Source of the DNA: Nitrospirota bacterium
Lineage (GTDB): Bacteria; Nitrospirota; Nitrospiria; Nitrospirales; Nitrospiraceae
Assembly: GCA_016200355.1 (NCBI GenBank)
Contig: JACQEY010000016.1
Span: 1 to 39,202, forward strand
Reading direction: 5' to 3'
Length of the DNA stretch: 39,202 nucleotides
A program made the translations under genes and the position numbers. Under the pieces are notes generated by a model. It made no database searches. It had not been told where the DNA came from and saw only the letters and a list, made by a program, of their open reading frames with translations. Of the stretch, positions 1 to 39,202 are shown in pieces; position 1 is the first letter of the stretch; each line of letters starts with the position of its first letter.

Positions 1-1355
1 CCTTCACGCCAATGGAGGGTGGACATGCGTTTGCGGTCCGCGTCGAACGGCAGCTCGCCCATCCTGGGCAACGGTGCATGGTGGAGGAGTCCGTGATCCA
101 GTGCGAACTCGACCAGGGCCACTTCGGTCGGATCGCCCGTGATGGTGGGGCGGCCGTCGGTCCGCCGCAGGCGTTTGGCATTGTGGCAGTGGATGATCGC
201 ATCGAAGAGCGGCGCATACTCCTCGGCCTCGATCGCGCTGGTCACGCGTCCGGCGATCACCAGACAGCTTTCCTGCACCTCGACTTCGAGATGGTCCATA
301 TAGAAACGAGCCACGCGCATTCTGTTCTCGGTCAGCGTCCCCGTCTTATCCGTGCAGATGACGGTGGTGCAACCCAAGGTTTCAACGGATGTCAGTTGCT
401 TGATGAGCGCGTGGCGTTTGGCCATGCGCTGGCTGCCCAACGCCAAGGCCAGCGTCACAGTGGGGAGCAGTCCTTCCGGCACGTTCGCCGCGATGATGCC
501 GATCCCGAAGATCGCGCTGATCCAAAAGCCGAGGCCGGTCCATAGCCCGATAGCGAAAAACGAGGCTCCCATGGCCAACGAAATCATGGCGACAATGCGG
601 GTGAGCTTGGCGATCTCTTTCTGTAGCGGGCTGAGGCCTGTCTCCACGCTCGTGGAGAGGCGGGCGATCTTGCCGAATTCCGTCTGCATGCCGGTGGCGA
701 ACACCACTGCACGACCTCTGCCGGAGAGCACGGGGGTGCCGGCGAATACGAGATTAGGAATGTCCAGCAGATGTCCATCGGCCACCGGCTCCGCTGTCCG
801 CCGCTTCGGTTGGGATTCGCCTGTGAGAGAGGAGAGGTCGACACGCATTCCGCTTGCTTCGATGAGCCGGGCGTCGGCTGGGATCTGCTCTCCCTCCTCG
901 ATCAAGAGCACGTCACCCGGCACGATCTCGCTCCGCGACACGTCTTGCGGTTGCTTGCTTCGCAGCACCCATGCCCTGGCAGGGAGGAGGCGATGTAGGG
1001 CGTGCACCGCGCGCTCCGCTTTATATTCCTGAAAGAAGGCAAAGACGGCGTTGATGACGATCACCCCGAGGATCGCCCAGCCGAGCGTGGCCATACCTTC
1101 GCCTGGCTTCATGAATTCTGCCGTGAAAGAAAGGGCGGCGGCGATCCAACGCAACATGGCCAGGAAATGGGTGAACTGGTGGAGGAACCCTCGAATCAAT
1201 GAGGAGTGCCCCGGCTCCTCCAGAACATTGGGGCCATACTTGCTGAGCCTCTGCTGTGCCTCTTCGGGCGACAAGCCGCCTTCCCTGGTTTCCAGGTGTT
1301 TGAGGATTTCAGCAACCGTGAGTTGGTGGAGCGGTAGCTTGTCGAGATCAGGCAC
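1..1355 (-). CDS. P2-type cation-transporting ATPase, N-terminal part (gene runs off the left edge)
   Basis: Integral membrane ion pump of the P-type ATPase superfamily; only the first ~451 residues are in the window. In order I see a cation-ATPase N-terminal region (residues ~5-75), two membrane segments (~65-110), the actuator motif TGES (178-181), a second hydrophobic pair (~253-300) containing PEGLL (293-297), and the phosphorylation motif DKTGT (336-340, Asp336 being the phosphorylated residue). PEGLL followed by a TVT run resembles Na,K-ATPase-type P2 pumps more than heavy-metal P1B pumps, and there is no CPC motif or N-terminal metal-binding domain. The ion (Ca2+, Na+/K+ or other) cannot be decided. 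A GTG start at 1355 overlaps the stop of the upstream USP gene by 8 nt, which implies co-transcription and translational coupling; a TGA lies in frame just upstream. CtpF of the M. tuberculosis DosR regulon is also a P2 ATPase. Confidence 0.9.
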   Translation of the reverse strand, partial: MPDLDKLPLHQLTVAEILKHLETREGGLSPEEAQQRLSKYGPNVLEEPGHSSLIRGFLHQFTHFLAMLRWIAAALSFTAEFMKPGEGMATLGWAILGVIVINAVFAFFQEYKAERAVHALHRLLPARAWVLRSKQPQDVSRSEIVPGDVLLIEEGEQIPADARLIEASGMRVDLSSLTGESQPKRRTAEPVADGHLLDIPNLVFAGTPVLSGRGRAVVFATGMQTEFGKIARLSTSVETGLSPLQKEIAKLTRIVAMISLAMGASFFAIGLWTGLGFWISAIFGIGIIAANVPEGLLPTVTLALALGSQRMAKRHALIKQLTSVETLGCTTVICTDKTGTLTENRMRVARFYMDHLEVEVQESCLVIAGRVTSAIEAEEYAPLFDAIIHCHNAKRLRRTDGRPTITGDPTEVALVEFALDHGLLHHAPLPRMGELPFDADRKRMSTLHWRE

Positions 1356-2253
1356 GCCGGCCTCGCACGATCAGGATGGAACAAGGGGCATGTCTCAGGA
1401 GACTTTCCGAGACGCTGCCGAGATAGAGCCGCTCGCTCTTGGTCAGCTCGCGAGACCCGATCACCAACAGGTCGGCATGATCCGTCTCCACGTGTTTGAC
1501 GATGGTGTCGATGACGTGGCCCATCTGCACGTCTGTGACGGCGGCGTAGCCTTCTTGCAGGAATTCATCCCGCAATGATGTGACCAGTCGCGTGGCGCGT
1601 TCGAGGACCGGTCGTTCCAACTCTGCGACTTGGGCGTTGGACAAGTATCGAACGGCCAAGTCGGTCACCGGTCTTTCGGCCGAGGAGAGGATGGTGGTCG
1701 TGGCGGATTCCGGAAGAATGAAGGATCGAAGAAATCGAGCAGCGGCTCGGGAGTGCTTCGAGTCATCGACCGCGAGGGTCACATGCGTCAGCTGTGGAAG
1801 CGGCTGTTTCACAACGAGGACAGAGCAGGGGGCGATTGACGCGATTTGCCGAGAGATGCTTCCCAACAAGAATCCTCGAATGTCGCTCAATCCACGGGAT
1901 CCGATGAGGATAAGATCGGCCTTCATCCGCACCGCCTGTCGCACGATCGTCCGGACGAAGGGGCCATGGGCTAAGGTGGTGTGAAATTTAGTGCGAGGGC
2001 CGGTCGCGGCCTGTCCGAGGGCAACTCGAGCTGAGCGCTCTGCCTCGCGGAGGAGGATGCCACCGGCCTTCTCCATGGCGGCCAGGGCGCGTTTCTCTGC
2101 CACGGGATTCTTGCCTCTGCCCGCTCGGAGGGCCGACGGATCGACCACATGGAGAAGCGTCACAGCCTCCGGCTCACGGTCGGCGAGCGCTTCGAGTGCT
2201 TGTACCCCCCACTGTGAGCATTCAGACCCATCCACAGTACAAAGAATTCGCAT
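1348..2253 (-). CDS. Universal stress protein, tandem two-domain
   Basis: 301-residue cytoplasmic protein with two consecutive USP (UspA-like) domains, about residues 1-152 and 155-301. Domain 1 has the full nucleotide-binding signature G-2X-G-9X-G-S (G118, G121, G131-S132), so ATP binding is likely. In domain 2 the second glycine is Glu269 (G266-S-R-E269 ... G279-S280), so ATP binding there is doubtful. The start is ATG with a strong ribosome-binding site (GAGGAAGGGAG) about 10 nt upstream. The stop overlaps the GTG start of the P2-type ATPase, so the two form an operon. USPs are stress- or energy-responsive regulators; the partner is unknown. Confidence 0.95.
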   Translation of the reverse strand: MRILCTVDGSECSQWGVQALEALADREPEAVTLLHVVDPSALRAGRGKNPVAEKRALAAMEKAGGILLREAERSARVALGQAATGPRTKFHTTLAHGPFVRTIVRQAVRMKADLILIGSRGLSDIRGFLLGSISRQIASIAPCSVLVVKQPLPQLTHVTLAVDDSKHSRAAARFLRSFILPESATTTILSSAERPVTDLAVRYLSNAQVAELERPVLERATRLVTSLRDEFLQEGYAAVTDVQMGHVIDTIVKHVETDHADLLVIGSRELTKSERLYLGSVSESLLRHAPCSILIVRGRRA

Positions 2254-2606
2254 GACAGACTCCCTTCCTCAATGATGCCAAAACACACGGGATATTCCGG
2301 GTATCAGTTCTGCATTGTATGTGCCTGTGACGCACGGGAATAAGGAAGAAGAGTCAGCACTGTTTCAAGGGGTTATGAAAAGAAACGGTACTCCGGTTCC
2401 TCTGGATGGTGCGGCGTTTTGCAGCAGAGAGGAAAGCACCACTGTGGTGATTAGCGTCAGTCTATCTTGTTCATTTGGTCTGTTTGGTTTGTCTCGTTTG
2501 TTTGGTTGAACGAAACTAACCAGATGAACCAAATCAACCAGATAAACGAAACAAACCAAATTAATGCTCACTCGTCTCGCTTGGCTATTGTTAGAGGAGG
2601 GGATAC
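2254..2606. other. Divergent intergenic region with promoters and a T/G-rich quasi-palindrome
   Basis: This 353-bp gap separates the minus-strand USP/ATPase operon from the plus-strand CBS gene, so it should hold both promoters. The first ~200 bases contain no gene I can support. The last ~90 hold the repeat described separately. I could not assign -35/-10 boxes with confidence. Confidence 0.5.
2473..2561. repeat. T/G-rich word repeat forming a quasi-palindrome (family 2, copy 1)
   Basis: The left half is built from words such as TTTGGT, GTTTGGTTTGTCTCG and TTTGTTTGGTT. The right half carries their complements (AACCAAAT, AACCAGATAAACGAAAC, AAACCAAAT). The two halves can fold into a long imperfect hairpin. 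The same design recurs at 16332-16404 and 35122-35201, always intergenic. It lies about 45 bp upstream of the CBS start codon. Confidence 0.8.
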
Positions 2607-3041
2607 ATGCCGACAAAGAAGAAGGCCAGGACAGGTACAAAGAAAGATTTTGAGGTGATGACGGTCAAGCAGGTCATGCAGAAAATGGTGCAGTCTGCCC
2701 ATCTCAAGACCAAAGGCGACGTCATCGCCTCGCTCCTGATCGAGGGATTCGGGGCCGTGCCGGTGGTGGACGCCAAAGATAAGCTCCTGGGTATTGTCAG
2801 CGAACATGATCTGCTGGCCGCTATGGATGATGGGCACAAGCTTGGTGCTGTCTCCGCCGGCGAAATCATGACGTATAACCCCTATTCGATCCATCCGGAA
2901 GCAATACTCCCGACGCTGGTTCATGTGTTCAGAGCCAGCGATTTGATTCGTGTCCCGGTGGTAGACGCCAAAGACAAGCTCGTGGGCATCATCGCCAGGC
3001 GTGATGTTTTGCGTGCCTATCTTGCAGCCGGGCGTGCATAG
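2607..3041 (+). CDS. CBS-domain pair protein (Hrp1-like)
   Basis: 144-residue cytoplasmic protein made of a basic N-terminus (KKK near residues 4-6) and two CBS domains (~18-75 and ~82-140). The repeated pattern is PVVDAKDKLLGIVSEHDLL in CBS1 and PVVDAKDKLVGIIARRDVL in CBS2. Such pairs bind adenine nucleotides and act as energy sensors; Hrp1 (Rv2626c) of the mycobacterial dormancy regulon has the same two-CBS layout. The start is fixed by AGAGGAGGGG 5 nt before ATG. The stop codon TAG is directly abutted by the ~126-bp palindromic element, and a second CBS-pair gene follows. Confidence 0.93.
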   Translation: MPTKKKARTGTKKDFEVMTVKQVMQKMVQSAHLKTKGDVIASLLIEGFGAVPVVDAKDKLLGIVSEHDLLAAMDDGHKLGAVSAGEIMTYNPYSIHPEAILPTLVHVFRASDLIRVPVVDAKDKLVGIIARRDVLRAYLAAGRA

Positions 3042-3168
3042 CAGGATGCTGAAAAAGTCCGCCAGCTTCGTTCTCGCGATGAAAGCATCCTCAACGTAGC
3101 CCAGAGGCTACGCCTCCGGTGCTTTCATCGGCTGCGGCCTTGCTGGATGGCCTTTTTGAGCATCCTGC
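3041..3168 (+). repeat. ~126-bp terminal-inverted-repeat element, copy A
   Basis: Starts with GCAGGATGCTGAAAAAG and ends with its near complement CTTTTTGAGCATCCTGC. The inner arms GTCCGCCAGC and GCTGGATGGC pair imperfectly next to A5 and T5 runs, which looks like a bidirectional terminator. In this copy further arms (CGATGAAAGCA with TGCTTTCATCG) and a central hairpin (CGTAGCC-cagag-GCTACG region) pair well, so the whole element can form one long hairpin. Its first base is the last base of the CBS gene's TAG. Confidence 0.9.
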
Positions 3169-3201
3169 GGGAAGGCTCAATAGCGGGAAAGAGGAGGTTC
3201 T

Positions 3202-3636
3202 ATGCGACAAACGGAGTTCCTTGCGACGGCCTGCGACCCGAAGACCTTGACGGTGGGGCAATTGATGCAGGATGCGGTCTTTACCTGTGGCTCCAGAACC
3301 GATGCCCTGACTATCAGCCGGCTGATGACCCAGCGAAACTTCGGCAGCCTGCCTGTGGTGGAAGAGGACAGGACCTTGGTTGGCCTTATCAGCGAGTACG
3401 ATCTGCTTCAGGCGATGATCGAGGGGCGGGATCTGCGGAAGGTGATGGCTGTCGAAATGATGAGCACCCACCCGGTGACTGCCACCGAGGACATGAAACT
3501 GGAGGAGGTCGCGAATCTGTTCCAGGATCGCTACATCACGCGGGTGCCGGTGGTTCGGAACGGCAAGCTCGTCGGTATCCTGGCGCGGCGGGATCTGTTG
3601 TTTGGATATACCAAGGCATCGCAGTATTGGTCTTAG
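3202..3636 (+). CDS. CBS-domain pair protein, second copy
   Basis: 144 residues with two CBS domains (~15-75 and ~82-140); diagnostic strings are GSLPVVEEDRTLVGLISEYD and RVPVVRNGKLVGILARRDLL. Same size and architecture as the CBS protein upstream but clearly diverged, so an old duplication rather than a recent one. A strong ribosome-binding site (AAGAGGAGG) precedes the ATG. It probably binds adenine nucleotides and reports cell energy state; no effector domain is attached, so it must act through a partner that I cannot identify. Confidence 0.93.
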   Translation: MRQTEFLATACDPKTLTVGQLMQDAVFTCGSRTDALTISRLMTQRNFGSLPVVEEDRTLVGLISEYDLLQAMIEGRDLRKVMAVEMMSTHPVTATEDMKLEEVANLFQDRYITRVPVVRNGKLVGILARRDLLFGYTKASQYWS

Positions 3637-3641
3637 AGTCG

Positions 3642-3657
3642 CGTGAAACGTGAAACG
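3642..3657 (+). repeat. CGTGAAACG word repeat (family 3)
   Basis: Two tandem copies of the word CGTGAAA (CGTGAAACGTGAAACG) directly after the stop of the second CBS gene. Related words recur at 4186-4201, 26462-26547, 31041-31060 and 31753-31827, often with an inverted partner. Confidence 0.6.
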
Positions 3658-3846
3658 AGCAGGGGCGCGATACGTGCGAGGCAAGGCGAAGAAAATCGCA
3701 AGACGGCGATCGGTGAACTTCCCATTTGCCTGGATGCAAAGCCGACGTGACCACATAGCTCCAAGGAAGGGAAGCGGGACTACGATTGCCGGCGAGCCAA
3801 GACGGTTCTCCCGTCGAGCATCGGAGGATAACGAGCAGGGGTGCTG

Positions 3847-4179
3847 ATGAGTCATAACCATCGATTACGGGCCGAGTTGGACCACCACGAACTGACGGCA
3901 TTGCAACGGTTCGTCATGGCGGTTAATGAGGAGCCACATTTATCCAACCCCCGAGTCGAGGTTGGCCAGGTTTCCCGCGGATCGGAAGGACAGATCTTTG
4001 TTCCGGTCATGGTCTCCGGAAAGAGTCTCGATGTGCACCTGGCGATGCTGATGGAGTACAAAGCCGAGCAGTTGTATAAACAAAGTGGTTGCCGATTTGT
4101 CCTCGTGCAGCAGTTGGAGACGGACCCGGAACGTCGGAGCTTTGTGTGGGGGGATGGAATCTGGCAGACTGTGCCGTAG
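3847..4179 (+). CDS. Conserved-looking small protein of unknown function
   Basis: 110 residues, soluble, no signal peptide and no domain I recognise. The middle (about residues 45-80) reads like an alpha/beta fold with hydrophobic strands (IFVPVMVSG, CRFVLVQQL), and the C-terminus ends WGDGIWQTVP. ATG at 3847 is preferred over the in-frame GTG at 3841 because AGGGG sits 5 nt before the ATG but touches the GTG. It lies between the CBS pair and the L,D-transpeptidase and may be co-transcribed with them. Function not assigned. Confidence 0.7.
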   Translation: MSHNHRLRAELDHHELTALQRFVMAVNEEPHLSNPRVEVGQVSRGSEGQIFVPVMVSGKSLDVHLAMLMEYKAEQLYKQSGCRFVLVQQLETDPERRSFVWGDGIWQTVP

Positions 4180-4193
4180 CCGATTCGTGAAGC

Positions 4194-5087
4194 GTGAAAC
4201 GATTGGATTCGCGAAACGGTGGTGATGAAACTCGGCATGTGCTTCTGTCTGTTCCGTGCCTGCCCAAGGTTACGTTGTTGGCATATTGGAAAGCTCTGAT
4301 CACCATCACGGTGATGGTGATCACGATCCTTCCCTCTGTTTCACAAGCTGATTCCCCCAAGAAGCATCGCAGCCCCTGCGAGATTCATTATCCCAGTGAT
4401 GCGACGGTCGAGTGGGACTGCCATGTGATTCCGCCCGGCGGATCGCTGGAGACGATGTTTGGCGAGAACTGGGTTTACGTTGCACGATTCAATCGAATCG
4501 ATCGGCGTCACGCGCATCCTGGTCTCTCAATCAAAGTGCCGAAGCGGCTCGACGAGCTGGCGCAGTTTACTCCGTTACCGCTGGTTTATCCGCCAGGAGA
4601 ACTGAACGAGAAATTCATTCTGATCGATCTGACCGAGCAGTTTCTCGGAGCCTATGAATTTGGAGCCCTTCGCTTCGCGACTCCCATTGCCTCCGGTGAT
4701 GGACTCAACGAAACGCCCACGGGGAAGTTCCGTCTGACCGCTGCCCATCTGCAACATCAATCCGATCTCTATACGATCGAAGGGACGGACCGGCCGTATC
4801 CGATGAACTACGCGCTCCGCTTCCATGTGAATAGGGAAGGCGTGTCCTATTGGATCCATGGACGGGACATGCCAGGTTATCCGGCCTCACACGGCTGCAT
4901 CGGCCTCTACGACGAGTCGATGCAGGAAGAACAGTACGGGATGCCGAAGGAGCCGGAGCTGAGTGACGCGCAAAGATTGTTTGTGTGGGTCTTAGGAAGT
5001 GAACCGGACGACGACCGTGTGATTCCACTCCCTCGTGGCCCAAGGGTTCACATCATCGGTCAGGCGCCAGGGCATCAGTCGCTCTAG
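4194..5087 (+). CDS. Exported L,D-transpeptidase (YkuD domain)
   Basis: Cell-envelope enzyme that forms 3-3 peptidoglycan cross-links or attaches proteins to peptidoglycan. An N-terminal hydrophobic segment (~35-50, ending VSQA) looks like a signal peptide. A LysM-like stretch (~80-117) is followed by the YkuD domain (~138-275). The catalytic signature is clear: H222 in WIHGRD, then ASHGCIGLYD with H233 and the nucleophile C235. The start is uncertain: GTG 4194 lies in a CGTGAAACG repeat without a ribosome-binding site, and other in-frame starts (4239, 4317) are no better supported. The signal-peptide codons contain a perfect 27-bp palindrome. Confidence 0.9.
   Translation: MKRLDSRNGGDETRHVLLSVPCLPKVTLLAYWKALITITVMVITILPSVSQADSPKKHRSPCEIHYPSDATVEWDCHVIPPGGSLETMFGENWVYVARFNRIDRRHAHPGLSIKVPKRLDELAQFTPLPLVYPPGELNEKFILIDLTEQFLGAYEFGALRFATPIASGDGLNETPTGKFRLTAAHLQHQSDLYTIEGTDRPYPMNYALRFHVNREGVSYWIHGRDMPGYPASHGCIGLYDESMQEEQYGMPKEPELSDAQRLFVWVLGSEPDDDRVIPLPRGPRVHIIGQAPGHQSL
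4297..4323. repeat. Perfect 27-bp palindrome within the signal-peptide codons
   Basis: Arms TGATCACCATCAC and GTGATGGTGATCA pair over 13 bp around a single G at 4310. It falls in codons ~35-43 of the L,D-transpeptidase. It could be an operator, an mRNA hairpin near the true start, or chance favoured by ITITVMVIT codons. Confidence 0.7.
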
Positions 5088-5141
5088 ATTTGTGGTGCCA
5101 AAGGCGGATTTGATTTTAGGCCAACTCAGCACCCTCTAGAT

Positions 5142-6215
5142 ATGGATAACCGCAGATTCACGCTCCTCGCTCTGTCACAATTCATCCACCATCATTTGCT
5201 CTGGTTCTTGATCAGCGCCTATGCCATCGCAGCCGTTTTTCCGACGGCCGGGTTATGGATCAGGAACGTTAACTTGGGCGACGTCCCAGTTTTCCAGACA
5301 AAAATCCATGTCTCGTTGCTCCTGCTCCTCCTCGCCACGCTCATGTTTAATGCCGGATTGGGCGTGAAGACGTCGCACTTAAAATCTCTCATGCAAAAAA
5401 GCAGGGTGATGTTGGCCGGACTCGCGGCCAATCTGGTCATCCCCATGATCTATATTTTTGGCGTCACCCTGGTCATGCGGCTGTGGTATGAGCCGGAAGA
5501 AGCACAGCATATCCTCGTCGGCCTTGCGTTGGTCGCAGCCATGCCGATTGCCGGGGCGTCTACTGCCTGGGCGCAAAACTCCAATGGAAATTTGGCGCTG
5601 AGCTTAGGATTGGTCCTCTCCTCAACCGTTCTGAGTCCAATCCTCACACCTGTGGCGCTGCAGGTATTCGGGGAGATGGCGTCGGAGGAGTACGAGGCGG
5701 TCCTGCGGGACCTAGCCGCCTACGGATCGGGAGCGTTCTTGGGCCTCTGGATCGTACTGCCATCCATGCTGGGCCTTGGTACGCGATTCGCAGTTCCTGA
5801 AGCCCGACTCACAGCCGTGATGCCGTTCGTCAAACTTATCAATTCCATCGTGTTATTGCTGTTGAACTACTCGAATGGTTCGGTCTCCCTTCCCCAGGCG
5901 GTAGCGGATCGCGATTTCGACTTCTTGGCGGTGACGTTGGGAATCACCACAGGTCTCTGTAGCACAGCCTTTGCCTCCGGATATGGGCTGAGCCGTCTGT
6001 TCAAGGTAGACCAGGCTGAACGGGTTTCGCTCATGTACGGACTGGGAATGAATAACAACGGGACCGGGCTGGTCCTGGCCTCTCTCGTGCTGGCTTCCTA
6101 CCCGAGAGTCATGGTCCCGATCACCTTTTACAACTTGGTCCAGCATCTGGTGGCCGGAAGCGTGCACGAAGTGACACGACGAACCGTTGGCGAGCAAAAG
6201 TTGAGAGGAATCTAA
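5142..6215 (+). CDS. Bile acid:sodium symporter family (BASS/SBF) transporter
   Basis: 357-residue integral membrane protein with about nine or ten hydrophobic helices. The segment at ~125-170 (LVAAMPIAGASTAWAQNS followed by LSSTVLSPILTP) is typical of the SBF/BASS fold, where conserved Pro/Ser/Asn residues line the Na+ and substrate sites. The later MNNNGTGLVLA segment (~311-321) corresponds to the second cross-over motif. These carriers move organic anions such as bile acids, pyruvate or pantoate with Na+; no substrate can be named. No clear ribosome-binding site precedes ATG 5142. It follows the L,D-transpeptidase on the same strand after 54 bp. Confidence 0.88.
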   Translation: MDNRRFTLLALSQFIHHHLLWFLISAYAIAAVFPTAGLWIRNVNLGDVPVFQTKIHVSLLLLLLATLMFNAGLGVKTSHLKSLMQKSRVMLAGLAANLVIPMIYIFGVTLVMRLWYEPEEAQHILVGLALVAAMPIAGASTAWAQNSNGNLALSLGLVLSSTVLSPILTPVALQVFGEMASEEYEAVLRDLAAYGSGAFLGLWIVLPSMLGLGTRFAVPEARLTAVMPFVKLINSIVLLLLNYSNGSVSLPQAVADRDFDFLAVTLGITTGLCSTAFASGYGLSRLFKVDQAERVSLMYGLGMNNNGTGLVLASLVLASYPRVMVPITFYNLVQHLVAGSVHEVTRRTVGEQKLRGI

Positions 6216-6501
6216 TTCGAGCAAGCTCTCCGATATCCAAAATCAGTTGATTTTGAAACAAGGCGTGAATGAGCAGGAAGCCTTTTAGTATCAAACATGT
6301 TTCACAGCCTCGCTCCGGACCTTCTTGCGCTAGGCGCTATACGAACACAGCGCTGGTTCAGGATCGGCACCGGTGAGTCACGTCTGCCCGATCAGCTGTT
6401 GCATCGAGTGAAATTCTGTTTTAGGATGTAAGCCTTCTTTCCCATCTGCGTAGCAGATCGAAGCCCATGCTCTTGCCTGTGGTTGGGAGGAGTCCGAAAT
6501 C
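6216..6501. other. Intergenic region upstream of the globin-coupled kinase
   Basis: 286 bp without a supportable gene. A small A/T-only hairpin (AAAATCA-GT-TGATTTT) lies at about 6239-6254 after the BASS transporter, but it has no G/C stem and is not a convincing terminator. GGGAGGAG at ~6486-6493 is the ribosome-binding site of the kinase. Confidence 0.4.
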
Positions 6502-7770
6502 ATGGCCGTGGACGACTGGAAAACCCGCAAAGGATTTCTTCGCTTCACAAGAGAAGAGGAAGTCGCCCTCACGGTTCTTCAGCCCATCATGGTCCAGCAC
6601 GTCGACGAGCTGGTCGGGGCGTTCTACCGCCATCTCCTGTCCTTTCCCGAAACGAGACGATTTCTCACCGACGAATTAATCAGCACCCGACTGCTGGAGG
6701 CCCAGAAGCGGTACCTGCTCTCTCTGGTGACGGGTCCCTATGACCGAGCCTATGAGGACGGGCGGCGGCAGATCGGACGAGTTCATGCGCGTCTGGGGTT
6801 GACCCCCGAGTGGTACTTTGGGGCGTACGCCCTCTACTTATCGCTCCTGCAACCGCTGATCTTTGAGAAGTTTCGCAACCAGCCCGACAAATATGTAGCT
6901 GTCCGCATCGCCTTGACCAAGGTTATTTTCTTGGACATGCAATTGGCCCTCGAAGCATACATCGAGAAATCCTCGGAAGGCCAGGACTTTGCCGTCAAGC
7001 AGTTGGCGAGCTTCAATCATGAACTGGAAAAAGGACTGGTTCAGAATCGACACGTTCTGAGTGAAACGCAGCAGCAGCTCCGTCTCACGGAGCGAGTAGC
7101 AGAATTGGGGACGCTCGCCGCGAGTATGGCCCATGAGATCGGCACGCCGATGAATGTAATTTTGGGACGAGCCGAACAGTTACTGCAGCGCACAGACGAT
7201 GAGACGATGAAGAAAGGGCTGACCATCATCACCGCGCAAGTTGAGCGCGTGACGAGGTTGATGAATCAGTTGCTCGCCTGTGCCCGGCGAGGTTCACCTA
7301 ACTTCAGACCCGTGGATCTGCGGGACGTCGTAAAGAATTGTCTGGATGCCGTGGAAGAACGGCTGAGCCAGCACTGCGTTCAGGTGGTCTCCGAGCAGGA
7401 GGAGGAGTTACCGCACATCCACGGAGATAGCGATCTCATGATGCAGGTGTTGCTGAATCTCGTGCTCAATGCCGTGCAGGCCATGCCCGAGAGTGGCACC
7501 TTGCGTGTGGCTGCCGCCCGTGACGGAGAGCACCACATCAGGCTGACTGTCGCGGATACCGGATGCGGGATTCCGCCCGATGTCCTCCCGAAAATCTTTG
7601 AGCCCTTTGTCACGACCAAAGAACGCGGGAAAGGGACCGGCCTGGGCCTCACAGTGGTCCTCGGCATCGTTCAGGAACACGGCGGGTCCATTACCGTTGA
7701 CAGCACGCCCGGTCAGGGCACCACGTTCACGCTCCTCTTGCCAAGAGTCGCGCCTTCCTTCCAGCAATAA
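6502..7770 (+). CDS. Globin-coupled sensor histidine kinase
   Basis: 422-residue soluble kinase. Residues ~15-155 form a protoglobin/globin-sensor domain; His95 in GRVHARLGL is the expected haem-ligating proximal histidine, so O2, NO or CO or redox sensing is likely. A coiled linker (~160-200) leads to a HisKA domain with phosphoacceptor His211 in [15 protein letters not shown]. The ATPase domain has the N-box (LVLNAVQ, N323), G1 (DTGCGIP, 352-358), F (FEPF) and G2 (GTGLGL, 378-383). No membrane segment is seen. A receiver-only response regulator follows 174 bp downstream. A decayed relative lies at 27146-28000. Fairly sure of the architecture; the ligand is inferred. Confidence 0.93.
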
Positions 7771-7944
7771 TCTGTAGCGTTTTGGTCCTAATCATTCCGC
7801 TTCACAGAGACTTTCTGCCCCGTAATGACGAGAGTCGCGTACAGAAGGTCTTGACAATCAACAGATCGAAGCTTGGCATGAGAGTTGTGTGTTCCCATTG
7901 GGCTAGTGGTTTGTGCTCTGCCACTATACGAAGGAAAGAACGCC

Positions 7945-8343
7945 ATGTCCGTCCAGCACAACCACCAGGGCAAACTGGTGCTGGTGGTCCAGGACGACGC
8001 CGAGTTGCGAAGCTTATTGTGCGATGTCGTACGCGAGCTGGAATTGCAGGTCGCCGAGGCGACTGACGGGGATGGAGCCATCCAACGGATCATGGACGTA
8101 GAGCCTCACGTCGTCCTGACGGACCTTCGACTCCCCGGGGGCGGTTTCGAATATGTGAGAACCCTCCGAGCCCTGTACCCGTCCTGCCCGATCATTCTGT
8201 TGGCGGAGCTTGGAGATCACCATGCGAAGGCTGAAGCACTGGGGTGCGGGGTGAGGGCGTTTCTCGCCAAGCCCGTCAGCCTTGTGGACCTCCAACGAGC
8301 CATCATAGGAATTCTGGACGGCAAGTCGGAACCAAGCGACTAG
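7945..8343 (+). CDS. Single-domain response regulator (receiver only)
   Basis: 132-residue CheY-like receiver domain with no output domain. Acidic pocket residues are in VVQDDAE (D17, D18), the phosphorylated Asp is D60 in VVLTDLRLPGG, and the conserved Lys lies in FLAKPVS. ATG 7945 is preferred over the upstream in-frame GTG because GAAGGAAAG sits 6 nt before it. Downstream of the globin kinase it is the likely phosphate acceptor of that kinase, acting through protein contact or a phosphorelay rather than DNA binding. Confidence 0.88.
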   Translation: MSVQHNHQGKLVLVVQDDAELRSLLCDVVRELELQVAEATDGDGAIQRIMDVEPHVVLTDLRLPGGGFEYVRTLRALYPSCPIILLAELGDHHAKAEALGCGVRAFLAKPVSLVDLQRAIIGILDGKSEPSD

Positions 8344-8714
8344 CACTCAGGCGAATCCGACAGCCCGTCGTGCTCATTTTGTGCTCAACCCCACCTCACT
8401 CCAGTTCATTCCAGCCTATCCCAGCCAAATTTCGGGAATTTTGCGAAGCTTTGCCCCAGTAGGCCTGAGTAAGTTCCAGTGATCTGGAGGAGGGTCACAA
8501 AAACGGTTTCCTAAACCGCTGTTCCTACGACTAGACCTGTCCTCCAAGCATCTGATTTAGGGACACCAGAGGGCTCGGTTTGTCAGGCTGAATTTTCGAG
8601 AGTTTTCGGGCGGGATTGCTTAGAGGTTTTGTGGACAGCGGACTTCAACGGTTTCCCCGCCTCGACATTCGCCCGGATGCCTGTTCCTGCGCATTCTTTG
8701 TAGAGAAGAAGGCG
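8344..8714. other. Convergent intergenic region
   Basis: 371 bp between the plus-strand receiver gene and the minus-strand pentapeptide-repeat gene. No gene is supported. It contains an intrinsic terminator read on the minus strand at 8499-8518; nothing convincing terminates the plus-strand gene, although AAATT-tcggg-AATTT at ~8428 is a weak hairpin. Confidence 0.5.
8499..8518 (-). terminator. Rho-independent terminator of the pentapeptide-repeat gene
   Basis: On the minus strand, CGGTTT-agg-AAACCG is followed by TTTTT, a short stem with a U-run. It lies about 200 bp beyond the stop of the pentapeptide-repeat gene. Confidence 0.6.
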
Positions 8715-10139
8715 CTAGCGCTTGGTCTTGGTAGCCACGCAGGGAGCGGGACGGCTGAGTTCCGCTGGTAGTTTCGTCTGTTCGTCCACGCAGGCTGTAT
8801 CGAGTTGGGCCTGTGTCAGGCCTGAGACTGAAGACAGGTTGGCTCCGTGCAACGTCGCGCGGTGGAGATCTGCCTTGTCGAGTTGCGCGCCGGTGAGATC
8901 GGCTCCTGATAACGTGGCGCCTTGGAGGTTCGCCTCTTGGAGGTTGGCATGGGCGAGATTGGTGCGGGTGAAGTTCGAGTCCTTCAGGTCCGCTGCGACG
9001 AGATTGGCCGATTCCATGGCCGCCTCATTGAATTGTGCGTGATGGAATTGGGCTTTGGGTGCATAGATCTCGCTGAGATCCGCATTCGTAAAGATGGTAC
9101 CGGTTCCCCTGGCGCCGATCAGCACGGCTCGGTAGAAGTGGGCGTTTCGGAAATCCGCCTGGTCCAGGACGGCCGTATACAAAATCGCCATCCGAAGTTT
9201 GCCTGACGATACTTTCGCCTTGATCAACTGCGCTCCTTCCAGGTTGGCCTCTTCTAGATCGGCCTGCTGCAAGACGGCTGAACGGAAGTTCGCGTATCGC
9301 AGGTCCGCCCCGCGGAGGATGGCTTCACGCAGGTTGGCCCCCACTAGACTGGTGCCGTCGAGATAGGCGCTTTCTAAATCTGCTTCCACCATCAGGGCTC
9401 CGTCGAGCTGCGCGCCGTCGAGGAGCGCTCCTTGCAAGTTGGCCTGTTGAAGCTTTGCGTTGGTCATCACGGTTCGACGGAGGTCGGCCCCCATCAGATC
9501 GGTCCCTGCCAAGATGGCCCGGGTGAGGTTCGCGCCATAGAAGTAGGTGTCGACGAAAGAGGCGTCCGTCAGATTGGCTGAGGTGAGGTCCGCCCCCTCA
9601 AAATGGGCCCGCTCGAAGGTGGATTCTTGTAGTTGTGCACCGGTCAGGACAGCGTTGTAGAGCGCCGCTTCATCGCCGATCGCACGAAACAGATTGGCAT
9701 TGGACAATCGTGCGTGCCGGAGGTCGGCTCCCGTCAGGTTGCTGTCTTTCAAGACGGCTCTCGTGAGATCGGCTCCCGCAAGACTCGCTTGCGATAAATC
9801 ACTTTCGCGCAGATTCGCCTGGCTGAGGAGGGCCCCTTCCAGTCGTGCCCGTTCCAGATCGGCCCCGTCGAGTTTCGCGTGGCGCAAATCAGCCTGGCAC
9901 AAATCCGCGCGTTGGTATTCCGGTTTCTCACGCTGTTCGAGCCACTGTCCATGCGATGCCACGATCGCCTGCAGTTGCTTAGGCGGAACGGGTTTCTTTT
10001 TGTACGTGCTCTCACAACGGATGGGGTGACTGCCCGCCTCACGTGGCTTTGCTGCATGGGTGATGGCCGGTATGCTGATGGCCAGCACCGCGATCAACAT
10101 GCTGTGGACGGCACAGATTCCGGCAGACGTTCTGTTCAT
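8715..10139 (-). CDS. Exported pentapeptide-repeat protein
   Basis: 474 residues. The N-terminus (MNRTSAG..., hydrophobic ~10-28, cleavage near THA/AKP) is a signal peptide, so the protein is probably periplasmic or secreted. After a ~60-residue lead, nearly all the rest is tandem A(D/N)LXX pentapeptides, more than 60 of them, which fold as a right-handed quadrilateral beta-helix. No enzymatic motif is visible. A longer reading frame extends upstream to 10316, but ATG 10139 has GGAG 7 nt before it and starts exactly at the signal peptide. It is the last gene of a minus-strand run and ends before a terminator. The role is unknown; such proteins are usually binding scaffolds. Confidence 0.9.
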   Translation of the reverse strand: MNRTSAGICAVHSMLIAVLAISIPAITHAAKPREAGSHPIRCESTYKKKPVPPKQLQAIVASHGQWLEQREKPEYQRADLCQADLRHAKLDGADLERARLEGALLSQANLRESDLSQASLAGADLTRAVLKDSNLTGADLRHARLSNANLFRAIGDEAALYNAVLTGAQLQESTFERAHFEGADLTSANLTDASFVDTYFYGANLTRAILAGTDLMGADLRRTVMTNAKLQQANLQGALLDGAQLDGALMVEADLESAYLDGTSLVGANLREAILRGADLRYANFRSAVLQQADLEEANLEGAQLIKAKVSSGKLRMAILYTAVLDQADFRNAHFYRAVLIGARGTGTIFTNADLSEIYAPKAQFHHAQFNEAAMESANLVAADLKDSNFTRTNLAHANLQEANLQGATLSGADLTGAQLDKADLHRATLHGANLSSVSGLTQAQLDTACVDEQTKLPAELSRPAPCVATKTKR

Positions 10140-10185
10140 TGCGTGTCTCCATTTGAAAGATTTTTTGGTGGTGTGGGATTGATTA

Positions 10186-11520
10186 TTACACACATTGGTC
10201 CACGGCGAGTGCGAGATCCTGAAGCGGTTGGGAGATCCGAATGTCATAGGGGTGGTTGCACTCAAGGCTCCGAAGTGAATCGGGCAACAGTGCCAACTGT
10301 GTGGCGGCTCGTTCACGCAGTTCCGTCAATTTCGGAGGAGGGATGAGGCGGCGGCCCTTTGTCATCACGGGATGCAAGAGTGGATCTCCTGTTCCGGGGG
10401 CTTGCACCATGGTCACGGTATCGTAATCGAATCGTTCATCGTGGCGGTATTGTCGGTAGACCTGTTTGCGTCCGGGCCAAGTGGCTTTCCCTTCCGATCG
10501 CTTCCGGCAGGGCCGGCCAGCATACTCTTGAAGTTTGTAGGCACAATCGAGCGACGGTGCGTCGGCCGACGTGGTCATAGCGGTGCCGACGGCAAAACTG
10601 TCAATCGGTGCTTCGCCAGCGATCAGACGCCGTAGTTGGTATTCGTCCAGATTGCCGCTTGCCAGGATCTGGGCTTGTGGCAAGTCCCCCTCATCCAAGA
10701 TGCGTCGGACTTTCCGCGCATGGTCTGCCAGGTCGCCGCTATCTAACCGCACCGCCTTCACCACGATGCCCAGCTGTTTCAATCTCGGAGCCAGCGCTAC
10801 CACTTTGTGTGCCGCCGCCTCCGTGTCGTAGGTATCGATCAAGAAGACTGCGTTCTTCGGCTGTGCCAGAGCGAAATGCTCGAAAGCGATCTTCTCGTCT
10901 TTGTGGGCCTGCACAAAAGAATGGGCCATGGTGCCGTAGATCGGAATGTCATATTCCATACCGGCGAGGACCGTCGAGGTTCCGGCGAAGCCGGCCAGAT
11001 AGCTGGCTCGCGCGGCGAGCAGGCCTGCCTCCGCGCCGTGTGCTCGGCGCAATCCAAAATCGATGAGCGGCTTCCCGCCGCCGGCCAAGACCGATCGCGC
11101 CGCTTTCGAGGCGATGAGCGTCTGAAAGTTGAGGAGATTCATGATTCTGGTTTCGACGAGCTGCGCTTGGGGGAGGGGAGCGGTGACGCGAAGGATCGGC
11201 TCATTCGGAAAAAACACCGTTCCTTCCTGCATGGCGTGCACGTCGCCGGAGAACCGCAGATTTTCCAGATAGTCCAGGCATGATCGACTGAATCGACCGG
11301 TCTGTTCGAGCCATTTCAGCTCATCCGGTCTGACTCGTAGCTGTTCCAAGAAGTCCAGGACTTGCTCCAGGCCTGCGGCCATCAAGAAGCTACGTTGGGC
11401 GGGTAGTCTCCTAACAAAAAACTCAAAGACGGCGCTGTCCATCATGCCTTGCTCGACGTAGGCCTGCACCATGGTGAGTTGATAGAGGTCGGTCAGGAGA
11501 ACTGTGGAGCAAGGATTCAT
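10186..11520 (-). CDS. pncB: Nicotinate phosphoribosyltransferase
   Basis: 444-residue enzyme converting nicotinate and PRPP to nicotinate mononucleotide in the Preiss-Handler NAD salvage pathway. Family landmarks are LLTDLYQLTMVQAY near the N-terminus, LLNFQTLIASKAAR (~129-142), DFGLRRAHG (~154-162), GTMAHSFVQA with the phosphorylatable His200, and RLDSGDLADHARKVRRILD. The length fits the family. The ribosome-binding site is weak. The nicotinamidase gene lies just upstream on the same strand, giving a two-step nicotinamide salvage route. M. tuberculosis pncB2 belongs to the DosR dormancy regulon. Confidence 0.95.
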   Translation of the reverse strand: MNPCSTVLLTDLYQLTMVQAYVEQGMMDSAVFEFFVRRLPAQRSFLMAAGLEQVLDFLEQLRVRPDELKWLEQTGRFSRSCLDYLENLRFSGDVHAMQEGTVFFPNEPILRVTAPLPQAQLVETRIMNLLNFQTLIASKAARSVLAGGGKPLIDFGLRRAHGAEAGLLAARASYLAGFAGTSTVLAGMEYDIPIYGTMAHSFVQAHKDEKIAFEHFALAQPKNAVFLIDTYDTEAAAHKVVALAPRLKQLGIVVKAVRLDSGDLADHARKVRRILDEGDLPQAQILASGNLDEYQLRRLIAGEAPIDSFAVGTAMTTSADAPSLDCAYKLQEYAGRPCRKRSEGKATWPGRKQVYRQYRHDERFDYDTVTMVQAPGTGDPLLHPVMTKGRRLIPPPKLTELRERAATQLALLPDSLRSLECNHPYDIRISQPLQDLALAVDQCV

Positions 11521-11537
11521 GCAGCGAGACTTTCTAT

Positions 11538-11660
11538 CAGGATGCTGAAAAAGACCGCCAGCGGCGTTCTCACTTCGCTTAGAGGCTCAACGTACCGAAG
11601 CGCACGCTTCGCCTCTTCGCTTGCTGCGGCCTTGCTGGACGGCCTTTTTGATCATCCTGC
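11538..11660 (+). repeat. ~126-bp terminal-inverted-repeat element, copy B
   Basis: Ends CAGGATGCTGAAAAAG and CTTTTTGATCATCCTGC. The central hairpin differs from the other copies (CGAAGCG-ca-CGCTTCG), yet a perfect stem is kept. It lies between pncB and pncA on the minus strand in reversed orientation and is the only full copy not abutting or close to a stop codon on its own strand. Confidence 0.85.
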
Positions 11661-11721
11661 GGGAGTGTTTTCCTCTTCTCTGAAACGTATAGGCCTTCGA
11701 AGTTCAGGTAAGCCAAAATGG

Positions 11722-12312
11722 CTATATGCAGTATTCCAGACGAGTCGGGATTGCTCCTAATCGAATCATGGCCTCTTCCGCCTTTCGTCCATCTTCCCAG
11801 GCCGCATTGACGGCCTTGATTGCATCGGTTAGCAAGCAGACGTGGTAGCCGAGCACCCGCGCGTCTTTGACTGTGCTGAGGACGCAATAGTCCGTTGCGA
11901 GCCCGCCGATGAAGAGCCGTCCAATGTTCGCAGCCTGCAAATGCTCGTGTAGGGACGTATCTTGGAATGCTGAATAGGCTTCCTTGTCCGGAAGGGTTGC
12001 CTTCTGAACGATGGTGGCTGTCTCCGGAATGGGGAACGAAGGGGGCGGCAGGGCGCCGGCCGACCCGGCCACGCAATGGATTGGCCAGGGTCCGCCCTGT
12101 TCGCGGAAGGAGCAATGGTTGGGGGGATGCCAATCTCGCGACAAGAAAATCGGCAGGCCACGTGATCGGAAACGATCTATGTACCCGCGCAGGACTGGAA
12201 CGATCTCGTCGCCTCCCTTCACCCCTAAGGCTCCGCCAGGAAGAAAATCGTTCTGGACATCGACAATCAGCAAGGCATCGCCGACATACAGTGGTTCCAT
12301 TATTGTGCTCAT
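11722..12312 (-). CDS. pncA: Nicotinamidase
   Basis: 196-residue isochorismatase-like hydrolase that deamidates nicotinamide to nicotinate. The catalytic triad is visible: Asp18 in LIVDVQNDFLPGGAL, Lys104 in VQKATLPDKEAYSAF and Cys143 in GGLATDYCVLSTVKDA. Metal ligands match SRDWHPPNHCSF (D60, H62, H66). Its product feeds PncB encoded next to it. No good ribosome-binding site precedes ATG 12312; an in-frame ATG four codons later is an alternative. Confidence 0.95.
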   Translation of the reverse strand: MSTIMEPLYVGDALLIVDVQNDFLPGGALGVKGGDEIVPVLRGYIDRFRSRGLPIFLSRDWHPPNHCSFREQGGPWPIHCVAGSAGALPPPSFPIPETATIVQKATLPDKEAYSAFQDTSLHEHLQAANIGRLFIGGLATDYCVLSTVKDARVLGYHVCLLTDAIKAVNAAWEDGRKAEEAMIRLGAIPTRLEYCI

Positions 12313-12361
12313 GGTGTTGCGACGGTCATATCAGCAAGGCGATACAAGGATAAGACTTCGA

Positions 12362-12745
12362 CTAACGTCCTTTTTGGGATAACAGACGAACATAGGCCAC
12401 CACATCCTGCATCTCTCCGTCCGTCAGCTGGCCCCGCCATGAATGCATGGGGCTGAAGACGACCCCGTGCTCAATGGTTCGCAACAATTCATCGTCGGAT
12501 TTCAGAAAAGACGAGAAACGGTGGAAATTGGCTGGTGCCACCTTGAGGGTCTGCGCGTCCGGTCCATCCCCCCAGCCTCCGACACCATGGCAGGTCTGGC
12601 AATGGCGCTCATACACGGCTTTGCCGCGTGTGGTATCGGCCGGATATTCTTGCGCGTAGAGGAGAGGGGTAAACAGGAGGCTGATGAACCCCATGCTCAG
12701 AGTGACTCTCAGTGCCGACAGCACATTCCGGAGGATGACACGCAT
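12362..12745 (-). CDS. Small exported c-type cytochrome
   Basis: 127 residues. A hydrophobic signal peptide (~12-31, cleavage near LYAQ/EY) directs it to the periplasm. CQTCH (49-53) binds one haem c covalently, and Met100 in FSPMHSW is the likely sixth ligand, giving a class I monohaem cytochrome for electron transfer. The start is ATG 12745, with AGGAGG 5 nt upstream; the in-frame GTG one codon earlier is less well spaced. It lies between pncA and the zinc-ribbon gene on the minus strand; the redox partner is unknown. Confidence 0.9.
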   Translation of the reverse strand: MRVILRNVLSALRVTLSMGFISLLFTPLLYAQEYPADTTRGKAVYERHCQTCHGVGGWGDGPDAQTLKVAPANFHRFSSFLKSDDELLRTIEHGVVFSPMHSWRGQLTDGEMQDVVAYVRLLSQKGR

Positions 12746-12833
12746 CACGGCCTCCTATCTCGCTGCGGAAAACCCATGAGGGATGTCCGGTATTGAAATG
12801 TTCGCTCGCCATTGACCATAAGATACAAATCAT

Positions 12834-12959
12834 GCAGCGTGCTCAAAAAGGCCGTCCAGCAAGGCCGCAGCGAGTGAAGGGCCGAGGCGTACCCTCTGGG
12901 GTACGTTGAGGGTCTGAACGATGCGAGAACGACGCTGGCGGACTTTTTCAGCATGCTGC
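12834..12959 (-). repeat. ~126-bp terminal-inverted-repeat element, copy C
   Basis: Minus-oriented copy whose left end (GCAGCATGCTGAAAAAG read on the minus strand) begins at the last base of the TAG of the zinc-ribbon gene. The central hairpin is CGTACCC-caga-GGGTACG, with paired changes relative to copy A (CGTAGCC/GGCTACG). Confidence 0.9.
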
Positions 12960-13123
12960 TAGCTTTTCTTGGTCGTGTGGGCCACAAACGACGAATAGAG
13001 TTGCTGCATCTTGGTGCTGCCGCATTTCGGGCATGTCACGCGGTTCGTTTCATGTTGCTTTAGCGTCAGGACCACCAATGATTCCTTCCCGCAGTCCAGA
13101 CATTTGTAGTCGTACATGGGCAT
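12959..13123 (-). CDS. FmdB-type zinc-ribbon small protein
   Basis: 54-residue protein: MPMYDYKCLDCGK start, then CPKCGS. C8, C11, C31 and C34 form two CXXC knuckles that should bind one zinc, as in the FmdB/CxxC putative regulatory family. The start is well supported by GGGGGAGG 6 nt before the ATG. The TAG stop is abutted by repeat copy C. The gene is too short for most ORF callers. The function of the family is regulatory by annotation only; here it sits between a cytochrome and a Lon-like protease. Confidence 0.88.
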   Translation of the reverse strand: MPMYDYKCLDCGKESLVVLTLKQHETNRVTCPKCGSTKMQQLYSSFVAHTTKKS

Positions 13124-13215
13124 GAAGTACCTCCCCCTTAGTAGGCTGATGAAAAACTATGTTGGCCCGCGAGAACTTCGAGGTCTGCACGTGTGGTACA
13201 AGAGGAAACATTCCC

Positions 13216-13341
13216 GCAGGATGCTCAAAAAGACCTCCAGCAAGGCCGCAGCGAGTGAAGGCCCGGAGGCGTACCCTCTGGGGTACGTTGAGGGTCTGAA
13301 CGATGCGAGAACGCTGCTGGCGGACTTTTTCAGCATCCTGC
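13216..13341 (-). repeat. ~126-bp terminal-inverted-repeat element, copy D
   Basis: Minus-oriented; its left end starts at the last base of the TAG stop of the Lon-like protease gene. The sequence is nearly the same as copy C across the central hairpin. It could serve as the terminator of the protease operon. Confidence 0.92.
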
Positions 13342-15767
13342 TAGACTTCTGTGATGATGCGTCCATTAGATTTCGTTTCGCCCTCGCTCCATTCGGCGAT
13401 GGCCTGGGCCAGTTCAGCGAGTCGTTGCGCCGCGCGGCCGTAGACTGTGTCGGAGGCGTATTCCCCATCAAGGTTGCGTTCACCTGCCGGCACACCGGTG
13501 AGCAATTCGACGGCCTCTTCTATCCTGTTCACCCCATAGATCGTGAATTGACCGGATTCCACCGCCTCGACGACGTCGCGCCGCAGGGCGAGATGCTTGG
13601 TGTTCCGGGCGGGAATAATGACGCCTTGTTTTCCGGTCAGTCCCCGCCGTACGCAGGACTCGAAGAATCCTTCGATCTTTTCATTCACGCCGCCGATCGG
13701 CTGCACTTCGCCCAGCTGGTTGACCGAGCCGGTCACGGCCAGCCATTGACGAACGGGGAGATCCGCGAGGCTGGAGAGGATGGCGGCCAACTCGCCCACT
13801 GCGGCGCTGTCACCCTCCACTTCAGAATAGGTCTGCTCGAAGGTCAGTGAGGCGCTCAACGCAAAGGGATGGACTCCGGCAAACTTGCCGGTGAGGTATC
13901 CGGCGAGCGTCATCACGCCCTTGCTATGGACGTTGCCCGCGAGTTCCGCTTCGCGTTGAATGTCGATCACCCCTTTGGTGCCGACAGAGGTGCGTGCGGT
14001 GATCCTGGTCGGACGGCCGAAGGTATAGTCGCCGAGTTGGTGTATGGAGAGCCCATTGACCTGGCCCACGACTTCCTTGTCCAGATCCACCATCAAAGTA
14101 CCCTCTCGGATCTCGTCCTGGATCCACTGCTCCGCCAAATTCGACCGATGGCGCTTGTGAGCAACCGCCGCTTCGACATCCGCGCGTGTGACGAACGCGT
14201 GATTCTCCTTCCTGGCCCAGTAGCTGGCTTCCCGGATGAGGTCGCTGACCAGACTAAAGCGCAGCGAGAGCCGGTCGTGCTGATCTGCAAACCGGAGCCC
14301 CTGCCGGATGACCTGGGCCACGGCATCGACTCCGAAATGAGGGAGCCCTTCCTCTCGGCAGAGCTTGGCGATAAAGTGCGCATATTGGCGATCCTGCCGT
14401 TCGCTCCGCACCACCTCGGTATCGAAGTCCGCCTTCACCTTAAAGAGCTTCGAAAAATCTTCTTCATAGGCCTGAAGTAACTGATACAGCACTGGAGGCC
14501 CGACCATGATGACTTTCACCGTGACGGGAATCGGCTCCGGCCTGAGCCCTGCGGTGGAAAAGCCATAGAACTCGGCGGGGTCTTCGATCTTGACCGCTTC
14601 GGTCTTGACCACCCGCTTCAACGCGTCCCAGGAAAAAGGCTGGCGGAGGACATCCATTGCATTGAGGATCAAATATCCGCCGTTGGCAAGCAGGACTGCG
14701 CCGCCCCGAATCTCGGTAAAGTCGGTGTACATGACGCCCATCTGGGCTTTTCGCTCGATCTTCCCGATCAGGTTGGTATAGGTCGGGTGGGACTCATCGA
14801 TCACTGGCGCTCCCCCCGTTGGGTTATTCTCGACGATGAGATTGACGAGATAGCGGGTCATATCGGGCCGGCGGGGCTCAAGCCCTGGAAGATGGATCGC
14901 CGGGCCTTCGTGCGGGAGAAAATCCTTGTAGCGATGAATAACGTCGTGGTGGACTCGTTCGAGGTAGCCGGAGATCGCCGGAAAATCCGGGTAGGCGCGG
15001 CGCATCGTCTCATAGCGATCTTCCAGGAGATTGGCTACTAGTTGGTGATCCAGCTGGCGCAGCTGGTGTTCGGCCTCTTTTTCGAGGCTGTGGATGCGAA
15101 CGCGAAATTCTCGGATCTCGCCCTCTAGCGTTTTTCGCCGCTCTGAGAGCTCTTGCTGCTCCTGCTCCGTCAGAGCCTCCATCTGTTCGTCCGTCATCGG
15201 ATGGCCGTCTTTGAGGGGGGCGAGCCCGAACCCAGACGGGGTATCTTCGAATCCAAATCCCTGCTTCGCGCTCAGTTCCGTCAAATCCTCAAAGAGCGCT
15301 TTTTTCTTCGATTCCGTGTCCTCGGAGATTTTGGCTTTGGCATCCAGATACTTTTTGCTGTCGAAGGCGAGGGGAATGTCACGCCGCAGCCCTTCGATGA
15401 ACGCGGTCATTTCACGCTTGAAGGCACAGCCCTGTCCTGCCGGAAATGAGAGACAGACCGGACGTGACGGATCCTGAAAGTTGTTCACATAGCACCAGTC
15501 GGCCGGCGCCGGCGAGGCCTGGGCTATCCGTTTCACCATCTGACGGATGAGGGTCCCTTTGCCTGTCCCGACTGGACCTGCCACATAGAGATTGAAGCCG
15601 GGACCCTTCATGTGCAAGCCGAATTCCAAGGCTTCGACCGCCCGCTCTTGCCCGATGATTTCGTTCAGCGGCTCCAGTTCGCTGGTATCGTCGAACCCCA
15701 GCTGTGCCGGATCGACGGTCGGGGAGAGCATGGAGACGGGGATTTTGAAGTTCTCGACAGTCACCAT
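13341..15767 (-). CDS. Lon-like ATP-dependent protease (LonB/YcbZ type)
   Basis: 808-residue AAA+ protease of MEROPS family S16. The N-terminal half carries an ATPase with Walker A GPVGTGKG (64-71), interrupted by a long charged coiled insert (~130-260), as in the YcbZ-like group. The C-terminal protease domain has catalytic Ser654 in EGDSAAVGELAA and Lys697 in GGVNEKIEGFF, giving the Ser-Lys dyad. It lacks the classical LonA N-terminal domain. It should degrade damaged or regulatory proteins in the cytoplasm. It starts 5 bp after the HPF-type gene and is surely in that operon. A palindromic element begins at its stop codon. Confidence 0.94.
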   Translation of the reverse strand: MVTVENFKIPVSMLSPTVDPAQLGFDDTSELEPLNEIIGQERAVEALEFGLHMKGPGFNLYVAGPVGTGKGTLIRQMVKRIAQASPAPADWCYVNNFQDPSRPVCLSFPAGQGCAFKREMTAFIEGLRRDIPLAFDSKKYLDAKAKISEDTESKKKALFEDLTELSAKQGFGFEDTPSGFGLAPLKDGHPMTDEQMEALTEQEQQELSERRKTLEGEIREFRVRIHSLEKEAEHQLRQLDHQLVANLLEDRYETMRRAYPDFPAISGYLERVHHDVIHRYKDFLPHEGPAIHLPGLEPRRPDMTRYLVNLIVENNPTGGAPVIDESHPTYTNLIGKIERKAQMGVMYTDFTEIRGGAVLLANGGYLILNAMDVLRQPFSWDALKRVVKTEAVKIEDPAEFYGFSTAGLRPEPIPVTVKVIMVGPPVLYQLLQAYEEDFSKLFKVKADFDTEVVRSERQDRQYAHFIAKLCREEGLPHFGVDAVAQVIRQGLRFADQHDRLSLRFSLVSDLIREASYWARKENHAFVTRADVEAAVAHKRHRSNLAEQWIQDEIREGTLMVDLDKEVVGQVNGLSIHQLGDYTFGRPTRITARTSVGTKGVIDIQREAELAGNVHSKGVMTLAGYLTGKFAGVHPFALSASLTFEQTYSEVEGDSAAVGELAAILSSLADLPVRQWLAVTGSVNQLGEVQPIGGVNEKIEGFFESCVRRGLTGKQGVIIPARNTKHLALRRDVVEAVESGQFTIYGVNRIEEAVELLTGVPAGERNLDGEYASDTVYGRAAQRLAELAQAIAEWSEGETKSNGRIITEV

Positions 15768-15772
15768 TATTC

Positions 15773-16318
15773 CTATTGGATGATTGGGGACGGACGATGA
15801 ACCGTCGTCGCCTGAGGGCCTTTCTCGCCCTCTTCAATGTTAAAGGCGACGTCAGTGCCGTCAGTCAATTCACCAAACGTGAGATCCTGCAAGGCGTGTT
15901 TGTGAAAGTACACCTCACCGCCCCCTTCCTTAAGGATGAAGCCGTATCCCTCCTTCGGGAACAGTTTGCAGACCACGCCTCGCAATGGCGGAACCGGAGC
16001 GGTGCGTACCTCGGTACGGCCCCGCTTCTCTCGGTACTTGCGGAGCTCGATGGCCATGGCGTCGAAGGCGGTTCTGATGGCCTCTTCAAACGTCTTGTCT
16101 TCCTTGCGGGAGGTCATGGTTTGGCGGCCGGGGAGTGTGACGACGATGAGCGCCTCGGCGACATTGGCCTGTTTTTTGTGGTGGGGATTTTTTGTCAGGG
16201 TGATCCGCCCATGAGTTAGATCCTCGTACCTTCGCTGGAGGTCTCCCATGCGGGATTCAATCTCAGTTTTCCAGCGGGGAGTCATCTCGACATTTCGGCT
16301 CTCAATTTCCAGCTCCAT
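15773..16318 (-). CDS. HPF/RaiA-type ribosome factor fused to a cold-shock domain
   Basis: 181 residues. Residues ~1-100 match the S30Ae/HPF fold (MELEIESRNVEMTP start, then FEEAIRTAFDAMAIELRKY helix). Residues ~112-175 are a cold-shock domain with RNP-like strands GYGFI (124-128) and VYFHKHAL (136-143). It probably binds the 30S subunit and nucleic acid to protect or silence ribosomes in stasis. GGAGG lies 5 nt before the ATG. It is first in a two-gene operon with the Lon-like protease, linking ribosome preservation and proteolysis. The family-2 quasi-palindrome lies immediately upstream. Confidence 0.9.
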   Translation of the reverse strand: MELEIESRNVEMTPRWKTEIESRMGDLQRRYEDLTHGRITLTKNPHHKKQANVAEALIVVTLPGRQTMTSRKEDKTFEEAIRTAFDAMAIELRKYREKRGRTEVRTAPVPPLRGVVCKLFPKEGYGFILKEGGGEVYFHKHALQDLTFGELTDGTDVAFNIEEGEKGPQATTVHRPSPIIQ

Positions 16319-16331
16319 GCTGCCTCCGTTC

Positions 16332-16404
16332 GTTTATTTGGTTTATTTGGTTTGTCTTGTTTATGTGGTTGAATGAAACTAACCAGATTAACCAGGTAAC
16401 CAGC
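16332..16404. repeat. T/G-rich word repeat (family 2, copy 2)
   Basis: Words GTTTATTTGG, TTTATTTGGTTTGTCTTG and GTGGTTGAATGAAACTAACC are followed by complements such as AACCAGATTAACCAGG. It lies just upstream of the HPF-type gene. Same design as 2473-2561 and 35122-35201. Confidence 0.75.
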
Positions 16405-16704
16405 TGCTGGTTGATATCAGCAAGCGATGTGCCGTCCTCGAACAGAGGATTGGGATGAGAGGCTAGAGGCTAGGGGGCTGATATATCTTATCTCGTGCCC
16501 CTTGCGCACGCGCCTCGCCTAACTGAAGTGGTGCATTTTTCCTCAGTGGCCACCTTGGCAGTGAAGCTCAATGCACCAGTGGAAAGACAGGTGCTCGGCA
16601 CGCGGTAAGAGGCAGAGGGGTGAGTTTTTGATCAAGCTCTCACTGTTCGCTTCTCCCCTCGCGCCTGGCTCGCGCTGGAACGTGACTTGCCTAACTCAGC
16701 TTGT
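16405..16704. other. Divergent intergenic region
   Basis: About 300 bp between the minus-strand HPF operon and the plus-strand APH-type gene; no gene is supported. It holds further short word repeats (AGAGGCTAGAGGCTAGG near 16460) and a loose inverted stretch (GAGGGGTGAG near 16616 with CTTCTCCCCTCG near 16651). Promoters for both sides should lie here, but none was assigned. Confidence 0.4.
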
Positions 16705-17793
16705 ATGCCGACGCTGAGGAAGCATTCACTTGAACAGTATCTCCGGGCTCGCTTCGGTTCCGGTGTCACGTTGCTGTCATACGAGGTGATCGGCAAGGCC
16801 AGTTCGAAAGGGGCACAGAAACAGTATGGCTATGGCACCCCGGTCAAGTTGACGTTCCGCGTTGGCGGCCGCTCGCAGTCTGCCGTGCTTGAAACGATGA
16901 AACCAGGGCCGTTCGGTCATGAGCATCCGGCGGACCGGGCCCAGGCGATCCTCTGGGATTATGACTCCTATGGCCGGCTTCCACGCCATGTGAAGGCTCT
17001 TGACATAGGGGCCTTTACCGATGATCGGCAGCTGATTTCGGTGGCCGAGGCGCGCGAATTCTTCGTCTTGACCCAATGGACGGAGGGGAGCAGTTATCAT
17101 CTTGACCTGGAGCGATTGGCCAAAGGCGGAAGGCTCCGGAAACAGGATCGAGCGCGGACGATAGCCCTGGCACGCTACCTGGCGGAGATTCATGCCAGAA
17201 AACGGCGCGATCCCGCTCTCTATCGGCGCCGGCTTCGGGAGTTGATCGGCCACGGCGAGTGTATTATGGGGCTGACCGACAGTTACCCGGATCGCTACGA
17301 ATTCATCTCGGCGGATCTCTTGCGCGGGGTCGAAGAAGCCTGCAACCGGTGGCGATGGAGCCTGCGCGGGGAGACCCAGCGTCTGTCGCAAGTGCATGGA
17401 GATTTTCACCCCTGGAACGTCTTGTTCCGGAAAGGAACAGATTTTTCAGTGCTCGACCGGTCACGCGGGGAGTGGGGGGAACCGGCTGACGACGTGACCT
17501 CGATGACGATCAACTACCTGTTTTTCTCACTCTGCAGTTGGGGCGATGTGCGCGGGCCTCTCGAAGTCCTCTTCCGATTGTTCTGGGAGACCTACATGGA
17601 AGCGAGTGGGGATAACGACGTGATGGGGGCAGCGGCCCCCTTCTTTGCGTTTCGAGGGTTAGTCATAGCGAGTCCGGTATGGTACCCCAAACTGCCGATC
17701 GAGGTGCGCCGGACCATCTTCCGATTTATCGAACATGTGCTGGATGAGCCGCGCTTCGATCCTTCTCGCGTGAACGAATACTGTAGGGCCTAG
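16705..17793 (+). CDS. APH-family (aminoglycoside phosphotransferase-like) kinase
   Basis: 362-residue protein with the protein-kinase-like fold of APH/choline kinases. The catalytic loop is HGDFHPWN (231-238) and the metal-binding Asp is probably D251 in VLDRSRGEWG. The N-terminal lobe is less conserved. True aminoglycoside resistance is unlikely; the small-molecule substrate is unknown. ATG 16705 is taken as start, but there is no good ribosome-binding site and an in-frame TTG lies 18 nt upstream. A small P-loop kinase gene follows. In the mycobacterial dormancy protein Rv2004c, APH-like and P-loop kinase parts are in one chain. Confidence 0.85.
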   Translation: MPTLRKHSLEQYLRARFGSGVTLLSYEVIGKASSKGAQKQYGYGTPVKLTFRVGGRSQSAVLETMKPGPFGHEHPADRAQAILWDYDSYGRLPRHVKALDIGAFTDDRQLISVAEAREFFVLTQWTEGSSYHLDLERLAKGGRLRKQDRARTIALARYLAEIHARKRRDPALYRRRLRELIGHGECIMGLTDSYPDRYEFISADLLRGVEEACNRWRWSLRGETQRLSQVHGDFHPWNVLFRKGTDFSVLDRSRGEWGEPADDVTSMTINYLFFSLCSWGDVRGPLEVLFRLFWETYMEASGDNDVMGAAAPFFAFRGLVIASPVWYPKLPIEVRRTIFRFIEHVLDEPRFDPSRVNEYCRA

Positions 17794-17796
17794 AGT

Positions 17797-17911
17797 GTCA
17801 TTGGTCACTAGTCATTGGTCAATATGGTGAAGATTGGATTCTTTTTGCGATGCCGATAATAATTCCCCTGCCTACTGTTGACCTTTAACCGATGACCATT
17901 GACCATTCTCC
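17797..17911. repeat. TCATTGGTC word repeat with inverted arm (family 5)
   Basis: GTCATTGGTC occurs at 17797 and 17811 and continues as AATATGGTGAAG. The complementary words GATGACCATTGACCATTC lie at ~17891-17908 and include the start codon of the P-loop kinase. The arms could pair across ~70 bp and mask that start. Confidence 0.7.
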
Positions 17912-18425
17912 CAGCTTCGCCATTTGGATTACCGGCCTGCCGGCCTCGGGAAAGAGTACAATTGTCTCTGCCCTGAAGCCTCTGCTCGAAGGGCTCGGAT
18001 TGACGGTCGAGGTGTTGGAGTCCGATGAGGTCCGACGGGTCATCACACCGATACCAACGTACTCAGAAGCGGAGCGGGATCTCTTTTATCGCGCATTGGC
18101 ATTCACCGGACAGAGGCTCGTGGCTCACGGTGTAACCGTGGTCTTCGATGCGACGGCCAGCCACCGGGCCTATCGGGACTTTGCGAGGTCCGCGATCCCT
18201 CGCTTCATCGAGGTTTCTGTGGAATGTCCCCTCGCGACCTGCATGGAACGAGACCGGAAAGGGACCTATCGAAAGGGCCAGCAGGGCGAATCTCTCACCG
18301 TTCCGGGACTCCAATCTCCCTACGAAGCGCCGATCAATCCGGATCTCCGAATCAACAGTACCACCACTCCCTCAGGCGACGCGGCACGCCGGATCTGCGA
18401 CCTGGTCAAAGCGAAATTTCTATAA
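17892..18425 (+). CDS. CysC-like (adenylylsulfate-kinase-family) P-loop kinase
   Basis: 177 residues. Walker A is GLPASGKST (15-23). Downstream, VFDATASHRAYRDFAR, MERDRKGTYRKG and the string SPYEAPINPDLRI match APS kinases, which phosphorylate adenylylsulfate to PAPS. No sulfate-assimilation genes are near, so a different small-molecule substrate is possible, and the pairing with an APH-type kinase suggests a joint role. The first six codons come from the family-5 repeat; no other start lies before the P-loop. The stop TAA is immediately followed by the left end of repeat copy F. Confidence 0.85.
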   Translation: MTIDHSPSFAIWITGLPASGKSTIVSALKPLLEGLGLTVEVLESDEVRRVITPIPTYSEAERDLFYRALAFTGQRLVAHGVTVVFDATASHRAYRDFARSAIPRFIEVSVECPLATCMERDRKGTYRKGQQGESLTVPGLQSPYEAPINPDLRINSTTTPSGDAARRICDLVKAKFL

Positions 18426-18744
18426 CAGGATGCTGAAAAAGGGGAGGGAGTGGCCAGGTGCCCTTCTTGCTCGCAGAACGCGCACGGTGAAACGGTGCTC
18501 GTTCGATGCGCGCAGTAAAGGGCGACCTTGGCCACTCCCTTGAAGAGATGTAAAGAGGATTGGAAGGCCCTCGCCCGGGCTAATGGCACATCTCGGCGTG
18601 CCAGTGGGTGGGCGGGTGAGAAAGCTGCGCGCAGTGGAAGATCAATCAGCCCCCATCCCTGAAGAGAGAACGAGCAAGCTTGGAAAGATCAATCTTTGGT
18701 CGCTCGCTGCGGCCTTGCTGGGATGTCATTTTGAGCATCCTGCG
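18426..18744 (+). repeat. ~126-bp family element, copy F, enlarged by nested DNA
   Basis: The left end CAGGATGCTGAAAAAG starts directly after the kinase TAA, and the right end (CGCTGCGGCCTTGCTGG, then TTTTGAGCATCCTGC) ends at 18744. The 300-odd bp between do not match the family and contain another palindrome. Either foreign DNA entered a copy or this is a separate subfamily sharing the ends. No gene is supported here or in the following ~170 bp. Confidence 0.7.
18446..18539. repeat. Nested long inverted repeat within copy F
   Basis: Arms GGGAGTGGCCAGGTGCCCTT (18446-18465) and AAGGGCGACCTTGGCCACTC... (18518-18539) pair almost fully with two single-base bulges around a ~52-bp loop. Confidence 0.8.
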
Positions 18745-18913
18745 CGGTGCTCTCTCGTTGTTCCAGATGTATGGAACCTCTCGCGCTCATCCTGAGAATG
18801 CTTTCTCGCCCTGTGCAGTACACTCTATGAAGCTGAGTGTCTCACCCCTGTTGACTCGGAGGGCCTTGTGAATTTACTCTGCGAATGTATACTAGCCCGA
18901 GGAACGTTAGGGC

Positions 18914-19957
18914 ATGATGGCCTCTATGTCACTTGACCGGCGAGAGTTTACACCGGGAGCCTTGCTCCGCAATCCACATTTCATGACCGTGCTCCCGGGC
19001 CGTTGGCCTCGCCGAGCGCTTCTTGCTGGAGTCCCGACCGAGTCGCGGCTCTTTACCACCGAGTCTCACACCCAATTACTCGGCTTCTGCCACTGGCAGC
19101 CACACCGTACCGCCTGCCAGACCGTGGTACTCGTGCACGGCTTGGAAGGCTCCAGCGAGTCTCACTATATGCGCGGTATCGCCGCGAAAGCCTTTCGCGC
19201 GGGATTCAATGTCATCCGGATGAACCAACGGACCTGTGGCGGGACCGAACACCTCACGCCGACGCTGTACAACAGCGGCTTGAGTCAGGACTATCGAGCC
19301 ATCGTCCATGAGTTGGCGCGCATGGATAGACTCAATCGCATCTGGCTTGTCGGCTATTCATTGGGAGGGAATCTCGTCCTGAAAGCAGCCGGAGAAGCCG
19401 GCTCGTCAGAAGCCGCGTTGGCTGGCGCAATCGCGGTCTGCCCGACTATCAATCCGGCGCAATGCGCCAAAGCCTTGGAAGCACCTCGCAATTGGGTCTA
19501 TCACCATCATTTCTTGACCCAACTCAAAAGGCGCATGCGACGGAAAGCGGTGCTCTTTCCCGGCAAGTGGGATCTCGCCGGACTTGATCGCATTCGCATC
19601 CTCAGCGAGTTCGACGACCGCTACACTGCCCCGGACGGGGGGTACACCAGCGGAGCGGACTACTACGATCGCTCAGGCGCATGCCGCGTGCTCGATTCCA
19701 TCACCGTTCCCACCCTCATCATCACGGCACAAGATGATCCCTTCATTCCCTACCCCATGTTTACGGTGCCGCTGATTCAGCGCCACCCAAAGATTCAGGT
19801 GATCGCGCCTCGCCACGGAGGCCATTGCGGGTTCTTTCAATGGGCACAGAACGGAGAAGATCCCTACTGGGCGGAGAATCGGATTGTGGACTTCCTGCTA
19901 GAACAGTCTTGCCCTACCGAGTCTTCCAATGTTTCGAGGCACACCCGATCGAGATAG
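18914..19957 (+). CDS. YheT-type alpha/beta hydrolase
   Basis: 347-residue soluble hydrolase of the AB-hydrolase (COG0429-like) group. Landmarks: RNPHFMTVLPG near the N-terminus, VLVHGLEGSSESHY oxyanion region (~72-85), nucleophile Ser149 in GYSLGGN, acid in TAQDDPFIP, and His in RHGGHCGF. It is probably an esterase or lipase-like enzyme on acyl or lipid substrates. Start codons at 18914, 18917 and 18926 are all possible. It converges with an acyltransferase gene 15 bp away, a hint of a lipid theme. Confidence 0.9.
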   Translation: MMASMSLDRREFTPGALLRNPHFMTVLPGRWPRRALLAGVPTESRLFTTESHTQLLGFCHWQPHRTACQTVVLVHGLEGSSESHYMRGIAAKAFRAGFNVIRMNQRTCGGTEHLTPTLYNSGLSQDYRAIVHELARMDRLNRIWLVGYSLGGNLVLKAAGEAGSSEAALAGAIAVCPTINPAQCAKALEAPRNWVYHHHFLTQLKRRMRRKAVLFPGKWDLAGLDRIRILSEFDDRYTAPDGGYTSGADYYDRSGACRVLDSITVPTLIITAQDDPFIPYPMFTVPLIQRHPKIQVIAPRHGGHCGFFQWAQNGEDPYWAENRIVDFLLEQSCPTESSNVSRHTRSR

Positions 19958-19972
19958 TCCTGCTTGAAGCTG

Positions 19973-20611
19973 CTAGGCTAGCGATTCAACGGCGATGCGT
20001 AACCGCTCGGTCAGCTTCGTTGACGCGGCTGGGTCTTCCGAGCCGCGCGCGACTTCGATCGGCTCTCCGACGATAACGCGCAGCCGCGGGAAGCCGATTC
20101 TGCCTCGCGAGAGGGCCCGTGCCGTGCCGACGAGGCGGACCGGCACAAGCGGCGCGCCCGTCACGAGCGCTGCGTGCGCGGCACCCTGCTTCCACGCACG
20201 GTCGCCGCGGACGGCTCCTTGCGGGAAGATCACAACCGCCTGTCCTGCTTCGAGCGACTGCAGCACCCGCGCGGCAGCGAGGTAGTCGCTGCCGCCACGC
20301 TCAATCGGGATCGCGCCGAGCCCGTCGAGCATCCACGCGAGCAGCCTGGACCGCCAGAGTTCCGCCTTCGCGACGAAACGCAGTTCCCTCGAGATCGCCG
20401 CACCGAGGATAATTGCGTCGAGGAACGACTCATGATTCGGGGCGACGACCGCAGGCCCGGTCGCGGGCAGACGATCAGCGCCGACCACCTCGATTCGATA
20501 AATGGCCCGCACCAAGCCGCTGAAGACACGGCGAACCTTCGCATAGGTCTGAGCGGAGGCCAGGATGAGACCTTCATCCTGTCTCGCCCGATCGCCGACA
20601 AGTGTTTCCAT
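19973..20611 (-). CDS. 1-acyl-glycerol-3-phosphate acyltransferase-like protein (PlsC family)
   Basis: 212 residues, shorter than a typical PlsC, with the acyltransferase motif NHESFLD (H60-X4-D65) and block PLVPVRLVG. The usual FPEGTR motif reads FPQGAVRGD, so the conserved Glu is Gln131, which could weaken glycerol-phosphate binding or indicate a changed acceptor. The coding DNA is richer in G+C than its surroundings (48 of 60 bases in 20101-20160 by hand count), suggesting acquisition by transfer. The start is ATG 20611 with no strong ribosome-binding site. Confidence 0.87.
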   Translation of the reverse strand: METLVGDRARQDEGLILASAQTYAKVRRVFSGLVRAIYRIEVVGADRLPATGPAVVAPNHESFLDAIILGAAISRELRFVAKAELWRSRLLAWMLDGLGAIPIERGGSDYLAAARVLQSLEAGQAVVIFPQGAVRGDRAWKQGAAHAALVTGAPLVPVRLVGTARALSRGRIGFPRLRVIVGEPIEVARGSEDPAASTKLTERLRIAVESLA

Positions 20612-20659
20612 TAAACTTGGTTCAGAGACGCATCGTATGAGTAATTGACTGTCTCGTCC

Positions 20660-21172
20660 TTAATCGATCTTGACGGTGACGGCTTTCTTCTTGGCCTCTT
20701 CGGTCTTGGGCATGCGGACCTCGAGCACCCCGTTCTTAAAGGACGCCTTCACCTGATCGGCCTTCACGTCGGAGGGCAGGGCTACAGCCCTGGTGAACGA
20801 ACCAAAGGACCGTTCGCAACGGTAGTAATCGTTCTCTTTGACCTCTTCTTCTCGTTTCTTTTCTCCCTTGATCACGAGCGTCGAGTCGGTGACTTGAACG
20901 CTGATGTCCTCCTTCGAGAGACCTGGGATCTCCGCCTTGATGATGACGTCGTCCTTTTCTTCGTAAACGTCCACGGCCGGCATTCGCATCATCGTGCCTG
21001 TCTCGGCCGGCCACCACCGCTCTGGCCGGAGGAGAGTCGGGAACGGTCGTCGCCAAAACTCCTCGACCATCCGATCGAACCACCGCTCCATTTCATGGGC
21101 CCGCGGCATGATCTCGGCGGGTTTCTGAGTGGTCAATGATTTGTTTTCTTTTTCCTTCGTCGCTTCTGCCAT
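20660..21172 (-). CDS. Small heat-shock protein Hsp20
   Basis: 170-residue alpha-crystallin-type chaperone that holds unfolding proteins. The alpha-crystallin domain covers ~65-160, with PAVDVYEEKDDVIIKAEIPG at its start, a GVLEVRMPK strand near its end, and a short C-terminal tail (KKAVTVKID). The N-terminal arm contains ERWFDRMVEEFWRRPFP. AAGGAG precedes the ATG by 9 nt. HspX in M. tuberculosis is a leading dormancy protein. It stands upstream of the acyltransferase gene on the same strand, ~50 bp apart. Confidence 0.95.
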   Translation of the reverse strand: MAEATKEKENKSLTTQKPAEIMPRAHEMERWFDRMVEEFWRRPFPTLLRPERWWPAETGTMMRMPAVDVYEEKDDVIIKAEIPGLSKEDISVQVTDSTLVIKGEKKREEEVKENDYYRCERSFGSFTRAVALPSDVKADQVKASFKNGVLEVRMPKTEEAKKKAVTVKID

Positions 21173-21258
21173 GGTGCAATCTCCTTGTTGGATGAATAAG
21201 GCACAAACTTACTGTGCCGTGAGTCCGATGGAAACCATCAGAACTGTAGACAGCCCTG

Positions 21259-21504
21259 TCAGACCGGTGGGATCTGACTGAGAATCTCCCGCTCCGCCTC
21301 GAGCCAGTCGTCGAGCGCAGACCCATGTCGATAGCCCCGCTCGCCGTGGAGCTCATAGGCCCGTTTGGCGATCAAGACGTGCAGGTCTTCGCAGGGCGAC
21401 AGTTGCAGTGTGTGAGGTTGCTGCGCCGGTGGCCCTGTGGGTTGCTGCCGTGGAGCTGGCGTTTTTCGGTCTGGTTTTTTCGAACGAATGCTAACCGATT
21501 TCAT
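21259..21504 (-). CDS. DUF2934 protein
   Basis: 81 residues. A Pro/Gln-rich N-terminus (~10-33) is followed by the DUF2934 core IAKRAYELHGERGYRHGSA, DDWLEAEREIL. The function of the family is unknown. AAGGAAGGAA precedes the ATG. It lies 86 bp upstream of hsp20 on the same strand. A second DUF2934 gene is at 33505-33726. Confidence 0.88.
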   Translation of the reverse strand: MKSVSIRSKKPDRKTPAPRQQPTGPPAQQPHTLQLSPCEDLHVLIAKRAYELHGERGYRHGSALDDWLEAEREILSQIPPV

Positions 21505-21750
21505 GTCTGATTCCTTCCTTGAATTACACCGTCATGGGCAGTCCGCTCTTCGCAGCAGTCATCGGAACATGGAGCGCGTGCCGACGAATGCGCAGTACTG
21601 CTTCGGCTTGGGTCGGCCCAACCAGCAATGCACCAGCGCGCGCAGCCGCGTGCCTTCACCACCCGCCAGGATGATCGACCAAAGCTGATCCGATGTGCTG
21701 GTTGGACTCACGATTCCCGTCCCTCCCTGATTGTCACACTGAAGAGCTTC

Positions 21751-22080
21751 TCACCGAGTCATGTCTGTCCCCAACCCGCGCGGCCGTCCGGTGTAGTAGG
21801 GCCCTGTCGGCGGTCTTGCGCGCACTCGTGCCGACCCAGGGCCCTTCCCTCGGTTGGCCAGGATGCCGTGATCCACACAGTCTCCGCAGTTGACACAACG
21901 CCATAGCGTCATAGTTTTGCCTGTGGCGTCCCGTTCCCAGGAAGCCGTGTAACTGGAGACCAGCAATCCGCCGCAGCGCAGACAGCATCCACCAGGCGGA
22001 GCCGGCGCCTGGTGGCGCGTCTCTCGGTCTGCTGCCTGATGGGAGGTGTCGATGTACGGAGAGTCGGCGAACAAGATCAT
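21751..22080 (-). CDS. Small Cys-rich putative zinc-binding protein
   Basis: 109 residues, soluble. GGCCLRCGG and WRCVNCGDCVDHG supply two CXXC knuckles about 30 residues apart, a zinc-ribbon arrangement. The C-terminal tail is Arg/Gly/Pro-rich. The ATG at 22080 overlaps the TGA of the preceding gene (ATGA), so translation is coupled; a longer frame starting at 22140 would overlap that gene by 64 nt. Not assigned to a named family. Confidence 0.7.
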   Translation of the reverse strand: MILFADSPYIDTSHQAADRETRHQAPAPPGGCCLRCGGLLVSSYTASWERDATGKTMTLWRCVNCGDCVDHGILANRGKGPGSARVRARPPTGPYYTGRPRGLGTDMTR

Positions 22081-22370
22081 GGCGACGTTCTGATCTCCCT
22101 GAAGTACTGTTGCGCTGTATTCTGGGCCTTCCTGAAACACTCAGGGCAGTAGGTGTGCGTGAGCGCGATCTCGGTCGGATCGATGCCATGCGCCTCGCGA
22201 TACGTCCGCTGCGTCAGCCAACAGTCAAGGCTAGGGGGAAAGCTATTATCGTCTCGAATGAGTCCGCAGACGCAACAGACGGGAAGCAACGTCGGTGCGA
22301 TGAATGTCGCTCTCATCGGAACGAAAGGCGCCTCACGAGTGTTCTGAGGGACCAGTGTTTTAAGAGACAT
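22077..22370 (-). CDS. Small CXXC...CXXC protein, signalling-associated type
   Basis: 97 residues. LPVCCVCGLIRDD at ~30-42 and THTYCPECFRKA at ~71-82 follow the pattern LPxCxxCKxIRDD...SHGxCPxC seen next to response regulators and PAS kinases, and should bind one metal ion. The start is probably ATG 22370, with an alternative at 22316; neither has a good ribosome-binding site. Its end overlaps the next zinc-binding gene. A perfect-stem palindrome lies ~100 bp upstream. Confidence 0.72.
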   Translation of the reverse strand: MSLKTLVPQNTREAPFVPMRATFIAPTLLPVCCVCGLIRDDNSFPPSLDCWLTQRTYREAHGIDPTEIALTHTYCPECFRKAQNTAQQYFREIRTSP

Positions 22371-22467
22371 ATGCCACTACTTTCATTCGTCCGCCAGACA
22401 AGGAACAGTTACGTAACAATGTGCCGATCCTCATGAGGCCTAGTTATAAGAACATGCAGCTGTTTGC

Positions 22468-22491
22468 GGAACTGGGGAACTCCCCAGTTCC
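22468..22491. promoter_or_regulatory. Candidate operator, site 1
   Basis: A perfect 10-bp inverted repeat, GGAACTGGGG and CCCCAGTTCC, around AACT. The core CTGGGGAACTCCCCAG aligns without gaps to cores at 23542 and 26572. It lies ~100 bp upstream of the CXXC gene at 22370 (minus) and downstream of the PAS gene. It lacks a T-run, so it is not a normal terminator. Confidence 0.55.
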
Positions 22492-22573
22492 ACTCGAACA
22501 ACTTACTAGCATCAACCAAATTAGGCGGGAGGTTGCGAAAGATCCTGCTGGAGAGCCCGAACACTTCCTTGCC

Positions 22574-23044
22574 TCACGCGATAGAAATTGGCAGCCCTTG
22601 AATGGGAGGCTGCGGCGCAATCATGTCATGAGTGGTACATGCCTTCTGCTCGCCTCCAGCCATCTCCAGGGCCTCTTCCCTAATTCCCGGCATCGGCACT
22701 GGGTTATGCGGAGAGAGCAACATCACGATTCTGGAATGAGGCAGGCCTCTGCGGTCAGGGAGGCCGAATCCGTTCACGAAGATCGAGTAGGTTGAATCGC
22801 CGATCGTGCAGTGTTGCCGGAATTGTTCCCAGTTGTTCGATCCCAGGCGTGTCTGCAATGTCTCAACGATAGCCTGACAGTGCTGATGCAGCGGAGCGGC
22901 AATGGCCTGCTCCGCCCCGATGCTCTGTGCGGTATGTTCCAACTGGTCGAGCAAAGCTATCGCTCGCTGGTTCATGTGCAATACTTGGAAAGAAGGGGAC
23001 AGCACGACGATGCCGGGACCGGTCGCCTCAGGTTCCTGACTCAC
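22574..23044 (-). CDS. PAS-domain protein without an output domain
   Basis: 156 residues. The N-terminus GPGIVVLSPSFQVLHMNQRA has the PAS-domain opening pattern and runs to about residue 115; the rest (PMPGIREEALEMAGGEQ...) has no known domain. There is no kinase, HTH or GGDEF part, so it may be a signalling partner or a trimmed regulator. The start is GTG 23044 with AAGGAG 8 nt upstream. It sits beside the NarX/NarL-type system, and the window's candidate operators flank it. Confidence 0.72.
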   Translation of the reverse strand: MSQEPEATGPGIVVLSPSFQVLHMNQRAIALLDQLEHTAQSIGAEQAIAAPLHQHCQAIVETLQTRLGSNNWEQFRQHCTIGDSTYSIFVNGFGLPDRRGLPHSRIVMLLSPHNPVPMPGIREEALEMAGGEQKACTTHDMIAPQPPIQGLPISIA

Positions 23045-23181
23045 AGCAATGACTCCTTCGATAAGATGATAGGGGCCAAAAATAGACTCGATGGTGTGGG
23101 ACGGGATGACGATGTCGCAATGAACAACGTGAATGCCTCACTGACAAATGGAAATGTGCCTGTGGTGTGTGGGCTCAGGAT

Positions 23182-23421
23182 TTAACCCGGCATCACATGG
23201 CGCTCCTCGGCGGATCGACGAGGTGCGAGTGAGAGGAGGTAACGGAACGGAGCCGGGTGCTTGAGGGCGACGATGCCTTCCCGTGTCAGCCGGTCCACGG
23301 CGGCAAAGACTTGGGCCCAGGAATAACTGGGCAGCAGGGCTGCGAGTTCATCCAGCGAGCAGGTGCCGACCCGAGCGAGTTGCTGGTGGATTGCCAATTC
23401 GATCGAATATGCCTGTGCCAT
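23182..23421 (-). CDS. Small winged-helix-like protein
   Basis: 79 residues. SIELAIHQQLARVGTCSLDE, then SWAQVFAAVDRLTREGIVAL read as a winged-helix domain (helices ~5-17, 22-32, 35-50, then a wing RYLLSLAP), so DNA binding is plausible. ATG 23421 is chosen because GGGAGAAG stands 6 nt upstream; the longer frame to 23448 lacks that support. It is divergent from the PAS kinase gene and shares the intergenic region holding operator site 2, so it may be co-regulated. Confidence 0.72.
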   Translation of the reverse strand: MAQAYSIELAIHQQLARVGTCSLDELAALLPSYSWAQVFAAVDRLTREGIVALKHPAPFRYLLSLAPRRSAEERHVMPG

Positions 23422-23541
23422 ATCGTCTTCTCCCACGACAAGAAACAAGTGATGAATGCTGTGTGCCTGTCACACACAACGGTGTGGCTCAGCTCAATGG
23501 ACAGTGCGTATTGGTATAGGGCAAGGACCAGTTCAGGGAAA

Positions 23542-23557
23542 CTAGGAGGATCCCTAG
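23542..23557 (-). promoter_or_regulatory. Candidate operator, site 2
   Basis: Minus-strand core CTAGGGATCCTCCTAG followed by TTTCC. It lies between the winged-helix gene (120 bp upstream of its ATG) and the divergent PAS kinase gene (~155 bp upstream). It aligns base for base with sites 1 and 3. Confidence 0.5.
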
Positions 23558-23710
23558 TCCTGGAGGGAGACATTACTAGCGGCGATCTCCCTGCTTGTCT
23601 GATATTGAAAAAAGGCCTAGACTCTGGCTCCCGGTCAGCCCTTCAGCCGCGGGCGCGCGAAGCGCGACTTCCCGGTGCCGCGGTTTTTGTCACGCCGAGG
23701 AGAAGATTCT

Positions 23711-25735
23711 GTGGCCGCGGCACGAAAGACTTCCAAAAGAACAGCTGCTGCCAAGACCGGCTCCAAGCACAAGGGTGCCAAGCCGAGACCTGTAGAGACG
23801 CCGCTGCCTCTTTCGGAAAGCGACGCGTCTCAGACGCTACAGAATGACGAGCTCCGTCGGACCCAGCTGGAGCTCGAAGCGGCCCGTGACCGCTATGTGG
23901 ATCTCTACGATTTTTCCCCGGTCGGCCATCTCACGCTGGATACCCACGGAAAGATTGTGGAGGCCAATCTGAGGGCTGGGACATTGCTCGGCATCGATCG
24001 GAGAGAACTGATCGGACAACCACTTGCACGCTTCATTGTAGCGGGTGATGAGGGCACGTTTCACCGGCATTGTCAGGAGGTCTTGACGACAGGCACGCGA
24101 CAAACCTGCGAGGTGGTTCTCCGGGAAGGGACCGGCGCCTCCTGCTGCATCTATCTTGAGAGCCTCGCGGTGCACAAAGAGCCAGGGCGCATCACTCACT
24201 GGCGGGCGGCGCTTCTCGACATCAGCGATCGCAAACGGGCGGAATTGGCGCTGGCGACCCATAAGGCGCAGTTTGAAGCGATCATCACATCGGCAATGGA
24301 TGGCATCATCACCGTGGATGGGGAATCGCGCGTGGTGATCTTCAACCAAGCTGCAGAATCCATGTTTCTCTGCCAAGCCGCCGAGGTGATCGGACAATCA
24401 TTCGACCGGTTCATCCCTGAGAGGTTTCGACAAGCGCACGACGGTTATATGAACGTCTTCGCCAAGACACAAGCGAGTACCCGTAGGATGGGACGACTCG
24501 GCGAGTTGTTCGGCCTGCGAGCCAATGGAGAGGAGTTTCCAATCGAGGCCTCCATCTCTCATGTCCGGATCAACGACCAGAACCTATTGACCGTCATTCT
24601 GCGCGATGTCACTGAGCGGAAGGTTGCGGAGGAGGCACTGAAGTCCAGCAACGTCTTTACTCACGCTGTCCTGAACTCGCTCTCCGCGCATATCTGCGTG
24701 CTGGACAAGAACGGGGTCATTCTCAAGACGAACGATGCCTGGGAAGAGTTCGTCCGTAGCAATTCGAATCGTGCGGTCTCCAGTATCGAAGTCGGACAGA
24801 ATTACCTGGACGTGTGCAGGCAAGCGATCGCCCGTGGAGAGCTGCCAGCCCAGGTCATTGTCGACGGTGTTGTCGCCGTGTTGGGGGGCAGTCAACCGAG
24901 TTTTAGCGGGGAATATGCCTGCCATTCGCCGGAAGAAGAGCGCTGGTTCATGATGCGGGTGACTCCGTTGAAAGGGGCGCAGGGCGTCGTTATTTCGCAT
25001 ACAAATATCTCGGATCGTGTCCGGATGGCGCAGTCGTTAGAGCAACATATCCTCCTGCTTGACGATAAGCGTAAGGAGTTGGAATCCCTACCGGGGAAGC
25101 TGATCCAGGCCCAGGAACAGGAGCGCAAGCGGATCGCGCGCGACCTGCACGACGACTTTAATCAACGACTGGCGGCTCTGTCGGTCGAACTGGAGAGCAT
25201 GGAACGAGCCCCCATCGCTCCACCGGAGTCGGTCGCTCGACAACTCGCGGTGATTCGGCGCCAAGTCGTGCGGCTCTCCGACGACCTGCACGAGCTGGCG
25301 TACAAGCTGCACCCGTCCTTGCTCGAGCACGTTGGCTTGGAGGTCGCTGCGCAAGACCACGTCGCCGAGTTCACGAAGCGGACCGGGCTGCCCGTGAGGT
25401 TTATCACTCGTGAGGTGCCCGGGACGCTCTCGCCGGAGATTGCCACCAATCTGTTTCGTGTGATGCAGGAGAGTCTGCAAAATGTGTCCAAGCATGCCCA
25501 GGCAACCGAGGTCACCGTCAGGCTGAGCGGCTCGTCCAAAGGGATCGGCGTATCGGTGCGCGATAACGGCAAGGGGTTCGACCCTGAGAGTAAGAACGCT
25601 CGCGTGAGAGGACTCGGATTGGTGAGCATGCAGGAGCGCGTGCGTGGGCTGGGCGGGTTTCTCAGGATCCATTCCCTCGCAAGGGACGGCACGAAGGTCT
25701 GTGCCTGGATTCCGCGTTCTCCTGAGGGCACATGA
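23711..25735 (+). CDS. Multi-PAS NarX/DesK-type sensor histidine kinase
   Basis: 674-residue soluble kinase. After a Lys/Ala-rich N-terminus come three PAS-type domains (~60-180, ~190-310 and ~320-440), then a HisKA_3 domain with phosphoacceptor His480 in RIARDLHDDFNQ, and an ATPase domain (ESLQNVSKHAQATEV, VRDNGKGFD, GLGLVSMQERV). HisKA_3 kinases partner with NarL-family regulators, and one follows with an ATGA overlap. The start is GTG 23711, with AGGAG 8 nt before; the frame is open upstream to 23675. There is no membrane segment, so the signal is cytoplasmic (redox, haem or flavin are possible). DosS/DosT belong to the same kinase class but use GAF domains. Confidence 0.93.
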   Translation: MAAARKTSKRTAAAKTGSKHKGAKPRPVETPLPLSESDASQTLQNDELRRTQLELEAARDRYVDLYDFSPVGHLTLDTHGKIVEANLRAGTLLGIDRRELIGQPLARFIVAGDEGTFHRHCQEVLTTGTRQTCEVVLREGTGASCCIYLESLAVHKEPGRITHWRAALLDISDRKRAELALATHKAQFEAIITSAMDGIITVDGESRVVIFNQAAESMFLCQAAEVIGQSFDRFIPERFRQAHDGYMNVFAKTQASTRRMGRLGELFGLRANGEEFPIEASISHVRINDQNLLTVILRDVTERKVAEEALKSSNVFTHAVLNSLSAHICVLDKNGVILKTNDAWEEFVRSNSNRAVSSIEVGQNYLDVCRQAIARGELPAQVIVDGVVAVLGGSQPSFSGEYACHSPEEERWFMMRVTPLKGAQGVVISHTNISDRVRMAQSLEQHILLLDDKRKELESLPGKLIQAQEQERKRIARDLHDDFNQRLAALSVELESMERAPIAPPESVARQLAVIRRQVVRLSDDLHELAYKLHPSLLEHVGLEVAAQDHVAEFTKRTGLPVRFITREVPGTLSPEIATNLFRVMQESLQNVSKHAQATEVTVRLSGSSKGIGVSVRDNGKGFDPESKNARVRGLGLVSMQERVRGLGGFLRIHSLARDGTKVCAWIPRSPEGT

Positions 25736-26400
25736 AAAAGCCGCGCGTCCTCATGGCCGATGACCACTCGCTGATCCTCGCCGGCCTGAGGAAGCTGGTA
25801 GAGGGTGAGTGCGAGGTGGTGGGCACGGTGGAAGACGGGCGGGCGCTGCTTGATGCGGCGCAGAAGCTGCGGCCGGATCTGATTCTCCTGGACATCTCGA
25901 TGCCGCTCTTGAACGGTCTCGAAGCGGCCAGGCAACTCCGCACTCTGGTGCCGGGAAGCAAACTCATCTTCCTCACTATGCATGCCAGTCCGACCTATGC
26001 AACCGAGGCCTTCCAGGCCGGGGCCTGCGGGTATCTCCTCAAGCGCTCCGCGGCTTCGGAACTCAGCCTGGCGATCCAGTCCGTCCTCCAAGGCCAGCAC
26101 TATCTCACGCCGTCGCTCACGAAAGATGTGCTGGAATCGGTCCTCAAGCCATCCACCGGCGAGCGAGGCAAGGCGGTGGCCACAGCGCTCACCGCGCGTC
26201 AGCGCGAAGTCTTGCAGCTCGTCGCCGAAGGCCGCGGCACGAAGGCGATTGCCACGATCCTCAACGTGTCGGTGAAAACGGTGGAGTTTCATAAGTCCCG
26301 CATCATGCAGCAGCTGGGCATTCATACCACTGCCGACTTGACCAAGTATGCGATCACGCACGGCATCGCAGGCCTTGAACAAGCAGGTGTGCCACGATAG
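25732..26400 (+). CDS. NarL/FixJ-family response regulator
   Basis: 222 residues. Receiver domain ~1-125 with the acidic pocket D10-D11, phosphorylated D54 in LILLDISMP and Lys in GYLLKRS. LuxR-type HTH ~155-215 (LTARQREVLQLVAEG, then KTVEFHKSRIMQQL). Its ATG overlaps the kinase TGA, so the pair is co-translated. It is expected to bind an inverted-repeat operator as a dimer; the palindromic motif at 22468, 23542 and 26572 is a candidate. Analogous in class to DosR/DevR. Confidence 0.95.
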   Translation: MKKPRVLMADDHSLILAGLRKLVEGECEVVGTVEDGRALLDAAQKLRPDLILLDISMPLLNGLEAARQLRTLVPGSKLIFLTMHASPTYATEAFQAGACGYLLKRSAASELSLAIQSVLQGQHYLTPSLTKDVLESVLKPSTGERGKAVATALTARQREVLQLVAEGRGTKAIATILNVSVKTVEFHKSRIMQQLGIHTTADLTKYAITHGIAGLEQAGVPR

Positions 26401-26461
26401 TTTTTTCACAGCGTGCTAACCCGCGTTGCTCGTGACGACTTCCCTGCAACCGCTGGCGTCG

Positions 26462-26547
26462 ATCGTGAAGCGTCGCAGAGCGTGAGACGTGAAGCGTAGC
26501 TCGATTCCAGACTAGAACGGTTCACCCTGTACGTTTCACGTCTCTCC
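26462..26547. repeat. CGTGAAGCG word repeat with inverted arm (family 3)
   Basis: Words CGTGAAGCGT and GAGACGTGAAGCGTA (26484-26498) face TACGTTTCACGTCTC (26530-26544), matching at 14 of 15 positions as an inverted repeat. It lies between the NarL-type regulator and the receiver-only gene, in a 255-bp gap without other genes. Confidence 0.75.
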
Positions 26548-26571
26548 CCCTAGTACGATTGTCCCTCCACA

Positions 26572-26587
26572 CCAGGGTTCTTCCTAG
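26572..26587 (+). promoter_or_regulatory. Candidate operator, site 3
   Basis: Core CCAGGGTTCTTCCTAG followed by TTCC, 68 bp upstream of the receiver-only gene. It matches sites 1 and 2 at the ends and GGG/CC positions but is less symmetric. Confidence 0.45.
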
Positions 26588-26655
26588 TTCCTCCCACTCT
26601 CCAAGAGGGCTATGTTTCCGAAACTGTTGCCTTTCCCGAGAGGAGACGACAGCAC

Positions 26656-27105
26656 ATGAAGAAACCACGGATACTTGTGGCTGACGACCACCCAGTAATA
26701 CTGAAGGCGTTATGTGGTTTATTAGAAAATGGAGTGGGTGAGGTGGTAGGCGCAGTGACGGATGGTCAAGCACTCGTGGAGGCGGCACAACGGCTTGAGC
26801 CTGACATTATTCTTGCGGATATCTCGATGCCCAGGCTGAACGGCCTCGAGGCCACTCGTGCCCTACAGCACTCTGTCCCGCAGAGCAAGGTCATCATTCT
26901 AACGAGCCATTATGAGCCAGCCTACGTGGCCTTGGCTTTCAAATCGGGAGCCCGCGGCTATCTTCTCAAAAGAACTTCCCTCCATGCAGAACTGTCTCAA
27001 GCTGTTTTTCACGTGCTCGCAGGTGATCGTTATATCGGGCATGGGGTGAACGAAGAGCAGGCGTTTGCCGATGAGGGCGAGTCCCTGATTCGCTATCGCC
27101 TCTGA
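26656..27105 (+). CDS. Receiver-only relative of the NarL-type regulator (HTH lost)
   Basis: 149 residues, starting MKKPRILVADDH like the full regulator 900 bp upstream. The receiver is intact (D10-D11, D55 in IILADISMP, Lys in GYLLKRT), but the chain stops after GESLIRYRL where the other protein continues into its HTH. It could act as a phosphate sink or as a dimerisation inhibitor. GAGGAG lies ~10 nt before the ATG. It is followed 40 bp later by a kinase-like gene that lacks catalytic parts. Confidence 0.88.
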   Translation: MKKPRILVADDHPVILKALCGLLENGVGEVVGAVTDGQALVEAAQRLEPDIILADISMPRLNGLEATRALQHSVPQSKVIILTSHYEPAYVALAFKSGARGYLLKRTSLHAELSQAVFHVLAGDRYIGHGVNEEQAFADEGESLIRYRL

Positions 27106-27145
27106 GGGGTTGAGTAGCGAAGAAGCTGGAGAACAGGAGGTTGTG

Positions 27146-28000
27146 ATGGAAGAACGAGATGGCCGGCAGGATGACAGGATGTTGCTCACGCAGGAAGAGG
27201 AAGCCTCGCTCACTTTGTTGGAACCCCTTTTCGCCCGCCATCGAGACCTCATCTTTGAAATTTTGCCCCGTTATATCAGGAGCGAACCAGACGGAGCCTC
27301 GCTGCTGTCGGACGACCTTGCGTCCGCCCGCTTGACGCGCGTGCAGCAAGAACATTCACTTGCCTTGTCGAATGGGGCAAAAGAGGGATCTGTCGGCAGA
27401 GAGGGCGGAGAGGCGGCAGACTCTCGCGATCCCTTCGGGCTTGGCGTAGGCGGGCACCTTCGGACCATCGCCCATTTTCTGACTTCCATTCAGCCGCTGG
27501 CATTCGACGCCTTTGGAGCAAGGCCGTACTTGTATCACACGGTTTGGAACGCCTTGTTGAAAGTGGTCTTCCGCGACATTGATCTGGCGATGCGCGAATC
27601 CCTCACACAGCGCGATGAGCTGGTGAAGGCCGCCGTGCAGGAGGTGAACGAGACGAGGAGGGCTTTGGACCTCTTACTGAGCAAACAGGCGCTCGATGAA
27701 GGGCAGCGCAAGACCGAGCATCGGACAGTCGTGAATCTCCTTACGACATGGCTTACGAAGACATCGGAATTGGCCCAAGAGATGGGGACTCCGCTCAATG
27801 TGATCCTCGGGCAGGCCGAGTCCCTCCTGGAACAGACAGAGGATCCTCCCGCACAAGCCGCGCTCCAGAGCATCGTCAGACAGGTCGAGCGACTGATTCC
27901 TCTGCGGCAGCAGTTATGTGCTCTCGATCACGGGTTCAACAGTAAGCCTCCCGCACCCGATCGCGAGGCAATGGCGGAAGGACCTCGAGCCGATTGTTGA
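27146..28000 (+). CDS. Degenerate globin-coupled kinase (pseudokinase)
   Basis: 284 residues, paralogous to the globin kinase at 6502-7770. Shared landmarks are the globin start (LTQEEEASLTLLEPL against [15 protein letters not shown]), SIQPL, and the H-box GTPLNVILGQAESLL against [15 protein letters not shown]. The phosphoacceptor His is Gln211 (ELAQEMGTP), no His aligns with the haem ligand (that area is a Gly/Asp-rich insert), and the ATPase domain is absent. So it should neither bind haem in the usual way nor phosphorylate. AGGAGG 5 nt before ATG 27146 fixes the start. It may be an adaptor or a decaying gene. Confidence 0.85.
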   Translation: MEERDGRQDDRMLLTQEEEASLTLLEPLFARHRDLIFEILPRYIRSEPDGASLLSDDLASARLTRVQQEHSLALSNGAKEGSVGREGGEAADSRDPFGLGVGGHLRTIAHFLTSIQPLAFDAFGARPYLYHTVWNALLKVVFRDIDLAMRESLTQRDELVKAAVQEVNETRRALDLLLSKQALDEGQRKTEHRTVVNLLTTWLTKTSELAQEMGTPLNVILGQAESLLEQTEDPPAQAALQSIVRQVERLIPLRQQLCALDHGFNSKPPAPDREAMAEGPRADC

Positions 28001-28068
28001 AAACGCCGCTGGTGCCACAGACCGTGGCGCGCGAGACCGGCGCAAAAAGGCGCGATCCGAAGTTCTGA

Positions 28069-28093
28069 GTTCGAAGTTCAGAAAACTTCGAAC
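28069..28093. repeat. Perfect 10-bp hairpin downstream of the pseudokinase
   Basis: GTTCGAAGTT and AACTTCGAAC pair around CAGAA, preceded by the related word GAAGTTCTGAG. There is no U-run on the plus strand, so terminator function is uncertain. It lies between convergent genes. Confidence 0.65.
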
Positions 28094-28133
28094 CCCCACT
28101 CGTCTCGCCCCTCTCGCCTTTCCTGCAGTCCCC

Positions 28134-28911
28134 TCAGTGGAACACCAGTACCGGGCATGGCATCTTGTGTAACACTTCATGAGACACACTGCCGAGTACG
28201 AGGCGGGTGATGCCCTGTCGGCCCCTGGTACCCATCAGAATCAGATCGGATTGCAGAGTGGTCGCTTGTTGCAGAATCGTGGTAGCTGGTGCCCCGGCCA
28301 CGGCGACTCCGTGCGCCTGATAACCTAGGGCGCGTAGACGTTCTGCCAGACCCTCGATGTAGGCGGCTCGTTTCTCCAGTATCTCTGCGGCGGCTGCAGC
28401 AGCCTCTGAACCGACCGGTAATGGCGGCTCTGCCAAAGGCAATACGGTCAGCAGCGTTAACTCGACCGCCTCGTGAAACGGCTTCAGTTGTAGAAAGCGA
28501 ATCGCGGCCTCCGCGTCGGATGGAGCGTGGATCGACAGCAAGATCTGTTTCATGGCCTTGACCGGGCCATGTACAATCAATGCGGCGCAGTGGGCCATGG
28601 TGATAATACGGTGTGACACACTGCCGAGCAGCCACTCCTTGAGAGGACTAACACCCCGTGCTCCCATCACGATGAGATCGGCTTTCTGCTGCTCGGCCAT
28701 CGACACGATCAGTGCGGCCACCATGCACACCACCACATAGACCAACACGACGAAATCCGGCCAGGTCTTGTCCACGGCGTGGAACCACCGGTAGTACATG
28801 GCCAGCCCGATGGCGGCCGCGGCGAACCAGATCACCAGCGTCAGCCCGACGAACTTCCACCGTTTGACGGCGACGAACTGACGATCCGTCCACCGCGAGT
28901 AATGTGTTCAT
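28134..28911 (-). pseudogene. Chimeric universal stress protein gene (5' half replaced)
   Basis: ATG 28911 with AAGGAGAG upstream begins MNTLLAVDGS like the intact USP gene next door (MKTLLAVDGS). After codon 10 the sequence (about 28881-28713) becomes unrelated: in a shifted frame it reads two hydrophobic helices (IWFAAAAIGLAMYYRWF, then FVVLVYVVVCMVAALI), a membrane-protein fragment. From VSMAEQQKADLIVMGARG the reading returns to USP sequence and continues through a full second USP domain, with GTRGRQGITRLVLGSVS. The 5' junction is out of frame, so the proper start yields no USP; an internal GTG (28835) could give a membrane-anchored USP. Both junctions contain GATCG, shared with the USP sequence. 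Confidence 0.8.
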
Positions 28912-29095
28912 TGAAGACTCTCCTTTTGTTTGCGCTCCTGTGAGGGGCAGGATGACAGTGTTGTCAAAACAGTCCGTCGGCATCTATGGACTGTGGCGCG
29001 TGAAGTGCGGGAATCAGCTGGGTTCTCTGGTTTATTTGGCGGAACCAGATCAACTGGTTCCGCGCGTCTCGCCTGCCTCGCTTTTCCCGCCTGCT

Positions 29096-29959
29096 TCATG
29101 AGTGAAACGCCAGTACCGGGCATGGCATCTGGTGTAACACGGCATGAGACACGCTGCCGAGCACAAAGCGGGTGATTCCCCGCCGGCCCCTTGTGCCCAT
29201 CAGAATCAGATCCGATCGCAGTGTGGTGGCTTCTTGCAGGATCACGGTAGCCGGTGTCCCGACCAGGGCGACTCCATGTGCTTGATAACCTATGACGCGT
29301 AGACGTTCTGCCACACTCTCGATGTAATCGGTTTGCTTCTCCAGCATCTCGGTGGCGGCGGCACCGGCGGCGGCACCGCTCGGCCATGGAGGCTCTGTCC
29401 AAGGCAAGACCGTCATCAGTGTCAACTCAACCGCCTCGTGAAACGGTTTGAGTTGGAGAAAACGAATCGCGGCTTCCGCGTCGGTTGGACCTTCGAGCGG
29501 CAGCAAGATCTGTTTCATGGCCTTGATCGGTCCGTTCACGATCAATGTGGCGCAAGGGGCCAGGGTGAGGATGCGGTGCGATACACTGCCGAGCAGCCGC
29601 TCCTTGATGGGGCCAAGACCCCGTGCTCCCATCACGATGAGATCGATTTTCTGTTCCTTGGCCATCGACACGATCACTTCTGCCGGAGATCCCATTTGAA
29701 GGTGTTTCGTCGTGGGGCCTGCGTGCAGCGGAAGAAGGGACTGAACCCGATTGAGCAGCCGCTCTCCGTCTTCCTTCATGCTCTGCTCAAGGGTCTTATA
29801 AATCTCCTCCGCTGCTTCCGGTATCATCGTGGGGTACGCTGGCCGCGGGACGTTCACCGCGTGAAGCAGGGTCAGCTGTTCTGCCCGGGCCAGGTATTTC
29901 ATGACGTGAACGGCCTCATAGGAATTATCCGATCCGTCAACCGCGAGTAATGTTTTCAT
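29096..29959 (-). CDS. Universal stress protein, tandem two-domain
   Basis: 287 residues with two USP domains (~1-147 and ~150-287). ATP-binding signatures GARGLGPIKERLLGSVS and GTRGRRGITRFVLGSVS are complete in both. It is the intact paralogue of the chimeric gene downstream; their second halves and the flanking DNA are closely similar, so they arose by tandem duplication. Its ATG overlaps the TGA of the DLH hydrolase gene (ATGA), placing it in that operon. Confidence 0.95.
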   Translation of the reverse strand: MKTLLAVDGSDNSYEAVHVMKYLARAEQLTLLHAVNVPRPAYPTMIPEAAEEIYKTLEQSMKEDGERLLNRVQSLLPLHAGPTTKHLQMGSPAEVIVSMAKEQKIDLIVMGARGLGPIKERLLGSVSHRILTLAPCATLIVNGPIKAMKQILLPLEGPTDAEAAIRFLQLKPFHEAVELTLMTVLPWTEPPWPSGAAAGAAATEMLEKQTDYIESVAERLRVIGYQAHGVALVGTPATVILQEATTLRSDLILMGTRGRRGITRFVLGSVSHAVLHQMPCPVLAFHS

Positions 29960-30663
29960 CGCAGACGCTCCTTTGTTTGCGCACCTGTGCTCTCGTACTT
30001 GGCATGATGAAAGTGTTGCTGAAACCAGGCGAGAGCATGTTCCGCAACCTGTTCAAGTGTGCCGGGCTCTTCGAATAGATGCGTCGCGCCTGGCACGATC
30101 ACGAGCCGTTTGGGGCAGGAGAGCAGTCGGTAGGCTGCTCGATTCATCTCGATGACCGGCTCATCATCTCCTCCGATAATCAGCAAAGTCGGCGCGGTGA
30201 CCGACGGCAGATAGGCTTCGGCCAGATCAGGTCTACCGCCCCGTGATACGACGGCCTGAATCGACGAAGGATCGCGGGCTGCCGCCTGCAGGGCCGCGCC
30301 AGCTCCGGTACTGGCGCCGAAATAGCCGATGTCCAGGCCCTTCGTCCGATCATCCTGTTTGAGCCAGGCTGTGGCCAACAAAACTCGATCTGCCAATAGA
30401 TCGATGTCGAAGACCTTGCGGCGGTCTTCGGCTTCATCCGGAGTCAGTAGATCGATCAGGAGCGTAGCCACCCTTCCATGCTGGAGATAGCGGGAGACAA
30501 AATTGTTGCGCGGGCTGAACCGCCCGCTGCCGCTTCCGTGGGCGAAAACCACCATTCCCAGCGCCTGTGCCGGAAGTCCGAGGATTCCTTCAAGGGTAAG
30601 ATCCCCCCATGTGAGTCTTACTGCTTTTTCATTCATTGCCGGCCATCCGGTTGCATCCTTCAT
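29956..30663 (-). CDS. Dienelactone-hydrolase-family alpha/beta hydrolase
   Basis: 235 residues. VVFAHGSGSGRFSPRN (~38-53) is the typical loop of this subgroup. The nucleophile is Ser118 in GASTGAGAA, the acid Asp166/167 in GGDDEPV, and the base His195 in GATHLFEEPG. Relatives are often fused to a phosphoribosyltransferase, as I recall for the DosR-regulon protein Rv0571c; here the hydrolase stands alone. It is co-translated with the downstream USP. The start is ATG 30663 (GGAAG 7 nt upstream) or ATG 30636. Confidence 0.9.
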   Translation of the reverse strand: MKDATGWPAMNEKAVRLTWGDLTLEGILGLPAQALGMVVFAHGSGSGRFSPRNNFVSRYLQHGRVATLLIDLLTPDEAEDRRKVFDIDLLADRVLLATAWLKQDDRTKGLDIGYFGASTGAGAALQAAARDPSSIQAVVSRGGRPDLAEAYLPSVTAPTLLIIGGDDEPVIEMNRAAYRLLSCPKRLVIVPGATHLFEEPGTLEQVAEHALAWFQQHFHHAKYESTGAQTKERLR

Positions 30664-30811
30664 TTTTCATCTTCCGATCACGGACGAAAGGCCGGGCGGG
30701 TGTCGACACCGTCCGGCTGGTCGAACCTCAATGCGCGTTGCTTCTCATCAACACTATCGCAGAGGTCACGGTACAAACGTCAATTTCGTCCCTGCTTTGG
30801 TCATTCAGAGA

Positions 30812-30907
30812 TCATTGGCACTCCACGGGGCAGAAAAACAGAAAGTAGAGCCCCACCGCGACCCCGAGCAGAACAGCACCTGCGAACAGCCACTGCGTTC
30901 TTGTCAT
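30812..30907 (-). CDS. 31-residue single-pass membrane peptide
   Basis: Starts MTRTQW, then a hydrophobic run of ~20 residues (LFAGAVLLGVAVGLYFLFF), ending CPVECQ with two Cys. A positively charged N-terminus before the helix and a Cys-containing tail suggest a small inner-membrane protein with the tail outside. GGGAAACG upstream is a weak ribosome-binding site. No homologue can be named; the clear helix argues for a real gene. Confidence 0.5.
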   Translation of the reverse strand: MTRTQWLFAGAVLLGVAVGLYFLFFCPVECQ

Positions 30908-31271
30908 AGATTCGTTTCCCGTTTCGCACTACAGAGAAACTCAGCAAGTCCAATGCCGTTGTTCTTACAGCTACGTGAGGTGTGAGGGGTGACTCGTAAG
31001 GTGAGGAGCGAAAGGCGGTTGGCTTCATTTTTATTACGTCGTACGCTTCACGGTTCACGTCTTCTGTAGCCTTCCGCTACAGAGGGAAAAAGCAAACTGT
31101 AGCAGGACACCCCCACTCACAATCCTAAGAGTCGATGGTGTATGGCTTTTGGTCTAACAAGAGAGACAAAGTCTTTGTTTCCGCTGTGCTATTAGCCGTC
31201 GCTATTGACTCTTGGCTCGGTGGCACCGGCCTTGCTGATAACGGGAATGAGTCAATCCTTTGGGGGGTCGC
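30908..31271. other. Intergenic region before the single-domain USP
   Basis: 364 bp with no gene I can support. It contains CGTACGCTTCACGGTTCACG (family-3 words) at ~31040-31059 and a perfect 7-bp hairpin CTGTAGC-cttcc-GCTACAG at 31064-31082. A frame at 31135-31353 looks signal-peptide-like for ~35 codons, then runs into the USP gene in another frame; I do not call it. Confidence 0.45.
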
Positions 31272-31757
31272 ATGGCGGAACCGTTCTGTACCAGGATGCT
31301 TGTGCCGGTGGATTTTTCTGTTTGCTCAGAAGAAGCTTTCCGCGTTGCCCTAACCCTTGCCCGGACCTTTCAGGCTGAACTGCTGTTATTGCATGTGATT
31401 GACACAAGTGCCCTTGCGGCCTTCAACCGCCTTGGGTTGTTGGCTGTGCCGTCCGACGCACAAGCCCAGAAGCGGCGCCTGCGGCACCACGCCCGTTTGA
31501 ATACGCGTCGGTTGCTCGATTCGGAGACGGTCAAGGGCGTGAAGATCACACGGGTGCTGGCGGAAGGAGTGCCCTTTGTAGAGATCGCGAAGATAGTCCG
31601 GATTGAAAAAGTCAATCTGGTGGTGTTGGGCAGTTATGGGGGGCGATCGGAGAGTGTCGACAAAATATTTTTCGGCAGTACGGCAGAACGGGTGGTGCGG
31701 ACCGCGGGTTGTCCAGTGTTGACCGTTCCGCTGCCACCCAGGCCGAATCGTTCGTGA
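31272..31757 (+). CDS. Universal stress protein, single domain
   Basis: 161 residues with one USP domain; the nucleotide-binding motif GSYGGRSESVDKIFFGSTAE keeps G-2X-G-9X-G-S. The start is ATG 31272, with a G-run 4 nt upstream; the frame is open to 31260. The stop TGA lies within the family-3 inverted repeat. The next plus-strand gene encodes an exported cupredoxin. Confidence 0.92.
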   Translation: MAEPFCTRMLVPVDFSVCSEEAFRVALTLARTFQAELLLLHVIDTSALAAFNRLGLLAVPSDAQAQKRRLRHHARLNTRRLLDSETVKGVKITRVLAEGVPFVEIAKIVRIEKVNLVVLGSYGGRSESVDKIFFGSTAERVVRTAGCPVLTVPLPPRPNRS

Positions 31758-31827
31758 AAGGTGAAACGTAAAACGTGAAAGATATTGGGGGAAGAGCATT
31801 CGGCAATCCTGCGTTTCACCTTTCACG
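31753..31827. repeat. Perfect 16-bp inverted repeat of GTGAAA words (family 3)
   Basis: CGTGAAAGGTGAAACG (31753-31768) and CGTTTCACCTTTCACG (31812-31827) are exact complements around a 43-bp loop that holds further GTGAAA words. The left arm includes the USP stop codon. A degenerate right end of the ~126-bp element (GATTTTTTAGCATTCTG) follows at ~31904. Confidence 0.9.
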
Positions 31828-31935
31828 TCTTACGGTTCGACAAGCTCACCGTCCCGAGCCAAGCCGAGGGACCTTTTACGGCTCTTGAGCGCGAAGTGGG
31901 CAGATTTTTTAGCATTCTGAGAGAGGGAGGAATCT

Positions 31936-32364
31936 ATGAAATGTCAGAAAGCGCAGCAGTGGGGATGGGTGCTTGTGCTTGCCGTCACATTCGGGTTCTG
32001 GTGGGAGGCGGCAGAGCCGATTTTCGCTCAGTCGGAGCAAGTCGTCGAGGTCACGATCAAGGATTTCAAGTTCGTGACGAAGCAGGGGGTGCTCCGCCTC
32101 GGATTTCCTTCAGTGATTAAGGTCAGGAACGAGGATGCTGAACGGCACGACTTTGGCTCGACCATGTTTGAGGGCCTTCCGACTCAGGTCGAGAAGGACG
32201 GGGTGATCGTCTATGGCCGAGGGGTGGGCGGAGTATTTCTCGATCCCAAACGGGATGCGGTTATTCGGTTCAACATGTCGCGGCCTGGCCGGCATGAGTT
32301 CCGGTGCTCGATCCATCCGAACATGACCGGTGAGTTGCTGTTGCTTAGCGTGGAGGCGGTATAA
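31936..32364 (+). CDS. Exported cupredoxin-like copper protein
   Basis: 142 residues. A hydrophobic signal peptide (~10-31, cleavage near IFA/QS) sends it to the periplasm. A beta-rich domain carries the type 1 copper ligand set: His71 in ERHDFG and Cys124, His127, Met130 in FRCSIHPNM. It is likely a small electron carrier or copper-binding protein. AGGAGG precedes the ATG. It is followed by repeat copy E and a USP gene. Confidence 0.9.
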   Translation: MKCQKAQQWGWVLVLAVTFGFWWEAAEPIFAQSEQVVEVTIKDFKFVTKQGVLRLGFPSVIKVRNEDAERHDFGSTMFEGLPTQVEKDGVIVYGRGVGGVFLDPKRDAVIRFNMSRPGRHEFRCSIHPNMTGELLLLSVEAV

Positions 32365-32371
32365 AAAATAG

Positions 32372-32496
32372 GCAGGATGCTGAAAAAGTCCGCTAGCGTC
32401 GTTCTCGCATCGTTCAGACCCTCAACGTACCGCAAGGGTACGCCTCGGGTCTTCGCTCGCTGCGGCCTTGCTGGACGGCCTTTTTGAGCATCCTGC
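32372..32496 (+). repeat. ~126-bp terminal-inverted-repeat element, copy E
   Basis: GCAGGATGCTGAAAAAG to CTTTTTGAGCATCCTGC. The central hairpin is CGTACC-gcaag-GGTACG, a third loop variant with the stem kept. The left end starts 7 bp after the cupredoxin stop codon. Confidence 0.92.
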
Positions 32497-32530
32497 TAGG
32501 GGCGAGAAATATGGTGAGGAGAGGACATTC

Positions 32531-33487
32531 GTGATCAAGCGAATTTTGTTGGCTACGGATTTTTCACAGTGGGCTCGGCGGGCGGAGGACTATGCCTGCG
32601 CGCTGGCCTGTTCGTGGAGGGCTTCCTTGACCGTGCTCAGCGTCTCGGAATTTATGCCGGGACTCAATCCCGATTACCCCGTCAATCAGCAATACTTGGC
32701 TGATCTGCTCAAAACCGCATCGTTGCAGTTAGTCGGCCTCAAAGGCCGTGCGGAGCGGCGAGGCATTGCGGTCATGACCAGGATGGCTACGGGGATTCCA
32801 AGCGAAGAGGTGATTGCCGCGGCGCGGGCTGAGGATTCAGACCTCATCGTCGTAGGGACCAGGGGCAAGACCGGCCTTGCGCACGTTTTGTTAGGCAGTA
32901 CTGCCGAGCGGGTCATTCGCGGCGCCCCCTGCCCAGTGTTGGCGGTGCGAACGGAACTGGCGGACAACGAGGACGAGTGCGTCTTGTCGAGACCTGTCAC
33001 ACTGGAGCGCATCCTTGTACCGGTCGACTTTTCCGATTGCTCCTGCCATGCCTTTGAGTATGCAGTCGAGGTGGCGTGGCAGGCGAAGGCGTCTGTGATG
33101 CTACTGCATGTGCTGGAGCCGGTGTCGTATGGTTTGGACTTTGACCTCGGCCATATCAGGAGCCGCGAAGATGTGCGCGAGAGTTGGACAAAACGGCTGG
33201 AGGAGTTGGCGTCTTCCCGCCAGCATCCTGATGTCGCGGTGGACGTTCGGCTGCGGGGAGGCTTTCCGGCCGATTCAATCTTAGATGCTGCCCAGACCTT
33301 ACCCTGCGATCTCATCGTGATGGGCACGCACGGGCGCCGTGGGATTTCGCACACCATCTCCGGCAGCGTAGCGGAAGCCGTCCTGCGAAAAGCTCGCTGC
33401 CCTGTCATCGCGGTGCGTAGCCAAAAGTTTGGACCAGGCCATCGTCGGGTGATTCCGACAGAAATGTCTCCCGTAACGCAGATTTAA
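32531..33487 (+). CDS. Universal stress protein, tandem two-domain
   Basis: 318 residues with USP domains at ~1-145 and ~160-310; motifs GTRGKTGLAHVLLGSTAE and GTHGRRGISHTISGSVAE are both complete. The start is GTG 32531 (MIKRILLATDFS), with GAGGAGAGG upstream; the frame continues upstream into repeat copy E, which is not coding. It probably binds ATP in both domains. It belongs to the UspA-type double proteins found with CBS and Hsp20 genes in dormancy gene sets. A DUF2934 gene follows 17 bp later. Confidence 0.94.
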   Translation: MIKRILLATDFSQWARRAEDYACALACSWRASLTVLSVSEFMPGLNPDYPVNQQYLADLLKTASLQLVGLKGRAERRGIAVMTRMATGIPSEEVIAAARAEDSDLIVVGTRGKTGLAHVLLGSTAERVIRGAPCPVLAVRTELADNEDECVLSRPVTLERILVPVDFSDCSCHAFEYAVEVAWQAKASVMLLHVLEPVSYGLDFDLGHIRSREDVRESWTKRLEELASSRQHPDVAVDVRLRGGFPADSILDAAQTLPCDLIVMGTHGRRGISHTISGSVAEAVLRKARCPVIAVRSQKFGPGHRRVIPTEMSPVTQI

Positions 33488-33504
33488 CCAAGGAGTGGGT
33501 GATC

Positions 33505-33726
33505 ATGAGTGCAACAAAACTCACAGTGAAGAAGAAACCCTCGATGCGTTCGCCCTTGGCGGCATCGCCACAATCTATCGAGCTGCCGAATGGCATGCGG
33601 GAACGGATTTCGAAGAAGGCGTTCGAATTATGGCAAGATCGAGGGTATCGAGACGGACACGACTTCGAGGACTGGCTCGACGCCGAGGCCATCGTGATGG
33701 AAGAAATTCATGAAGCTCGCGAGTGA
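33505..33726 (+). CDS. DUF2934 protein, second copy
   Basis: 73 residues from ATG 33505 (AAGGAG 9 nt upstream); an in-frame GTG at 33499 is also possible. The core MRERISKKAFELWQDRGYRD, then FEDWLDAEAIV, matches the first DUF2934 protein at 21259-21504. Function unknown. It overlaps the next gene by 17 nt, implying coupled translation. Confidence 0.87.
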   Translation: MSATKLTVKKKPSMRSPLAASPQSIELPNGMRERISKKAFELWQDRGYRDGHDFEDWLDAEAIVMEEIHEARE

Positions 33727-35083
33727 AACGACAGCCGGCCTGTGGGTGCCTCTTGTCCCTTCGCTCGACGCGTTGCTCGCTCGTTTGGATTCCCTTTCCT
33801 CCGAGCCGAGGATAGTTGTCCAGCGGCAGATCGCACTGAATCTTGCTCTCCAGCCTTACCTTGAGCGCGGGGCGGGGGCGTTGTTGTCCCCGCTGTTGCA
33901 GGAAACGGAATTAGCTAACCTCTTTTTGTACGCCGACTTCTACCCGCAGGACGGGCAACTGACGTTGATCGAGCAGTTGCGCGACGTCATCACAGAGCAT
34001 ATTCCACAAGAAGAGCGAGAGTGGTTGGATCCGCTGAAACATTCCTATCTCGATCTGGCAGAATTCCTGTCCTTCGACGAACAAACCCAACGTCTGACCT
34101 TCCGCTCGGTCGGAGATGCGCGGGTCTATCGTGTGCCGGATGGAGCGTTCCGCAAGGAACTGCAGCCTGGACAGGTTCTTCTCACGCGGATGATTCGCGA
34201 GCCGGGCGATGTGGAGTGGGAGCGGGCGGTGATCGCGGGCGCCGCGATCGTGTTATCCAACGAGGACGGAAAGGGCCTGCTGAACGCCACGCTCGACTAT
34301 CGGCGGCAAGTGGAGATTTCTGATGGGTCTTTCGAACTCGGCGATTGGCCGGAATTCGCCAAGCGCTATGGGCATGTGCTGCTGTGGACCTTCGCGCGGA
34401 TGCGGTTTGCCGCGCTCGTTGACGCCGTGAAGAGTATTCATTATGTGGCAGCTGCGGGGCAGCCCTATCTGTATGCCTTGGCTCTGTACGATCATTGCGA
34501 GTACGGATACATGAATGAAATGCTCGCAGGCCTTGAAGGATTCGAGCGTGAAACGGGAGTCTCCCTTCCCAGTGGAGTCTCAACCTCGAAGGACGCGCAG
34601 TTTTTCGTGCAGCGAGGGGCGTCCGGTGCTCTTGAGTCGGCGGTAGTTGCAAGACTGATCCTCACGGCGACCCAGTTGTGGGTAGAGTGTGATTCGCGAG
34701 AGCGGCTCGATGCCGTCAAACACAAGCTGGCGGCGACGTTCGGATTCTCTCTTCATTTCCGCGGCGAGACTTGGACGCCACCGGCCCGGCAGATCAAGGA
34801 GTCGGAGCTGGCCGTTGAGGAGCCTCTGACCTTGATGATTTCTGCGGAGGAAGATCGGGCACTCTTGAACGCATTCTTAGAGACCCTGTACTTAGAGTGG
34901 GCGGAACAAGCCTGCCCGTCGCTGGGGAATTACATGCCGCGTCACGTCGCAACGTCAGCAGCCGGCCGCGAGCAGGTTGCCGTTCTGATTGCCGACATGG
35001 AGCGCCACGACCCTGGAATCAGGCGCGTGGGCCAGGCAGCATTCGACTATCACAAGCTGAGGGCTCATGTGGGGCTCGACTAG
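33710..35083 (+). CDS. Large protein of unknown function
   Basis: 457 residues, soluble, no signal peptide, no domain I recognise. It is acidic and helix-rich, with a segment (~135-215) that reads as beta-rich (RLTFRSVGDARVYRVPDGAF, then LQPGQVLLTRMI), and a C-terminal stretch GNYMPRHVATSAAGREQVAV. It begins inside the DUF2934 gene and so should be made with it. Its TAG stop abuts a solo left end of the ~126-bp element. It is probably a lineage-conserved gene. Confidence 0.8.
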   Translation: MKLASETTAGLWVPLVPSLDALLARLDSLSSEPRIVVQRQIALNLALQPYLERGAGALLSPLLQETELANLFLYADFYPQDGQLTLIEQLRDVITEHIPQEEREWLDPLKHSYLDLAEFLSFDEQTQRLTFRSVGDARVYRVPDGAFRKELQPGQVLLTRMIREPGDVEWERAVIAGAAIVLSNEDGKGLLNATLDYRRQVEISDGSFELGDWPEFAKRYGHVLLWTFARMRFAALVDAVKSIHYVAAAGQPYLYALALYDHCEYGYMNEMLAGLEGFERETGVSLPSGVSTSKDAQFFVQRGASGALESAVVARLILTATQLWVECDSRERLDAVKHKLAATFGFSLHFRGETWTPPARQIKESELAVEEPLTLMISAEEDRALLNAFLETLYLEWAEQACPSLGNYMPRHVATSAAGREQVAVLIADMERHDPGIRRVGQAAFDYHKLRAHVGLD

Positions 35084-35106
35084 CAGGATGCTGAAAAAGT
35101 CCGCCA
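35083..35106 (+). repeat. Solo left end of the ~126-bp element, copy G
   Basis: GCAGGATGCTGAAAAAGTCC begins at the last base of the upstream TAG. The rest of the element is missing; family-2 repeat DNA starts ~15 bp later. Confidence 0.8.
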
Positions 35107-35121
35107 ATAGAACAAGACCGT

Positions 35122-35201
35122 TATTTGGTTTATTTGGTTTGTCTCGTTTGTTTGGTTAACCCGGACAGACCAAATGAACCAGATAAACAAAACAAACCAG
35201 T
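35122..35201. repeat. T/G-rich word repeat (family 2, copy 3)
   Basis: Left words ATTTGGTTTATTTGGTTTG and TCTCGTTTGTTTGGTTAAC; right words GACCAAATGAACCAGATAAAC and AAACCAG. The left half is nearly identical to copy 1 over CTCGTTTGTTTGGTT. Confidence 0.8.
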
Positions 35202-35242
35202 TTGAGTATCCTGAATAGCTTTACAGTCTGCGAGGTAATTCG

Positions 35243-35713
35243 ATGACGACTTGGCACAAGCCTCGGCTCGCCGAGACTCTCGAAACTTGCCGCCCTGTGC
35301 CGCCGGACAAGCCGAATATTCTCAAGGCACTTCTGGCTGTCCAGTCTGCCTTGGGCCATGTGCCGCCGAGTGCCATTCCTCAGATTGCGCAGGTGTTAGG
35401 CGTGACGGATGCCCAAGTCGCCGGGGTCTTGTCCTATTATTCCGACCTCCGGACTCAGCCGACTGGCCGGCACCTCATTCGAGTCTGCATGGGCGAATCC
35501 TGCACCGCCAACCACGGCGTACTGGTCCTCCGTGCGATCCAGGATCATGTACGCGTGGCTGTCGGTGACCGCACACAGGTAGAGCGTTTCACTGTGGAAC
35601 AGATGTCCTGCGCGGGGAACTGCGCGGTGTCGCCGACTGTGATGATCGATGAAGATCTCTGTGGGCGAGTGACGCCTTCTATAATCCCGTCACTTCTGGA
35701 GCCCTACAGATAG
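35243..35713 (+). CDS. fdsG: NAD-dependent formate dehydrogenase gamma subunit (NuoE-like)
   Basis: 156-residue thioredoxin-like [2Fe-2S] protein, the small subunit of the soluble FdsABG-type formate dehydrogenase. Cluster ligands are C82 and C87 (CMGESC) and C123 and C127 (SCAGNC). The N-terminal helices (ILKALLAVQSALGHVPPSAI) are typical of NuoE. A ribosome-binding site GAGGT precedes the ATG. fdsB and fdsA follow on the same strand. Confidence 0.9.
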   Translation: MTTWHKPRLAETLETCRPVPPDKPNILKALLAVQSALGHVPPSAIPQIAQVLGVTDAQVAGVLSYYSDLRTQPTGRHLIRVCMGESCTANHGVLVLRAIQDHVRVAVGDRTQVERFTVEQMSCAGNCAVSPTVMIDEDLCGRVTPSIIPSLLEPYR

Positions 35714-35724
35714 AGGGTAACTTC

Positions 35725-35856
35725 TCAGGTGTTCAGGCTGAAGGCTGAAGTGGGAAGACTATAAATGATCTCGCAAGGCACGAATGACCAGTGGGTCAGG
35801 TGTTTAGGCTGAAGACCGAAGGCTGGAGACTAATAGCCTTCAGCCTATTTACCTGA
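35725..35856. repeat. GGCTGAAG word repeat with hairpin (family 4)
   Basis: TCAGGTGTTCAGGCTGAAGG near 35725 is repeated as TCAGGTGTTTAGGCTGAAG (35796-35814). The latter pairs with CTTCAGCCTATTTACCTGA (35838-35856) at 16 of 19 positions. It fills the gap between fdsG and fdsB. Confidence 0.8.
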
Positions 35857-35869
35857 GTAGTTACGATAA

Positions 35870-37111
35870 ATGAAGACGACGCGCTGCTATCTTGCCAACG
35901 ATACCTCTTCACGCGCGGCCGGCGCCGAACGACTTGCCGATGCCTGGAGCGAGCGTCCTGAGATTCAACTGATTCGCACGTCCTCGCGCGGAGCCTTTTT
36001 TCTGGAGCCGATGGTGGAGCGAGATACGCCCAACGGGCGTGAGGCCTGGTTCAACGTATCGCCAAATGATTTGCCGCGCATTGTGGGCGGCGTGGGTGGG
36101 ACGCCGGTTGCCGAGATACCGTTTCTGCAACAACAGACCCGCTTCACCTTTGGCAACTTCGGCATCACCGAGCCGCTCGCGCTCGATGAATATCAGACGC
36201 GGGGTGGGTTCAAAGGCTGGGAGGCGGTACAGAACCTGTCGCCGGAGGCGATTGTCGAAGAGTTGCGCATCTCGCGATTACGAGGTCGCGGGGGTGCGGC
36301 GTTTCCTGTCTGGAAAAAGTGGCAAGTCGCGCAGCAGACCGAGTCGGAGCAGAAGTATGTCGTGGCGAATGCCGATGAAGGGGACGCCGGCACCTATTGT
36401 GATCGGATGATCATGGAGGGCGATCCCTTCCGGTTGATCGAAGGGATGATGATCTGTGCGCGGGCGGTCGGGGCGACGCGCGGATATATCTATTGCCGGT
36501 ATGAATATCCAGCGGCGGCGCAGGCCATGCGGTTCGCGATTCAGAAGGCGCGGGAGGCGGACCTGTTGGACTGCGACGACTATCCGTTCGATCTTGAGGT
36601 GGTGGTCGGCGCCGGCTCGTACGTCTGCGGCGAGGAAACAGCTCTGCTGGAATCGTTGGAGGGCCGCCGTGGCGTCGTGCTGGCGAAGCCGCCTTACCCG
36701 GCAGAGTCCGGACTCTATGGCAAACCGACGATCGTCAGCAACGTCCTGACGTTTGCGACGATTCCCAACATCCTGGCACACGGCGGCGCGTGGCATGCCT
36801 CCCTCGGCACCGAAGGGTCGCGCGGGACGATGGTGCTGCAACTCGGTGGCCGAGTGAAGCAGCCGGGGCTGGTGGAAATTCCCTTTGGCCTGACGCTCCA
36901 TGATGTCTTGGATCGATTCGGCGGTGGCATGGCACCGGGCTCACGATTCAAAGCCGTCCAGGTCGGGGGGCCGTTGGGGAGTCTCTTTCCTGAATCGCAA
37001 CTGGATATCCCGGTTTGCTATGACGCGTTCGCCGAGGCCGGAGCCATTCTTGGGCATGGCGGTATCGTCGTCTACGATCATGAGACGAACATGGTGGAGT
37101 TGGTTGTCTGA
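35870..37111 (+). CDS. fdsB: NAD-dependent formate dehydrogenase beta subunit (NuoF-like), C-terminally truncated
   Basis: 413 residues, NADH/FMN-binding flavoprotein subunit. LRGRGGAAFPVWKKW (NADH/FMN loop), VVANADEGDAGTYCDR and GAGSYVCGEETALLESLEGR are clear. In NuoF/FdsB the chain continues past GHGGIVVYDHETNMVEL into a [4Fe-4S] domain with CXXCXXC and a distal Cys. Here it stops two codons later at TGA, and the missing end's remnant lies directly downstream out of frame. Without that cluster, electron flow between FMN and the alpha subunit should fail. The start ATG has no clear ribosome-binding site. Confidence 0.88.
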   Translation: MKTTRCYLANDTSSRAAGAERLADAWSERPEIQLIRTSSRGAFFLEPMVERDTPNGREAWFNVSPNDLPRIVGGVGGTPVAEIPFLQQQTRFTFGNFGITEPLALDEYQTRGGFKGWEAVQNLSPEAIVEELRISRLRGRGGAAFPVWKKWQVAQQTESEQKYVVANADEGDAGTYCDRMIMEGDPFRLIEGMMICARAVGATRGYIYCRYEYPAAAQAMRFAIQKAREADLLDCDDYPFDLEVVVGAGSYVCGEETALLESLEGRRGVVLAKPPYPAESGLYGKPTIVSNVLTFATIPNILAHGGAWHASLGTEGSRGTMVLQLGGRVKQPGLVEIPFGLTLHDVLDRFGGGMAPGSRFKAVQVGGPLGSLFPESQLDIPVCYDAFAEAGAILGHGGIVVYDHETNMVELVV

Positions 37112-37229
37112 TCTTGGAGAGACCATGAAAGCAACCAGCCTCTGTGCTTTGGGAGGGCGAGCGCCCTATCCGGTGCTGACTGCGATTGAACATTTCGGAA
37201 ACGAATTCAGGCAAGGGGGGAGAGGCTAG
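37107..37229 (+). pseudogene. Out-of-frame C-terminal remnant of fdsB
   Basis: In the frame of 37107 the DNA reads SDLGETMKATSLCALGG, then RAPYPVLTAIEHFGNEF, the usual C-terminus of NuoF/FdsB proteins, including the fourth cluster Cys (SLCALG). About 55-65 codons with the CXXCXXC ligands are absent between it and the end of the main reading frame. Confidence 0.8.
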
Positions 37230-37414
37230 CCCGCATTATTCAGGAGAGTTCGTGATGAAGGACGAATGCGAGATAGGGGGATTCAGCCCAATCAGGACAA
37301 TTCGAGGATGAAAGATACATCCATTCTGAAACATTCCACAGCGAATAACTCGATCGAGGGAGAAGGATACGCCTCTGTTCCCTGCTCCGATCATCACCAA
37401 CCAAGGAGGGTTCG

Positions 37415-37984
37415 ATGAAGACCAATGTTCTCATAGGCGGTATGGGTCTGATCGCATTACTGGGATTGGGTGTGCAGCCGAGTCTAGCGGATCCTGACCA
37501 GGGATACTCACACGGGTATTCAAGCGAACATGGCTGTTGCAAGGAGATGATGGGGCACCATGCCCATTCTGGCTGTTGTGAGAAGATGATGGGCCATCGT
37601 GCCCATCACGCCGACCATCTTCGGCATCTCCTGGAGCATTCCAAAGAGATCGGGCTGACGGAGGAACAGGTAAAGAAGCTGAAAACCATTGAACTGGATT
37701 TCGATCGTACAAGGATTAGATCCGAAGCGGAGATCCAGGTAGCCGAACGGGAATTATTGGCGCTGGTGGAGGATGAGAAGACCGACCTGTCCGCGTTCGA
37801 AGCTAAAGTGAAACAGAGCGAAATGCTGGAAGCGGGATTGCGGATGTCGGCGTTCAAGTCCCGGCACGATGCGCTCGGGGTCTTGACACCCGAACAACGC
37901 GAGAAAGGAAAGGCCTCCCATGAAAAGAAGATGCACGGGATGATGAGCGGCCAACACGGTGGTTCATCCAGCGGAGGCTACTAG
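37415..37984 (+). CDS. Periplasmic Spy/CpxP-like metal-stress protein
   Basis: 189 residues. Signal peptide ~1-25 (cleavage SLA/DPD). The mature N-terminus has a duplicated GCC(K/E)(E/K)MMGH(H/R)AH unit (residues 40-51 and 53-64), rich in Cys, Met and His and suited to binding copper or another soft metal. The rest is helical with LTEEQ and LTPEQR motifs of the Spy/CpxP (LTXXQ) family, which act as periplasmic chaperones or metal sensors. AAGGAGGG precedes the ATG. It interrupts the fds operon between fdsB and fdsA. Confidence 0.87.
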   Translation: MKTNVLIGGMGLIALLGLGVQPSLADPDQGYSHGYSSEHGCCKEMMGHHAHSGCCEKMMGHRAHHADHLRHLLEHSKEIGLTEEQVKKLKTIELDFDRTRIRSEAEIQVAERELLALVEDEKTDLSAFEAKVKQSEMLEAGLRMSAFKSRHDALGVLTPEQREKGKASHEKKMHGMMSGQHGGSSSGGY

Positions 37985-38119
37985 CCGGCGAGGGAGACTG
38001 TCGGCGCCATGTTCGCGATGATCCTCATCAGGAAATCCACGTTCCATGTGTCGCGCCTTTCACGCTGTTCGTATTTGTCTTGGCCGTGACAGGAATCAAA
38101 GAGTATAGAGGATTCAGAG

Positions 38120-39202
38120 ATGGTTGATGTCGCAAAGACAATACATCTGACTATCAACAACCGTCCGGTACTCGCCTCACCCGGTGAGACGGTCTACCAG
38201 GTTGCCAAGAAAGCCGGGATCTCGATCCCCAGCCTCTGCGTCTCGCATCAGCTCGCTCCCTTCGGCTCCTGCCGACTCTGTATCTGCGAAATTGATGGGC
38301 AGTCCGGGACTCCCGCCTCCTGCACGACTCCAGTCAGACCCGATATGGTCGTCCGAACCGAGAGCGATCGGCTCAGGCGGCATCGCCACAATATCGTCGA
38401 ACTGTATATGTCTGAACAGCCTGAAGGTAGCGAGACCTCGGGGCCATTGCGCGAACTGGCGCTCGCATGCGGTGTCGATAGAGTTCGGTATCCCGATGGA
38501 GCACATCAGAAACGCGCTGTCGTGCGAGACGACTCGAACCCGTTCTTCACCTTCGACAACGCAGCCTGCATCTCCTGCGCGCGTTGTGTGCGGGCTTGCG
38601 ATGAAATTCAAGGCACGCATGCCTTGACGATGTTCGGGCGGGGATTTTCGGCGAGGCCAGTCGCAGGAGCCGGATCCCTCATGAGCGCGGCGGCGGCGTT
38701 TGCCACATCCAACTGTGTCTCCTGTGGGGCTTGCGTGAAGGAATGTCCGACCAGCGCGCTCACGGAGAAAACAGTGCTTGAACAGGGAGTCCCTACCAGC
38801 ATAGAGCGTACGATTTGCGCCTATTGTGGCGTGGGCTGCGCGTTCAATGCGGGTGTGCGAGATGGACGAGTGGTTCAGATGATTCCGGCAGACGATGGAC
38901 CTTCGAATCAGGGTCATGCCTGTATGAAGGGACGGTTTGGCTGGACCTATAACGATGCGCCGGATCGACTGCGAGTTCCGCTGCTGCGACGTGGCAACGA
39001 CTGGGAAGAGATTTCCTGGGATGCGGCATTGGATCGGGTCGCACAAGAGTTCACGGACATCAAGAACGCGGACGGCCCTGATGCCCTCGCGACCATTTCA
39101 TCCAGCCGGGGCACGAACGAAGAAAATTATCTGTTCGGCAAATTCATGCGTTGCGTGATCGGGACAAACCACATCGACAACTGTGCCCGCGTCTGCCACA
39201 GC
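38120..39202 (+). CDS. fdsA: NAD-dependent formate dehydrogenase alpha subunit, N-terminal part (runs off the right edge)
   Basis: 361 residues of the molybdo/tungsto-bisPGD catalytic subunit that oxidises formate to CO2. The N-terminal [2Fe-2S] domain has C40-X10-C51-X2-C54-X13-C68. Two ferredoxin-type [4Fe-4S] sites follow (C150/153/156/160 and C199/202/205/209), then the Mo-domain cluster C233/C236/C240/C268 (CAYCGVGC, ACMKGRFGW). The active-site Cys or Sec lies beyond NCARVCHS, outside the window. The His-Cys3 cluster motif expected near residues 97-112 (HPxxCxxC...C) is absent: the region reads SEQPEGSETSGPLRELA. AGAGGA precedes the ATG. Confidence 0.92.
   Translation, partial: MVDVAKTIHLTINNRPVLASPGETVYQVAKKAGISIPSLCVSHQLAPFGSCRLCICEIDGQSGTPASCTTPVRPDMVVRTESDRLRRHRHNIVELYMSEQPEGSETSGPLRELALACGVDRVRYPDGAHQKRAVVRDDSNPFFTFDNAACISCARCVRACDEIQGTHALTMFGRGFSARPVAGAGSLMSAAAAFATSNCVSCGACVKECPTSALTEKTVLEQGVPTSIERTICAYCGVGCAFNAGVRDGRVVQMIPADDGPSNQGHACMKGRFGWTYNDAPDRLRVPLLRRGNDWEEISWDAALDRVAQEFTDIKNADGPDALATISSSRGTNEENYLFGKFMRCVIGTNHIDNCARVCHS

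Follow-up and report, generated by a model that had tools for sequence, protein, structure and literature searches.

The gene classes of the DosR/DevR regulon of Mycobacterium tuberculosis comprise a CtpF-like ATPase, universal stress proteins (USPs), a dual-CBS protein (Hrp1), Hsp20, PncB, an APH plus P-loop protein and an HPF-like factor. In Streptomyces, the core regulon of OsdKR consists of dormancy genes clustered around their own two-component pair (PMC5069765). The lxa locus of Burkholderia cenocepacia, likened to DosR in the paper that describes it, is a clustered, low-oxygen-activated locus with six USPs, a heat-shock protein, a cytochrome c and a phosphofructokinase (PMC6127331). The NmpRSTU circuit of Myxococcus xanthus combines a globin-type kinase, a receiver-only protein, a second HisKA kinase and an NtrC-like regulator with sigma-54 promoters, which are preceded by two enhancer sites of the motif GCGCA-N5-TGCGC, mostly 14-15 bp apart; among its targets are genes for CBS, USP and P-type ATPase proteins, and hypoxia induces one target (PMC11841059). 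According to a survey of sigma-54 regulons, in the main text of which the stem 'Nitrospir' is absent, the sigma-54 targets of Planctomycetia are enriched in USPs (COG0589), and those of other classes include formate dehydrogenases (PMC12316311). In Nitrospira marina, four UspA proteins, together with the operons that flank them, went up at low oxygen, as did a formate dehydrogenase of low overall abundance; a regulatory role for the UspA proteins is proposed, sigma-54 going unmentioned in the available sections of that paper (PMC8115632).

Gene content and conservation of the island

The stretch of DNA analysed here (the window, 39,202 nucleotides) is the entire contig C207 of a 2.94 Mb draft genome, which most likely belongs to an ammonia-oxidising Nitrospira. 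Nitrospira, to which the comammox bacteria belong, are among the major nitrite oxidisers. Apart from signalling genes, the window carries the following features:

3..1355, minus strand: P2-type cation ATPase, C-terminal part, truncated by the contig edge and overlapping UspA (NCBIfam P-type ATPase families, top ATPase-IIC, 3.6e-81)
1348..2253, minus strand: UspA, tandem-domain universal stress protein (two Usp-domain matches)
2607-3041, plus strand: first dual-CBS protein, CBS1 (Pfam CBS, 6.2e-22)
3202-3636, plus strand: second dual-CBS protein (Pfam CBS, 1.9e-28)
10186-11520, minus strand: nicotinate phosphoribosyltransferase PncB, NAD salvage (NCBIfam NF006696, 9.7e-194)
11722-12312, minus strand: isochorismatase/nicotinamidase-type protein, NAD salvage (Pfam Isochorismatase, 2.5e-29)
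13341..15767, minus strand: LonB/LonC-type protease (Pfam AAA_32, LonB LID, LonC helical, Lon_C)
15773..16318, minus strand: ribosome hibernation factor HPF fused to a cold-shock domain (Pfam S30AE and CSD)
16687..18425, plus strand: APH-fold kinase, then adjacent APS-kinase-like P-loop protein (Pfam APH, APS_kinase)
20660..21172, minus strand: Hsp20 (Pfam HSP20, 9.7e-25)
28134-28983, minus strand: broken USP copy (Pfam Usp domain)
29096-29959, minus strand: UspB, intact USP (Pfam Usp domain)
29956..30663, minus strand: DLH-family hydrolase (Pfam DLH, 4.4e-6)
30812..30907, minus strand: 31-residue membrane peptide, opening frame of the DLH-UspB unit
31260..33487, plus strand: Usp1, cupredoxin-like protein and tandem USP UspT (Pfam; intact USP genes Usp1 31260-31757 and UspT 32468-33487)
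33505..35083, plus strand: DUF2934 peptide, then conserved protein without Pfam match (33710-35083)
35243..39202, plus strand: NAD-type formate dehydrogenase (NuoE-like, NuoF-like, and molybdopterin subunit truncated by the contig end)

A preliminary description had proposed a DosR-like dormancy island on the basis of the gene classes clustered here. All the classes it named are present (Pfam or NCBIfam matches), and the physical clustering is borne out by five of the genome's eleven USP frames, broken copy counted, lying in 1.3% of its length; of USP-domain matches, the window holds nine of 18. By length, 0.15 USP frames would be expected (P=1.8e-7, a value that treats genes as independent and to which tandem duplication contributes). 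Outside the set originally named lie Pgb2, the single receivers, the isochorismatase/nicotinamidase-type gene and the NAD-type formate dehydrogenase; since the genes of the latter belong to the set, it reaches beyond position 33,726. A Metal_resist protein also sits among the formate dehydrogenase genes.

Conserved co-localisation in relatives, a check that the preliminary description had asked for, was found: gene order and strand recur in Nitrospira relatives and the core order is kept over genera, so that the objection of absent conserved clustering falls away. In the island stretches of 19 same-genus genomes, compared at an identity threshold of 50% and with genes beyond a contig end or stretch limit counted as missing, the cupredoxin and the DUF2934 peptide/conserved protein (33505-35083) are each found in 19 of 19, the DLH-family hydrolase in 17, the APH kinase and the P-loop protein each in 12, UspA orthologues and the NarL-type gene each in 7, and Hsp20 and PncB in none; several DosR-like items, Hsp20 and PncB for example, are outside the conserved core. 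Two full-length UspB-like copies each occur in relatives G013, G022 and G031, and a crude pattern finds equivalents of the membrane peptide in 14 of 22 relatives. In G026, the formate dehydrogenase genes are followed by a formate/nitrite transporter and a phosphofructokinase. The idea of a DosR-like island thus stands as regards its content, which matches by class within a conserved island of stress or low-oxygen type, but not as regards DosR-type control.

Predicted sigma-54-type promoters and tandem enhancers

Four promoter regions (UspA-ATPase, HPF-LonB, DLH-UspB and Usp1-formate dehydrogenase) carry conserved -24/-12 elements predicted to be of the sigma-54 type. These elements and their candidate enhancers are:

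2311..2326, minus strand: sigma-54-like -24/-12 element of UspA-ATPase, AGGCACATACAATGCA (GG-N10-GC)
2409..2460, minus strand: enhancer-like pair upstream of UspA (2442-2460 and 2409-2427, 33-bp register)
16419..16434, minus strand: sigma-54 -24/-12 element of HPF-LonB, CGGCACATCGCTTGCT
16528..16579, minus strand: degenerate tandem enhancer upstream of HPF (16561-16579 and 16528-16546, 33-bp register)
30943..30958, minus strand: divergent sigma-54-like element, DLH side, CGGCATTGGACTTGCT
31064..31103, plus strand: Usp1/DLH enhancer, palindrome CTGTAGCCTTCCGCTACAG (31064-31082), N14 and half-site CTGTAGC (31097-31103)
31221..31236, plus strand: sigma-54 promoter of Usp1, TGGCACCGGCCTTGCT

The Usp1 site recurs in 22 of 23 upstream regions, where shuffles expect 0.06 per window, the HPF-LonB element in 7 of 8 (shuffle fraction 0.000) and the UspA-ATPase element, at a like position, in 9 of 10. 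On the DLH side, a relaxed pattern, which also hits 37 of 1320 random 750-mers, matches the window and all 22 relatives (23/23), lying 70-118 bp from the shared enhancer in 20 of the 23. The UspA and DLH elements depart from consensus, and strict sigma-54 sites number only one in the window and seven in the genome (control pattern, one), in which rpoN is present. No conserved element was found upstream of CBS1 (0/9 regions), NuoE (0/19) or CytC (0/12), and upstream regions of APH hold one in 2 of 14. Four genomes from other families have, in the USP-bearing stretches analysed, 13 sigma-54 sites between them, against 0.55 in shuffles; six of the 13 precede USP or Hsp20 genes.

The enhancer, a tandem CTGTNGC-N5-GCNACAG in a 33-bp register, stands at three promoter regions, in degenerate form at HPF; Usp1 and the divergent DLH promoter share one. 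At Usp1/DLH, the palindrome is found in 21 of 23 regions (shuffles expect 0.00), 136-139 bp from the Usp1 promoter in 21/21. The UspA pair has two and three mismatches in the window, and is spaced at 33 bp in all nine genomes with the promoter element (2-4 mismatches per site). At HPF, the sites have three and four mismatches; the register is 33 bp also in G011, G036 and G008 and 34 bp in G032, two genomes having too little upstream sequence to judge. Single sites with two or three mismatches are not rare, the best being two in 87 and three in 342 of 5000 random 175-mers. In a scan of 1.40 Mb, a spacing of 33 bp occurred 30 times (29 distinct pairs, since one site belongs to two stretches that overlap), whereas no other spacing between 20 and 60 occurred more than three times, and 20 permuted palindromes (18 distinct) gave no pair at 33 bp. 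Orthologous Usp1 sites account for 21 of the 30, whereas UspA, the C24 locus described below and others are separate promoters. Genome-wide there are five enhancer palindromes (control pattern, none), two more of which, on contig C138, have a cytochrome c'-like gene and a globin-GGDEF gene in their vicinity. A cultured organism, N. japonica NJ1 (G032), carries part of the core (cupredoxin, UspT, the unknown protein, APH/P-loop and HPF), accompanied by an exact enhancer and a sigma-54 site.

Sensor kinases and candidate regulators

The signalling genes of the window are:

6502..7770, plus strand: PgbHK, protoglobin-HisKA-HATPase sensor kinase (Pfam Protoglobin, 6.5e-41)
7945..8343, plus strand: single-domain receiver next after PgbHK (Pfam Response_reg, 7.5e-19)
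23675..26400, plus strand: PAS-HisKA_3 kinase (second PAS FixL-like) and NarL-type (REC-GerE) regulator
26656-27105, plus strand: receiver without output domain (Pfam)
27110-28000, plus strand: Pgb2, globin-DHp protein

The globin part of PgbHK matches AfGcHK (5ohe) at 4.4e-15, and its F-helix and phospho-acceptor histidines are retained in 5/5 aligned sequences; with the haem histidine present, PgbHK can, by sequence, be counted among the globin-coupled histidine kinases. The receiver lies 3' of it in four of four named relatives (77-95% identity). Full-length PgbHK occurs in only 2 of 60 relatives (G013 and G031), there on a short contig separate from the island contig, so that the island is without PgbHK in most genomes examined; it has island genes as neighbours in the window, in RCA and in NC_groundwater_890. 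Of 12 aligned frames of the PAS-HisKA_3 kinase, 10 retain the H-box histidine, and one of the two exceptions is a fragment.

An enhancer palindrome also adjoins a locus on C24 that encodes an NtrC-type response regulator (463 aa), a PAS-HisKA kinase, a receiver and a PAS-type activator. Within the genome, PgbHK has its best paralogue in the C24 kinase (DHp 53/74 identical), and the two receivers are 44% identical. Of 23 same-genus genomes that bear the enhancer, at least 15 have a palindrome 62-188 bp beyond the point where the paralogous-kinase match ends; G006 has the palindrome and no close kinase among the matches listed, and G038, G047, G048, G050 and G052, of other families, have the kinase at 50-56% and no exact palindrome. 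A clear sigma-54 site was looked for in the C24 promoter and not found. Since the NtrC-type protein reads GAFTDA whereas the PAS-type activator reads GAFTGA, the latter may be the true activator.

Pgb2 was ruled out as an AfGcHK-type globin-coupled histidine kinase: haem histidine, phospho-acceptor histidine and ATPase are lost in 6/6 aligned orthologues, a count without the copy of G022, which is divided between two frames. It keeps an ExxT phosphatase motif, and in G003 receiver and Pgb2 are fused in a single 467-aa frame. Pgb2 offers a case of a conserved pseudo-sensor, a dead paralogue of a globin kinase.

Proposed regulation and alternatives

The locus is probably a Nitrospira stress and energy-limitation island with sigma-54 operons under one NtrC-family activator, which would take its input from PgbHK, the paralogue or both and act as a low-oxygen switch. 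Sigma-54 RNA polymerase would transcribe the main operons, and a single NtrC-family enhancer-binding protein would bind the tandem sites 33 bp apart, its targets being the P2 ATPase with a USP, HPF with the Lon-type protease, the hydrolase with a USP, and the USPs with cupredoxin and formate dehydrogenase. Input would most likely come from PgbHK with its receiver, from the paralogous PAS kinase, or from both, and these kinases would control either the NtrC-type regulator of C24 or, next to it, the PAS-type activator. The scheme gives no role to the NarL pair or to Pgb2 and its receiver. A fall in oxygen (or a change in NO or redox) would then induce the operons together, with growth braked, ribosomes parked and NADH drawn from formate. 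A broader joint reading, in which Nitrospira, comammox bacteria included, would possess a DosR-equivalent low-oxygen regulon built, in place of a NarL-type regulator, on sigma-54 and tandem enhancers with a haem-globin kinase as input, together with a Pgb2 brake, is put forward tentatively. Pgb2, fused or adjacent to a receiver, would here be a fossil globin kinase kept by purifying selection and serve receivers as an ATP-independent phosphatase or docking brake.

The same sigma-54 island could respond to something other than oxygen, the C24 PAS kinase and NtrC regulator answering starvation, redox or nitrite/NO and PgbHK being a lineage-specific add-on. The rarity of full-length PgbHK (2/60) beside a widespread enhancer and island, and the genes next to the two C138 palindromes, are consistent with such a signal; it is nevertheless less likely, given that USP clusters of N. 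marina go up at low oxygen (PMC8115632) and that the analogous Nmp circuit, as far as described, is hypoxia-induced (PMC11841059). If generic stress genes had come together through drift or transfer and shared no control, the variable cargo (PncB, Hsp20, AcylT) and the repeats between genes would be explained, but this is hardly credible in view of a core order kept over genera and of the promoter and enhancer elements that four promoter regions have in common.

A DosR-like alternative, in line with the preliminary description, would make the PAS-HisKA_3/NarL pair the master regulator. The pair is encoded within the island, and the second PAS best matches the haem PAS of FixL (1.9e-17) with the ligand histidine aligned. 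This role is improbable all the same, for most orthologues lack the FixL-like PAS, have something else in its place or are unreadable there, and the NarL-type gene is found in 7/19 stretches (contig ends and limits being misses) as against 22/23 for the Usp1 sigma-54 site. The regulator is not of DevR type, its best PDB match being VraR (3e-32) with DevR at rank 12 (8.5e-20), nor is the kinase a GAF haem kinase like DevS/DosT: it has PAS domains and no GAF (Pfam), and DevS matches its ATPase domain only (6e-4). No conserved NarL-type block was recognised, and the 20-bp DosR box, in the consensus presumed here, has no match with up to three mismatches upstream of the targets in the window; a looser half-consensus gives 19 matches against 25.8 expected. 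Of the solved DosR proteins, Rv2626c ranks fifth (for the second dual-CBS protein) and Rv2623 third, neither being a best match, in a comparison that covers members with a PDB structure and matches at class level.

Four predicted sigma-54 promoter regions with a common enhancer make the sigma-54 island a testable regulon. If true, it would amount to a separately evolved answer to the problem that DosR solves, using effectors of similar classes, would join the low-oxygen proteome of Nitrospira to a concrete cis-element, and would bear on how Nitrospira survive oxygen loss.

Comparison with known systems

The window has all the effector classes named above in common with the DosR/DevR regulon, but is without a DevR/DevS-like pair and a DosR box, and its promoter type is different. 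OsdKR relies on an actinobacterial DevR orthologue and DevR-type sites, neither of which the Nitrospira island has (PMC5069765), and the cargo of lxa, compared by its description, differs from that of the island (PMC6127331). No island or tandem enhancer is described in the available part of the sigma-54 survey (PMC12316311). N. marina, also a Nitrospira, has low-oxygen-raised UspA clusters and formate dehydrogenase, a likeness by gene class rather than by matched loci (PMC8115632). By analogy, the circuit proposed here appears to resemble NmpRSTU, as described so far, more than DosR (PMC11841059). Both have a globin-coupled kinase, with a haem histidine by sequence in PgbHK, and a receiver-only partner beside it, although NmpT has two receiver domains and the protein in the window one; NmpS is a hybrid REC-HisKA kinase, whereas the C24 kinase, the one kinase compared for that role, is a PAS-HisKA-HATPase protein without a receiver. 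The motifs also differ (GCGCA-N5-TGCGC versus CTGTNGC-N5-GCNACAG). Paired sites with promoter elements are predicted at USP and ATPase operons, with none at CBS1, and the Nitrospira targets lie together in one island, which also includes HPF, LonB and formate dehydrogenase.

Gene content, extent and host of the island

Each of the gene classes named in the preliminary description was confirmed by Pfam and NCBIfam matches, and the proposed clustering was borne out by the distribution of USPs. The window, all of contig C207 of a draft genome of 2,944,264 bases, represents 1.33% of that genome and carries 9 of its 18 USP-domain hits, which fall in 5 of the 11 open frames with such hits (P = 1.8e-7, a value that assumes independent genes, while tandem duplication adds to clustering). 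The extent first proposed for the island, positions 1 to 33,726, holds up to that limit but falls short, as the gene run starting at Usp1 goes on into a putative formate dehydrogenase set. This run is followed by NuoE-like, NuoF-like and molybdopterin subunit genes, the last cut by the contig end; by its parts, the set would encode an NAD-type formate dehydrogenase. In the relative genome G026, the corresponding set is followed by a formate/nitrite transporter and a phosphofructokinase, and two further USPs lie about 6–7 kb beyond the NuoF-like gene.

Fragments of ammonia monooxygenase (AMO) are located at two contig ends of the source genome. The globin kinase PgbHK has full-length matches of 85–89% identity in Nitrospira RCB (Rifle clade B), palsa_1310, RCA (Rifle clade A) and an NC_groundwater Nitrospirae MAG. 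Because of the AMO fragments and these named relatives of the globin kinase, the source genome most likely belongs to a comammox Nitrospira.

Features of the window referred to in the text (repeat and array positions are approximate)
6502–7770 (+): PgbHK, protoglobin-HisKA-HATPase kinase
23675–26400 (+): PAS-HisKA_3 kinase and NarL regulator pair
27110–28000 (+): Pgb2, degenerate globin-DHp protein
30812–30907: conserved 31-residue membrane peptide (MTRTQWL...FFCPVECQ), first in the DLH-UspB unit
33710–35083: 457-aa member of the conserved core, unmatched in Pfam and NCBIfam
12962–13156, 21262–21531, 33505–33720: three small proteins, one an FmdB-like zinc ribbon, the others DUF2934 peptides
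3042–3201, 11540–11690, 12840–12960, 13225–13340, 18426–18750, 32370–32510, 35084–35100: palindromic repeat copies of the 110–150 bp type
2454–2560, 3637–3665, 16330–16400, 17797–17825, 26470–26540, 28060–28100, 31758–31830, 35110–35215, 35740–35850: heptamer-like arrays

The imperfect palindromic repeat of 110–150 bp (CAGGATGCTGAAAAAGTCCGCCAGC ... GCGGCCTTGCTGGACGGCCTTTTTGAGCATCCTG) occurs in complete or partial intergenic copies and appears REP/MITE-like by eye. Heptamer-like words, by eye TTTGGTT, CGTGAAA, GGCTGAA, GTCATTGGTCA and GTTCGAA, form short arrays, either tandem or inverted, that fill many intergenic gaps. Rfam scans at the gathering threshold and tRNA scans gave no matches within the window.

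Conservation in relatives

The island was compared with stretches of 27 relatives, dropping matches that overlapped a better one by more than 40%; stretches of G001, G003 and G005 were added for the globin and enhancer questions. The proposed co-localisation proved to be conserved, island genes recurring in relatives with order and strand kept. Since the 19 same-genus genomes were picked for their Usp1/UspT pair, 19/19 for these two genes holds by construction and the remaining genes constitute the test, with contig ends and stretch limits scored as misses. UspB, the cupredoxin-like gene between Usp1 and UspT, and the 33710 protein are each present in 19/19 stretches, followed by DLH (17/19), NuoE-like (16/19), NuoF-like (15/19), APH and P-loop kinase (12/19 each), NarL (7/19), the ATPase (6/19) and LonB (2/19); Hsp20 and PncB were found in none of these 19 stretches. 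Among the matches listed, the USP count per genome is bimodal across 32 same-genus genomes, and at least 12 USP hits occur in 11 of the 12 genomes with an AMO family versus 11 of the 20 without (Mann-Whitney P = 0.011 for USP number, relatedness ignored). The large USP set is therefore accessory, yet common in ammonia oxidisers.

Sigma-54 elements and a tandem enhancer

What is new here is a predicted sigma-54 regulon that spans the conserved Nitrospira island and has a precise tandem enhancer. Upstream sets comprised only matches of at least 55% identity beginning within 40 residues of the N-terminus. In the 300 bp upstream of Usp1, aligned from 23 genomes, a textbook -24/-12 element, TGGCAC-N5-TTGCT, is conserved in 22/23; 136–139 bp further up, 21/23 carry the palindrome CTGTNGC-N5-GCNACAG, and in 20 of these 21 the word CTGTAGC comes 14 bp after it. 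Palindrome and Usp1 promoter occur once each in the window, with 0.00 and 0.06 expected in shuffles. The opposite strand carries an element of CGGCAY-N5-CTTGCT type ahead of the genes for the 31-residue membrane peptide, DLH and UspB. In relaxed form, the pattern of this DLH-side element is found in 23/23, compared with 37/1320 random 750-mers of the same stretches, and lies 70–118 bp from the enhancer in 20 and 280 bp in one, the other two being without an exact palindrome.

A promoter scan with a sigma-54 matrix revealed conserved elements upstream of HPF-LonB (7/8) and of UspA-ATPase (9/10, at comparable positions). For thirteen further genes, each represented by five or more sequences, 0–2 matches were obtained, and for LonB 2/4. 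Further matches upstream of UspB (4/22) and DLH (12/20) correspond in 15 cases to the DLH-side element and in one, in the relative G033, to another site. The UspA promoter carries two imperfect palindrome copies 33 bp apart in 9/9, and the HPF promoter does so in four of five judgeable cases, the fifth having a spacing of 34 bp. Scanning 1.40 Mb of stretches for pairs spaced 20–60 bp apart yielded 30 at 33 bp versus at most 3 at any other spacing, although these include one site counted twice, G004 being covered by overlapping stretches, and 21 Usp1 sites that are orthologous and thus non-independent; 20 permuted palindromes gave zero pairs at 33 bp. Separate promoters among these pairs are those of UspA (G008, G011, G026), the locus typified by contig C24 of the source genome (G000 itself and G004), and single sites on contig C138 of G000, on G024 and on G001. 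On C138, the stretch L121 (G000:C138:14001-27000) bears two exact palindromes and one tandem pair near cytochrome c'-like, globin-GGDEF, multicopper oxidase and CopB genes, which are possible further regulon members.

Outside the genus, TGGCAY-N5-YTGCW sites number 13 in stretches of four other-family genomes, selected for their USPs, versus 0.55 expected from mononucleotide shuffles. Six lie just before USP/Hsp20 genes, three before receivers, two before a transporter-like frame and two before none, the genes being identified from N-terminal reading and comparison with relatives' genes. These sites are suggestive, and only suggestive, of a type of sigma-54 control that would predate the genus.

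Candidate activators and the globin proteins

One of the five exact palindromes in the source genome lies on C24, between an NtrC-type regulator with a PAS-HisKA kinase and a receiver with a PAS-type activator harboring a Sigma54_activat domain. The NtrC-type regulator is REC-AAA-FIS by reading, and Pfam supports the AAA domain. In at least 15 of the 23 enhancer-bearing same-genus genomes, the palindrome is located 62–188 bp from the end of the C24-type kinase match. Two of the 25 same-genus genomes searched, G015 and G020, are without the palindrome, and their best kinase match, among the matches listed, reaches 39–42%. Among the same matches, however, G006 has palindromes and no close kinase match, and five other-family genomes have the kinase at 50–56% and no exact palindrome. 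The enhancer-binding activator is likely encoded on C24, the NtrC-type regulator and the PAS-type activator both being candidates. No clear sigma-54 site was recognised in the C24 promoter.

The C24 kinase is also the best PgbHK paralogue in the source genome among the matches listed. Their DHp regions are identical at 53 of 74 positions and the adjoining receivers are 44% identical. Since the DHp domain largely sets kinase specificity, it is plausible that both kinases cross-talk to the same regulator. PgbHK is rare: among the matches listed, 2 of 60 relatives have a full-length copy, and so do the four named MAGs, two of these genomes belonging to both groups. Its neighbours include island genes in the window as well as in RCA and NC_groundwater_890; in RCB and palsa_1310 it resides on short contigs other than the island's.

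Pgb2 is a globin-DHp relative of PgbHK with 30–33% identity. In 6/6 aligned orthologues the proximal histidine (VHARLGL in PgbHK) is missing, the phospho-acceptor histidine is replaced by glutamine (AQEMGTP versus AHEIGTP) and the ATPase domain is absent; the following ExxT residues are retained. A separate receiver precedes Pgb2 elsewhere, whereas in G003 (L114:7008-8408) the two are fused as a single 467-aa frame. Pairwise dN/dS is 0.28–0.38 for Pgb2 (five copies, 10 pairs) versus 0.18–0.43 for PgbHK (6 pairs); Pgb2 is therefore under selection, if somewhat loose. It may serve receivers either as a phosphatase that needs no ATP or as a docking protein. Structure prediction from six sequences was too poor for use (mean pLDDT 47.9).

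Comparison with known regulatory systems

The DosR analogy drawn in the preliminary description holds for the functional classes of effectors, which the island has in common with M. tuberculosis DosR, but not for their control. Because no DevR-type regulator, GAF-haem kinase or DosR box was found, the island is judged from its sequence not to be a DosR regulon member. The window contains 0 DosR box matches with up to 3 mismatches and 19 half-box matches versus 25.8 expected. FNR-type boxes with one mismatch number 3, one of them intergenic, versus 0.91 expected, and 3 was reached by 5 of 100 shuffles; none of these box scans yielded a site of use. No conserved NarL-type block was recognised in rows other than those of G032, G033, G035 and the L loci (genomic stretches). 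In the PAS-HisKA_3 kinase, the FixL ligand histidine is aligned and retained in the two orthologues seen sharing that PAS domain. Against a haem-PAS sensor, the other orthologues lack the FixL-like domain, have another in its place or cannot be read there, and the FixL arginine is out of register by reading of the alignment; haem-PAS sensing by this kinase is a possibility.

A sigma-54 regulon survey (PMC12316311) has already reported that USPs are enriched in Planctomycetia, with formate dehydrogenases in other classes, and clustered low-oxygen USP loci are known from Burkholderia (PMC6127331) and Streptomyces (PMC5069765). USP and CBS proteins are up in microoxic Bradyrhizobium (PMC6515984), and four UspA proteins with flanking operons, together with formate dehydrogenase, are raised in N. 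marina at about 5.6 uM oxygen (PMC8115632). In the accessible portions of the literature on Nitrospira/comammox USPs, hypoxia, sigma-54, protoglobin and NmpR, including PMC8115632, PMC5767232, PMC12516955 and PMC9714041, this circuit was not found described.

The low-oxygen circuit NmpRSTU of Myxococcus xanthus (PMC11841059) comprises a globin kinase (NmpU), a receiver-only protein (NmpT), a hybrid kinase (NmpS) and an NtrC-like regulator (NmpR). It employs sigma-54 and paired sites mostly 14–15 bp apart, and targets CBS, USP and P-type ATPase genes, one target showing 6.5-fold hypoxic induction (PMC11841059). In contrast to NmpS, the C24 kinase is not a hybrid kinase, and judged on this kinase the Nitrospira system would not be an NmpRSTU member. 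It may work like NmpRSTU with different parts.
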